64,000 nt of DNA from Closterium sp. NIES-65 (Eukaryota; Streptophyta; Zygnematophyceae; Desmidiales; Closteriaceae), in assembly GCA_948144175.1 (NCBI GenBank), contig CANXME010000531.1, positions 558,001 through 622,000 on the forward strand. The letters run 5' to 3'. This document shows positions 1 to 64,000 of the stretch, one piece after another. The notes below the pieces were generated by a model. It was not told the DNA's origin, searched no databases, and saw only the letters and a list, made by a program, of their open reading frames with translations. Position 1 is the stretch's first letter. Every line of letters begins with the position of its first letter. The translations under genes were made by a program, and so were the position numbers.

Positions 1-87
1 GGGCGTGCTGGTGTTTCTCATAAGCCAAGTATGGGTGTGGCTGTGCTGTGGTGTTTCTCTTGGACCCAGGTATGGTTGTGGGTGTGT

Positions 88-267
88 TGCAACTCCTTCA
101 CGGGAGGCGTCCCCTGAGGACACATGGCTTGGACATGGTGTGTCATGGGTGTGGTGTGTGTGTCTGTGTGTGTGTGTGTTTCTTTTGAAGCCAGGCGAGT
201 TGTGGGCTGCAACTCCTTCATGGAAGGCGTCCCCTATGGACACATGGCTTGGACATGGTGTGTCATG
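88..267. repeat. 60-bp direct duplication
   Basis: Two copies of a segment of about 60 bp lie at 88-147 and 208-267. Both run from TGCAACTCCTTCA to GTGTGTCATGG with a few differences. The DNA between them is GT-rich. No gene is recognisable in 1-400. Confidence 0.7.
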
Positions 268-403
268 GCAAGGCGAGACGTCTTTTTAGAGTCGTCACGT
301 CATGACAATTTTTTATACCGTGAGGTCATGCTTGTAGGTGTCAATGCATTTCAGTATGATCGCTTTAAACCATCACCATACCATGCATGCCTCAACTCAA
401 GTA

Positions 404-716
404 CCGTCATCACCCGGATATAAGACAGTGTTGAATAGAAGTCAAAGGGGTGTCTTTAAAACGGGTGTCTCTAATAAACGGGTGTTCATGATTATAAGAC
501 ACATGTAGGTGTGTACGAGTTACGGCAGTGTCTGCTAAACAATACCGTACTAGGGTTTAGGGGTAATCTTATGACGAGGGGGTACCTTCTAAACGGTTCT
601 TTGTCCATTTATAAGAATTAAAAGACACCCTAAACCACCCCAACTACAAGACAACATAATCATTTAATCTAGTGTACAAGAAAAGACATGTATGTGTTAT
701 ATCCGGGTGATGATGG
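404..716. mobile_element. MITE-like element with terminal inverted repeats
   Basis: The left end (about 405-427) and the right end (about 694-715) are inverted copies of one sequence of about 22 bp built around ATCACCCGGATATAA. The interior is AT-rich, non-coding and carries several GGGTGTC-type subrepeats. The total length of about 310 bp suits a non-autonomous DNA transposon. I could not fix the target duplication, so the superfamily is open. From 717 to about 1200 I see no gene. Confidence 0.5.
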
Positions 717-1199
717 TGCTACAGGTAAGTACCAAGGTGCACCTGTGCAGGCACCTTGGCAGTATCAAACCACTCCACTGCGCTGAGGCAACCAAAAACA
801 CTCTAATGGCCATACAAGCAAGCACCACAATAGGCCACAGCAGAACTGCTCATTAAGGCAATAAAATACACAAATTACAAATGTTGAGTACATGAGTTAT
901 AAACGTCTGTAGACGAAGCGTTCCAATATGCGGCCAGCCACTGCATGTATACAAATACGCCAGCCAGTGGCCTATGCTGCAGCTGGAATTATTCCCTCCC
1001 CACTACCGTAAATGCGCTCCGAATGACCAGTGAGAGATGCAAAAACGTATCTTCTGTTTGCACTCCAAGCAGACATGCCAACACAACACAACCCCCAGGC
1101 TTCTCACAAGGGCGGGCATGCCAATTCTGAAACGATCTCAACCAACCAACACGCACACACAACCTTTCGAGGCGCTTCGAAAGAACTCACTAGCTCCTA

Positions 1200-1395
1200 C
1201 CTCTTTGTGCGAAGGGACAAACCCACATACAGCCTATCGTTGTTGCACACGTATCCGTTGTTCAACTCCGCCAGCTTCACATGAAAGGCACTCCTATCGG
1301 CGCGTGCAGAGGCTAAGCCCAACATAGAGCCTATCATTTGTACACACATGTCCGTTGTTCAGCTCCACCATCTCGCGCTTCTTCCCCAACCACTA
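1200..1395 (-). repeat. Two extra copies of the LysM gene's terminal coding end
   Basis: On the minus strand, 1200-1290 and 1303-1395 repeat the last codons of copy A (an [15 protein letters not shown]-type stretch), downstream of its stop. They are tandem duplicates of the 3' coding end, not separate genes. A palindrome, CTTTCGAGGCGCTTCGAAAG (1164-1183), lies at the edge. The same kind of tail duplication follows copy C. Confidence 0.6.
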
Positions 1396-3775
1396 CCCTG
1401 CCTGCTACCTCCGCATGCAGAGCCTCAGCCCCACATAGAGCCTATCATTCGTACACACATATCCGTTGTTCAGCTCTGCCAGCTTCCTCGCACTGTTCTG
1501 GAAATTGAGCGATATGATGCGCGCACAGAAGTCCCCCCTCGTCACCGAGTAGAACGCCAGGCACCGCCGCTTCGACACCGCCAGCTGGCGGCCTCTCATT
1601 GGTTCGGCGGAGTGAGACGGGATGAGGGCTGGGAGGCGAGGCAGGGAGGAGGAGGTATCGAGACCGAGTAGCCTTCCTTGTGTTGAGAAAGACGACAGAG
1701 ATGAGGAGGAGGAGGAGGACGAGGATGGAGAAGAGAGGGTGGAGAAGAGGAGCGGGGAAGTGGAGGGGAGCTCTCGGACTGAGCGAGGGGTGATTGAGCT
1801 GGAGTAATCGACTAGGTATGCATCCATACACACCTGCGATGAGGATGGATGGGGGTTGAACATAGAGGGAGTACAGGGGGGCAGGTGCATGAACGATGTG
1901 AGGGTGAGTGCAATGGGCGGGGTGCATTGGCGATGTATGCATCCACACACACCTGTGATAGGGATGGGTTGGCGTGGAACACAGAAGGGGAAAAGGTAGG
2001 CGTGTGCAGGGACCATGTGAGGGTGAGGACAATGACCCGGGGGAATCGACTAGATAGGCATCCACACACACCTGCAATAAGGATGAAGATTTTTTTTTTT
2101 TCCCCCAGTTTGTTGCGGCCCATGCCTGCGTGAAACGTACATGCATGGATAAATCACACCTCATGCCACAGCAGGGGGCATCCTGCCCCTCACCGCATCC
2201 CACCCCTCACCTGCACGCCGTCCTCACTCCAGATAAAGCTGCCGCTTCCAAAGGACGGGAAGAGGCTGTCACAGCCCACGCCCGGGTTGAGTGAGAAGGA
2301 TGCACGAAGAAATCACACTCCTATCTCCACTTCCTCCTCCCCACCCCTCTAATACCCCCACCCCTCTCACTTGCACACCACCCCCACTCCAGCCGAGGCT
2401 GCTGCCCCCAACAGATGCGAAGAGGCTGTCGCAGCCCACGCCCGGGTTGAGTGAGAAGAAGGCGGTTTGGTTGAGAGCGTAATCCGTCATGATGCTCTCG
2501 CATGTGTCCCCCGACTGCACCGTGTACCATGCCGTGCACATGGGCAGCTTTGGAACGTCCCCTCCCCCGCTGCCTTTTGCTACACACAGCTGCATTGAGG
2601 GGAAGGAATGGAAGAAGGCGGTTTGGTTGAGAGAGAAATCCTTCATGATGCTCTCACACGTGTGCCCTGCCTGTACTGTGTACCATCTGGTGCACATGGG
2701 TAGCTTAGGCACGTCCCCTCCCCTGCTGCCCTTCGCCACACACAGCTGTATTGGGGAAGAGAGGAGGAAAGGGAGCAAGGAGGGGAGAAAGCAGGACGAG
2801 CACGTGAGTGGGATTAAGGGAGAGCAACGATGGGACTAATGTGGTTCCCGTGTCCGCACAGTGTGCCAGCTGGTGCATATGTGTAGCTCTTTCCCGTTGC
2901 CGTCTGGCATGCAGAGCAGCAAGGAGGGTAAGGAGAGTACCTGGGGGTAGGAGGAGGGACGAGAAAGTGTTAAAAGACTTGCACTAGGGATACCTGATTG
3001 ATAAAAAAGAATGGTTACATGTGCAGAGCCTGGGAGTTTATGGTGCACTCACCCGCTACTTAACAAGCACTTTTATCTCAGTGGTCTAGTGGCTGGAATT
3101 TCGAGAGAAAGAAGGGGATTGAGCAAAGGTTGATGGGAGTGGGTGCCATGATGCTCGCACATATAATTCGTGTCTGCACCGGATGCTAGCTGGTGCATAT
3201 GTGCAGCTTTGCCCCGTTGCCCTTCACCACACATAGCTAAAGGGAGGAAAAGGAAGGCAAGGGATGTGTTCACAGGTATTCTTTCAATGAGTGAGTGAGT
3301 GTAGGCATGATGGGAATGGGTTAGGAGCATGATAGAAATGAGTGCACCGCACTACACTGCATCTCACCTGCTAGTTCACGCACGGAGCATTCTAGGCGGT
3401 GCTATCGGTGCAGTTGATCCCCGGGTTGAGCGTCACAAAATCATCCACTATAAGCCAGAAATTGTCGGCCACGCTCTGGCACGTGTCTTCTGCCGTCCAC
3501 GATTAGTAGAGCACACAGTGCACTGCCCCTATGAAAGGTGTCTCACCTACTGGTTCACGCATGGAGCATTCCAGGCGGTGCTGTCAGTGCAGTTGATCCC
3601 TGGGTTGAGTGTCACCAGATCGTCCACTGTGAGCCAAAAGTTGTCGGCCACGCTCTGACACGTGTCAGTTGCCGTCCACGAGTAGTAGAGCACTCAGTGC
3701 ACTGCCCCCATGAGGGGCAGCGCCACCATCACTGCCGTGTTGGCCGGGATGGTCAAGCAGTGGTCCATCCCCTGT

Positions 3776-4078
3776 GGGTGGAGTGGGGTGGGGTGGGGTG
3801 GGGTGGGGTGTGGATTGGTGGGTGGGAGGGAGGTGTGGGACTGGTTGGTTGAGACGAGGAAAATGCGAGGTATTTAGCAATGTAGAAGTCTCTGCCACGC
3901 CCTCACAAGTGTCATGAGCCATCCAGGCGTAGTAGAGCCCGCAGGTGCACCATCTTCCGTGGGTGGGGTGGGGTGGGGTGGGGTGGAGTGGGGTGGAGTT
4001 GGGTGGGGTGGGGTGGGGTGGGGTGGGGTGGGTTGGAGTGGGGTGGAGTGGGGTGGGGTGGGGTGGGTGTGGTGGGGT
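3776..4078. repeat. GGGGT-type minisatellite in copy A
   Basis: Two GGGGT/GGAGT arrays (3776-3815 and 3960-4078) occupy the intron between the LysM1 and LysM2 exons. Copies B (about 31200-31240) and C (about 54535-54760) have the same kind of array in the equivalent intron. Long open frames across it are composition artefacts. Confidence 0.8.
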
Positions 4079-4509
4079 GTGAGTTGCACAAGTGACCAGT
4101 TAAAAAGTGGTAAACATTCCGCAATGCACAGCCTTCAAGAGGGACAGTGGAGCGCTCACTGGTGCCATGGAGGGGATGGTCAAAGGGTATCACAGCGCTT
4201 CATGCCCTGTGGTCAAAGAGAAAGGCTCACTGCTACACCGCACTCCACCCCACTCCACCCCACTCCATTTCAAGCCCTGTAGAACACGTTCAGGCTCTGT
4301 TCTAAGCGAGAAATGCCTCCTCTAGGAGGCCGTAGAGCTGGTAGTCGAGCGGATGAAGAGGCAATGCAGCAGGGTGCGAGACTCTAAGAAATCTCACCAG
4401 CTGCAGGTTCTGAGCAAGGAATGCCTCCTCTATGAGTCTGTAGAGCCGGTAGTCGAGCGGATGAAGGGGTGAGGCAATAGGCTGGCTGCCTGAAAGGTGG
4501 ATGAATGGG

Positions 4510-4524
4510 TTCAAGCGCTTTGAA
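4510..4524. repeat. Short palindrome between LysM1 copies
   Basis: TTCAAGCGCTTTGAA is a near-perfect dyad lying between the first LysM1 exon of copy A and its duplicated pieces. It looks like a worn member of the TTTTGAG-N4-CTCAAAA family. Confidence 0.4.
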
Positions 4525-4766
4525 GGGGTCTACGCACGTCGAAAGAGTGACAATGAGAAAGGGAGAGGCTCACCAGGTTGGGGTTCTGAGCGAGAAACGC
4601 CTCCTCGGTGAGGCCGTAGAGCTAGTAGACAAGCGGGCAGTCGATGTCTATTGGGAAGACGACAGTGTAGGTGTAGGGCGGGATGGCTGCAGGGACGTGG
4701 GGTGGGGAGGGGACAGATGGGGAGCGGGGAAGACGAGCGGGCAGCCATTGTGGATCAGGAAGGCAG

Positions 4767-4784
4767 TTGTGAGGCGCCTCAATG
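4767..4784. repeat. Palindrome between direct repeats
   Basis: TTGTGAGGCGCCTCAATG carries the GAGGCGCCTC core. The DNA on each side (about 4695-4766 and 4799-4870) is a direct repeat of about 70 bp containing GAGCGGGCAG, so the palindrome marks a duplication junction. Confidence 0.6.
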
Positions 4785-4854
4785 CTAGGGAGGGTAGAGG
4801 TGGGGAGGGGGGAAAACGAGCGGGCAGTCAATGTGGATTAGGAAGGCGACAGAA

Positions 4855-5092
4855 CAGGGGGAGGGAGGGAGGGAGGGAGGGAGGGAGGGAGGGAGGGAGG
4901 GAGTGGAAGAGGGACAGGAGGGACGAAGTAGTGTGGATAGGCGAGTGAGAAGCAAGAAGCGGAGAGGTGAGAAGAAGAGGAGAGATGATATGAGAGGCGA
5001 GAAGAGGAGGAGAGACAAGAAGAAGATGAGAGGCGAGACAAGGAGGAGAGGCGAGGAAGAGGAGGAGATTCGATTAAGGATTGAGAAAACCT

Positions 5093-5154
<62 letters not shown>

Positions 5155-5155
5155 T
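4855..5155. repeat. Purine microsatellites
   Basis: A (GGGA)n tract at about 4858-4905, mixed purine repeats, and a (GA)n tract at about 5094-5150. They separate copy A from the retroelement block. No gene is seen. Confidence 0.9.
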
Positions 5156-5159
5156 AGCA

Positions 5160-6430
5160 CACAGCCCTCTTCCTCTTCCCTCAGCCCTCTTCATTATTTC
5201 GTGTGTTCTCAGTTTTCCGCGGCTCGAGAGAGCGAGAGAGAGAGAGGACTTAGCACCCAGCCCTCTTCCTCTTCCCTCGGCCCTCTTCCTCTGAGCCTAT
5301 TTAAGGGCCCTTGGTGCCTTCTTCTCCTCATTATTTCGTGTGTTCTCAGTTTTCCGCGGCTCGCGCCGGCGGCCTTCGGCCGCGCGTTTCAGAAGCAAGA
5401 CACTCACACAAGGAGTTGATCAAGCAAGGCATTCCAAGAAGGAAGAAATCAAGCAACTGGAGAGCATCACCTTACGATCAAGATGCAATACTACACGAGA
5501 CGCCGCTCTACTGCGTGTACAGGCCAGCCCCCTCCGCCTCAAGCATCGCGAGAAGACACCCCGCCATCGAGTGGAGAAGCTTCGCCGAGAAGCGAAGAGT
5601 GTCAACAGGGGTCCCATGCTGAGCTGCAGCGTGAAGATCAAGAGCGAGGCGGGGGAAGGTACGGGCTAAGGGTGCTACCCCGGCGGGCGCATCCGACACG
5701 GGCGATAAAAGGGGGACAATCTCTCCTGCCCAAGCGACGCACTATCCTTGGGGCCCTTGAGCAAAACTGCTCGGTGTGTGACGCATGGCCTCACACGCCG
5801 CCAGCTGCAGGCTCGCCAGCCCCTCAGCCGCCCCCGCCAAATTCCACATCCGGCACATGCTCAGCGTGGGATCTCTCCCCGCGCGGCTGGGGAGAGGCGC
5901 AGTCGGAACTCCGCGCGGCAGAAACATCCCCACGTGGCCCGGAGTCTGGCCAACCGTATTCTGAGGAGCAGGGTAACCTGGGGCTTGGCGGCGTCCGCGG
6001 AACGGCCCCCTTGCCGCTGCAGCTGGCAGATACTCCCGCAAGGTCGGAGCGCGCAGCGGAGCGACTTCAACCGCAACAGGTGCGGTGGGGGGCTCAGTGG
6101 TCACAGACACGTGAACGTGAGCCGCTGCCCCCGACGCTTCCACCTTCCGCACTGCATCCGCCACCATATTCCCCGCGCGGTCAGCAGTGGAGCCCTGGCC
6201 ACGACTACCCCCGCCGCGCGCATAACCATTCCGCCGCCCACGACGCCCTCCAGACCCAACCGACTGAGGACGGGGCGGGGACTGCTCACGGCGGCGAGAG
6301 TCCCAACGGCCCGCATGAGCCCCGCGGCCCCGACGCGGAGGCGACGGCCGCGGCGTCCGCTGCGAAGGGGACCGCTCCTGCGGGGAGCGCTTCTCCGGCG
6401 ACCTCTCAGAAGAGCGGTAGCGGCGGTCGC
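5160..6430. other. Unresolved GC-rich region cut by Copia-1
   Basis: A direct repeat (about 5153-5226 and 5248-5363, both ending ATTATTTCGTGTGTTCTCAG) precedes a possible TATA-like CTATTTAAGGGC near 5298. Long frames are open on both strands because of the high GC content. The minus strand of about 6430-5700 reads as an Arg/Ser-rich stretch and then an Ala/Pro-rich one, which could be a gag-like or nucleic-acid-binding protein cut by the Copia insertion. I recognise no domain and assign no function. Confidence 0.3.
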
Positions 6431-6563
6431 TGTCAGAACATTATAGCTGATACATGTTTGTAGGCTGTAGTGGGGTAGCACATATGGGGTACAGATTCCT
6501 AGGGTTTGTTATTTGTACCAATTTCTGACTTAGTCATTTCATTCCTCTTCTCATTGTTTCACA
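6431..6563 (+). repeat. 5' LTR of Copia-1
   Basis: Runs from TGTCAGAACATT to TTGTTTCACA (TG...CA ends). It is followed at once by TGGTATAGAGC, which resembles the initiator-tRNA-Met primer site used by Copia elements. It matches 13693-13824. Confidence 0.85.
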
Positions 6564-6639
6564 TGGTATAGAGCTAGGTCCCTCCAGGACCGATTTTTTT
6601 TTTGGGCCCACCGAAGCGCGCCCCGAGGCGCGGTTTTTT

Positions 6640-7480
6640 TTTAGCGACCCCTCGAGTCGCCCTCTCCCCTGCGGCCTCGCCGCCCACTCTGTCGCGGCCC
6701 CGCCCTGACCCTTACGCGGCCCCGCCGCCTGCTCCTTACGCGGCCCCGCGCCGGCCCCTTACGCGGCCCTTACGCGGCCCCGCGCCGGCTCCTAAGCGGC
6801 CCCGCGCCGGCTCCTACGCGGCCCCGTCCCCGGCTCCTACTCGGCCCCGCCACCGGCTCCATTGCGGCCCCGCCCCGGCTCCTACGCGGCCCTGTCCGCC
6901 GGCCCCTTACGCGGCCCCGCCACCGGCCCCTTACGCGGCCCCGCGCCGGCCCCTTACGCGGCCCCGCGCCGGCCTCCTACGCGGCCCTGCCCCGGCTCCT
7001 ACGCGGCCCTGCCGCCGGCTCCTACTCGGCCCCGCGCCGGCTCTCACGCGGCCCCGTCCTGGCTCCTTCACGGCCCTGTCCGCCGGCTCCTTGCGCGGCC
7101 CTGCCGCCGGCTCCAACGCGGCCCTGCCCCGGCTCCTAAGCCGGCCCTACCGCCGGCCCTGCCGCCGGCTCCAACGCGGCCCTGCCCCGGCTCCAACGCG
7201 GCCCTACCGCCGGCCCCTTCGCGGCCCCGCCCCGGTTCTCTTACACGACCCCGCCGCCTCACCTGCAGCAGTCGGGCGGCCGGGCAGCCGAGCCGCCCAG
7301 TCGCTGAGCCGCCCGGGAGCCGAGCCGCCCTGCACCCGAGCCGCCCTGCCGCCGAGCCGCCCGGGAGCTGAGCAGCTGTACACCCGAGCCGCCCGGTCGC
7401 CGCTCTGCTTTTCTGTCGAGCTGCACGGCCTGCCCTGCCTGGTGAGCACAGTCCCTCTGTCACTGCGCCCTCTTTCCCTA
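6640..7480. repeat. GC-rich tandem leader of Copia-1
   Basis: Imperfect repeats of CGGCCCCGCGCCGGCTCCTA type fill the leader between the primer site and Gag. Open frames over it (Pro/Ala/Arg-rich) are compositional. Copia-2 has a comparable but different array. Confidence 0.75.
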
Positions 7481-10400
7481 CTGCTTGCACTGCTTCGCTG
7501 TCGTCATCATGGCCACCCCTAGTGTCCTAGCCTTTGACGCCGAGGGTCGCGCCATTGATTTTGAGGTCTGGCTAGATGACCTGCAGCTTTTCTTACAGTG
7601 CGACAGAGCTGACAGCCTTTCTCTCTTTGACCTCACCTCTGGCGCCTCTCCTGCTCCTGCTGCCGATGCTGATCCCACTGTCCGCTCTCAGTGGGCCACC
7701 CGCGATGCTGCTGCACGTCTTGCTGTGCGTCGCCACCTCCCTACCTCTGAGCGTGCGCATTTTAGTCAGTACAAGAGTGCTCAGACCTTGTACGACGCTG
7801 TAGTTGCACGCTACTCCTCTCCTGCCACTGCTGCACTGAGCCGTCTCATGCTTCCCTACCTCTTTCTTGACCTCTCTGCCTTTCCCACTGTCGCTGACCT
7901 CATTACGCACCTCCGCACTAGTGACACTCGCTACCGCGCCGCCCTTCCTGCTGAGTTCTGCGCTAAGAACCCCCCCCCCATGTACATCACTCTCTACTAC
8001 GTACTCGCACGCCTCCCTGACTCCCTCCGCGTAGTCAGGGACCACTTTCTCGCAGTCTGTCCCACCACTCTCACCGTCGACCTCCTCGAGAAGGCCCTCC
8101 TCGCAGCGGAGAAGAGCATAGTCGCTGTCGGTGCCTCTCGTGGTGATCCTCGCACCCCCATCTTTGAGGGGTGCTCTCCTTCCCCCTTGCTGCCCTCTGT
8201 TGCCTCTGCTGCTGCGGCCGACCTGCTTGGTCTTGAGTCGGTCGGCGCGGCGTCTACCCCTAGTGGGAGACGTCGCTCTGGCAAGGGCAAGGGGGGCAAG
8301 GGCGCGGGCGGAGCTGGAGGGGGCGGTGGCGGTGGCGGCGGCGGCGCCGGAGGGAGTGGGGGTGGCAGCGGGAGTAGTGGTAGTGGTGGTGGTGGTGGTG
8401 GCAGCAGCGGCGGAGACGGTGGTGGTGGTGCCACCGGTGGTGGTGGAGGCAGCAGCATGAGTGGAGGCGGTGGAGGTGGAGGCGGTGGAGGTGGAGGCGG
8501 TGGAGGCGGCGGCGGAGGAGGCGGTGGTGGTTGAGGAGGTGGAGCTGGTCGTGGTGGTACCCAGCAGCGGAGCGGCGGTGGTGGTGGCCAGCGCTCGCAG
8601 CGGCAGCAGCAGCAGCGTTCGCGGGACATCCCTCCGCCTCAGCAGCTTCGTGAGTGGTACACTGCGCGTCAGAGGGGTGGGGGTACTGGTCCCTGCGCCT
8701 ACGTTCTTCGTTCCGGCGACCGCGCGGGTGAGCAGTGTGGGGGTGCCCACTCCACCCAGCGCTGCTTTGGCCGCCTGACGGACGCTTGGCGTCAGCAGTT
8801 CCCCGAGGCTAGTGAGATCCCTCGCTGGGATGAGCTCCTTAGGGCTGGTGTAGCGATCTTTGATCTTGATTTTGATGCTATCCTTTCTGCTATGTATGCT
8901 GTGACTTATAGTGAGGAGAATGAGGGTTAGCGGTGTTTCCAGCCCGACCCGGGCATTGGTACTGCTGCCCTAGGTACTTGTGAGGCTGCTGCTCTAGGTG
9001 CCAGTGCGTCTGCGCTCTCAGGTACTAGTGAGACTGCGCTCTCAGGTGCTGGTGAGACTGCGCTCTCAGGTACTGCGTCGCCCTCGTCCTCCCTCACTTT
9101 CACACTTGACTCTGGGGCTTCTCGCTCCTTCTTTCGAGACCGCACTACCCTCACGCCACTTGGCCGACCGGTTGCGGTCTCCCTTGCTGACCCCTCTGGG
9201 GGTCCTGTCCTGTCTCACTTCTCCACTGTCCTCCCGTGTCCGGCTGCCCCTTCGGGCACCCTGTCTGGTCTGTACCTTCCCTCGTTCTCTACAAACTTGG
9301 TGAGTGGTGCGGACCTACAGGATGCGGGGGTTCACCAGTTCACTCCTGCGAGGCGGCGGGTGACCCACTGCACGGACGCAGACACAGGCCGACACCTGGC
9401 CACCTTTTCGCGTCGGCCGGGGTCGAGTCTCTACACCCTGACCACTTCGTCTCCTCCTGTCCCTGTGTCTGGTCAGGTAGCTGCGTCAGGTCAGGTGTTT
9501 GCTGCTGCGTCCCGGTCAGGTCCTGAGTCTGCCCCCTGTTCCTGTCGCCTCCTGTCTCACGAGACTCTCCTGTGGCACCACCGTCTAGGCCACCCCTCCT
9601 TGGCTCGTCTTCGGAGCATGGCCTCTCGTGTCCTTGTCTCTGGTCTTCCCCAGTCTCTCCCTCCTCCCCCCCCCGGGCCAGGGCCTTCCTGTGTCCCCTG
9701 TGTCGAGGGTCGCCTCCGGGCTACTCCTCACTCCTCCCACTTCCCCCCGACAGAGGCTCCACTGCAGACGCTTCACATGGATGTGTGGGGCCCGGCCCCC
9801 GTCCGTGGGCAGGGTTACGAGCGCTACTTCCTGTTGGTGGTTGACGACTACTCGCGTTACACCACAGTCCTCCCCTTGCGCAGCAAGGGTGCTGTCTCAG
9901 AGGTGCTGATCGACTGGATCCGCGAGGCTCGTCTCCAGCTCAGGAAGAGCTTCGGCTCTGACTTTCCTGTTCTGCGTCTGCACTCGGACAGAGGCGGAGA
10001 GTTCTCCTCTCGCCTTCTGCGAGACTACTGTCGTGCACGGGGGATCCGCCAGACCTTCACGCTTCCGGACTCACCACAGCAAAATGGGATTGCTGAGCGC
10101 CGCATTGGCATGGTCATGGATGTCGCTCGTACGTCCATGATGCATGCGGCTGCCCCCCATTTTCTGTGGCCGTTTGCGGTGACGTACGCGGCGCATCAGC
10201 TCAACCTTCACCCGCGGGTCTCTAGGCCTGCGATGTCCCCAGCCTTGCTGTGGATGGGGAAGGTTGGCGATGCGTCTGTGTTTCGTGTCTGGGGATCTCG
10301 GGCGTTTGTCCGAGACTTGTCTGCGGACAAGCTGTCCCCTCGTGCTGCTCCCTGTGTCTTCCTTGGCTTCCCCACTGACGCCCCAGGGTGGCAGTTTTAC

Positions 10401-13400
10401 CACCCCTCCTCTCGTCGTGTTCTGTCCTCCCAGGACGTCACGTTCGACGAGTCAGTCCCCTTCTACCGTCTCTTCCCCTACCGCACTCCTTCCCTCCCCC
10501 CTCCCCCGGACTTCCTTGTGCCGGTTCCCCCCCCGGTAGACCCCCTCCCCCCTCAGGTTCCTGCCCCCTCAGGTGTGTCCCAGGTAGACGCCGTTGACCC
10601 GGTCGAGGTTACTGGTGACTCTGGTGCTGCTGCGGGTGCTGAGCCTGGGGGTGCTGACTCTGGGGGTGCTGTGCGCGGGGGTGCTGAGCCTGGGGGTGCT
10701 ACTTCTGGGGGTGCTGGGCCTGAGGGTGCTATTGCGGAGGGTGAGGAGCCTGGGGCTTCTGAGCCGGGGGGTACGGAGCCTGGGGGTGCTGAGCCGGGGG
10801 GTACTGTGCCTGGAGGTGCTGGGTCTCGGGGTGCTGAGTCGGGAGCTGCTGAGCCTGGGGGTGCTGAGCTGGGAGCTGCTGAGCCTGGGGGTGCTGCGTC
10901 TGGAGCTGCTGAGCCAGGGGTTTCTCCTGCTGCTGCGTCTCGCCGGGAGCCCCTCTCTCCACAGGAGCTGCGCGAGTGGTTCGCTCGCCGCTGGAGGCGT
11001 GCTGCTGAGTCTGGAGGTGCTGCTGGAGCTGGAGCTGGAGCTTCTTCGACCGTCGAGGGTGTGGGTGCTGCCGGTCCCGGAGCTGCTGGACCTACTGGTC
11101 CTCCTGGAGCTGGAGCTGCTGAGGGCGTTGGTGCTGAGCCTACTGCTGTTGGTCCTGCCGCTGGAGGTGTGGGTGGCGCTGGTGCTGTCGCTGAGGGTGG
11201 TGGTGCTGTCCCTGCTGAGTCTGGAGCTGCCGCGCGGCCTCGGCTGTACTTCGTTCCGCTCCTGCAGCAGGTTCTTGGTCTTTCTCCTCTAGTAGAGGGT
11301 CCACCGCCTGTCCAGTCGCAGTCCCTGCTGAAGCCTTCCTCTCCACTGCCTGCTCCCTCTCCTTACACTGGTCCTACTGGAGGTCTTGCTGAGCGTCGTG
11401 AGCCTGCGTCTCGTCCCGCGTCGCCTGTTCGTGCTGCTCGCGCTAGTGGTCGCAGTTCACGTCAGCGTCCTCCTCCTGTCCCTGGCACGCACCGGATGTC
11501 TTTGCGTCCGTCCACTGCTCCTCTGCGTGCCCCTTTGCCTTCTCCTCCTGAGTCCTCTCTTCCTGCGCTTGCCGACCCTGAGTCGGACTCTCTTCGTGCT
11601 GCCTGTCCTACTGTCACGCGTCTGCTTGCTACTGTCGTCACTGACCCCTCTTTTGAGTCCACTGCTGCGTCTGCTCTAGTCGCTGAGCTCGTCGACTTTG
11701 CTGCTCGCTGTCGCCTCGACTACGCTGCTAGTCTAGTTGCTGAGTCTGCGTCTGTCTGTCCTCCGTCCGTCGGGGGTGAGTGTGCTCTTGGCACGGACGT
11801 CCTAGAGGACAGGCAGGAGGAGTTACAGTGTGTAGCGGCTGCTTCACCTCATCTCGCGTCTGTACTGCTTGCCCCTGAGGGAGACCCGGATGCACTAGAC
11901 ATCCCGACTCCGCGTTCTTACGCGGAGGCCGTAGAGGGTCCCTACTCCTCTCAGTGGCAGGCAGCTATGGATGCAGAGATGGCTTCCTGGAAGTCCACAG
12001 GCACCTACGTTGACGCGGTTCCCCCTCCTGGGGCGAACATCGTCAGTGGCATGTGGATCTTCAGGGTGAAGCGGCCGCCGGGCTCTCCACCTGTCTTCAA
12101 GGCACGGTACGTTGCTCGTGGCTTCAGTCAGCGGCAGGGAGTTGACTACTTTCAGACCTTCTCTCCCACCCCGAAGATGACTACTCTTCGGGTGCTGCTG
12201 CACATAGCCGCTCAGCGCAACTACGAGCTTCACTCTCTCGACTTCAGCACTGCGTTCTTGCAGGGTAGCCTGCACGAGGAGATCTGGCTTCGCCGTCCAC
12301 CTGGCTTCACTGGGACTTTCCCTCCTGGCACCCAGTGGAGCGTCCGACGGCCAGTCTACGGTCTCCGCCAGGCACCGCGTGAGTGGCACGACACACTGAG
12401 GACTACGCTTGCGGCTCTTGGGTTTGCTCCTTCTATTGCTGACCCGTCGCTGTTTCTTCGCACCGACACTTCCCTGCCGCCGTTCTACATCCTCGTGTAC
12501 GTCGACGACTTGGTCTTTGCCACAGCGGACACTGCTGGACTCACCTACGTGAAGTCTGAGCTGCTGAAGAGACACACGTGCACAGACCTGGGTGAACTGC
12601 GCAGCTACCTTGGCTTGCAGATCACTCGGGACAGAGCACGCCGCACCATTACCTTGACTCAGTCACACATGGTGCAGCAGGTCCTTCAGTGCTTCGGCTT
12701 CACGTACTCCTCGCCTCAGGCCACTTCTCTTCCTACTCGCCACTCACTCTCAGCTCTGCCTTCGGATGAGTCCGTAGAGTCGAGTGGTCCGTATGCAGAG
12801 CTTGTTGGCTGCCTCATGTACCTGATGACCTGCACACGACCTGACCTTGCATACCCTCTGAGCATCCTTGCACGCTATGTTGCTCCTGGGAGACACCGAC
12901 CAGAGCACATGGCTGCAGCGAAGAGGGTATTGCGCTACCTGCGCAGTACGTCGGGCATGGGGCTAGTGCTTGGAGGGCGGAGTCCAGTGGTCCTTACCGG
13001 CCACGCGGACGCTTCTTGGGCTGACGACCAGGCTACGCAGCGGTCGTCACAGGGTTACACATTCAGCCTTGGTTCCGGCTCTGTCTCGTGGCGGTCTACT
13101 CGCTCGTCTTCGGTTCTCGGCTCCAGTTGTGAGGCTGAGATCTACGCCGGGGCCATGGCTGCACAGGAGCTTCGCTGGCTCACCTACCTGCTGACTGACC
13201 TTGGAGAGCCGCCTCGTTCTCCTCCAGTGCTGTACGTAGACAACAAGGCCATGCTGGCCTTGTGTCGAGAGCAGCGCTTGGAGCACAGAACGAAGCACAT
13301 TGCTCTCCGCTACTTCCTTGCTCGTGAGCTGCAGCAGCATGGTCAGTTGCGACTTGCGTACGTGGCCTCTGAGGCCAACACTGCTGATGTGTTCACCAAG

Positions 13401-13692
13401 GCACTCGCGCCTTGTGACCATCAGCGCTTTTGCACCCAGCTGGGTCTTGTACCTGTCTTGCCTCACTTGCTCTCCTCTTGACTTCACTTGTACTGAGACA
13501 TATATATATACCTGCTCTTGCTTGTCTAGTTTTATATATATGTCTGTACTCCTGCATGTGAACTGGCCTCTGGCCCTACTCTTGTGCTCGGACTGTGTGG
13601 TGACTTTGTGATCCACCCTGAGCTTGCTTTGCTTTGCTTTGCTTGACTGGTCTTGTGAGCCCTTGTTCTCCCCCACTTAGCCTATGGGGGTG

Positions 13693-13824
13693 TGTCAGAG
13701 TATTATAGCTGATGCATGTTTGTAGGCTATAGTGGGGTAGCACATATGGGGTACAGGGTTTCTAGGGTTGTATTTGTACCCAATCTTTACTTAGTCATTT
13801 CATTCCCGTTTTCCTTGCTTCACA
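13693..13824 (+). repeat. 3' LTR of Copia-1
   Basis: Runs from TGTCAGAGTATT to CTTGCTTCACA. It is preceded by the purine-rich tract ATGGGGGTG, the expected plus-strand primer. Confidence 0.85.
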
Positions 13825-14027
13825 ACGCCCCACCGCCCAACTCCACGCCATCCTACTCACCCAAACCAACCCACCGCTAATAGGCCTATTCACTCACGGA
13901 TACATTACCGACCTGTTTTTCACGACCGGAAATTCACAGCAACTGGTAGAAGCAAAAGGAGCCTATTACGTAAAGACAGGCACAAATCGCATCTGGGTAC
14001 CTGCGTACTTGCTCCTGAGGGAACTGT

Positions 14028-14147
14028 TGTCAAATCATAATGTTTAGTAGGCTGTAGTGGGGTAGCCTATATAAGGACATTTCTAGGGTTGCATATTTGT
14101 ACCACATTCCATTCCTTAGTGCACTCATTCTCGTTTCAATTCTCACA
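14028..14147 (+). repeat. 5' LTR of Copia-2
   Basis: Runs from TGTCAAATCATAAT to CAATTCTCACA. It is followed by the Copia-type primer site TGGTATCGAGC. Confidence 0.88.
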
Positions 14148-14209
14148 TGGTATCGAGCAGGTTCCCTCGTGGGAACTGTGCCTAGGGCCCACCAAGTCGA
14201 AAGTTTTTT

Positions 14210-14800
14210 TTCCTGCCCGGAGCGCGCTCTGCCCGAGTCGCGCTCCCTTCTCTGACTTCGTCGGGCCGCCCTAGCGGCCAAGTCGCGCCGCCTTAGCGGC
14301 CCCTGATTCGTCGCCCTAGCGACCCCGTCGCCCTACCTACGACCCCAGCCCCGTCGCCCTACCTGCGCCTCGACCCCATCGCCCTACCTGCGCCCCGGCC
14401 CCGTCGCCCTACCTGCGGCCCCGGCCCTAGCCCCGTCGCCCTACCTGCGCCCCGGCCCCGGCCCCGTCGCCCTACCTGCGCACCGGCCCCGTCGCCCTAC
14501 CGTCGACCCAGCCCCGTCGCCCTACCTTCGGCCCGGCCCCGGCCCCGTCGCCCTGCCTACGGCCCGGCCCCGTCGCCCTACCTTCGACCCGGCCCCGTCG
14601 CCCTACCTACGGCCCGGCCCCGGCCCCGTCACCCTACCTACGGCCCGGCCCCGGCCCCGTCGCCCTACCTTCGACCTGGCCCCGTCGCCCTACCTGCGCC
14701 CCGCCCCCGGCCTCGTCGCCCTACATGCGCACCGGCCTTGTCGCCCTACCTTCGACCCGGCCCCGTCGCCCTACCTACGGCACCGCCCGAACCGAGCCGC
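14210..14800. repeat. GC-rich tandem leader of Copia-2
   Basis: Many imperfect copies of a CCCGTCGCCCTACCTACGGC-type unit. It has the same position as the leader array of Copia-1 but a different repeat sequence. Confidence 0.8.
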
Positions 14801-15908
14801 GGGTGCCGCCGAGCCGCAGTTGCTGCCGAGCCGCCCGAGCTGCCTACAGGATGCGGGGGTTCACCAGTTTACTCCTGCGAGTCAGCAAGTGACTCACTAC
14901 TCGGACGCTCGCACAAGCCGGCACCTGGCCACGTTTACGCGTCGGCCGGGGTCGAGCCTATACACCCTGACCACTGAGTCTCCTCCTGTCCCTGCGTCTG
15001 GTCAGGTAGCTGCGTCGGGTCAGGTGTTTGTTGTAGCGTCCAGGTCTGGTCTTGAGTCTGCCCCCTGCTCGTGTTGCCTCCTGTCTCACGAGACTCTCCT
15101 CTGGCACCACCGCCTTGGTCACCCCTCCCTGCCTCGTCTCCGAGGCATGGCCTCCCGTTTCCTTGTCTCTCGCCTTCCCCGGTCCCTCCCTCCCCTTCCT
15201 CCGGGGCCTGGCCCCACCTGCGTCCCCTGTGTCGAGGGGCGGCTGCGGGCTGCCCTTCACTCCTCTCAGTTTCCCCCGACAGAGGCCCCGCTGCAGACGC
15301 TTCACATGGACGTGTGTGGCCCAGCCCGCGTTCGTGGACAGGGTCACGAGCGCTACTTCCTGCTGGTGGTTGACGACTACTCGCGTTACACCACAGTCTT
15401 CCCCTTGCGCAGCAAGGGTGATGTCACTGAGGTGTTGATCGACTGGATCCGCGCAGCTCGTCTCCAGCTCAGGAAGAGTTTCGGCTCGGACTTTCCTGTT
15501 CTGCGTCTGCACTCTGACAGAGGCGGAGAGTTCTCCTCTGGCCTTCTGCGAGCCTACTGTCGTGCACGAGGCATCCGCCAGACCTTTACGCTTCCGGACT
15601 CTCCACAGAAAAATGGGATTGCTGAGCGCCGCATTGGCATGGTCATGGACGTCGCCCGTACGTCCATGATGCATGCGGCCGCCCCCCATTTTCTGTGGTC
15701 GTTTGCGGTTCGGTACGCGGCGCATCACATCAACCTTCACCCCAGGGTCTCCATGCCGGAGACCTCTCCAGCTTTGCTGTGGACGGGGAAGGTAGGCGAT
15801 GCGTCTGTGTTCCGTGTCTGGGGATCTCGGGCGTTTAACCGTGACTTGTCTGCGGACAAGTTGTCCCCTCATGCTGTTCCTTGCGTCTTCCTTGGCTTCC
15901 AGCCCTAC

Positions 15909-16296
15909 TGTGAGGGTCTAGGATCGAGTTCAGAAAAGAGAATGAGAATTAAATCGAATTGAATTGAATTGAATGATCACCTGGGTACAACACGAGGCTA
16001 TATATAGGCTCGACACAAGGCCCCGTAACCAGGTGTTACGCGAAGGTTCCGCGGGTCGCGAAGCGTCCCGAACAAATCCTTACCGAATTCGGTAGAAGGC
16101 AATTCGGTGGCAACCAAAAAGCCAGAATTCGGTGCACGCAACCTAGCTCGGTGCTATAACTATAATAAATTTTAGGAAAGCACCTAGCCTAGGAAATCAA
16201 GCAATTCATGCATGCATATGATTATCCTATGCTAGAAATAGCATGATAAAGTAGAGGCAAGCAAGCATAGCTAGCATAAGCCGTCGTACTCTCACA
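15909..16296 (-). repeat. 3' LTR of the nested chromovirus
   Basis: In plus-strand reading it runs from TGTGAGGGTCTAGG to GTACTCTCACA. It contains a TATATATAGG box and matches 21223-21595 almost throughout. Confidence 0.88.
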
Positions 16297-19200
16297 CGTC
16301 CCCCCCTCAAAGCTGGGTGGCGTGAGATACACCCTGCTTGACAAGATAGTCCTTGAGAGCACGGCGTGCGTTGCCCATATCAGTGGGGTCGTATCCCTTC
16401 CAACGTATTAGGAACTCGAGAGTCTTGCCACCGCGGCGCCGATGAGAGAGAACGCGCTCGATCTCGTACTCCGGTTCATCCTGTATGAGAACAGGTGATG
16501 GTGGCGGTAGTTGCCGTCCCTGGAACTGTTGGTTGGGGTCCTTGTAGGGCTTCAGTAGCTGGACATGGAAAGCGTTGTGAAGCTTCCATGTATCTGATAC
16601 GCGCAAGCGGAATGTAACTGGTGTCACCTGTGCCTCAACGAGAAAAGGACCACAGAAGCGAGGCCGGAGTTTGGATGGGAGGTGAGACAGGTTCAAGTTG
16701 CGCGTGTCAAGAAGCACCTGATCTCCGACTGCTACTGAGTGATCACGTTGCTGACGATCGGCATACTGCTTCTGGGAGTTTTGCATCGTGGTGAGACGTC
16801 GCTGAGTCTTCTCCCATAGCTGCTGCATGGTTGTGACGAAGTCATGTCAGCTTGGACGTATGCCGGTGTGGTTGGCTGCTGTGGTGTGAGTGGTTCTCGT
16901 CCGTAACACAGGAAGAAAGGAGTTTTCCCTGTGGCCGCATGTGATGCGTTGTTGTAAGCGAACTCTAGGGTTGGTAACTGTGTGTCCCAGTGGCTGACGT
17001 CGTCCTTGCAAGCTGTGCGCAGTAACTGTTCAACCACTTGATTGAGTCGCTCTGTCTGTCCGTTAGTCTGAGGGTGGTATGCTGAAGACATTGCAAGCTT
17101 TGTCCCCAACAGTCCCATGAGCTCCTTCCAGAACTTACTCGTGAATTTGGGGTCTCTGTCCGAGATAAGTGTAGCGGGGATGCCGTGGATGTGATGATGC
17201 GGTCGAAGAAGAGTCGAGCAGTTGCTTCAGCTGTAGCTGTGGCGTTGGTCCGTATGAAGTGACCCATTTTGGAGTCTTTATCGATCACCACGAGGATGGA
17301 ATCATGTCCCCGTGAGGTCGAAGGAAGCCCTGTGATGAAGTCGAGGCTAACGACCTGCCATGGCTGCTCCGGTACGGGTAGAGGCTGAAGTAACCCTGTT
17401 TTTTTCTGCTTGCTGCTCTTCATCCGCTGGCACGTGTCGCAAGAGGTGACGAACTGCTGCACGTCTGCTGCCATCCCGGGCCAGTAGTAATACTTCGCTA
17501 TCCCTGCTAACGTCTTGTTGCTCCCGAAATGTCCCGCATAAGGTACGTCGTGAAACTCCTCCAATAGGATCTGCCGTAGCGGGGCGTAATTCGGTACCCA
17601 AATCTTTCCTGAACCCTTCCTTACAGCTAAGTCTTTCTCCCACTGTAATAGCTTCTTGGTCTGTGCTGTAGCAATCTTTGCGTCCACGGAGTACCCATGT
17701 TGGAATAGACCCTTGAGCAGAGGGTTCATCCCGTCGAGCTGGATGCCTGCTACATGTCCGAGGCGGCTCAACGCGTCTGCCTTGTTGTGTAGCCCGGGCT
17801 TGTAGACGATGTCGTAGTGGAAGTGAGTTTCCAGGAAGTCCACCCACCGCACCTGTCGTCGTGAGAGTGTCGGCTGTGACTTCAGGTATTTGAGACTGCA
17901 GTGGTCAGTATAGACTGTAGTCTTGGCTCCCTCTAGGTAACACCTCCACGCCTTGAAGGCTATGACTATCGCTAAGGCTTCCTTGTCGTGAATGGGGTAG
18001 TTTAGTTCTGCTCCGTGTAGCTTCTTACTGAGGTAGGCGATGGGCTGCAAACCGCGTCCGTGATCCTGCATCAGTACTGCTCCGGCTGCTTGGTCACTAG
18101 CATCTGCTTCCACCACGTAGTCCTTGTCTGGATCCGGCAAGATGAGTACTGGCGCTGTAGTCAGTGCTGTCTGTAGCTGCTCCATGGCTTGCTGATGAAG
18201 GGTATCCCATTTGTAGGGCGTATCCTTTTTTAGTAGGTCGGTCAGTGGCGCTGCTATCTTAGCGTACTGCGGCATGAACCTGTTGTAGTAGTTGGCGAAG
18301 CCTAGGAACTGCTATAACTCCTTCACGTTCTCTGGTACTTTCCACTTCTTGACGGCTTTGATCTTCCGTGGGTCCACGTGTACGCCCTCGGCACTCACCA
18401 TGTGCCCGAGAAACTGCACTTTCTTCAGGGCGAAGTCGCTCTTTGACAGATTTACGTAGAACTTGTTTTTCCGCAGGATCTCGAACACCTTCCGCAGATG
18501 CTCCACGTGCTCCTTCATGTTCTTGGAGTAGATGAGAATGTCGTCCAGGTACACCACCACGCACTCGTCCAGCAGGGGTCGTAAGATGTGATTCATCTCC
18601 GCCTGAAACGTTGCTGGTGCGTTGCAGAGTCCGAACGGCATCACCACGTATTCGTAGGAGCCGTATCTGATACGGAACGCTGTCTTGTGGACGGAGTTGT
18701 CTGCCATCTTGATCTGCCAGTAGCCCGATCGTAGGTCCAGCTTCGAAAATACTGTTGCTCCACGCAGTTGATCGAGTAGGTCGTCTATGCGCGGTATGGG
18801 ATATTTGTTTTTGACTGCCCGTTTGTTCAGTGCGCGGTAGTCGATGCACATCCGTAAACTACCGTCTGGCTTTGGAGTGAAGAGAACTGGTGCACCGTAG
18901 GGAGAGGTGGATGGGCGGATCAGTTGTCTGTCAGTTCAATTGGACTCAGTCGGTATGGTGCACGTAAGACGGGTTTCGCACCTGGTTCCTCCACGATCTC
19001 GTGCTCGTGGGTGCGTGCTGGAGATACGCGTGTGGGTAGGTCGTCGGGCATTATATCCTTGTACTGCTCCAAGACCTCCTCCTCTGCTGCTGCTATAACC
19101 AGTGCTAAGTAACCCGTGTTACTCTCGTTCACTGTCCGTTCGAACCGTGCCAGTGTCGTTTCAGGAACGCTCCCTGTATCCGTCAAGCTTCGCAGCTCCA

Positions 19201-21222
19201 CTCGTTTCCCGTTGTTGTAGATGCACGTTTTCCGGTTGACCCAGTTGATCTTGGGGTTGAACCGCTTAAGAAAATCTTGCCCCAAGATGAAATCTAATCC
19301 CTTGATGTTCGTGATCGGCAACGTCGGCTTCCACCTCAACGCCCCTATCTGCAGCTGCAGTGTTGACTTTCCGTGGATGGGAAGCTTCGTACCGTCCACC
19401 ATCGTTGCTGTAAACTGGGTTTCTTCTTAGGATTCTCCAATTTCTCCAACGTCCCGCGGTCGCACACCGAGTGGGACGCACCACTGTCCACCAGGGTCTG
19501 GAGGCGACGCCCGTTGCAGATCACCTCGAGTTCTAGTGGTTGCTGCTGCTCCGAGTATCCATAGATGGTAGCGCTTATAGGATCGTAGGGTACGTCGAAT
19601 ATGTTATCCCTAGGTCCTGCGCTCAAAGACGCAGCTTCAGTATCAGTTTTCAACTGAGAAAGGTTAGAAGGATTTATCCGAGGCCGATTCGGCTTCTCTT
19701 GGGCCTGGAACCTTCCACTAAGCCTTTGCAGCTGTGTAGGCTTTATCTGTGGGGAACAGGGAGCCTTTAAACATTGCTGCTGGGAGAGAATATTAACTCC
19801 TCGGAACGCTCGACCTGTATTAGCGCTCTGGAGTAGGGCCCCCATAATACCCGGTACTGGTTTAATTTCTGACTCTCCCTTAATAAAGGCTTGAAACCCA
19901 CGAGAAGTAATATTCTTACTTGTCAGGGTATACGGTTGGAGTTTCCCGGACGGTGCAGGGTCTTGTTTCGCGGGTCTTGTTTCGGCGATTTCCCCTGGTG
20001 CCGGCTGGTCGTGACGTTTTAAATTTGCGCCACCATATTCTCCTTTTTTCGCCCTCTCCGAAGTTGCCACGTTGTCCGTTTTCTGCTTCGGGGGTGCCGC
20101 ACTGTTCTTGTCCTTCAGCTCCGCACACCTTCTCTTCATTTTCCAACACGCCAAGATACGATGTCCTGTAGCGCCGCAAAATTTGCACGTCTCATTATTT
20201 GCTAGCCGCTGCTCCACATCACCCTCGTCGTTCTCCATCGGGTCAGCAGTCGTGGGTGGTGCCAATCGCCCCATGCCACTAGTTGGCTTGTTGCGTCGTG
20301 TTCCGTAGTAGCTACTATTCAACGTGTCGAACTGTTCAATCAGTGCTGCCAGAAACTGCGCCCACGTCCCCTCGCCTTGGACTATTCTGTTGTTGATCCA
20401 CTCTAGAGCTGGGCCTCGTAACAGTGTTGCTGCGAGCCGTATGCGCATTGCGTCTTTTGTCGGGGTCGTGCATCTAACGGCTTCGAAGTAAATTTCGAGT
20501 TCAACTACAAATCGACGAACGTCGTTCCTTTTTACTGTAGGATCGAACGCCTCCGGTAGCCTCGGCTTCACTACTTCGTGGTTAACTGTAGCTGCCGCCG
20601 TTGTCGCATGTAGAATTGTCGGTGTAGCCGCTGCAGCTGCTGCTACTGTTCTCGCTGCTGCTGTGGCGGTTGCCGACTGGTTCGCAAGGATTTTTTCGAG
20701 TCGTGGGAGCGCTGCACGTATTTGCTTATGCTCAGCACGTAACTCCGCGATTTTCTGTACTGAAATATCTCCATTTCCCTCCATTTGGTGATTTACAGAA
20801 AGATGCGCGACGAAAATAATCGAATTCTAGGTGCTGGTCGACTTACTGCGAGTCAAATTGACTGTAGAATCGACGAGCGCAAATTCTTTAGGTTGCGTAA
20901 ATCTCCCTTAGGCGAAATTCGCGTCCGATCTTGGCCGTTGAGGAGAAAATCGATCCGACGCTCCAAATTCCAACGTTTTTGGGCGAAATTCGCGTCCGAT
21001 CTAGGCCGTTGAGATGAAACTCGATCCAACGGTCGAAACTCCAACCTTTCCACCAGTAAATCTGAGGGGTGTTCGAAAACCGAATCGAGGGGGACTTAGA
21101 AAAATTGCGCGGAACTGGTTTTACATACCCGTATCGGCGCTTTCGTCGTCGCCCCCGCGGTTTTTAAAGGCCGGAACTAAGCGGTTGAAGACCTCGCGTG
21201 TAAACCCGCTCTGATTAACAAG

Positions 21223-21595
21223 TGTGAGGATCTGGGATCGAGCTCATAAAAGATGATTCAAATTGAATTGAATGATCACCTGGGTACAACACGAGGCTAT
21301 ATATAGGCTCGATACAAGGCCCCATAACCAGGTGTTACGCGAAGGTTCCGCGGGTCGCGAAGCGTCCCGAACAAATCCTTACCGAATTCTGTAGAAGGCA
21401 ATTCGGTGGCAACCGAAAAGCCAGAATTCGGTGCACGCAACCTAGCTCGGTGCTATAACTATAATAAAATATAGGAAAGCACCTAGCCTAGGAAATCAAG
21501 CAATTAATGCATGCATATGATTATCCTATGCTAGAAATAGCATGATAAAGTAAAGGCAAGCAAGCATACCTAGCATAAGCCGTCGTACTCTCACA
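21223..21595 (-). repeat. 5' LTR of the nested chromovirus
   Basis: In plus-strand reading it runs from TGTGAGGATCTGGG to GTACTCTCACA. The internal side carries AATCAGAGCGG in minus-strand reading, a possible degenerate initiator-Met primer site. Confidence 0.85.
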
Positions 21596-24483
21596 CTGTC
21601 GGAGCTGGGCCTGCTGGTGCTGTGCCTGGCGGTTCTCCGAGTGCTTCGTCGTGCCGAGAGCCACCCTCTCCACAGGAGCTGCGTGAGTGGTTTGCCCGGC
21701 GCTGGAGGCGAGCTGCTGGAGCTGGAGGTGCTGCGGGTGCTGGAGGTTCTGTTGCTGCTGAGGGAGCTGGTGCCACGGGTCTCGGAGGAACTCGTACTGG
21801 GAGTAGTGGAGCTGCTAGGCCTGCGGGTACTTCTGGAGCTGGAGTTGCTAAGGGTGTTGGCGCGGAGGCTCCTGCGGTCGGTCCTGGAGGCGGTCCTGCT
21901 GGGGGTACTACTGGTGCTGCTGGAGGTACTGGAGCTGGAGCTGCTACTGGTGCTGGTGCTGCCACTCGCGGTGCTGGTGCTGTCCCTACTGTGTCTGGAG
22001 TCGCCGCGCGGCCTCGGCCGTACTTCGTTCCGCTCTTTCAGCAAGTTCTTGGTCTCCCGTCTTCTACTGGTCCTCCTCCTCCCTTAGAGTGTCCACAGCC
22101 TATCCCGTCGATGTTACAGTTACAACCGGCCTCCCCACTGCCTGCTCCGTCTCCCTACACTGGTCCTACTGGAGGTCTTGCTGAGCGTCATGAGCCTGCG
22201 TCTCGCCCTGTGTCGCCTGTCCGTGCTGCTCGCACTAGTGGTTGCAGTTCGCGTCAGCATCCTCCTCCTGTCCCTGGCACGCACCGGATGTCTCTGCGTC
22301 CGTCCACTGCTCCTCTGCGTGCTCCTTTGCCTTCTCCTCCTGAGTCTTCTCTTCCTCCTCTTGCCGACCCGGAGTCGGACTCTCCTCGTGCTGCCAGTCC
22401 TACTGTCACGCGTCTCCTGGCTACTGTCGTCACTGACCCTTCTTTTGAGTCCACTGCTGCGTCTGCCCTAGTTGCTGAGCTCGTCGACTTTGCTGCTCGC
22501 TGTCGTCTAGACTACGCTGCTAGTCTTGTCGCTGAGTCTGAGTCTGTCTGTCCTCCATCCGTTGGGGGTGAGTGAGCCCTTGGCACGGGCGTCCTTGAGG
22601 ACAGGCAGGAGGGGTTCCAGTGTCTGGCTGCTGCTTCACCTCATCTCGTGTCCGTACTACTTACCCCTGAGGGAGACCCGGATGCACTTGACATCCCGAC
22701 TCCGCGCTCTTACGCGGAGGCGGTAGAGGGTCCCTACTCCTCTTAGTGGCAGGTAGCTATGGATGCAGAGATGGCTTCATGGAGGTCCACAGGCACCTAC
22801 ATTGACACGGTTCCCCCACCTGGGGCGAACATCGTCAGTGGCATGTGGATCTTCAGGGTGAAGCGGCCGCCAGGTTCTCCACCTGTCTTCAAGGCGTGGT
22901 ACGTGGCTCGTGGCTTCAGTCAGCGGCAGGGAGTTGACTACTTTCAGACCTTCTCTCCCACCCTGAAGATGACCACTCTTTGGGTGCTGCTGCACATAGC
23001 CGCTCAGCGCGACTACAACCTTCACTCTCTTGACTTCAGCACTGCTTTCTTGCAGGGTAGCCTGCACGAGGAGATCTGGCTGCGCCGCCCACCTGGCTTC
23101 ACTGGGACTTTTCCTCCTGGCACCCAGTGTAGCCTCCGGCGGCCAGTCTACGGTCTCCGCCAGGCACCGCGTGAGTGGCACGACACACTGAGGACTACGC
23201 TTGCGGCTCTTGGGTTTGCTCCTTCTACAGCCGACCCGTCGCTGTTTCTGCGCACCGACACCTCTTTGCCGCCGTTCTACATCCTCGTGTACGTCGACGA
23301 CTTGGTCTTTGCCACAGCTGACACTGCTGGACTCGCCCACGTGAAGTCCGAGCTGCAGAAGAGACACACGTGCACAGATCTGGGTGAATTGCGCAGCTAC
23401 CTTGGCTTGCATATCACCTAGGACAGAGCACGCTGCACCATTACCCTGCCTCAGTCACACATGGTGCAGCAGATCCTTCAGCGCTTCGGCTTCACGTACT
23501 CCTCGCCTCAGGCCACTCCTCTGTCTAATCGCCACTCGCTCTTAGCTCTGCCTTCGGATGAGTCCGTAGAGTCGAGTGGCCCGTACCCAGAGCTTGTTGG
23601 CTGCCTCATGTACCGGATGACCTGCACACGACCTGACCTTGCATACCCTCTTAGCATTCTTGCACGCTATGTTGCTCCTGGGAGACACAGACCGGAGCAC
23701 ATGGCTACAGCGAAGAGGGTGTTGCGCTACTTGTGCAGTACGTCGGGCATGGGGCTAGTGCTTGGAGGGCAGAGTCCAGTGGTCCTCACTGGGCACGCAG
23801 ACGCTTCTTGGGCTGACGACCAGGCTACACAGCGGTCGTCACAGGGTTACACCTTCAGCCTTGGTTCCGGCTCTGTTTCGTGGAGGGCTACTCGCTCGTC
23901 TTCCGTTCTCGGCTCCAATTGTGAGGCTGAGATCTACGCAAGAGCCATGGCTGCTCAGGAGCTTCGCTTGCTCACCTACCTGCTGACTGACCTCGGAGAG
24001 CCGCCTCATTCTCCTCCAGTGCTATACGTAGACAACAAGGCCATGCTGGCCTTGTGTTGGGAGCAGCGCCTGGAGCACAGAACGAAGCACATTGCTCTCC
24101 GCTACTTTCTTGCTCGTGAGCTGCAGCAGCGTGGTCAGTTGCGACTTGCGTACGTGGCCTCTGAGGCCAACACTGCTGATATCTTCACTAAGGCACTTGC
24201 GCCTTGTGATCATTAGCGCTTCTGTATTCAGCTTGGTCTTGTGCCTGCCTTGCCTCACTTGCTCACTTCTTGACCTTGTTTGTACTGTCACATATATTTA
24301 CTCCTGCACTTGTTTGTTTAGCCTTTTATATATATATGTGTGCTCCTTCATGTGAACTGGCCTTATGGCCTTGAACTTGTGCTCGGAATGTGTGGTGACT
24401 TTGTGATCCACCCTTAGCTTTGCTTTGTTCTGCTTGACTTGTCTTGTGACCCCTTGTTCTTCCCCACTTTGCCTATGGGGGTG

Positions 24484-24606
24484 TGTCAAATCATAATGTT
24501 CTGTAGGCTGTAGTGGGGTAGCCTATATGGGGTACACATTTCTAGGGTTGCATATTTGTACCTTATTCCATTCCTTAGTGCACTCCTTCTCGTTTCAATT
24601 CTCACA
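24484..24606 (+). repeat. 3' LTR of Copia-2
   Basis: Runs from TGTCAAATCATAATG to TTCTCACA. It is preceded by CCTATGGGGGTG (polypurine tract) and followed by target duplication ACTGT. Confidence 0.88.
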
Positions 24607-25497
24607 ACTGTTACTGCAGGAGGCACACGATGGGATTAGCTCGGGACATTTCGGGGTAGAAAAAACGCGACAGCAACTGCAGCGGTATTACTACTGGCCG
24701 GAGCTGTTGACCGACATGCAGCACCACGTGGGCTCGTGTCCTACGTGTTAGGTGATGAAGAGCTCGCGAAAAAGAAAGGCGGATCAGTTGCAGCCGACTC
24801 CACCGCCTGAGCGCGCCTGGCAGCAGGTTACCATGGATTTCGTCACAGGGTTATCTTCAAACCGTGGGGGTAATGACGCAGTTATGGTCGTCGTTGACAG
24901 GTTGACGAAGGTGGCACACTTCCCTACGTGCAAGAAATCGATCTCAGCCGAAGAAACCGCTCGCCTGTTCATCGCAGCCGTCGTTCGACTACATGGGATA
25001 CCAGCCGCGATAATCAGTGACCGCGACACTTAGTTCACCAGCAATTTTTTGAAGAACCTCTGGGAACAGTTCGGGACCAGGCTACAGCTCAGCTCGTGGT
25101 ACCACCCCGAGATCGACGGTCAAACGGAGCAGACGAATCAGACGATGGAGCAGTTGATTCGTGCCATGTGCGACGACTCGACAACTTGGGAGCAGCAGCT
25201 GCCGCTGATTGAGTTCGCGTACAACAACGCCACGTAAGTGACGACGCAGCAGTCCTCTTCTGCCTGAACTACGGGCAAACCCCTACAGTGCCCATGGCGC
25301 CGAGTCCGGACAACCCAACGCCACATGCACAACAATTCGCTGAAATTCTGCAAGCTACCCGCACCAGAGCCGCTGAAGCAATTAAAAAAAAACAAATGTC
25401 ATCGCTAAGCGCAACGCTGACTGCCACCGCCGCCGAGTCACGTACCAGTCAGGCGATTACGTACTGCTCGACACACAGAACTTAAGACTACCCGCCA

Positions 25498-26945
25498 TGT
25501 TACAATAGTAAGCATAGTGAGGACCCATAGCTAGGGTTTAGCTAGCTAGGCAAGAGAGAAATGAACAAAGGAGGGGTTTCACTAGCAGCAGTTGGGATAC
25601 ATATAGCAAACCCTAACAGGGTTGTACTCGCTATAGAGCACCCCACTACAGGCTAGATAATAACATTCTGACACACCCCCATAGCCAAAGTGGGGTGTAA
25701 TCAGCAGAGCACGCAGTCATAGAGCAGGTTCACAATTGCAAGCAAAGCTAGAGGCTATCACAGAGGGCAAGTGAGGAGGAGGAGAGACTGTGGGGGCGAG
25801 AAGATGGGAGGCGACTGCTGAAGCTGCAGACACACAGGAGCTGCTGGCTCTGTGGCTACCGAAGCAAGGGCCCGGACTACGGGAGTAACTGGCTCCGCGG
25901 AGATTGTAGCCTCTAGACTGGAGCAACTGACCCACAGGCAACTGGCGACTACCGGAGATTGTAGCCTCCGGACTACTGGCGCTGCTGACGACACGACGGT
26001 TGCCTCCACTCAACCTCCCCCAGCTGCCCCACGCCCCTATCACACACCCCCTGCTGCACCCCTAGCTCGACTCCCACGACACCCCCCTAGCACCACTCCT
26101 TCGGCTCCCACACACCCACCCCCCTGAGCGGCAGCTGCAGCAGCGGGAGACGGAGGAGGAGTAGTGAAACGGCGCATAGAAATGCACCCCCATAACCCCC
26201 ACCCCCAAACCCTAATTCAGGAGAACGGGCAGCAGCAGGGGTGGGGCGCCGTCAGAAGCACGGGGGGCAGCGGGCAGCTCAGGGGCAGAGAGGAACGGGC
26301 CACCCACGGGCCTGGCACAGCCAGACGAACCGTGCGCAGGCGGCCCAAGCCGCGCGCGGGCCTGGCGCAGCCCGTACGGGCCGCGCGCGGGCCGGGCGCA
26401 GCCCGTACGGGCCACGCTCAGGGCTAGCGCAGCCCGCGCTGGCCGGGACGGGCGACCGGGGACGACGGGCTGGTCCCCGTCGCCCGTCGAAGCGCCCCCC
26501 GGAGGCGACGCGCGGACCGGCAGGGCAGAAAGCCGCCGCGCGCCTCGGGGCGCACGGCGGGCAGAGAACTGCCGCACGCCCCGGAGCGCACGGCGGGCAG
26601 AAAACCGCCGCGCGCCTCGGGGCGCACGGCGGGCAGAAAACCGCCGCACGCTCCGAGCGCGCGGCGGGAAGAAAAATCCGTCGCACGCCACGGGGCGTGC
26701 AACACACAGAGTAGCAGCGGAAGCAGTTAGGTGGGCCCACAAGCCAGAAGCGTAAATGCTCTGAAACCATGTTACAATAGTAAGCACAGTGAGGAGCCAT
26801 AGCTAGGGTTTAGCTAGCTAGGCAAGAGAGAAATGAACAAAGGAGGGGTTTCACTAGCAGCAGTTGGGATACATATAGCAAACCCTAACAGGGTTGTACT
26901 CGCTATAGAGCACCCCACTACAAGCTAGATAATAACATTCTGACA
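25498..26945 (-). mobile_element. Short Copia-derived element (TRIM/LARD-like)
   Basis: Two almost identical 176-bp LTRs (25498-25673 and 26770-26945) enclose about 1.1 kb without pol domains. Read on the minus strand, a Copia-type primer site (TGGTTTCAGAGC) sits inside the right LTR and a polypurine tract beside the left one. The interior has a GC-rich leader-like repeat. The flanks CGCCA and CGTCA look like a 5-bp target duplication with one change. It interrupts the old Gypsy. It is a non-autonomous fossil; the near-identical LTRs point to a recent insertion. Confidence 0.8.
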
Positions 26946-27381
26946 CGTCATACCGAAATTATGACCCCGCTACTGTGGACCATTCCAAATCAGCCACATG
27001 ATTACCCCAGTGACAGCCCACTTACTGTTGCCGTCAGACCGGTACATCAGCCCATCATTCCACGTCAGCCTGCTTCGCCCCTACACCCAACCACAAGCCA
27101 ACTGCCTCGTCACCGCCTGCCATCCATGACTCGCCCTGCATCGGAGCCGATCATCGAGCCCGAAATAATCCTAAGCCATCGGATTCGACACCCCACGGGA
27201 ATTAGGAGGATTGAATTCCTCGTTCGCTAGAAGGACCGCACGCGAACTGAGGATAGCTGGGTGCCCCTGGCCAACATCGAAAACCACCCTACCCTGCAAG
27301 TGTACCTGAGGAGCCAGGGTTTCCGCGATATACACGCACTCGCGTAGCGGAGGGGGCTTCTTGAGGGGGGGGGGGGGGTAG

Positions 27382-27705
27382 TGTAAGGAATTTTCTTGAC
27401 ATTCCTTAGCGCGCCCTGCACCATTGCGTGCAGCAACAGCCGTTGTTCGCCCGTTACTGCTAACGGGGCTTCGCCGACTTCGCGCACACTGTTTCACCAA
27501 ACCTCGCACTTCTGGCCCGGCCGTGTCGGCCTACGCTTCGGGACTAGCCCAAGCCTCGCTGCCAGCGTAGCACTAGCTAGCTCGCACGTACCGCGTTACC
27601 GTTTGCATGTTTCGCGTATAAATGTTCGCTCATGCCTTCGCTCACATTTTGTACTCATTTGACACTTAGTGCTATCCTTGCTACCTTGATCTTGCACCCG
27701 TAACA
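27382..27705 (+). repeat. 3' LTR of the old Gypsy
   Basis: Runs from TGTAAGGAATTTTC to CACCCGTAACA. It contains CGTATAAATG as a possible TATA box and follows a long G tract. Only one copy lies in the window. Confidence 0.65.
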
Positions 27706-27727
27706 ATACATTACAGTCTACCAAGGG

Positions 27728-28945
27728 GTGGACCCCATGGTTGAGCTGGATGGGAGAGTACGGGGAGCGCTGGGGGCCCCAAGGATGAGACTTATGCGCT
27801 CACAGATATGCGACAGAGGGGAGCGTGCCGAGCTGAAACAGCTGAGAAAGGCAATGAAAACCCCAACAACACTGCCAAAGCAACAGCTATAGTGGGAAGA
27901 GGCGCTGGGGAAGAAGGTCGACTGGGGGAAGGCCATCCGAGTCAGGGCGAGGGAAATCATCCTGCGGACGCACAGTAACAATTTGCAAGTGGGAGAAAGG
28001 CTGCCTTTCGTGGGAGCAAGGGCACTTTGCATACACAATGGAGCCATCGCAACACAGGACCACTGTCTTTACAGCTGCACGACAATCCAGCCAGTGGTGG
28101 GAATGATGAAGGCAGCCGTACAGTGGATGAATCCGGGCAGGGAGGTGGAGTCCCTCGACGACATGCTCTTTTAGGAGGGCGGAATTTCCGAAGGCAACAC
28201 TGATCTCAGCCACTGCGCACCCAGTCTGGCTGGAGCGATGTAACACGATCTTAAAACTAGGGTCTCACGTAGATCATTTGTATTGCAGTTGATGACTTCA
28301 CCCTAGTTAGGATTGGTTGGCGAGGTGGAAAGAATGACGAGCGGTGTGACGAGGGGAGCGAAGGAAACACAAATCGCAGTTTGTGTCCGAACCATCAAGG
28401 CATGGGAACTGGTTCGGTGCCAAAGCTATAACACCAGCAAAATGTTTGAGCATCCCGTCAGTCTGATGTACCATCAAAATGTTTTGTAATTGCATCGCAG
28501 GCAAAAACGGGAGGTGTCGCACAGTCAAATGCCAAACCAACCCCTAGAGTTCGCCACCTCAAACAAGGTGACTCAGCTTCATTTGTTTTGCAGTTGATCA
28601 CAATTTCTCTTACGTGAGACCCTGGTTTTAAGACGTGAAGATTTACAGCCGGGCTCGGAAACGGGCGGCGCACAAGAAGGGGACGTGTAACAAAGGTGAT
28701 TGGAGCCATCTGGAGGCTGACGAGGCGAATGTCATGCGGAGGCTGTTTGAGTCGGAGGCCTCGATGACATGGCGAGCGGGTTCCAAAGCAATATGGGAGG
28801 ACCGGAGAATCACCTTCCAGCCACCATAGAGGGGAGGGGGGTGGGGTTACTTCCTTAGAAGCTTTTTAGACACCCTCCTAGCTCCAGTTACGACCGCGGA
28901 TGTGTGTATGCATGCTGTATACTTACATCCACAAAAAAAAAAAGG
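27728..28945 (+). mobile_element. 5'-truncated LINE (non-LTR retrotransposon) fragment
   Basis: The segment is bounded by TTACAGTCTACCAAGGG (27711-27727) and TTACAATCTACCAAGGG (28946-28962), a 17-bp target duplication with one change, and ends in an A-run (28933-28943). The coding remnant resembles the C-terminus of a LINE reverse transcriptase with a zf-RVT-like HCLYSC pattern (about 28050-28070). It continues after the MITE with a Lys/Arg-rich tail ending TWRAGSKAIWEDR before a stop near 28830. A stop lies in the 5' part (near 27890). It is a dead, 5'-truncated copy. Confidence 0.6.
28249..28633. mobile_element. MITE nested in the LINE
   Basis: The terminal inverted repeats read TCTTAAAACTAGGGTCTCAC at the left and its reverse complement, with one change, at the right. 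Both subterminal regions carry a TTGCAGTTGAT motif (TCATTTGTATTGCAG and TCATTTGTTTTGCAG). The 385-bp interior is non-coding. LINE coding sense resumes on both sides. The target duplication is unclear (CGA/CGT), so the superfamily is not assigned. Confidence 0.65.
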
Positions 28946-29040
28946 TTACAATCTACCAAGGGAAAGCTTACTAAGGTAAAGTACAATCCACCAATGGAAA
29001 GCCTACAAAGTAAAAATACACAAACTTTTGTGGTACAACC

Positions 29041-29058
29041 TTTTGAGGTGCCTTGAAA
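29041..29058. repeat. Palindrome at the 3' end of copy B
   Basis: TTTTGAGGTGCCTTGAAA is a slightly worn member of the TTTTGAG-N4-CTCAAAA family, just downstream of the stop codon of copy B. Confidence 0.55.
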
Positions 29059-29068
29059 GCACGCACGC

Positions 29069-32000
29069 CTATCTTCGAGTGCAAAGCGAGAGCCCGACAT
29101 ATAGCCTATCATTGGTACACACGTATCCATTGTTCAGCTCTGCCAGCTTCCTCGCACTGTTCTGGAACTTGAGCGATATGATGCGCGCACAAAAGTCCCC
29201 CCGCGTCACTGAGTAAAACGCCAGGCACCGCTTCTTTGACACCGCCAGCTGGCGCCCTCTCATTGGTTGAGCGGAGGGAGAGGGGATGAGCAGTCTTCCT
29301 CGTGTTGAGAGAGACGAGGGAGAGGAAGAAGAGGAGGAAGAGGAGGAAGAAGAGGAGGAAGAGGAGGAGAAAGAAGAGGAAGAAGAGGAGGATTGGAAAG
29401 AGAGGGTAGGGGTGGAGGGAACGAGTGAGGAAGTGGAGAAGAGCTCACGGAGTAAGCGAGGGGTGGGTGAGCCCGAGGTTTCCACCAGGTATGCATCCAC
29501 ACACACCTGCGATGGCATATGGGGATGGGTGGGTGGGCGCGGAGCACAAAGGGGGGAAAATGAGCATGGGGTTTCCACCAGGTAAGCATCTACACACACC
29601 TGCGATGGCGCATGGGGATGGGTGGGTGGGCACGGAGGGTGAGATGGGTGAGTGCGTTTCATTGAGGGAGAGGAGAATGGGTTGAGCGGACTGGGGGTAA
29701 CCACCAGGTATGCATCCCCACACACCTGCGATGGCCCAAGGGGATGGGTGGGCGGGTGTGGAGGGTGGGGGGAGAGACTGGGTCGACGAGCCTGGGGATC
29801 GAGGTGTGTGTGGATGCCTACCTAGTGGATACCTCGGTGCTTAACCTCACGATCTCTCCACTGGGAATGTATGCACACACACCTGCAACGGCCCATGGGG
29901 ATGGGTGGGTGGGCGTGGAGGGTGTTTCCTTTTTGCTTCCTTGGGTGTAGCCAGCAAGTTTAAGGATGGATGGGTACGTTTTAGTGGATGGGCCCGAGGT
30001 TTTCACCAGGTATGCATCTGCATGCGCCAAGTGTGTTTTGAGTCAACTCAAAACACACCTGGTTTAGTGGGGGGAGAGATTGGGTGGATGGGCCCGGGGT
30101 TTCCACCAGGTATGCATCCCACACGCGTCAGATCTCCCTTCACTACCGCATCCCACCCCTCACCTGCATCCCACCCCTCACCTGCTCCCCACCGCTCACC
30201 TGCACAACACCCCCACTCCAGCCGAGGCTGCTGCCCCCAACAGATGCGAAGAGGCTGTCGCAGCCCACGCCCGGGTTGAGTGAGAAGAAGGCGGTTTGGT
30301 TGAGAGAGAAATCCGTCATGATGCTCTCGCATGTGTCCCCCGACTGCACCGTGTACCATGCCGTGCACATGGGTAGCGTAGGCACGTTTCCTCCGCCACT
30401 GCCCTTCGCCACACACAGCTGTGAGGAAAGAGGTGGGAAGAGGGAAGAAGAGAGAGGAGAGTAAGAAGGGGTTTGACGAGGCATGTTGCCCCCGTATGTG
30501 CCCCTGCCGCGCACAGTGTACTATGCCGTGCGAGTGGGCAGCCTGGGCAGGCGTTCCCCCATCAGCCACGAGTTAAAAGTGCTGTTTTGAGACATCTCAA
30601 ACCAGCACTTTTTATATCCCGTGCATGTGGGCAGCCTGGGCAGGTCTGCCCCCCCATTACCCTCCATCAAGCACACTTGCAGGGCGGAGAAAAGGAGAGA
30701 AAAATAGCGTGTGGTGTTGGGAATGGGTGTGAGGGCCTTTTGAGCGGACTCAAAAGAAGGTCTGTCCCCCATTACCCTCCAACAAACACACTTGCAGGGC
30801 GGAGAAAAGGAGAGAAAAAGATCGTGTGATGCTGGGAATGAGTGTGAGCGAGGTGCACAGTTAACCCCAGATTGGTTGAACCCCACTGGCAGATCTATTG
30901 CCTGCCCACACGCGTCCACCACACCGCCGAGCACCGCACTGCACTGCATCTCACCTGCTGGATCACAGTCGGAGCGTTCCAGGCGGTGCAATCCGTGCAG
31001 TTGATTCCGGGGTTGAGCGTCAGAAAGTCGTCCACTGTGAGCCAGAAACTGTCCGCCACGCCCTCACACGTGTCATTTTCCGTCCACGAGTAGTAGAGCG
31101 CACAGTACACGGCCCCCTTGAGGGGTGGTGCCACGCTCACTACCGTGTTGGCAGGGATGGTCTCACAGTGGTCGATTCCCTGCGATTCAAAAGGTGAAGG
31201 CAGGGGTTGGGTGTGGTGTGGTGTGGTGGGGTGGGTGTCACTCAAAGCACACGTTCAAGTCTCTTGCACGCTCAGTGGGAGGCCGCAGGGTGGAGGATGC
31301 GAGCAGTTGGGACAGTGCGAGCACGCAGGAGATAAGAAGAGATCACAATTGCAACGTTCTCCCTGCCTCCCAGCCTCACCTCCCAGGCTCGCCTCCCAGC
31401 CTCGCCTCCCAGCCTCGCCTCCCAGCCTCGCCTCCCAGCCTCGCCTCCCAGCCTCGCCTCCCAGCCTCGCCTCCCAGCCTCGCCTCCCAGCCTCACCTCC
31501 CAGCCTCGCCTCCCAGCCTCGCCTCCCAGCCTCGCCTCCCAGATCAGCCTCCCAGCTCTCAAGATACTCCCAGCCTCCCAGCTTCCAGCTCACCAGGTTG
31601 AGGTTCTGAGCGAGAAACGCCTCCTCCGTGAGGCCGTAGAGCTGGTAGACTAGCGGACAGCTGATGTATATTGGGAAGATGACGGTGTAGGAGGGGTTGG
31701 AGGCTGCGGGAATGCAGGGAAGCAAGGAGGAAAAAAAAAAAAAATTCCAAATAAATCGGGAAGTAGGGGGAGGAGGAGAGGTGAGAAAGAGGAGGAGGGG
31801 CGAGAAAGAGGAGGAGGGGCGAGAAAGAGGAGGAGGGGCGAGAAAGAGGAGACGCGATTGAGAAGTGCGAAGAACACACGAGAGATGAAGATGCAGTGAT
31901 GGTTCAGAAGTAACCTGTGCATACATGGGATGAAATGGATGTGCTTTGCGGTGCATTCATGAGATGTGTTGGATGTAATTTGCTGCCGCTCCTAAAGAAA

Positions 32001-34449
32001 CATGAATTGCAAAAGGACAAGAGGAGCCATCCACTTGAACACATATAGGGACGCATATAAGAACAAGGGTAAGAAAAGACAAGATTAGCCGCCCGCTTGA
32101 ACACTCACCTGGGACACATGTGCGAGCGCCGTTGGGGCGGTACCCCTGATCGAATCCCGGCGGACAGAGACAAAAGAAGCCGCCCGCATTGTCGTTGATG
32201 CACGTGCCGACCACACATGGGTTTTCGTCCTGCTGGCTGCACACGTCGGCTGGCAGGGGCAAGTGGGGGAGGGCGAGGTGGGGGGGGAAGGGGGGGGGGG
32301 GGGGGAAGGGGGAAAAAAGAGGCGCAAGGGGAGTTGGAGACTGTCGTCCTTTGGCTGCACATGCCAGCTGGCAGGCAGGGAGCGAGTGGGCGGAGGGGCA
32401 AGGGGAGGGGAAAAGGTACAAGGGGGGAGTGGGGGGAGGGAAGGAGAAGAGGGGCCAGGGGAGGGAAAAAGGTGCAGGAGAAGGGGAAGAGGCGCAAGGG
32501 GAGCTTTTATTAGGCGGGGCAGGAAGAGGAGGGAGGGGCGATGGGGGGTGCAGGAGAGGTCAGTGTAAGGTCATGGGGTATGATGGGAAGGGGGGGAAGA
32601 TGATGATGCATGGCATGTGGGGAAAAAGTAGTGTGAGCTTCATGTTCCCAATAAGGTCGTTTTTGAGGCGCCTCAAAAAGTAGTGTGAGCTTCATGTTCC
32701 CAAGAAGGTCGTTTTTGAGGCGCCTCAAAAAGTAGTGTGAGCTTCATGTTCCCAATAAGGTCGTTTTTGAGGCGCCTCAAAAAGTAGTGTGAGCTTCATG
32801 TTCCCAATAAGGTCGTTTTTGAGGCGCCTCAAAAAGTAGTGTGAGCTTCATGTTCCCAATAAGGTCGTTCTTGAGGCGCCTCAAAAAGTAGTGTGAGCTT
32901 CATGTTCCCAATAAGGTCGTTTTTGAGGCGCCTCAAAAAGTAGTGTGAGCTTCATGTTCCCAATAAGGTCGTTTTTGAGGCGCCTCAAAAAGTAGTGTGA
33001 GCTTCATGTTCCCAATAAGGTCGTTTTTGAGGCGCCTCAAAAAGTAGTGTGAGCTTCATGTTCCCAAAGCACATACGCGTGGGCGCCACTCACCGAACAC
33101 ACACGTCTGGGCGCCACCCTTGTCGGCGACGGGAATGAAGAGCGAGTCCAGGCACGAGCACGTGTAGAAGCTATCCATCACCTCCTCGCACGTGCCCCCC
33201 CCACATGGGTTCTGCAGTGACTGGCACAGCTTGGGCGCTGGTGTGGGGGGGAGGGGGAGGGGGGAGGGGGGGAGAAGGGGGAGTGGGGAGAGGGGGGAGA
33301 GGGGAGAGTGGGGAGAGTGAAGAGAGGAAGAGTGGGGAGGGGGGAAAAGGGGAGAGGACTCGTGAGGCGGCTCAAAAGAGTGGGTCCAGGCACGAGCACG
33401 AGTAGAACTTTCTCACTGCATTGAGGTGATTTTTGAGGCGCCTCAAACATCAGGTGTGATCCATGTGTAGAACTTCCTCACATGGGAGCCATCACTGCCC
33501 CACATGGGAGCCATCACTGCCCCACATGAAAACCATCACTACCCCACATGGGAGCCATCACTGCCCCCCATGGGAGCCATCACTGCCCCACATGGGAGCC
33601 ATCACTGCCCCACATGGGATCCATCACTGCCCCACATGGGAGCCATCACTGCCCCCCATGGGATCCATCCCTGCCCCCCATGGAATCCATCATTGCCCCC
33701 CATGGGAGCCATCACTGCTCCCCATGGGATCCATTACTGCCCCCCATGGGATCCATCACTGCCCCCCATGGGAGCCATCACTGCCCCACATGGGAGCCTG
33801 CACTGTCGCCTGCACTGTCGCCTGCACTGCTTTTGAGGCGCCTCAAAAGTTGTCGCCTGCACTGCCACCTGCACTGTCGCCTGCGTTGCCGCCTGCACCG
33901 CTGCCTGCACTGCCGTGATAATCTGTCCCACTGCAGCGCATCATCAGCACCCTACCTTACGTTGACAGCAAGCATCAGACCGAGCCAGCCATGATAGTCC
34001 ACCTGGTCGTCCCCGTTGCTCAGCTCACCAGCACGTGCCCTGACTAGTTTTGAGGCGCCTCAAAACTAGATTGCTCAGCTCACCAGCACGTGCCCTGACG
34101 TAACGTGGTAACTAGTCGGCTTATGTGCTTATGTTGACAGCGAGGCTTACGTTGACAGCGAGGAGAAGGCCAAGCCAGCCGTAGTAGTCCACCTGGTCGT
34201 ACCCCATCACGCCTATGGTCGTCGCCTGCTGCTTCGCCTGAGGGGGGGGGAGAGACAGGGCACGGGCACATGGGCAAGGGCGCATGGGTATGGTCGCATG
34301 GGCATGCGCACATGGGCATGGGTATGGGTATGGGTATGGGTATGGGCATGGGCACATGAGCATGGGCATAGGCACATGGGCATGAGCATGGGCATGGGCA
34401 CATGGGCACATGGGTATGGGTATGGGCATGGGCATATGGGCATGGGCAC

Positions 34450-34508
<59 letters not shown>

Positions 34509-34653
34509 CATGGGTATGGGCATGGGCACGGGCATGCGCATGGGCATGCGTATGGGCATGGGCATGGGCATGGGCACATGGGCACATGGGCACATGGGTA
34601 TGGGTATGGGCATGGGCATATCGGTATGGGCATGGGCACGGGCATGGGCATGG

Positions 34654-34698
<45 letters not shown>

Positions 34699-36921
34699 CA
34701 TGGGTATGGGCATGGGCACAGGCATGCGCATGGGCATGCGTATGGGCATGGGCATGGGCATGGGCACATGGGCACATGGGTATGGGTATGGGCATGGGCA
34801 TGGGCATATGGGTATGGGCATGGGCATGGGCATGGGAATGGGCACGGGCACGGGCACATGGACATGAACGGCTCATCTCTCTCCTGCTGCAAGGCATTGC
34901 GGAACGAACGGACAGGAGCCTCTCGCGACAAAGATGTGCGCCATCATGAAGCATCATACCTGCCCCTGGTGTACCTGCCCCAAGCATTATACCTGCCCCG
35001 GTTGTACCTGCCCCTGTTGCAGTTGCCGCCCTTCTGCGTGTACGCGCACCCAGCCTCGGCGGCAAGCCCCCCCACGTCAGCGTGCTTTCCCCCAGGCATA
35101 CCTCCCCCAGGCATACCTCCCCCAGGCATACCTCCCCCAGGAATACCTCCCCCAGGCATACCTCCCCCAGGCATACCTCCCCCAGGCATGCCTTTCCCCT
35201 GTTGCATTTGCCGTCCTTCTGCGTGTACACGTAACCAGACTCGCTCGCAAGCCCCCCCCACTGCATCGTGGCGTCCACCATGTAGTCCAGCGCTGCCGTC
35301 GGCCACCCGCTCGCCACACAGCTGCTGCTCGTGCTGTTCCTGCAGTCTAGTATCTGCGGGATTTGGGGGCCGGGAAACGACATAGGGGAGGGGGGTGAGT
35401 GAAGCTGCTGGTGCAAGTTGGCGGACCAGAGCACAGAGCTGTCGCAATAAGAGCGCCCCCCCCCCCCCCTTCCCCCCCCCTTTTACCCCCCCCGCCCCCT
35501 TCCCTTACCTGCGCATTGTGTAACTGCGCAGATTAAAGCCCGTGCTTAAGTAGTAACTTAGCTTCCGCACCTGCTGTACTGATAAGCGTTGTGGGGGATC
35601 CATGGAGGGCGTCGAGGCAGCCACTAACGCGTACGCCATTTCCACTGCGCTCACTGCTGTGATGGCCCATGATGCCTCTGGGGAGTAGAAAGGGTAAGGG
35701 GAGGGGAAGGGGGGAAGGGGAGGGGAAATGAGGAGAAGGGACAATATGGTTTTCTGTGGGAAAAGCAAGGTCGTGTCTTGGTGAGAAATGCCTAAGCCGG
35801 CGGAATGAGAGAAAAAAAAAAATCTTTCATTAGTAGGAAGGAATATAAACCTCACTCTACTCTCCTCTTACCCCCGAAAATCTACCTGCCTGCCGTCGCC
35901 CCTCCCCCTCTCCTTCCCCCTCCCCCTCTACCCCCAGCACATGCGCGCCCGCCTGCGTGATCACGTTGTTCTCTGCGTGTGCTCGCTTGCGCGAGACAGC
36001 GCGGGCCTGCGCGAGCAAGCGCGTGCATGCCGCGTGCCAGCGCGTGTATTTGCCCTTAAAAATTCCTCGAGAAAAAAAAAAAGCCCACGGCGCCACACTC
36101 ACTGCATTTGCCTTCGGTGCGCAGCGCGAGAACCGGCTCGATGCGCGGGTTCGTTAGGCGCGGGTCCTCGGCCCAGTTGCGACCGAGCGTGAAAAGGCCA
36201 CTTAGGACATCCCCCGTCGCCGAATCGTAGAGGCTGCTAATGAGCCGAAAGAACCGGTTCGCATACTTTGGAGAACACGAGGCCAGAGCGGGATTCGCGC
36301 TGCATGGATAGCTCGGGACTGCTCACTTTCGAGGGGCTGGTCAGATGACATGGTCAAAAGGGCCCTGGACAGACGGGGGACAGACGAGGAAAGGGGGAGC
36401 GGGAAGGGAGGGTAACGGAGGGGAGTGGGAAAGAAGAGGGTCAGGGGAGAAAGGGACGGGATCTAGAACCTTAACTGTTTTGGAGAGATGGACGGTATGT
36501 TGTTTTTATTCCAGAACTTCTGGTAGCGATGCAAGTATTACGCCAGTTCGCCTTGTGAGGCGACAAAGAGTCACCTCGGAAGGGAGGGAGCGAGGGGGAG
36601 GGACTTGGAGGTTGCTGCTTCATGCAATAACATGGTGAGAAGGGCGACTCTTGGACTTTGGAACGACTCAAAGTCGAATCGAGTGGATGGAGGAGCGGGA
36701 GGAAGGGAAAGGAGGAAGGGGCCGGAGAGATTGTTGCCTCGCATGCGCGAGTCGCGATCGGACAAGGGAAGAAACGGAAGGCAAGGACGGTAGAAAGAAG
36801 GGACGCCGCATGACTAACCTGCGACTGCGACACTGCTGCTCGCGAGCAGCGCGGCGAGAAGCACGATCACCGCGTAGCACGCCTTCCGGGACGCGAAAAG
36901 GTCTCTATTGTTGGTAGGCAT
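29069..36921 (-). CDS. Papain-like/EGF/LysM secreted protein, copy B (lacks His/Asn exons)
   Basis: Minus-strand exons read from splice sites and from copy C: 36921-36819 (signal peptide, start MPTNNRD), 36318-36103, 35677-35571, 35353-35192, about 34236-34150, 33237-33094 and 32249-32109 (two EGF-like), 31703-31594, 31179-30955, 30418-30200 and 29506-29069 (LysM). The active-site stretch reads EGKC then KASWAIT: Ser stands where papain has its catalytic Cys, and Glu where it has the oxyanion Gln, as in copy C. The exons that carry His and Asn in copy C were not found between 34150 and 33237, where duplicated exon-5 and EGF pieces and minisatellites lie instead. Joining exon 5 directly to the first EGF exon would also break phase. 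Exon 4 would need a GC donor or one of several tandem GT donors. All other exons are open, so this is either a recently disabled copy or one with undetected exons. Confidence 0.6.
29500..30120. repeat. Tandem copies of the last-exon acceptor (copy B)
   Basis: The block ACCAGGTATGCATCC plus a following ACACACCTGC recurs, with variation, at about 29500, 29580, 29705, 29870, 30005 and 30107. On the minus strand each copy is a 3' splice site followed by GTGTGTGTGGATGC, the start of the last exon (VCVDAYLV). Several alternative starts of that exon are therefore present. Confidence 0.65.
30031..30058. repeat. 28-bp palindrome at a duplication junction
   Basis: The core TTTTGAGTCAACTCAAAA has GTGTG/CACAC arms. 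Flanking DNA on both sides repeats TTTAGTGGATGGGCCC-like and CACCAGGTATGCATC blocks, so the palindrome sits between two copies of one segment. Confidence 0.7.
30575..30612. repeat. 38-bp imperfect palindrome at a duplication junction
   Basis: The core TTTTGAGACATCTCAAAC carries AAAAGTGCTG/CAGCACTTTT arms. The direct repeat containing GTGGGCAGCCTGGGCAGG lies on both sides (about 30528 and 30621). Confidence 0.7.
30736..30760. repeat. Palindrome between two 90-bp direct repeats
   Basis: CCTTTTGAGCGGACTCAAAAG lies between near-identical segments at about 30643-30733 and 30759-30848. Each holds ATTACCCTCCA and CTTGCAGGGCGGAGAAAAGG. Confidence 0.75.
31359..31546. repeat. 14-bp minisatellite
   Basis: About 13 copies of CCTCGCCTCCCAG lie in the intron between the LysM1 and LysM2 exons of copy B. 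Confidence 0.85.
32623..33066. repeat. 52-bp tandem array, each unit carrying the palindrome
   Basis: Nine copies of a segment beginning AGTAGTGTGAGCTTCATG are separated by eight copies of TTTTTGAGGCGCCTCAAAAA, giving a 52-bp period. It lies in the intron between the two EGF exons of copy B. The units are almost identical. Confidence 0.95.
33479..33800. repeat. 22-bp minisatellite
   Basis: About 14 copies of a GGGAGCCATCACTGCCCCACAT-like unit. The array lies where copy C has its His/Asn exons. A smaller CACTGTCGCCTG array follows. Confidence 0.9.
33831..33848. repeat. Perfect 18-bp palindrome
   Basis: TTTTGAGGCGCCTCAAAA sits inside a CACTGTCGCCTG repeat that continues on both sides. Confidence 0.8.
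34044..34069. repeat. Perfect 26-bp palindrome between 29-bp direct repeats
   Basis: CTAG arms flank the TTTTGAGGCGCCTCAAAA core. A segment holding CTCAGCTCACCAGCACGTG is repeated exactly at about 34016-34044 and 34071-34099. This is the cleanest case of a palindrome bounded by a long target-like duplication. Confidence 0.9.
34269..34862. repeat. ATGGGC hexamer minisatellite
   Basis: Nearly 600 bp of ATGGGC, ATGGGT and variants fill the intron before exon 5 of copy B. Copy C has a related CGCCCATG array in the same intron (about 49420-49690). Long open frames on both strands (Met/Gly/His- or Pro/Cys/His-rich) are artefacts. Confidence 0.95.
34960..35200 (-). repeat. Tandem arrays of splice-donor-like 15-mers after exon 4 (copy B)
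   Basis: On the minus strand, exon 4 runs into repeated CTGGGGGAG|GTATGC units (15 bp, about seven copies, about 35095-35190). Further on, a duplicated piece of exon 4 (YTQKGGNCNRG, about 35075-35015) runs into four more units of GGGGCAG|GTAYNN type. Each unit is a good 5' splice site, and skipping one changes the protein by five codons without losing frame. Confidence 0.65.
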
Positions 36922-38500
36922 TGCCAATGGACGGCGACGCTTGGGAGGGAGGAGTTTCCCTCCGCCGCGCGCGGCGGCGCGTGGGAGTGTGAGCATGGTG
37001 TTCGATTGTGAAAAGCAGCGCTATTGAGCAGCCGCCGCGTGGGCGTAACAAAGGCCGTGAATACTCCGCAGCTGTGCGCACAGAAAGGGGGGCTTGATCT
37101 GTTCGCTGTAGTCTCGTCGGCGCACGCTGCTCGTCGGTTTGTTATTATCGAGTCGATAGTTGACACTGCTGCCTCGGAGGTGACTTTTTGGATAGTCGTT
37201 GACTCAAGTCTTCGATCACAGGACGACGCAATTTCCGAGACGCCTAGAGATCTTAGCCACTGGATGGGGTACTTCGTGAGGCGCCTGGAAATCTTGGATC
37301 GCTTGGATGGGACCTTCTCGACGCGCAGCGGTTTGAAATGTAATTCCCTGCTTTAGTATATCGTGTTCGTGATCATACGCCTGCTCGTCATGAGCACAGT
37401 CATTAGACAGCTCCTGGTATGGCTTCCGAAGGAAGCACAAGAGAATTGCGGGTGGCAAATGGGAAAGGGAAAGAAGCTGCTCACTCGTGGCCTGCTCGTG
37501 TATGCTCTTCCGAATAAATTCATTCGCGGAAAGTTGAATTTGGAGCAGCGTTTTTTTCAACTCATCCACGCCTCTTTGGTCTCTCCCTCCCCTCCGCTCC
37601 CCCTTCCCTCCCCGTCCCGTCATACACGTCCTTCTCGGCCTTAAAGCCCAAGATTAGCATGGTTTTTGCAACAGTGACGCGGGGGCTTTAATCGTGCTCG
37701 CGAAAGGCATAAAAAAAACATTTCGAGAACTGAACAGGTGCGAAAGCGAAACCAGGCAGCGACGAGCTTCAGGATTCGTCACCCAACTGTGTGACACTGC
37801 ACCACGAGTTTGGTGCTTGGAGGGGGTTAGGGCGCGTGAGGTCTTTGAAATTTGTAAAAGTTTATGTTTTTAGGGCGGATTTTAGTTTAGAACTTACAAC
37901 GAAAGAAGTTAGAATATCCTTCTATCTAAGTTCGAACATCGGGCTTACCACACTGTTAAAAATCACACACACATACAAGGTCTAACCCCGACATTCGAAC
38001 TTGTAAAAACGAGCCGAGCCGCACATCAACATCATAGGTTACCCGGTTCGCTCGTCTTGACGGTGCGCCACGTCAACATTTTGCGCCTCGGTTTACAAGG
38101 ACCTAAAGCTCCAACTCACCTTCCGTGCCGAGTGTGTAACCAGGGTACAAATAGCCCCAATGGCAACACCTTGTATGCTGGACACGTGGCTACAACAGTG
38201 TGCACGAATTGTGGGGTGTCTTCGTTGTGCAACATCATGCACTGGCGAAGCGCTCGCCCGTTTCGCCAGCTGTTCGGACGTGCTGCAAATCACACACGCT
38301 CGCATGAACGTGCGCACGCACGTTCGCGCCTCCGACTCGAGTCAAGTTCATATTTCAAACTCGAACTTTTGCAGAGCCCATACAATGCTTGGTTCGCGAA
38401 GCACCCTTCGCGAAATTAGCGAAGAGGGTACCACCCAAAGTTCGAACTTTATTTTAAACTTCTAAACAGACCACACGCGCCCTTAGAAAGCGAAGCCATG
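36922..38500. other. Upstream side of copy B, no gene recognised
   Basis: Copy B's promoter should lie here. I see no convincing coding region; short open frames lack recognisable domains. A worn GTGAGGCGCCTGG palindrome lies near 37277. Part of about 37830-38480 has AAGTTCGAAC-type repeats. Confidence 0.4.
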
Positions 38501-41500
38501 TGCATACATTGGTTTGAAAATGCACGCTACTCGTCGCCGTCGCCTACGTTCACTCCCCTCCGTCGCCCACACGACCATTCTCCCGTCAATGTCTCACACT
38601 TCCCTCCATCGCCATAGCTCACTCCCTCCCATCGCCCTCGCGCACTCCCCTCCCGTCGCCTTCGCGCACTTCCCTCCCGTCGCCTTCGCGCACACCTTTC
38701 CCGTCGCCTTCGCGCACTCCCCTCCCGTCACCTTCGCACACTCCCCTCCAAAGAGGATGATCACTCCCTCCCGTCGCCCACGCTTCCTTCCTGACGCACG
38801 ATCACGCTCCCTCCCCTCCCGCTGCCTTCGCGCGACGCCTCTTTCGCCCCTCCTCACTCTCTTCCGTCGCCCACGCTCACTCCCTCCCGTCGCCCACGCT
38901 CACTCCCCTCCCGTCGCCCACGCTCACTCCCCTCCCGTCGCCCACGCTCACTCCCCTCCCGTCGCCCACGCTCACTCCCCTTACGTCATGTACGCGCACA
39001 CCCATCCGTCACTACTAACGCTCTCTCCCTCCCGTCTCCCACGCTCCCTCCCTCTAACGAGAACGGGGACTCCCCGCGCCTTGCAACTCTCCTTCCTCCT
39101 GCTACGCCACACCCCACACTCTCGTCTCCCCATCCCTCATCTCCCCTTCCCTCGTCTCCCCATCCCTCATCTCCCCTTCCCTCGTCTCCCCATCCCTCAT
39201 CTCCCCTTCCCTCGTCTCCCCATCCCTCATCTCCCCTTCCCTCATCTCTCCATCCCTCGTCTCCCCATCCCTCACCTCCCCATGCCTCACCTCCTCATCG
39301 CTCATCTCCCCATCCCTCATCTCCCCTTCCCTCACCTCCCCGTCCCTCATCTCCCCATCCCGCATCTCCCCATCCCTCATCTCCCCATCCCTCATCTCCC
39401 CATCCCTCACCTCCCCATCTCTCACCTCCCCATCCCTCATCTCCCCATCCCTCATCTCCCCATCTCTCACCTCCCCATCCCTCATCTCCCCATGCCTCAC
39501 CCCATCTCCACCGCACCCCGTGGCATCGTCACACGTCGCCATTTCCCACCTCTTCCTACTTCCCATCCCCCTCTTCCGCCCTTCCTCCCCCCTTCTCTCA
39601 ATCCCTTCCTCTCGCCCTGCCATCCTACTTCCCATCCCCCTTTCCTCGTTTCCCCAGACCTCCTTTCCCCATCCCGTCATTCACTCTCCCTCCGTTCCCC
39701 ATCCTTCCATTCCCCATGCCTACTTTCACCATTCCACCATACCCCATTCACCATACTCCTACCCCCATCTCCTCCTCACCCCATCTCCTCCTATACACAT
39801 CCGCTTCTTTCCCCTTCCCTCGTCACCGCGTCCCCTCCTCTCCCCATCCCCTCCTCTCACCATCTCTTCTCCCCACCCCCTTCCGTCCTCTCCCCATCCG
39901 CCCATCCCACCTCACCACTTCCCTCCTCTTCCCATCCATCCTCTCCCCATCCCTCCCCATCCGTCCTTTCCCCATCCGATCCTCTCACCCTCCCCTCCAG
40001 GTTTTTCCCACACCGCCCTCGGCCCAGCGGCACCTATTCATCCCTTGTGCTTTTCTGCACCAGGGAGCTGCTTGGGGCGCTGTGGGTGGATGGCGGTGGG
40101 CAGAGTCACACAGCATAGGCAGACGTGGTGCTGCCTGTCCTCCCTTTCCCCCGTCCTCCCTCCCCATCCATCCTTCCCTTCCTCTGTTCCTCTCTTCCTC
40201 CATACGTCCCTTCCTCCGTTTCTCTATCCCTCTTTTCCCCTGGTCGTCCTTCTGTTTGTCTCCTACCGTTCCAGAGTGTCTTCTTATTTCTTCCTCTTCG
40301 TTTTGCTTTCTTGTCAGTTGTCATTCTTTTGTATGCTTACCGGCTGGAATGTTGGTTGTTTGATAGTACCACTAGGTATGATACATGGCTGTGGGAATGT
40401 TGTACCGGTATGTTTATTATTATAACTAAATTTTGATCCATAGAGTAGAGTGACTATTGACCACCTACGAAGTGCAACAATCTAGTAAAAAAGGACCGAG
40501 TTACTATGCCTTTTCCCACTCTTGTCTGCATACACAGCAGCGAAAAAGCAGGACTTGTGGGTCCCTCCCTACACCTGGTGCTGGGGACCTGTACAGAATG
40601 GGCAGGAAAAAACAGAGTGCAGGGGAGACATTGAGCAAGGGGGAAAGAGAGTGAGGAGGGGGGAAGAGAGTGAGAAGGGGGGAAAGGGAGTGAGCAGGGG
40701 GAAAGAGGGTGGGCATGGGGGAAGGGAGTGCACAGGGGGGGAACAGAATGAGCAAGGGGGAACAGAATGAGCAAGGGGGAACAGAATGAGCAAGGGGGAA
40801 CAGAATGAGCAAGGGGGAACAGAATGAGCAAGGGGAAACAGCATGAGCAAGGGGAAACAGAATGAGCAGCGGGGAAGAGAATGAGCAATGGGAAAACCGA
40901 GTGAGCAAGGGGGAAACGGAGTGAGGAGGTGAGAAGAGAGAGAGCAAGGGGGGAGAGAGCAGGGGGGAATAGAGCAGGGGGGGATAGAGCAGGGGGGGAT
41001 AGCGCAGGGGGGATAGAGCAGGGGGGGATAGAGCAGGGGGGGATAGAGCAGGGGGGAATAGAGCAGGGGGGATTATAGCAGGGGGGGAATAGAGCAGGGG
41101 GGAATAGAGCAGGGGGGGATAGAGCAGGGGGGGATAGAGCAGGGGGGAATAGAGCAGGGGGGGATAGAGCAGGGGGGGATAGAGCAGGGGGGGATAGAGC
41201 AGGGGGGGATAGAGCAGGGGGGAATAGAGCAGGGGGGATTATAGCAGGGGGGAATAGAGCAGGGGGGAATAGAGCAGGGGGGGATAGAGCAGGGGGGAAT
41301 AGAGCAGGGGGGATTATAGCAGGGGGGAATAGAGCAGGGGGGAATAGAGCAGGGGGGAATAGAGCGGGGGGGAATAGAGCAGGGGGGGACAGAACAGGGG
41401 GGATACGAGTGAGGAGGAGAGAGTGAGCAGGGTGGAACAGAGCAGGGGGAATAGAGCAGGGGGGAATTGAGTGAGGAGAGAGTGAGCAGGGGGGAACAGA

Positions 41501-42560
41501 GTGAGGAAGGGGGGGGAGAATGAGGAAGGGGGAAGAGAGTGAGCAGAGGGAAAGAGAGTGAGCAGGGGGAAAGCGAGGTCGACGGGAGGGGGAAAGCGAG
41601 GTCGACGGGAGGGGGAGAGCGAGGGCGACGGGAGGGGGAAAGCGATGGAAACGGGAGGGGGAAAAGCACGGAAGGGGATGGGGGGAAGCAGGGAGGGGGA
41701 TGGGGGGAAGCAGGGAAAGGGACATGGGGAAGTAGGGAAGGGGATGGGGGGTAGCAGGGAAGGGGATGGGGGGAAAGCAGGGAAGGGGACATGGGGAAGC
41801 AGGGAATGGGATGGGGGGAAGCAGGGAAGGAAAAAGGGGGAAGTAGGGAAGGGGATGGGGGGAAGAAGGGAAGGGGATGGGGGGAAGCAGGGAAGGGGAT
41901 GGGGGGAAGCAGGGAAAGGAACATGGGAAAGCAGGGAAAGGGAAAGGAAGGGTGTGTGCGGGTTGGAAAGGGGGCGTGACAAGTGTGGGAGTTGGGAAGG
42001 GAGAAGGGAGGGATGGCGACAGTGACGGAGATGCCAGGGCGACGAGGGGAGAGAGATACGGGGATTGCGAGGGGACGAGCGGGAGGAAGGGCGATGAGCA
42101 GCAGGGAGCGCGACGAGACTAAGGGGGGCAACGGGCGGAAGGGAGCGCGACGAGGGGAAGGTAGGGCGGCGGGTGGTCGGGAGGGCAATGGGAGGAAGGG
42201 AGGGCGACGAGACGAAGGGAGGGTGACGGGCGGAAGGGATGGCGACGGCGAAAGGGAGGGCGACGGGCGGAAGGCATGGCGACGGGCGACGGGCGGAATC
42301 TATGGCGACGGCGGAAGGGAGGGCGACGGGCGGAAGGGAGGGCGACGGGCGGAAGGGATGGCGACGGCGGAAGTGAGTGCGACGGGCGGAAGGGAAGGTG
42401 ACGGGCGGAAGGGAGGGCGACGGCGGAAGTGAGTGCGACGTGCGCTAGGGAGAGCGACGGGCAGTAGGGCGACGGCAGGAGGGAGTTTGATGGGCGTAAG
42501 AGAGTGCGACGAGCGGAAGGGAGTGCAGGCGTGCGGAAGGGAGTGCGACGGGCGGAAGCG
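38500..42560. repeat. Minisatellite cluster, pyrimidine-rich then purine-rich
   Basis: Successive arrays: CACTCCCCTCCCGTCGCCCA-like units (about 38636-39000), CATCCCTCATCTCCC 15-mers (about 39117-39510), general C/T-rich DNA to about 40300, then GAACAGAATGAGCAAGGG units (about 40738-40870), GGGGGGAATAGAGCA units (about 40950-41400), GGGGATGGGGGGAAGCAGGG units (about 41690-41930) and GACGGGCGGAAGGGAGGGC units (about 42115-42560). Very long Pro/Ser/Leu- or Gly/Arg-rich open frames here are compositional. Confidence 0.9.
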
Positions 42561-44682
42561 GGTGCGTCGAACGTACATGTGAGGCTAGCGCCCGATCCGT
42601 GCGCTTGATCCGTGCGCTTCGAACGTACTTGCGAGCGCCATCGTCCCTGTAGAATTGGGGCGTGACGCATGACGTTTTTCTTTAGGCTGGCTGATATTAT
42701 TTTTGTTGGAGGTAAAAACCAACAGACTGCTGCAAGGATATAGACATCTCGTTGCCATTGTTTAAAAGCGATACTACGCACTCTTGTGGTCCTGAACAGC
42801 GGAGCGCCCTATGTGTCCTAGACTCAATATGGCTGCACATGAGTACAACTCGGTTTTCAAGTTTACTGAATGTGAACAGTGGTCCAACTCCCGTTGACAC
42901 TTCACGTGGAATACTTTTTTTTGGTCGCTGGCCAATCATGCATCAGAGTTGTGAAGCATCTCCTCCGTGAGGCGACGGAAAGCTGCACTTCGGGTGGTAA
43001 CCTGGTTTTTGGCGAGTTCATGCTCAAGAATCTTGAATTTGAAAAATGCCATGTGGAACTCGGGCTTTAAATAGCGGCACTGACTAAGTTGAGATGTTGC
43101 CTGCATCTCGGTTCTGCTCAGTAAGATGCCAGGATGGAGCGGAAAAAGCGGAAGACATATTTTCATACACGTGCAGCCGTACAGTATTTAGCAGAATCAG
43201 CTCTACCGAACAGCATATTTAGCTGACCGTCTCTAGGTTTTGTAAGAATACTGCGGCTGGAGGAAAAAACATGTGAAATACCGTGGCGCTGAATGTCGAG
43301 TGTTTATTGGCTGTTCCGACAGAGGCTTGTGGTGGCTGCGCAGGTAGATCTCGGTGGACAAAACCTAGTGGGAGAAGATCATACAGAGGCCGAACAGTGC
43401 CAGGAAGGTGTTCGAACAAGGGCCAAGAGGCCCGGAACTACCCAAACCATTGCTTTAAAAGTTGTTGACAGAAAGATATCATTGAATGAACGTATGTCTG
43501 TTAACAATTTGCATTTACGCTCGCGCGTCATTCTACATGGAAATGTTTACCGATTCATCACCTTCCACCCAATAGCGTCGTTTAGCAAGCCGGAAACTCT
43601 TAGGGCAGCCAAAAAAACTAAAGCCCCGAGGAGAACCTGGATGCGTTTTCGGGATGGATCAACCCTAAAAACGGGAACCTTCGTTGTTTTTAGGGTTGAT
43701 GCCTCCCTAGTCGCATACATTTCCGAATGGGTAATATTTTTTTTTCTGCGCGTTTCCGATCAGGGGGTGATATTTATCACCCATAATGAATTTGTTTTCG
43801 GACTCACAAATTAACACAGCAATATTTACTTCCAGAAGAACGCGATGTGCGCGTAGTAGTAGACGGCGATCGTAACTAATGTTTTAATAAGTTGGATACA
43901 AAGTTTGGTGCTGGTAGCTTTTCTCTTTTAGTCACGGCTCGGCTTGTTCGCCTAGCCTCTTGGGCAGCTCGGGGTAAAAAATCCTACGGTTGAGATTTTC
44001 TGGCCCTACTACGTCATTCTTCTGGCACTCTTCGGCCCCATTTTGATCATCTCCCAAACCTGGTCACGAAAACCAAATATTGCTGAGACAAGTTAAGACT
44101 GAGGATGTATGCACTGTCACTAGTGTATTAACTTTCAAAAAAAAAATTGCTGAGACAATATGGTGTAAGTGTTTTGCAATGCATATGCATGAAAAGGAAC
44201 TCACAAAGCAACATCTCAAACAGGAAAGTGATGCTGCCAATGTGGGGTTAATATCCAAACCCAGAATGTTGACTTGACAGGTCGTGCGACCTCTCTCCCT
44301 GCATGCACCTCACACTCCGTTTCATGTTAGCTGGGAGCTAATAAGCTTGCATGGAGCTACACCTGGTCAGCTTACCAATATCACTGCTCGTATCGGCCAA
44401 CATGAATCTCCTAACCGTTCACTCTCTCGGAATTCACGTGGGCTCCACAGCTTCCGTGTCGCGTGAGTCGCGGCCTGGACCACGCACCACAAGGCGCTCT
44501 TTCCAAAAACTAGGGTTTGCCTACAATAGAAATTCGGGGATTTTTGCAGACAGCCGATTTTCGTGTATTCTTAAAGTACCAACGCACCATCCTCTCGTTC
44601 CTTAGCGGCGTTTCTTACAAAAACTTTTGTGCCCTTTCACGAAGTATTCTGAAACAGTAATATTTGGCACCGTTTCAAACAG
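42561..44682. other. Intergenic region with one strong hairpin
   Basis: No gene is recognised. A 173-codon open frame at 43293-43814 has no domain I know and irregular composition. A perfect inverted repeat with 15-bp arms (ATCAACCCTAAAAAC at 43658-43672 and its complement at 43686-43700, loop 13 nt) lies inside it. Confidence 0.4.
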
Positions 44683-45115
44683 TTGAGGAGAAGCCTCATG
44701 GGGAGTTTCTTACAAACGTGCGTTAAAGCGGGCGCTCTAGGTGTAGCAGTGCCAGATGGTTCTAGTGGAAGCATGGCATCCGTCTGGCTCTTCATGCTAC
44801 TGCTGTGCATATCCTGTTTCAACACTCGCGGTGCTCGTGATGCTCCTTCTGCCGCAACTGCTGGCGCTACTTCATCTGCTGCATATCCGAGCTATGGCGG
44901 AGTCGGGATGTGCGTTCACTGTGGTGGCATGTCCTGGTGGGCCTCACTTATCATCGCCATAGTGTGCCTCGCTTTTATTGTTACGCTCTTCTGCCTTCTG
45001 TATCAAGTCATCCGTGTGGGTCTAAGGCGTTGGCGGCAACGCAAGCAGATTCAGCATCATCAGCATCAGGAGGAGAATCTGCACCAGCACCAGCAGCAGC
45101 AGCAACAGCAGCAGC

Positions 45116-45150
<35 letters not shown>

Positions 45151-45309
45151 GAGTGGCCAATATTGCAGGATGATACTTTACCAATGTCAATTCCACCAAT
45201 GACAAGGGAAACAGCGATGTCATCTTCACAGGGTGGTGGTCCTCCAGTTTATCCATCAGAGCTGTACGATTTTCAGACCATCCCTCCAATGCCAAGTTAC
45301 CCTAAATGA
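44683..45309 (+). CDS. Single-pass membrane protein with PPxY motif (WBP1/VOPP1-like layout)
   Basis: An open frame of 208 codons. The most likely start is Met31 (44773), because the next residues form a good signal peptide (MASVWLFMLLLCISCF). Upstream Mets at 44683 and 44698 are possible. After a short Ala/Ser-rich luminal or extracellular part with a CVHCGG motif come a hydrophobic membrane segment (about residues 86-108) and a basic stop-transfer stretch (GLRRWRQRKQ). The cytoplasmic tail has a long Gln run (about 135-155, CAG repeats) and ends with PPVY and a Tyr/Pro-rich tail (PPMPSYP). PPxY motifs bind WW domains, for example of NEDD4-type ubiquitin ligases. Signal, short Cys part, one membrane span and PPxY is the layout of WBP1/VOPP1 proteins, but I see no clear sequence homology, so the function is inferred only. 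No intron is needed. Confidence 0.6.
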
Positions 45310-46763
45310 CTATTGATGTGCTTCTTTGAGCTGCAATTAACATACCAAGTGCAATAGAAGATTGTACAAAAATGCACATGATATAGTGCCATCCTCGCAG
45401 CATTTCAGTGCTCTAGCACCGATAGCCAGTGTCTTGATTGCACCCTCTAGACAATCCAATCCGGCTGCAAACATTCCCTATGAAACCATAGGAAGTTCAA
45501 CTAGAAGCCCCAATTAATGCTAAACGTAATGACTCAAAGAATGGAGGAGCTGAACCTAATCTCATCGTTTTGTCAGTTGTTGACGATCTCGATATTCATA
45601 ACACCTGCACAGGCTGGAAGGAAACATTACTGTACAGCATGGCGGAACATCCGCAGCAACCTGCACAGCGCACAGGCAGCCAAAACCTGACGTGTCTCTG
45701 CAACCAATCAACACGCGACCTCCAGCGTCGCTCGCGGAATTCTCACAACCAGCCGTGTTTCCGTACCACCGCAACGATAGTTGGGCTGTTGTGAGAATTG
45801 AGAATTTTGGCTGAATGCCTCACGAATACAGCGAAAAACTCTGCTGAAACCCTGGTGATTGTCTATATTTTGGGGTGCAAGGAACGATTACATACATATT
45901 TTGATCTGAGAATTCGCATCTGCCGCTTCTTGCGCCCCACCCCTGGCGGCTTTGCGAGCCGAGGCGCAGGCAACATTCGAAATCCTCAGGCTCCACCTGG
46001 GCACGGATAAATTTCTCCCAGTCGCGCGCACTGCCACGCAATGAGGCTTCCGGGCGCGTGCCATGGAGCGGTACACCGGGTTTCCGCGAGCTACAACATG
46101 TCATCCTCTATTCCCGCCTTTCGGCTGGAGAGGGTACAAGACATTAGGGTAGGGGCGAAAATAGATTCAGGCTGATCCGGCAAGAGCTTCCTGGCAGTTG
46201 TCGTAGCTCGCAAGCCGCGAGGGAGTCGTCCACATCGCGAAAGTCTGATGTAGCTGAGCGGCTGTGGCTTGCGCAAGTCCGGGCCCTTGCGGAGGCCTCT
46301 CCCTCCCCTCGCCCCCCGCTCGTCTTGGCAAGCGCGCGAGAAGCCTTTGATCGAATGGTTGTGTTCACGACGGGGTCATAGGCGTTTGAACACGACAGAC
46401 GTAGTACAAAGTCAGCCCATCCATTGGCTCAGAAGTTATTTAGGCGCCTCAGAAATTTCCTCGCCTATCAGATTCTTGAGTCGACTTAAAAGACACCTCC
46501 GAAGGCTACCGAGTCGACCGTCGACTGTCACGTCCGACGTGAGTCATCGAGTTCAAGTCTTCAAATCGCATTTCAAGTCTTCAAGTCCAATCAAAGCCTC
46601 CATGCGTACAGCCGCCATGCGCATCCACGGCGGTTGCTGTTGCGCCGGGCTCGCGGCGGCGGCGCACCGCTGCGGTTCGCGATCGAATTCGACATTGCCA
46701 CGCGCCGCCAGCGCGCGCCGCGCCGGAAGGGAACTTCTCCCTTCCGAGCCGCGTCGCCGGCCA
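45310..46763. other. Region between the membrane-protein gene and copy C
   Basis: No gene is recognised. It should hold the 3' end of the membrane-protein gene and the promoter of copy C. Two worn palindromes (TTTAGGCGCCTCAGAAA near 46439 and TTGAGTCGACTTAAAAG near 46475) lie about 300 bp upstream of the start used for copy C. Confidence 0.4.
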
Positions 46764-47606
46764 ATGCCAACTAACAGTGACCGTTTTGTGACCAGGCATG
46801 CCTCCTTGACGGCGATCTCCGTGCTTCTCGCTGCGCTGCTGGCGGCGAACGGCAGTGTCACCCCTGTCGCAGGTCAGTCATGCATCCTTCCACCTACTAC
46901 CTTCCTTGCCTTCCGGTGTTTACCTCTCGCCCTCACAACTGGCGCCACTCCCGCACCGCTACCAGAATCAATACCGTATCTGTGACAGAATCATTCCCCC
47001 TCCGTTACTCTCTCCCTCTTCCCATCCTCTCCCCTCCCCCTTTCCTCTCGTCTCTCCCCCGTCTGGCCCCGCCGGTACCAGCCCAAAGCTATAATTGCAG
47101 CGCAAATCCCGCGGTGGCCTCGGTGACTCCCAAGTACGCGAACCGCTTCTTCCGGGTGATCAGCACCATCTCGAACCTCTACCCCATTCAGAACTGGGCC
47201 GCGGACACCCGCCTCCAGCCGGTTCTCACGCCGCTGCGCACCGAAGGCAGATGCAGTGAGTGCGCCGCCGATCTTTGAGACATGTTACTGCGCGCAGGTT
47301 GTTGAAAGGCGAACCGGCTCTTCCGGCTGATTAGCAACCTTTAGGCACGTAGTACGTACGAGGGCCAAACATTTCTGGGTGGCACCATCTCGAACATCTT
47401 TTCTTATCAAAACTGGGCCTAGAACACCCGCCTCCAGCCCATTCTCGCGCCGCTGCGCACCGAAGGCAGATGCAGTGAGTGTGGCACCGCGGCGGCGGCG
47501 GCCGCAGGCTGGTTTTCCGAGAGTTTCTTGGGAGGGAAAGGCCCCCACGTGAAGTTAGCGCGAGATGGATTAGACGCGGACACACCTGCTCGCGCAGTCA
47601 CGCGCG

Positions 47607-47637
<31 letters not shown>

Positions 47638-50600
47638 GCGCAGCGAGCACACGCCGCAGAACAACGCCGCGATCACACAGGCTGGCGCGCATGTGCTGGC
47701 TGAAGAGACCCGGGGGAAGGGAGAGGGGGAGGGAGAGGGGGATGATTCTTTGAAGTGAGGGGATCAGAGCAATGCTTATTTTCGGTGCTAATCTGAAGAG
47801 TATATGTAATTTCTTGTCCCTCAACTCACCCCCCTCCCCTCGCCTTCCCCCTTTCACCCCCCAGAGGCATCATGGGCCATCACGGCAGTGAGCGCGGTGG
47901 AAATGGCGTACGCGTTAGTGGCTGACTCGGTGCCCTCCATGGCGCCCCCTCAGCGCCTATCACTACAGCAGGTGCGGAAGCTACTATCAAGCACGGGTTC
48001 TTAACCCGAGCAGTAACTGTTACTACTGAGTTAGTATTATACTACTGCTGATACCATCACGATATACGATGTACGCGTAGCTTGTACCTAAAGGCTGCTG
48101 CAGCGTCAGGTTCAGCAGGCGCGCTCAGCGCAATTCAAAACAGGCTGTTCTGTACTTTCTCCTGCTCTCCAACCCCCCGAGTAAACAGAAGTGTTTTGAG
48201 ACGTCTCAAAACACTTCTGTTTACACGTGGCGCGCTCAGCGCAATTCAGAGCAGGCTGTTCTGTTCCGTACTTTCCCGTGCTCTCCAACCCCTCGACCCC
48301 TCACGTGCTGGACTGGACTGCAGGAACAGCAGTACCAGCAGCAACTGCATTGACGGCGGGTGGCCTCCGAATCACTTTTGAGAATTCTCAAGACTTAACT
48401 GGCTGTGGGTGGCCGGCGGCGGCGCGGGACTACATGGTGTGCCACGCGGCAGGCGAGGAGGGGGGCATCTCACAGCGTCAATTGCACCGTCAAAATCTCG
48501 GAGTGTTCCGTCCAGCGTAAAAAACGGAACCGTCAAAATTGCTTGCTCCGTCAAATCCAACTAAGTAACTCTCCTCCCCCCACCCGCAAACCCCACAGGT
48601 GCTGGACTGCAGCTACAGCACGAGCAGCAACTGCATCGACGGTGGGTGGCTGACGGCAGCAGCGCTGGACTACATGGTGGACGCCACACGCCAGTGGGGG
48701 CTGTTCCCAATTTGGCTGTTCTCAATGGGGCTGTTCCCAATGGGGCTGTTCCCAATGTGGAGGGCGTCTCATCGCCACAGCACCGATTCAACTCTCCTCC
48801 CCCACCCCGCAAACCCCTCAGGTGATTGACTGCAACAACAGCAGCAGCAACTGCGTTGACGGCGGGTGGCCGACGGCAGCGCTGGACTACATGGTGGACG
48901 CCACACGCCAGTGGGGGGGCCTCGCCGCCGAGACACCCTTCTTCCCGTACCTGCAGAGGCAGAGCAGATGCGTCCGGCGCAAGGTACGCCTGGGGGTGGT
49001 CTGCCAGGGGGAGGTGGTATTTGAGAAATCTCAATACCGCGGCAGTGGGGAGGGCTTTTCGCCGAGTTAGCCTTTTGAATTGTCTCAGAACTTAACTTTT
49101 ATCACGTCGCCACGCGGCAGTGGGGCAGCCTCACCGCCGAGGCAGTGGGTCGCCTGGGGGAGGAAACTTTTAACACTAATATTTCACAGGCGTTACATGG
49201 GTGGTTTTTGAGTCGACTCAAAAGGCAGCGGAATGCCTGGGGGAGGCAACTTCTAACACCAGTATTTCACAGGCGTTACATGGGCGGTTTGCCTGGAAGA
49301 GGTACTACGCCTGGGGGAGGTACGCCTGGGGGAGGGTGCATCTGGGAACGGTGCCTTGCCCATGTATATTCTTATGACCTAGTGTCCTGCTCTTGTGCCC
49401 TGACCTTGCACCCCTGCCCATGTGCTCACGTGCCCATGTGCGCCCATGCGCCCATGCGCCCATGCGCCCATGCGCCCCTGCGCCCATGCCCAAGCGCCCA
49501 CACTCATGCGCCCACGCCCATGTGCTCTGTCTGTGCGCCCATGCGCCCATGCCCCTGTCACCACGCCCATGCGCCCTCTCTGTGCGCCCCCTGCGCCCTC
49601 TCTGTGCGCCCCCTGCGCCCACAACCCTGCGCCCATACCCCTGCGCCCATACCCCTGCCCCCATACCCCTGCCCCCATACCCCTGCGCCGTGTCTGTGCG
49701 CCCAGGCGACGACCATAGGCATCACGGGGTACGACCAGGTGGACTTCTACAGCTGGTTTGGCCTTCTCCTTGCTGTCAACGTAAGCCTTGCTGTCAACAT
49801 AAGGCTAAACGCCGACTAGGTATCACGTTAAGTCATGGCATGTACTGGTGGGCATCACGGGGTACGACCAGGTGGACTTCTACGGCTGGTTTGGCCTTCT
49901 CCTTGCTGTCAATGTAAGCCTTGCTGTCAACGCAAGCCTTGCTGTCAACGTAAGGCTAAACGCCAACTAGGTATCACGTTAAGTCATGGCAAGTACTGGT
50001 GGGCATCACGGGGTATGACCAGGTGGACTTCTACGGCTGGTTTGGCCTTCTCCTTGCTGTCAATGTAAGCCTTGCTGTCAACGCAAGCCTTGCTGTCAAC
50101 GTAAGGCTAAACGCCGACTAGGTACCACGTTAAGTCATGGCAAGTACTGGTGGGCATCACGGGGTATGACCAGGTAGACTTCTACGGCTGGCTCGCCCTG
50201 CTGCTCGCTGTCAACGTCAGGCTCGCTGTCAACGTCAAGCCCGGTGTCAAAGTAAGGCTCGGTGTCAACGTCAGGCTCGGTGTTAACGTCAGGCTCGGTG
50301 TCAACGTCTGGCTCGGTGTCAACGTCAGGCTCGGTGTCAACGAAATGCTCGGTGTCAACGTCAGGCTCGGTGTCAACGTCAGGCTCGGTGTCAACGTCAG
50401 GCTTGGTGTCAACGTAAGGCTCGGTGTCAACGTCAGGCTCGGTGTCAACGTCAGGCTCGGTGTCAACGTAAGGCTTGGTGTCAACGTCAGGCTCGGTGTC
50501 AACGTCAGGCTCGGTGTCAACGTAAGGCTCGGTGTCAACGTCAGGCTCGGTGTCAACGTCAGGCTCGGTGTCAACGTCAGGCTCGGTGTCAACGTCAGGC

Positions 50601-53600
50601 TCGGTGTCAATGAAAGGCTCGGTGTCAACGTCAGGCTCGGTGTCAACGTCAGGCTCGGTGTCAACTTCAGGCTCGGTGTCAACGTCAGGCTCGGTATGCT
50701 TCCGTGCTGATGATGAATAGTACTTCTGTGACATTGCAGGTAAGAGGGCAGGTTTCTGAGGTGCCTAAATTATCATCCTTAGTCTCGGTGCTGGTGTGCA
50801 CCCGTGCTGGTGTGCTCCCGTGCCGATTATAGATAATACTTCTGTGACAGTTCAGGTAAGAGGGCAGGTAACAGGGCAGGAAATTTGCACAAACAGTCTG
50901 GCTGTAGCTTCTTCACCCCTTACCTTCCTCCTTCCCCTCCGCCCGCACTTGCCAATCCGCCCATTCCTCATCTCTCATTCTCCTCTCCTCCCCTTATCAT
51001 CTCTTTCCCTTATCCTCTTCTCCCCTTATCCTCTCCTACCCCTCTCCTCCCCTTCCTCTCCTCCCCTTTTTCTCTCCTCCCCTTATCCTCTCCTCCTCTC
51101 CTCCCCTTCTTCTCTCCTTCCCTCTCCTCTCCTCCCCTTCCCTCGCCCCCTTCCCCTCTCCTACGCTCCACCTCTCCTTCCCTTTCCTACTCACTCCCCT
51201 CCCCCCTTTGCCTATCTGCTCCAGACTCAGCCCACCATTGCCTTCGTGCTAGGCTCCTACCCCTCCTAATCCACCTTCCCTTCTCATCCCCTCCGCCTCT
51301 CCTTCCTTCCCTACCCACTACGCTGCCCCAACGCCTCTCTGCTGCAGACGCAACCCACCATTGCATTCGTGCAAGGCTCCTACCCCTCCTTCCAGACGTA
51401 CACGCAGGTACGAGAAGCACTGTATGGTGTGTGTTTTGAGCCGACCCAGAAGCAGTCACCCCTCCTTCCAGACGCACTCTCAGAGGTACTGCACTGTTTT
51501 GAGTCCCTTTTGGGTTGACGCCACCGAGGCTCGTTGCAGGTTGTTTTGCTTCTCACAGGTAGCAGGGACTTTGCTTCCGCTCATGTGATGGGCAGTCATG
51601 GCATGTAGAAGCAATAGCACGCATGGCATGCAGCCTTGGCATGCAGTCATGGCATGTAGAAGCAAACGCATGGCATGCAGCCTTGGCATGCAGTCAACTG
51701 TGCTCATCCTTTCCCTTCTCTCCCCTCCTTTCCCTCATTCCTCTCTCCCTTCCACCTCTCCCCGTCCACATGCTTCCCCACTTCACAGGGCATATACAGC
51801 GACCCAGGGTGTGCAGCGGCAGGAGTGGTGGATCACAGCGTGCTGGTGATGGGGTGGCGCGAGAGGTACTTTTGGGTCGACTATAAAATGGTGCAAGAGG
51901 TACCATGCATTGCACCGTCCTCACCTTTCCCCTTTCCAACTCTCCCTGCTCTTCTCTCTCTCTCCCTCCACTTTGCTCCCTCGCTCCCACCCCAGGGCAC
52001 CTACAGCGACGCAGGGTGTGCAGTGGCGGGGGTGGTGGATCACAGCGTGGTGGTGATGGGCTACAGCATCACGGCTGACAGCGCATTCTGGATCCTCCGC
52101 AACTCCTGGGGGGCCACGTGGGGCATGCAGGTGGGATGTGTGCTGTTAGCCTCACAGGGATGTACCGTCATGCTCCTAGTGCCACGTAACCGATTGCACT
52201 GTGTCACGTGCTCCTCCTCTTCCCGAGCCGTTTTTTCTTCTCCTGCTCTTTCCTCTTCCCTCTCTCCCCTCCCCTCTTCGCTTCCTCTGCATGTGTTCTC
52301 ACTCTCTTTCTGCATTCTCACTCTCTTCATGCAGGGTTACATGCAAATGGCCTTTGAGGGAGGCGTTGGCATCTGTGGCATTCACTCAGTGCCGGCCCTC
52401 TACCCCATCATTAAGAGTGAGTAGATCTTCTTGCTTCTATCCAGAGCGCACGTGCACATGTGCACTCGCACGCACACTCGCACGCACACACACACGCGCA
52501 CTCGCACACACACTCGCACACACACTCGCACACACACTCTCACGCACACTCGCACACACACTCGCACACACACTCGCACACACACTCGCACACACACTCG
52601 CACACACACTCTCACGCACACTCGCACACACACTAGCGCACAGTCGCACACACACTCTCACGCACTCTCACGCACACTCGCACACACACTCTCACGCACT
52701 CTCGCACACACACTCTCACGCACACTCGCACACACACTCTCACGCACACTTGCACACACACTCTCGTGCACACTCGCACGCACACTCGCACACACACTCG
52801 CATGCACACTCGCACGCACACACACACGCGCACTCGCACGCACACACACACGCGCACTCGCACGCACACTCGCACACTCAGCACCCAGTGACATGTCAGC
52901 ACCTTGAACCCCCTTTCCTTGCCCCCTCCCCACACACCAGCGCCCTCGCCATGCCTGTCACCTCAGAACCCATGTGGGGGAGGCACATGTCAGGACCTTG
53001 GGAACGGCCAGTACACATGCATGTGCGAGGAGCCGTACTTCATAGCCGTTACTGACAAAGGCGGCGCGCAGACGTGTGTTTTTGGTGAGTGGCGCCCACA
53101 CCTGTGTGTTTGGCGAGATGGGGTGCGGGCATGGGTGGTTGAGATGGGGTGGAGAGGAGGCATGGTTGAGATGGGATGGTATCCAGGAAGCACAAACGTG
53201 ACACTCGTTTGAGTTGCAGGGTGCTTTTGAGAATCCTCAAAACACTATGAACAAGGCTCACACTGATTTCCCCCTACTTGTCCCCCGTTTTTTCCCACCT
53301 TTCCCCGCTTTTCACCCACTTCTCCCCACTTGCCATCATCTTCCCGCCCTTCCCTTCCCATTACAACACATGACCTTACATTGGATCTCTCCTCCCTCCC
53401 TCTCCCTCCCAATCCCTCCAACTTCCCTTGCGCCTCCTCCCCTCTCCCCCGACCTCTTCCCCTCTCCTTGCCCCCGCCCCTCGTCCCCTCCCCACCGCCC
53501 ACTCGCCCCCTCCCACTTTCCCTTTTCCCACTCGCCCTCTCCCACCTCCCCTCTCCCCACTCGCCCCCTCCCACGTCCCCTCTCCCCACTCGCCCCTTCC

Positions 53601-56600
53601 CGCTCGCCCCCTGCCAGCTGACGTGTGCAGCCTGCAGGATGACAATCCCTGTGCGGTCGGCACGTGCATCAACGACAATGCGGGCGGCTTCTTTTGTCTC
53701 TGTCCGCCGGGATTTGACCAGGGGTACCGGCCCAATGGCGCTTACACATGCGTCCCAAGTAAGTGTTCATGCGGGCGGCTTCTCTTGTCCTTAAGATATT
53801 CATGTTTCTTTAGGAGCCACAGCAAATCACATCCATCCCATCCCATGTATGCACACTTTACTTCTGAACCATCACTGCAGCTTCCTTTCTCTTGTGTTCT
53901 TCTCGCCTCTCAATCACCACTCCTCCATTCCTCTCCTCTCTCCTCTCCTCACCTCCCCACTTCTTGCTTCTCACTCACCTAACCACACTTATCCGTCCCT
54001 CCGGAACCTGTTCACCTTTTGAGGCGCCTCAATACTCCTCCCTTCCCCACTTCTTGCTCCTCTCTCACCCTAACCACACTTCTTCGTCCCTCTTCAACTT
54101 GTTCCCCTCCCTCCCGTCCCCTCTCCACCTGACTCTTTCCAGCCTCCAACACAACCACCACCCTTTTTTTCAGCCTTTTTTTTTTGTCTGTCCTCCCTGC
54201 ATTCCTGCAGCCTCCAACCCCTCATACACCGTCGTCTTCCCAATAGACATCGACTGCCCGCTAGTCTACCAGCTCTACGGCCTCACGGAGGAGGCGTTTC
54301 TTGCTCAGAACCCCAACCTGGTGAGCTCTCCCTCTCCGCTACCGCTTCTCCCTTCTTAAAAGTGGACCTGTCCACTTCTCTCTCAAAAGTGACTCCTAAT
54401 AGTATATCTCGCTCACAGCCGCAACCGCTTCACCCCGCGTCTACCATACAAACCCTTCGGCCATACAAACCTTTCTGCCTCTCAGAACTCGAACTCGTGC
54501 TACTCACACCCCAACGCACCCACCCCACTCCATCCCACCTCACCCCACCCCACCCCACCCAACCTTTTATCACCTTTTGAATAACAGAATATGGATCACT
54601 GCATGACCATCCCTGCCAACACAGAAGTGAGCATGCTGCCGCCCCTCACGGGGTCGGTGCAGTGCGGGCTGTTCTACTTGTGGTCACTCCACCCCCACCC
54701 CACCCCGCCCCACCCCACTGCACCACACCCCACCGCACCCTACCCCACCGCACCCCACCCACAGAGCATGGACCACTGCGTGACCATCCCCAAAAGCACG
54801 TACGCGAGCGTGCTGCCGCCCCTCATGGGGTCGGTGCAATGCGGGCTGTTCTACTCGTGGCCTGGTCACTGGTGCAACTCACAGCCCATCCCATCCCACC
54901 CCACCTCACCCCACCCACAGAGCATGGATCACTGCGTGACCATCCCCAAAAACACGGAAGTGAGCGTGCTGCCACCCCTCATGGGGTCTGTGCAGTGCGG
55001 GCTGTTCTACTCGTGGACGGCGAATGACACATGCAAGGGCGTCGCGGGCTTGTTCTCGCTCACAGTGGCCGGCTTTCTTCGTCTCAACCCCGGGATCAAC
55101 TGCACGAGTAAAACCGCCTGGAATGCTCCGACTGTGAACCAGCAGGTGAGATTCGGTACAGTGTGGTGCTTAATGGTATGGCGGCCCAGTTGGCGGTGAA
55201 TCCGCTGTGGGGCTCGTCCCGGAGATCAACAGATTGTTGTGTGCTGACACGCCCATGCCCATGCCCATGCGCACGGAAGGTGTATCTGAGTAGCTTCGGA
55301 AAAAAAAGAAGAACGAGGCGCCTCAAAGCTAGTCTGCTCAGTGTTTTTGAGAATTCTCAAAAACACTCTGCAAAAAAAAGAAGAACCAGGCGCCTCAAAA
55401 CATGAGACGACTTGGCACTACGAAAGTGGGCTCGACTCGGAGATGAACAGCTTGTGAGCTGACAGACCTGCACATGCGCACGGGGGGTAATGGGGCAGAC
55501 CTGCCCTTGGGCGCGCAGCTGTGCATGGCAATAGGCTACGGGGCAGACCTGTTGGGTGCGCAGCTGTGCATGGCACTAGGCTACGGGGCAGACCTGCCCT
55601 TGGGCGCGCAGCTGTGCATGGCACTAGGCTACGGGGCAGACCTGCCTGCACCGAGGTAGAGTTTTATGCGCCTCAAAAACCACTTCCCTTCTTCCTCTCT
55701 TCCTGCCCTTGTGTGTGCGCAGCTGTGCGTGGCATTAGGCAACGGGGCAGACCTACCCATGTGCACGGCATGGTACACAGTGATAGCGGGGGACATATGT
55801 CCGAGCATCATGGCAGATCACTGTCCCCTCTTCCCACCTCTACACACTCTCCTTGCCCTCCACGCAGCTGTGCGTGGCATTAGGCAACGGGGCGGACCTA
55901 CCCATGTGCACGGCATGGTACACAGTAAAGGCAGGGGACACGTGTGCGGACATCATGGCGGATCATTCTCTCAACGACACCACATTCTTTGCACTCAACC
56001 CGGGGCTGGGCTGTGACAGCCTCTTCCCCTCCGTTGGGGGAAGCCTCTTCCCTTCCTTCAGTGGCAGCGGCCGCGGCTGGAGTGGGGATGGCGTGCAGGT
56101 GAGCAGTGGAGTGCGGTGAAGGTGGGTGAGGGTATGGGGGGTGAGTTTCTTTACTTTCTTCGCACTCAACCCGGGGATGGGCTGCGACAGCCTCTTCCCC
56201 TCTATCGGGGGCGTAAGGGGCAGCCTCTTCCCGCCCTTCAATGGCAGCGGCCAAGGCTGGAGTGTGAATGGCGTGCAGGTGAACGGTGGGGAGCGGTGAT
56301 GGTGCTGACTGCAGTATACGCCCATCCATCCCATCCTTCTACCACCATTTACCCAACCATTTCCCCCTCACTAGTATACGCCCTTCCAACTTTCCAGGTT
56401 GCGTTTTCATGCACTATTGGACTACCCTCCACGCCCATCCATCCCATACTTCTACGTGCGATAACATATTTTTAGGCGACTCAAAAGTCGTTGTCATGCA
56501 TGATTTGAGTATTCTCGTGTGACGAGTCGCTTTTTTAGTTGACTCATCATACATGCATGATTAGAGTATTCTCCATGCCCTTCCAACCCAAACTTCTACC

Positions 56601-58123
56601 ACCATTCCACGCCCATCCATCCCCATCACAAGTGTGAGTGTCTCATAATACATTGCCAATGCACCCAGCCCATTGCCTCGCTCTCACGTCGTTTCCTGCA
56701 CACGCCTATCTTCCCCCTTTTATGCTCTTATCTTCCCCTTTTTATGCTCCCATCTTCCCCCTTTTATGCTCCCATCTTCCCCCTTTTATGCTCCCATCTT
56801 CCCCCTGTTATGCTCCCATCTTCCCCCCTTTTATGCTCCCATCTTCCCCCTTCTATGCTCCCATCTTCCCCCTTTTTATGCTCCCATCTTCCCCCTTTTA
56901 TGCTCCCATCTTCCCCCTTTTATGCTCCCATCTTCCCCCTTTTATGCTCCCATCTTCCCCCTGTTATGCTCCCATCTTCCCCCTTTTTATGCTCCCATCT
57001 TCCCCCTTTTTATGCTCCCATCTTCCCCCTTTTATGCTCCCATCTTCCCCCTTTTATGCTCCCATCTTCCCCCTTTTATGCTCCCATCTTCCCCCTTTTA
57101 TGCTCCCATCTTCCCCCTTTTATGCTCCCATCTTCCCCCTTTTATGCTCCCATCTTCCCCCTTTTTATGCTCCCATCTTCCCCCTTTTATGCTCCCATCT
57201 TCCCCCTGTTATGCTCCCATCTTCCCCCTTTTATGCTCCCATCTTCCCCCTTTTATGCTCCCATCTTCCCCCTTTTATGCTCCCATCTTCCCCCTTTTAT
57301 GCTCCCATCTTCCCCCTGTTATGCTCCCATCTTCCCCCTTTTTATGCTCCCATCTTCCCCCTTTTATGCTCCCATCTTCCCCCTTTTATGCTCCCATCTT
57401 CCCCCTTTTATGCTCCCATCTTCCCCCTGTTATGCTCCCATCTTCCCCCTTTTTATGCTCCCATCTTCCCCTTTTTATGCTCCCATCTTCCCCCTTTTAT
57501 GCTCCCATCTTCCCCCTTCTATGCTCCCATCTTCCCCCTTCTATCCTCCCGTCTTCCTTCTGTGCTCCACGCCCATCCATCCCCATCGCAGGTGTGTGTG
57601 GCTGCACACATCGTCAATGCACCCAGCCCATTACCCTCGCTTTCACATCGTTCATGCCACTGCCTATCTTTCCCCCTCTGTGTTCAACCCCCATCCATCC
57701 CCATCGCAGGTGTGTGTGGATGCATACATCGTCAATGCATCCGGCCCATTCACCCCTCGTTCACTCCGCGAGCTCTCCTCCACTTCCTCATCCCCTTCTT
57801 CCTCCTCCTCCTCTCCCTCGTTGTTCTCAACACGGGGAAGACGGCTAGGTCCCTACTCCTCTTCCCACACATCACAACCCTCCCTGCCTCGCCTCCCGCC
57901 CCTCATCCCTTCTCTCTCCGCCCAACCAATGAGAGGGCGCCAGCTGGCGGTGTCCAAGGCGCCATGCTTGAAGTACTACTATGTGACGAAGGGGGACATG
58001 TGTGCGCGCATCATAACGCTCAAGTTCCAGAACAGTGCGCAGAAGTTGTCAGAGCTGAACAACGGATATGTGTGCGTTAATAGCAAGCTCTATGTGGGGC
58101 TCTCGCTTTGCACCCGGAGGTAG
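46764..58123 (+). CDS. Papain-fold pseudoenzyme with two EGF and four LysM domains, copy C
   Basis: Fourteen exons with GT/AG borders and matching phases: 46764-46872, 47082-47255, 47865-47971, 48822-48983, 49706-49780, 51348-51407, 51996-52130, 52335-52416, 52941-53084, 53618-53758, 54211-54320, 54921-55145, 55868-56098, 57710-58123 (722 codons). Start MPTN is shared with copy B; an upstream Met at 46602 is possible. Residues 1-36 are a signal peptide. Residues about 65-301 form a C1A-like domain without an I29 propeptide: [45 protein letters not shown]. Ser97 replaces the nucleophilic Cys and Glu91 the oxyanion Gln; His245 and Asn265 remain. EGF-like domains span 302-349 and 350-396. LysM domains lie at about 397-465, 465-508, 520-560 and 671-722. 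LysM domains bind GlcNAc-type glycans, so an extracellular chitin- or peptidoglycan-sensing or wall role is plausible. Exons 2, 4, 5, 6, 7, LysM2 and LysM3 have tandem extra copies nearby. Proteolysis by Ser97 is doubtful. Confidence 0.8.
47300..47475 (+). pseudogene. Decayed extra copy of exon 2 (copy C)
   Basis: It repeats exon 2 (GAACCGGCTCTTCCGGCTGA to GAAGGCAGATGCA|GTGAGT) with stops and gaps, and keeps the splice donor. It lies directly downstream of the intact exon. Confidence 0.65.
47606..47636. repeat. A-homopolymer
   Basis: A run of about 30 A's inside intron 2 of copy C. A similar but shorter A-run occurs near 36070 in copy B's equivalent intron. Confidence 0.9.
48181..48224. repeat. 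Perfect 44-bp palindrome between 60-bp direct repeats
   Basis: A 22-bp arm (GTAAACAGAAGTGTTTTGAG plus AC) is followed immediately by its exact reverse complement. Left (about 48119-48180) and right (about 48229-48296) flanks are direct repeats starting GCGCGCTCAGCGCAATTCA. It lies in the intron before the exon-4 copies. Confidence 0.95.
48305..48700 (+). pseudogene. Two incomplete extra copies of exon 4 (copy C)
   Basis: About 48305-48365 and 48599-48697 repeat the start of exon 4 (VLDC...SSNCIDGGW). The second copy has a good acceptor (CCCCACAG before 48599) but lacks the exon's second half and donor. A palindrome (TTTTGAGAATTCTCAAG, 48376-48392) separates the two. The complete exon 4 follows at 48822. 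Confidence 0.65.
49016..49038. repeat. Imperfect palindrome after exon 4
   Basis: GGTATTTGAGAAATCTCAATAC is a near dyad about 30 bp past the exon-4 donor of copy C. Confidence 0.5.
49206..49223. repeat. Perfect palindrome between 52-bp direct repeats
   Basis: TTTTGAGTCGACTCAAAA lies between 49153-49204 and 49235-49286. Both of these run from GCCTGGGGGAGG to GGCGTTACATGGG with few differences. Confidence 0.85.
49706..50700 (+). repeat. Exon-5 copies and an 18-bp array of splice-donor-like units
   Basis: Exon 5 (49706-49780) is followed by three further copies of its 3' part (GGGTAYGACCAGGTGGACTT, at about 49858, 50012 and 50161) in a unit of about 150 bp. The last copy runs into about 27 copies of GGCTCGGTGTCAACGTCA (about 50200-50697). 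The 18-mer derives from the exon-5 donor (GCTGTCAAC|GTAAGC); several units keep GTCAACGTAAGG. Confidence 0.85.
51225..51268 (+). pseudogene. Decayed extra copy of exon 6
   Basis: It repeats [13 protein letters not shown] after a good acceptor, but runs into a stop and lacks the donor. The intact exon 6 is at 51348-51407. Another short echo (CCCCTCCTTCCAGACG) follows at 51461 beyond a worn palindrome (51434-51450). Confidence 0.65.
51789..51865 (+). pseudogene. Extra, partial copy of exon 7 (His part only)
   Basis: It encodes [23 protein letters not shown] with its own acceptor and a GT after 51865, but it is 77 nt, out of phase, and lacks the Asn-bearing half. A worn palindrome (51868-51889) separates it from the full exon 7 (51996-52130). 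Confidence 0.7.
52447..52885. repeat. CA/CG-rich microsatellite
   Basis: CACACTCGCA and CTCACGCACA repeats fill the intron between exon 8 and the first EGF exon of copy C. The Thr/His- or Val/Cys/Arg-rich open frames here are artefacts. Confidence 0.95.
54017..54032. repeat. Palindrome between 60-bp direct repeats
   Basis: The core TTTTGAGGCGCCTCAA lies between two segments (about 53957-54016 and 54046-54105) that each contain CCACTTCTTGC and CTAACCACACTT. Confidence 0.75.
54588..54860 (+). pseudogene. Two truncated extra copies of the LysM2 exon
   Basis: 54588-54683 and 54765-54860 repeat the first 32 codons of the LysM2 exon (MDHC.TIP...[13 protein letters not shown]), each with an acceptor, then break off into CCCCA repeats. 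The full exon follows at 54921-55145. Confidence 0.7.
55340..55367. repeat. Perfect 28-bp palindrome between direct repeats
   Basis: The core TTTTTGAGAATTCTCAAAAA with AGTG/CACT ends is a perfect dyad. On both sides stands AAAAAAAAGAAGAAC followed by a partial palindrome (AGGCGCCTCAAA). Confidence 0.85.
55519..55800 (+). pseudogene. Four partial extra copies of the LysM3 exon
   Basis: CAG|CTGTGCRTGGC starts recur at 55519, 55564, 55612 and 55723. The first three are only about 40 bp; the last is longer, reaching [11 protein letters not shown] palindrome (about 55662-55681) sits before the last. The full exon is 55868-56098. A further LysM3 tail copy lies at about 56155-56280. Confidence 0.7.
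56707..57545. repeat. 22-bp minisatellite in the last intron of copy C
   Basis: Close to 40 copies of CCCCCTTTTATGCTCCCATCTT-like units, varying mainly in the T/C run (21-23 bp). All three forward frames are open over it because the unit lacks stops; none is a protein. Confidence 0.95.
57592..57700 (+). repeat. Extra acceptor copy of the last exon (copy C)
   Basis: CCATCGCAG|GTGTGTGTGGCTGC (exon start 57592) duplicates the real acceptor at 57710, as seen in copies A and B. If it were used, the frame would differ from the last exon. Confidence 0.55.
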
Positions 58124-59045
58124 GAGTGCCTTTGATGCGCCTCAGAAGGTGCTCTGCATTGGAAATTGTTGGAGCTGAACAACGGATACACATGCAGCAA
58201 CGACAGGCGCTCTGCGGGGCTCTCGCTTTGCACCCAGAGGTAGGAGTGCGTGATTTCAAGACGCCTCAAAGGGTGATGTGCATGGTGGTGGTAACTGCGT
58301 GCCAGTCTCGATTGCTCCTTGCTGGCCCTTGTGAGGGCTGCTGGAGGGGTAGACTCGATGTTGGAGTGCAAGCAAGCAGAAGATAGGGTGTTGTTTGCAT
58401 CCCTGATGTGTATTTCCATCTGCAGTTGGTGGGGAATAAATGAGGGAATGACTCGCATCGAGCTTTGGGTGGCGTTTTCATTGGCTGTTGCAGTCAGTGG
58501 GCTGTCAGGGAGGGCTGCCTTGGGGCTTTGTTTTATGTACTCTACCTTTCTAACTTGTAATGTATTGGGTTGATTGGATAAAAACTTTGCTGTGAATTGT
58601 GGAGCTTGGGTGACCAGTAGTGTGTTTCTCATTGCCGCAATGCAGCATGGGTGTGGATTGACTTGGGCATGTTGGCAGTACTAGAAACAATCACATCAAC
58701 ATGCTGTCACACTAAATTCATAATCACACCGCACTAGACCATGCCTTCCGTCACATGATGTCTTCACCCCAACATAATATTTGTAACGTTGATCATCTTT
58801 ATGTTGGGCTAGCACGTTGGCACACGGCTGTAGGGCAGCATGCTTTAAAGGCGCCCCAAAAGGTGCTGTGCATTGTTGTGGGGCCTGGAGGGGTAGACTG
58901 AGAGTTTACAGAGTGTCTAACCATGGTGTCAAAGTGTCTGCTTGGACGCAAGTGGAAGATATGCATCGACCAAATGAGAGCAGCCTAGGGTCTTGGCTGG
59001 TGTTTTGAATGGTTCTTGCAGCCAGTGGAGTATCAAACCTTACTG
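58124..59045. other. Downstream of copy C with a duplicated coding tail
   Basis: A palindrome (CCTTTGATGCGCCTCAGAAGG, 58129-58149) separates the true coding end from a second copy of the last 28 codons (about 58165-58250, GAGCTGAACAACGGATA to CAGAGGTAG). A further palindrome (58253-58271) and a worn one near 58845 follow. No gene is seen up to the Copia LTR. Confidence 0.6.
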
Positions 59046-59187
59046 TGTTCCCACGCCACACCTTATCCAAGCCGAGTGTGCTCAGGAATGGTGTACTCTA
59101 TCGAGAGAGTTGGTACAAGTACAAAACCTATGTTGGCTACCCCACTATAGCCTACCCATTATACCATAGCATATATATAGTTTGACA
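59046..59187 (-). repeat. 3' LTR of Copia-3
   Basis: On the minus strand it begins TGTCAAACTATATATATG and ends GTGGGAACA. It is preceded by CTTTGCCTATGGGGGTG, as in the other Copia elements. Its downstream border is inferred from the TG...CA rule, since the partner LTR is outside the window. Confidence 0.65.
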
Positions 59188-62100
59188 CACCCCCATAGGC
59201 AAAGTGGGGGAGAACAAGGGGTCACAAGACCAGTCAACAAAAACAATGCAAGCTCAGGGTGGATCACAACGTCACCACACACTACGAGCACAAGCAAAAG
59301 GGCCACAATGCCAGTTCACATGTAGAGGTTATGCAACTATAGTACAGTGATCACAATCTAGCAAGTGTAAACATGCAGGTAGATATGTATAGATCACAGT
59401 ACAACCAAAGTCTACAGCAAATGAGGAAACATAGGCACCAGGCCTAGAGCAGTGCATAAGCGCTAATGATCACCAGCAGGAAGGGCCTTGGTGAACACAT
59501 CAGCCGTGTTCGCCCGGGTGGGCACGTGGGCGACACGAAGCTGACCACGCTGCTGCAAATCTCGAGCAAGGAAGTAATGCAGAGCGATGTGCTTCGTTCT
59601 GTGCTCCAGTCTATGGTCCTCACACAAGGCAATGGCAGCCTTGTTGTCGACGTACAGAACTTGAGGAGAACGAGGCCTCTCTCCCAAGTCGGTCAGCAGG
59701 TAGGTGAGCCAGCGTAACTGCTGTGCAGCCATGGCTCCCGCATAGATCTCAGCCTCCCAACTGGAGCTGAGAACAGTTGATGAGCAGGTAGACCACCAGG
59801 AAACAGAGCCAAAGCCAAGGCTGAACGTGTAACCCTGTGACGACTGCTGCGTAGCCAGGTCGTCAACCCAAGAAGCGTCTGAGTGCCCAGTGCCCAGTGC
59901 TCTGCCCTCCAAGCACGAGCCCCATGCCCGATGTACTGCACAAGTAGCGTAGTACCCTTTTTGCAGCATTGAAGTGCACCTTTCGGTGCCTACCAGGAGC
60001 CACGTAGCGTGCCAGAAGGCGAGGGTACGCAAGGTCAAGACGAGTGCAGGTCATCAGGTACATGAGGCAGCCCACTAGCACTGGGTACGGGCCACTCGGC
60101 TCTACGGACTCGTCCGAAGGTGGAGCTAAGAGCGAGTGACCTGTGGCAAGAACCAAGTGAAGCCGAAGCGCTGAAGGACCTGCTGCACCATGTGTGACTG
60201 AGTCAGTGTGATAGTGCGCCGTGCTCTGTCCTGGGTGATCAGCAGACCAAGGTAGCTGCGCAGCTCACCCACGTCTGTGCACCTGTGTCTCTTCTGCAGC
60301 TCCGACTTCACAAGGGCAAGAGACTCACTGTCAGCAGTGGCAAAGACCAAGTTGTCAACGTACACGAGGATGTAGAATGGCGGCAACGAAGTGTCGGTAT
60401 GAAGAAACAGCGATGGGTCAGTGGAAGGTGCAAGCCCAAGAGCCGCAAGTGTCATCCTCAGTGTGTCGTGCCACTTACGAGGCGCCTGACGTAGACCGTA
60501 GACTGGCCGACGGAGGCTCCACTGGGTACCAGGAGGGAACGACCCAGTGAAGCCAGGTGGGCGGAGATCTCCTTGTGCAGACTGCCCTGTAAGAACGCTG
60601 TGCTGAAGTCCAGAGAGTGAAGCTCGTAGTCACGCTGAGCGGCAACGTGCGGCAGCACCCGAAGAGTGGTCATTTTTGGGGTGGGGGAGAAGGTCTGAAA
60701 GAAGTGAACTTCCTGTCGCTAACTGAAGCCTCGTGCAACGTAACAAGTCTTGAAGAGAGGGGGAGAACCCGGCGGCCACTTCACCCTGAAAATCCACATG
60801 CCATCGACTATGTTCGCCCTAGGAGGGGGAACTGCATCGACGTAAGTGCCTGTGGACTTCTAAGATGCCATCTCTGCGTCCATGGCTGTCTGCCACCGAG
60901 AGGAGTACTCACCCGTGATCGCCTCAGCGTAAGAGCGCGGGGTCGGGATGTCTAGAGCATCCGGGTCTCCCTTAGGGGCAAGCAGCATGGCCACGAGATG
61001 AGGCGCAGCGGCTGCAAGACACTTTAAGTCCTGCTGCCTGTCCTTAAGGACGTCCGTGCCAAGAGCACACTCACCCCCGACAGACGGAGGACAGACAAAC
61101 TCAGACTCAGCAACAAGACTAGCAGCGAAGTCTAGACGACAGGCAGCAGCAATGTCAACAAGCTCAGAGACTAAGGCAGACGCAGCATCAGACTCAAACG
61201 ACGGGTCAGTGACAACAGTCGCTAGTAGACGCGTGACAGTGGGGTGAGCAGCACGAACCAGGTCAGACTCAGGGTCTTGAACGTTAGGCAGAGAAGACGC
61301 AGGAGGAGGCGGCAGGGGAACACGCTGTGGAACAGAGGAAGGACAAAGTGCCATAGCGTGCGTGCAAGGGGCAGGAGGCGGACGCTCATGAGGAACACGA
61401 CTACCAGTGCGACGGGCGCGAACAGGTGAGGCAGGATGAGACGCAGGCTCACGACGCTCTGTAAATGAGTCTGTCTGCTTTGTGTAAGGAGAAGGAGCAG
61501 GCTCCGCACTCCCCAGCACCTCACGCGCAGGCTCAGCACCCCCAGACGCAATACCCCGAGCAGCACCTCCCGCAGCAGCACCTGAGTCGCTAGTGACCTC
61601 TACAGGCTCAGCCACGGGGGGCGGGTCTACCTGAGACACACCTGAAGGAGAAGGACCCTGAGGGGGGAGGGGGTCTACCGGAGGGGGACCTGGAGCGAGG
61701 AAAAGCGGCGGGGGAGGGAGAGGGGCAGTGTGGTAGGGGAAGAGACGGTAACCGACTCGTCAAAGGTGACGTCCTGAGAGGGGAAGACACGGCGCGAGGT
61801 GGGGTGGTAAAACTGCCAGCCAGGCGCGTCAGGGACAAAGCCAAGGAAGACACAGGGAATGGTGCGGGAGGAGAGCTTGTCCGCGGACGTATCGCGGACA
61901 AGGGCACGAGCACCCCAAACTCGGAAACGAGACGCATCCCCAACCTCTCCCATCCAACGTAGTGTGGGCGAGGTCTCCGGGAAGGAGACACGGGGCCAGA
62001 GGTTGAGCTGCTGCGCGGCGTACCGGACCGCAAACGGCCACAGAAAATGGGGAGCCGCCGCATGGATCAAGGAGGTACAAGCAACCTCCATGACTAAGCC

Positions 62101-64000
62101 AATGCGGTGCTCAGCAACCCCATTTTGCTGCGGTGAGCCCGAAAGCGTGAACGACTGCTCGATGCCCTCCCCCTGATAGAAGGCCCGCAAGAGGTCGGAG
62201 GTGAACTCACCACCTCTGCCAGAATGCAGACGCAGGACACGAAGGTCTTGGCGGAACGTGCGGCAGAGCTGGAAACGAACAGCTTGGATCCAAGGGATCA
62301 GGACAGTAGAGACCTCACCCTTGGTGCGCAAGGGGAAGACCGTGGTGTAACGCGAGTAGTCGTCGACAACCAGCAGAAAGTACCGCTCACCGCCCTGTCC
62401 ACGAACGCGGGCTGGGCCCCACACGTCCAGGTGGAGGGTCCGCAGAGGAGCCTCTGTCGGGGGAAACAAAGAGGAGTTAAAAGCGGCGCGCTGCCGCCCC
62501 TCGACGCAAGGAAGGCAGGGAGGGGAGGGAGAGACCTGGGAAGACCAGACACAAGGAGGCGATGGTGCATGCCATGGAGACGTAGCAAGGCGGTGGCGCC
62601 AGAGAAGAGTCTGGTGCGACAGGGAGCGACACGAACAAGGGGAGGCTACCTGACCTGACGCAGACACCTGACCAGTAGCAGCTACCTGAGGAGACAAAGT
62701 CATCAATGTGTAAAGACTCGACCCTGGCCGACAGGTGAACGTGGCCAGGTGATGGCCAGCCCTGGAGCACGTATAGATTGCCACACGCTGTCCTCCAGGG
62801 GTAAAGGTGTCAACCCAATGATCCTGGAGGACGGCGTTGCTCACCAAGTTTGTCAAAAACGAGGGGAGGTGGAGGCCTGACAGTGAGGCAGACGGAACCG
62901 CCGGGCACGGAAGCACAGTGGAGGACCGTGCAACAACTGGGCCCCCTGAGGGGTCAGCCAGAGAGACTGCAACAGGTGCAGGGAGTGGTGTGAGTGCGGT
63001 ACTGTCACGGAAGAAGCAGCGAGAAGCACCTGAGTCAAGCGTGAAGGTGTGCAAGGCCTCAGGAGGTGCAGTAAATGAGAGAGCAGACTCACCAGCACCT
63101 AAGGCAACAGCCTCACTAGCACCTAGAGCAGCAACCTCTATACCGGGGTCGTACTGCACATACAGGTAACAGTCGCTCTCAGCACCACTAGGCAATTTAG
63201 ACATGGTAGTAAGGATGGCGTCATAGTCTAAAGCAAAGACATCAACGCCCGACCTAAGCAGCTCAAGCCAGTGGGGGGTTTTAGCCTCGTCGCCAAACTC
63301 TACGTGCCAGGCGCCAGTAAAGTAGGCGAAGCAGCAGGACTGTGCGTGACCAGGTGTCCCACAGGTCTGACCAGCTCGACGACCTGTGCGAATGACGTAC
63401 GGACAGCGACCAGGATTCGGAGACGTCCCACGCTGGTAAAGCCACTCACGAAGCTACTGGGGTGTAAGGGTCGGACGCCGCCATAGCTGCATCTGGCCAC
63501 CGCCAAATACTCCACACCACACAGCTCCACAGTGACTGCTACTACGGCTGCCACGACTCCCACTACTGCCACCATCGTCGTCACCACTCCCACCGCGACT
63601 ACAAAGTGAAGTCATGGCGGGCAAGCTAGGAGGAGCGCGACCTCTAGGGCAATACGGAGTGAAGGCAGTAGTACGAGTAGCAGTTGCAGTAAGACGAACA
63701 GCAGAGCGGCTCGTGAGGCTAGGCTGCAACACCTCCAGCACTCCTAGCAGCACCTCCATCAGCAGCAGCAGTAGCACGAGCAAAAGGGCGGATCGTGTCG
63801 GGTGGCGCGGCTCGGCCTGGGCGGCGCGGGCAGCAGGGCACGCGCTGTGGAGGGCAGCAGAGCGCGGGGCACTGGATGCAGCAGGGCGCGACGCGCGGGC
63901 TGCAGCAGAGCGCGACGCGCGGGGCAGCAGCGCGCGACGCGCGGGCTGCCGTACGCGCGGGGCAGCAGCGTGCAACGGGCGGGCTGCCGTTGGGCGCGAC
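59046..64000 (-). mobile_element. Copia LTR retrotransposon, minus strand, cut by the window end (Copia-3)
   Basis: Read on the minus strand. The 3' LTR (59187-59046) is followed upstream by a polypurine tract and a 3' non-coding part, then RNase H (about 59900-59463, SDASWVDD), RT (about 60880-60126, YVDN in place of YVDD), a Pro/Ala-rich linker, integrase (about 62610-61850, LHSGRGGEF, QQNGVAEHRIG), pre-integrase and protease (about 63060-62900), a Cys/His knuckle region (about 63440-63230) and a GC-rich Gag-side part up to the window edge. It is the same superfamily as Copia-1 and -2 but a more distant lineage. It is a broken fossil with several breaks; its 5' end lies outside the window. 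Confidence 0.9.

Follow-up and report, generated by a model that had tools for sequence, protein, structure and literature searches.

In a window of 64,000 nucleotides (the whole stretch of DNA analysed here) from Closterium, a unicellular green alga (zygnematophyte) with an assembly of 874 Mb, short palindromes are found between two direct copies of the DNA that adjoins them. The locus raises the question of how palindrome and duplication came to stand together, and whether they belong to the genes in which they were noticed. The palindrome TTTTGAGNNNNCTCAAAA (TTTTGAG-N4-CTCAAAA) has 36 matches with up to three mismatches in the window against 1.90 expected, a number reached by none of 100 shuffles; eight of the 36 are units of a single 52-bp array at 32623-33067. 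All 27 palindromes with at most two mismatches fall in two blocks, 28.9-36 and 45.5-59 kb, which were drawn by eye around LysM and papain genes, and the roughly 38 kb made up of retroelements, minisatellites and the DNA between them contains none, nor does 1-5.2 kb. A chance origin was rejected on the window shuffles and on controls for the flanking duplication. A scan of the window against Rfam returned no family at its gathering scores, and a known structured RNA was rejected as the identity of the palindrome on this ground. The sites are as follows, with scores referring to the alignment of the flanking copies.

4767-4784, unstranded: degenerate palindrome with three core mismatches; copies at 4705-4764 and 4788-4847; score 36.
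30036-30053, unstranded: palindrome with centre TCAA; copies at 29984-30018 and 30084-30118; score 29.
30585-30602, unstranded: palindrome core with arms of about 19 bp and centre ACAT, a decayed ACGT type; copies at 30522-30551 and 30615-30644.
30738-30755, unstranded: palindrome; copies at 30642-30733 and 30758-30848; score 63.
32623-33067, unstranded: tandem array (TRF) in which a 52-bp unit is repeated 8.6 times and GCGC palindromes, eight in all, recur at 52-bp steps; its sequence has the flanking segment at both start and end.
33831-33848, unstranded: GCGC palindrome in a locally repetitive stretch; copies at 33796-33825 and 33855-33884; score 24.
34048-34065, unstranded: GCGC palindrome within an insert at 34045-34070; identical 29-bp copies at 34016-34044 and 34071-34099; score 29 of 29.
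48194-48211, unstranded: ACGT core within an insert at 48181-48228 (arms of 22 and 26 bp); copies at 48118-48180 and 48229-48296.
49206-49223, unstranded: TCGA palindrome; copies at 49152-49207 and 49235-49290; score 41.
49762-49918, 49919-50069 and 50070-50221, minus strand: three paralogous empty sites for 34048.
51434-51451, unstranded: degenerate palindrome; 17-bp copies at 51382-51398 and 51458-51474; score 17.
51870-51887, unstranded: degenerate palindrome (feature 51855-51903) with a weak 15-bp copy on each side; score 9.
54017-54034, unstranded: GCGC palindrome; copies at 53945-54017 and 54035-54108; score 36.
55345-55362, unstranded: AATT palindrome; copies at 55300-55327 and 55372-55399, whose sequence contains an apparent part of an older palindrome; score 25.
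55661-55678, unstranded: degenerate palindrome, absent from the preliminary description; copies at 55593-55643 and 55702-55754; score 31.
58130-58147, plus strand: degenerate palindrome; copies at 58042-58129 and 58162-58249, each with the 3' end portion of a LysM-like exon (the LysM match in 57824-58123 has E 0.0078, below Pfam's cut-off) and, judged by eye, an apparent donor splice site; score 34.

Twelve palindromes between direct copies had been named in the preliminary description, and all 12 are present; 11 score at least 12, the twelfth being the site at 51870 with its 15-bp copy and score of 9. Their cores begin 0-13 bases to the right of the positions listed there (30036 for 30031, 48194 for 48181), and the copies, put there at 17-135 bp, measure 15-92 bp in these 12 and 18-121 bp in a larger set. 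Among 17 further window sites, mostly degenerate, six score at least 12.

Flanking copies were scored by a restricted alignment, in which the end of the left copy and the start of the right copy must both fall no more than 45 bp from the centre, with cut-offs of 12 and 15. The 264 kb sampled contain 217 sites with at most two mismatches; 14 were dropped as too close to stretch ends, the remaining 203 were merged to 106 by joining neighbours within 150 bp, and 24 of these, lying in tandem arrays, were excluded to leave 82 clean sites, with surroundings free of such arrays. A score of at least 15 was found at 52 of the 82. Random clean positions reached it in 51 of 600 cases, and clean positions at a distance of 150-600 bp from a site in 82 of 480, so that direct repeats are far commoner at the palindromes than at control positions. 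Exact cores outside tandem arrays reached this score in 30 of 39 cases; below 12 were 23 of the 82 clean sites and 6 of the 39 exact cores. In a blind set of 12 exact TCGA sites, picked out of 20 from coordinates only and aligned over 150 bp per side, not 220, ten scored at least 15 and the other two 13 and 11. A first, unmasked control was uninformative because of the high scores of tandem arrays (at 15 or more, 670 of 1500 controls against 189 of 203 sites), as was a second (66 of 300 against 70 of 106 sites); both were replaced by the masked one. The duplication is 18-121 bp long with a median of 47 (65 sites with at most one mismatch and a score of at least 18, the first units of arrays included and one 31-unit array left out).

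Loci that carry the segment without the palindrome, a comparison proposed in the preliminary description for allelic or sister-species sites, were found here as paralogs of two sites. In alignment, the three paralogs of 34048 have the 29-bp segment once and no palindrome, and over the joined empty site they are 80.5, 77.1 and 79.2% identical; the palindrome L022:6656 (L numbers denote individual stretches) has an empty paralog at L022:6012-6125 with 87% identity. Because these paralogs hold a single copy of the segment, the palindrome was inserted there together with the duplication, and insertion of a dispersed element with duplication of its target is very probable. In the sequence at hand, a spanning empty-site match was obtained for only three of the 70 sites scoring at least 15, one of them of low complexity (54017, with a 74% empty-site-like match at 4884-5032). 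When two of the sites were searched for across the whole genome, occupied copies alone were returned. Protein searches with the L015 reading frame, which has an in-frame palindrome, were aimed at strains lacking the insert and gave no relative at E <= 0.001.

The scan of the whole assembly that had been suggested returned 5,851 exact copies of TTTTGAGGCGCCTCAAAA and 13,080 of TTTTGAGTCGACTCAAAA, with zero copies of the reversed control in each case; this makes at least 18,931 exact copies, with two of the four forms counted. The palindromes are a high-copy dispersed family found genome-wide, not a LysM feature: the proposed link to the LysM family describes the window, where sites cluster near LysM and papain genes with none in retroelements, but not the family. 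Elements are 18 to about 58 bp long, often more than 18 bp, and four self-complementary centres (GCGC, TCGA, AATT and ACGT) account for 84 of the 106 sites, although densities and family shares are biased in that 200 kb of the sample (stretches L016-L035) was picked around exact GCGC palindromes. With at most one mismatch, 71 of 83 sites have a self-complementary centre, against a chance of 1/16. The palindrome at 48194 has dispersed matches of about 51 bp elsewhere in the genome, up to 100% identical. An assembly artefact was judged unlikely, since copies of the flanking segment (X) diverge between themselves, a second locus 99% identical also has the 48194 palindrome, and L034:9299 is present as two 100% copies. 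A viral source was rejected after the TCGA 18-mer, the form scanned, gave no match in viral contigs. Genome size in Closterium differs more than twofold among strains, according to the available part of one report (PMC10407611).

The arms differ between sites and tend to match within one site. Across copies, agreement is strong only in the innermost 9 bases and falls to 0.34 at base 10; at 10-17 bases from the centre it is 0.459 within a site and 0.308 across sites, a difference reached in none of 400 shuffles. The outer ends are variable and often show 1-4 nt of microhomology to the target. Junctions were taken from single sites with at most one mismatch, a score of at least 14 and arms of up to 33 nt (47 sites, 94 junctions). 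The target base before 9-nt half-core arms is C in 19 of 28 cases (background 0.29, p 2e-5); C is also found at the corresponding place in 31 of 42 GCGC and TCGA junctions with longer arms, and ACGT arms mostly have G there (7 of 11). The C before short arms could alternatively reflect a target-site preference. T is apparently preferred where the short arm meets the target (15 of 34), but this was discounted as a product of maximal alignment extension; at the long-arm junction A occurs in 15 of 34. Copies of the ACGT type often have one arm that extends to a shared end, GCCACGTG or GCCACGAG, and a second, shorter arm, a one-ended look that fits reverse transcription from one end better than the reading preferred below; in several TCGA and GCGC copies both arms are short.

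Half-elements are rare. Of 405 occurrences of TTTTGAG, 350 lie inside palindromes and 55 outside, the latter near Markov expectation once masked; in the corresponding control 37 occur outside palindromes against an expectation of 27-33. Heptamers composed of these same letters, 105 in number, average only 19.2, with four of them above TTTTGAG, which is compatible with a modest number of half-elements. One array, L030:4982-5138, consists of copies cut just past the centre. As sites were found by way of a near-intact core, a copy truncated within that core would escape detection, and the TTTTGAG control is the sole guard against this. A larger transposon ending in TTTTGAG was rejected, half-sites being near Markov expectation and none, by eye across the 264 kb, looking like an element end. 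Junction microhomology and the rarity of half-elements together narrow the range of causes listed in the preliminary description. Its tiny palindromic element with long target duplications fits the product, given the control comparisons and the empty paralogs, while thousands of insertions of a single sequence would not be expected from a plain repair scar.

Our preferred reading, to which we give a probability of roughly 0.45 as a whole, is that a non-autonomous palindromic element is copied into staggered breaks and its tails are joined at the self-complementary centre. The new copy would enter at a staggered break, or at two nicks, with a spacing that is mostly 18-121 bp; both 3' break ends would find one and the same template through a few paired bases, for the TCGA form a putative ...CAAG[T/G]TGACTTTTGAGTC, and each would be extended to the fixed end of that template. 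The two tails, with self-complementary tips (GCGC, TCGA, ACGT or AATT), would then anneal, be filled in and be sealed, and the fill-in of the staggered ends would duplicate the DNA between them to give X-palindrome-X. Candidate templates are hairpin RNA or DNA from existing copies, and later slippage between copies may produce arrays of the form X(PX)n. Longer TCGA arms share at least one base with the proposed template in 17 of 22 cases, where our own chance estimate, rather than a shuffled control, is about 1/3 and the template is itself derived in part from the same arms. The two-tail joining step, taken on its own, is put forward tentatively and is rather doubtful. A template-dependent system for healing ends might also be at work: a telomerase-like or other reverse transcriptase would give both 3' ends of staggered breaks a short fixed tail with a self-complementary tip, the tails would zip, each break so healed would be left with a palindrome and its flanking fill-in duplication, and the scar might spread itself by providing new templates. 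This we hold to be quite improbable.

Among the alternatives, the one that survives best, though unlikely, is that a LINE-like (non-LTR) reverse transcriptase copies a small hairpin RNA by target-primed reverse transcription. The 3' end of the RNA would then give one end of the insert, truncation the other, and the flanking copies would be long target-site duplications. Non-LTR retrotransposons and SINEs have target duplications of variable length, one end that is often truncated, and junction microhomology. Flanking duplications of variable length, with empty sites, are likewise found in Closterium, as is microhomology at the junctions, and one arm lies at or near GCCACGTG or GCCACGAG with the other shorter at 48194, 30585, L022:6656, L016:2805, L019:5440 and L024:9391. 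On the other hand, truncation from the 5' side should cut anywhere, yet few copies end within the core; a number of TCGA and GCGC copies have two short arms; and the outer boundaries of X show no evident motif or preference in base counts. The Closterium element is also far shorter than these retroelements, palindromic, nearly always complete at its centre, and often exceeded in length by its duplication.

Break-repair filler made without dedicated machinery, in which polymerase-theta-like end joining copies short stretches of abundant hairpin-prone palindromes in a genome given to fill-in duplications, is also an unlikely source. Small tandem duplications are known to arise at breaks whose overhanging ends undergo fill-in and end joining (PMC8355091, abstract), and in Closterium, too, the segment is single at the unaffected locus (paralogs of 34048 and L022:6656). 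Many two-copy repeats have a different spacer: of 223 with spacers of 7-70 bp, 152 contain no palindrome, which also counts against the preferred reading. The 1-4 nt of microhomology agrees with filler as well. However, that abstract mentions no constant insert or dispersed family (PMC8355091), whereas Closterium has a constant palindromic core: one sequence in a few discrete forms has been inserted thousands of times with its centre in nearly every copy, where ordinary filler would be expected to draw on many donors.

Mobilisation of an ultra-short foldback MITE by a DNA transposase is very unlikely. MITEs and foldback elements have inverted repeats, high copy number, conserved termini and a short target duplication of fixed length. 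The inverted-repeat structure, high copy number, dispersal, discrete forms and flanking direct repeats agree with this, but the duplication is long and variable (18-121 bp, median 47), the outer ends vary with microhomology so that the conserved part is the centre and not the termini, and by eye TTTTGAG half-sites do not resemble the ends of a longer element. That a pre-existing palindrome provoked duplication of adjacent DNA through its hairpin can hardly be right: palindromes are unstable here (the 48194 paralog in L048 has lost 26 bp of the centre) and arrays occur, but hairpin slippage of this kind was rejected on the X-P-X structure, the arrays looked at, which start and finish with X, and the empty paralogs, which hold one X and no palindrome.

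In open full texts, the scope of the comparison, no description of such an element was found, and the structure seems new in that it matches no mobile element or repair scar described there. Bacterial REP sequences moved by RAYT transposases are tiny, dispersed, extragenic palindromic hairpins in many copies; they resemble the Closterium palindromes in size and number but are bacterial and are not known to be associated with long direct duplications. Dispersed short palindromes in families are shared with Volvox carteri, in whose organelle genomes they are 11-77 nt long in mtDNA, AT-rich with 3-5 nt loops of TAAA or TTTA, and thought to be selfish; they also occur in nuclear DNA, where the copies are taken as inert (PMC2670323, available part). 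The Volvox palindromes are organellar and looped, with flanking duplication undescribed in the available part of that source, whereas those of Closterium are nuclear, with a self-complementary centre and long duplications (PMC2670323). The AT-rich stem with a TAAA or TTTA loop is not matched in Closterium, where the centres are mainly GCGC, TCGA, AATT and ACGT.

To our knowledge, the Closterium palindrome would rank among the smallest dispersed elements in nuclear genomes, and the duplication that flanks it is often longer than the element itself. Since several of the examined copies are situated within or at exons (L022:6656, L015 and 58130), pieces of genes have been repeatedly duplicated. 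Templated tails joined at a self-complementary tip would be a concrete and testable mechanism, and the palindromes would offer a readable record of staggered-break joining in a relative of land plants.

The 18-bp palindromic core TTTTGAG-N4-CTCAAAA, whose forms are named here after the four bases at the centre, has 36 matches in the window with up to three mismatches, against 1.9 expected. In the assembly as a whole (874,075,685 bases in 2,400 contigs) the exact GCGC form occupies 5,851 places and the exact TCGA form 13,080, and a reversed control sequence was found in none by the same scan. Strain NIES-65 is among the published C. psl. assemblies, at 876 Mb, and over half of its shared gene groups are present in duplicate (PMC10407611). 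The preliminary description had tied the palindromes to the LysM family; this holds within the window, where all 27 sites with at most two mismatches lie in the LysM/papain blocks, but not as a restriction, because the palindromes occur genome-wide. The domain matches are:

29069-29389: LysM domain (Pfam, E 7e-5)
51789-52424: papain-type protease (Pfam, E 3e-10)
57824-58123: LysM-like match below the cut-off (Pfam, E 0.0078)

The gene blocks at 28900-36000 and 45500-59000 are probably inverted paralogs, since they have many inverted matches in common. The interval 36001-44000 is occupied by minisatellites that have several reading frames open and are strongly asymmetric between the strands, the GC skew being -0.25 in one 4-kb bin and +0.40 in the next, and about 92 copies of CATGGG at 34269-34856 adjoin the LysM block. 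The Copia-like reading frame of the window has at least 120 matches, and all 120 listed are named Closterium.

Twelve palindromes had been singled out as lying between direct copies of flanking DNA; eleven have such a duplication and the twelfth a weak one. For a wider count, the window was joined with twenty 10-kb stretches (L016-L035) selected for exact GCGC palindromes, 264 kb together, in which 217 sites with at most two mismatches gave 203 usable, 106 independent and finally 82 clean sites, that is, outside tandem arrays. The flanks were compared by a restricted alignment, in which the left copy must end and the right copy must start within 45 bp of the centre, and a duplication was called at a score of 15 or more. 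This score was reached by 52 of the 82 clean sites (30 of the 39 with an exact core), whereas random clean positions gave 51 of 600, and clean positions 150-600 bp from the sites 82 of 480; 23 of the 82, including six exact cores, scored below 12. This genome has a background of local repeats that is not negligible. In a blind set of 12 exact TCGA sites, single sites on contigs C6, C9 and C13 picked by coordinates only, ten scored at least 15 and the other two 13 and 11. As duplications are far commoner at the sites than in the controls, and in view of the blind set, the claim survives the check that random sites might be flanked by direct repeats equally often. The duplications measure 18-121 bp, with a median of 47 (65 sites; the method is blind beyond about 200 bp). 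Short duplications holding other filler are common in the window and in L016-L035.

Empty sites show that the palindrome was inserted into its target. At 34048 a 26-bp insert lies between identical 29-bp copies of a segment that three paralogs at 49762-50221 (minus strand, 77-80% identity) carry once, uninterrupted, and this palindrome is missing from its counterpart in the other gene block. The insert at L022:6656, 43 bp long, is flanked by 26-bp copies, and the paralog at L022:6012-6125 (87% identity) has the segment once; both continue into the same CAG/GTGGGT, likely a splice donor. These are two of three empty-site matches among 70 sites scoring at least 15, tested against the window and the fetched sequence; the third, 54017 against 4884-5032, is of low complexity and was given no weight. 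Genome-wide searches with 48194 and L034:9299 returned occupied copies only, including a 99% copy on contig C1894 for the former and two at 100% for the latter. Some arrays have the duplicated segment at both start and end (32623-33067, and in fetched stretches L006/L010 and L011/L013); this, with the order segment, palindrome, segment, fits insertion followed by slippage.

Among the 106 sites the centre is GCGC in 35, TCGA in 20, AATT in 17 and ACGT in 12, shares biased by the selection of stretches on exact GCGC palindromes; for the most part, the remaining 22 are single variants. In many copies the palindrome continues outward beyond the core: TCGA copies reach AGGTGAC or AAGTTGAC before TTTTGAGTC, and ACGT copies reach GCCACGTG, with a variable middle in addition. 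On other contigs, dispersed matches to the ACGT copy at 48194 span about 51 bp and reach 100% identity (among the 40 scored of 69 candidates). The arms agree, 10-17 bases from the centre, at 0.459 within a copy and 0.308 across copies (0 of 400 shuffles; families pooled), so one template tends to supply both arms of a copy, with templates differing between copies. A variant at L027:5490-5570 has a 15-base loop between its arms, an inverted copy of part of an arm.

The outer ends vary on both sides. The half-core of 9 bases is the commonest form of the shorter arm, whose length is 7-10 in 29 of 47 sites, all found through a near-intact core. Next to a half-core arm, 19 of 28 junctions have C as the target base (background 0.29); in longer arms the same position is C in 31 of 42 GCGC and TCGA junctions and mostly G (7 of 11) in ACGT. 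Of the longer TCGA arms, 17 of 22 have 1-4 bases in common with the putative template immediately beyond the junction, a count lacking a shuffled control and made on a template partly inferred from these arms. No motif is evident at the outer boundaries of the duplicated segments. Half-elements are rare: TTTTGAG lies inside palindromes in 350 of 405 occurrences, and its 37 occurrences outside compare with a Markov expectation of 27-33 and a mean of 19.2 over the 105 heptamers composed of its letters, four of them commoner than TTTTGAG. One rare half-element forms an array at L030:4982-5138, its copies cut just past the centre (TTTTGAGGCGCC, then AGACGA).

Copies decay, with 36 of the 106 sites scoring below 15 and two core mismatches in 23 (at most one in 83). 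In L048 (C531:407860-408260), a paralog of 48118-48296, the insertion and outer arms are kept and 26 bp of the centre are lost, likely by hairpin deletion, as expected of a hairpin-forming sequence. At L015:1500 (C21:586374) an exact palindrome between two copies of about 98 bp is in frame (peptide FEAPQ) within a reading frame open over 3 kb, and the insert at L022:6656, read by eye, would add a stop codon if the open frame of its paralog is the coding frame. The duplicated segment at L028:5363-5456 can be read as FDGHGGAAVAE, typical of PP2C phosphatases, and a likely donor splice site comes after it. An array of 31 units of 36 bp at L019:219-1335, one TCGA palindrome per unit, has more than one reading frame open.

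Most of these observations are covered by a model in which a break with staggered ends is opened, both 3' ends pair through a few bases with one shared template and are extended as far as its end, the two tails anneal by their self-complementary tips, and fill-in would duplicate the segment between the nicks. Such a course would account for self-complementary and complete centres, matching arms, variable outer ends, microhomology and long duplications. There are two main rivals. In a repair system prone to fill-in duplications the palindromes would be filler, and indeed no palindrome lies in 152 of the 223 two-copy repeats whose spacers measure 7-70 bp (window and L016-L035, a sample biased toward GCGC stretches); breaks are known to yield small duplications by fill-in (PMC8355091), but the available portion of that source mentions no constant insert, whereas the Closterium core is constant. 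Alternatively, a hairpin RNA may be retroposed. Often one arm of an ACGT copy does extend to a common GCCACGTG-like end while the other is shorter, but reverse transcription with the usual truncation at one end is opposed by the scarcity of copies cut within the core. Movement by a DNA transposase is opposed by the microhomology at the variable ends and by the variable duplication length.

The palindromes of Volvox organelles (PMC2670323) are likewise dispersed and short; their composition, loop and compartment are different, and no duplications are reported in the available portion of that source. Among open full texts on Closterium and palindromes, on long target duplications at palindromes, and on palindromic repeats combined with templated insertion and tandem duplication, none describes the structure in its title and abstract. 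Within that scope the element appears to be new. For the annealing of two tails copied from one template, existing copies would be the natural, putative source, and if they do serve as template, the scar would be a self-spreading element.
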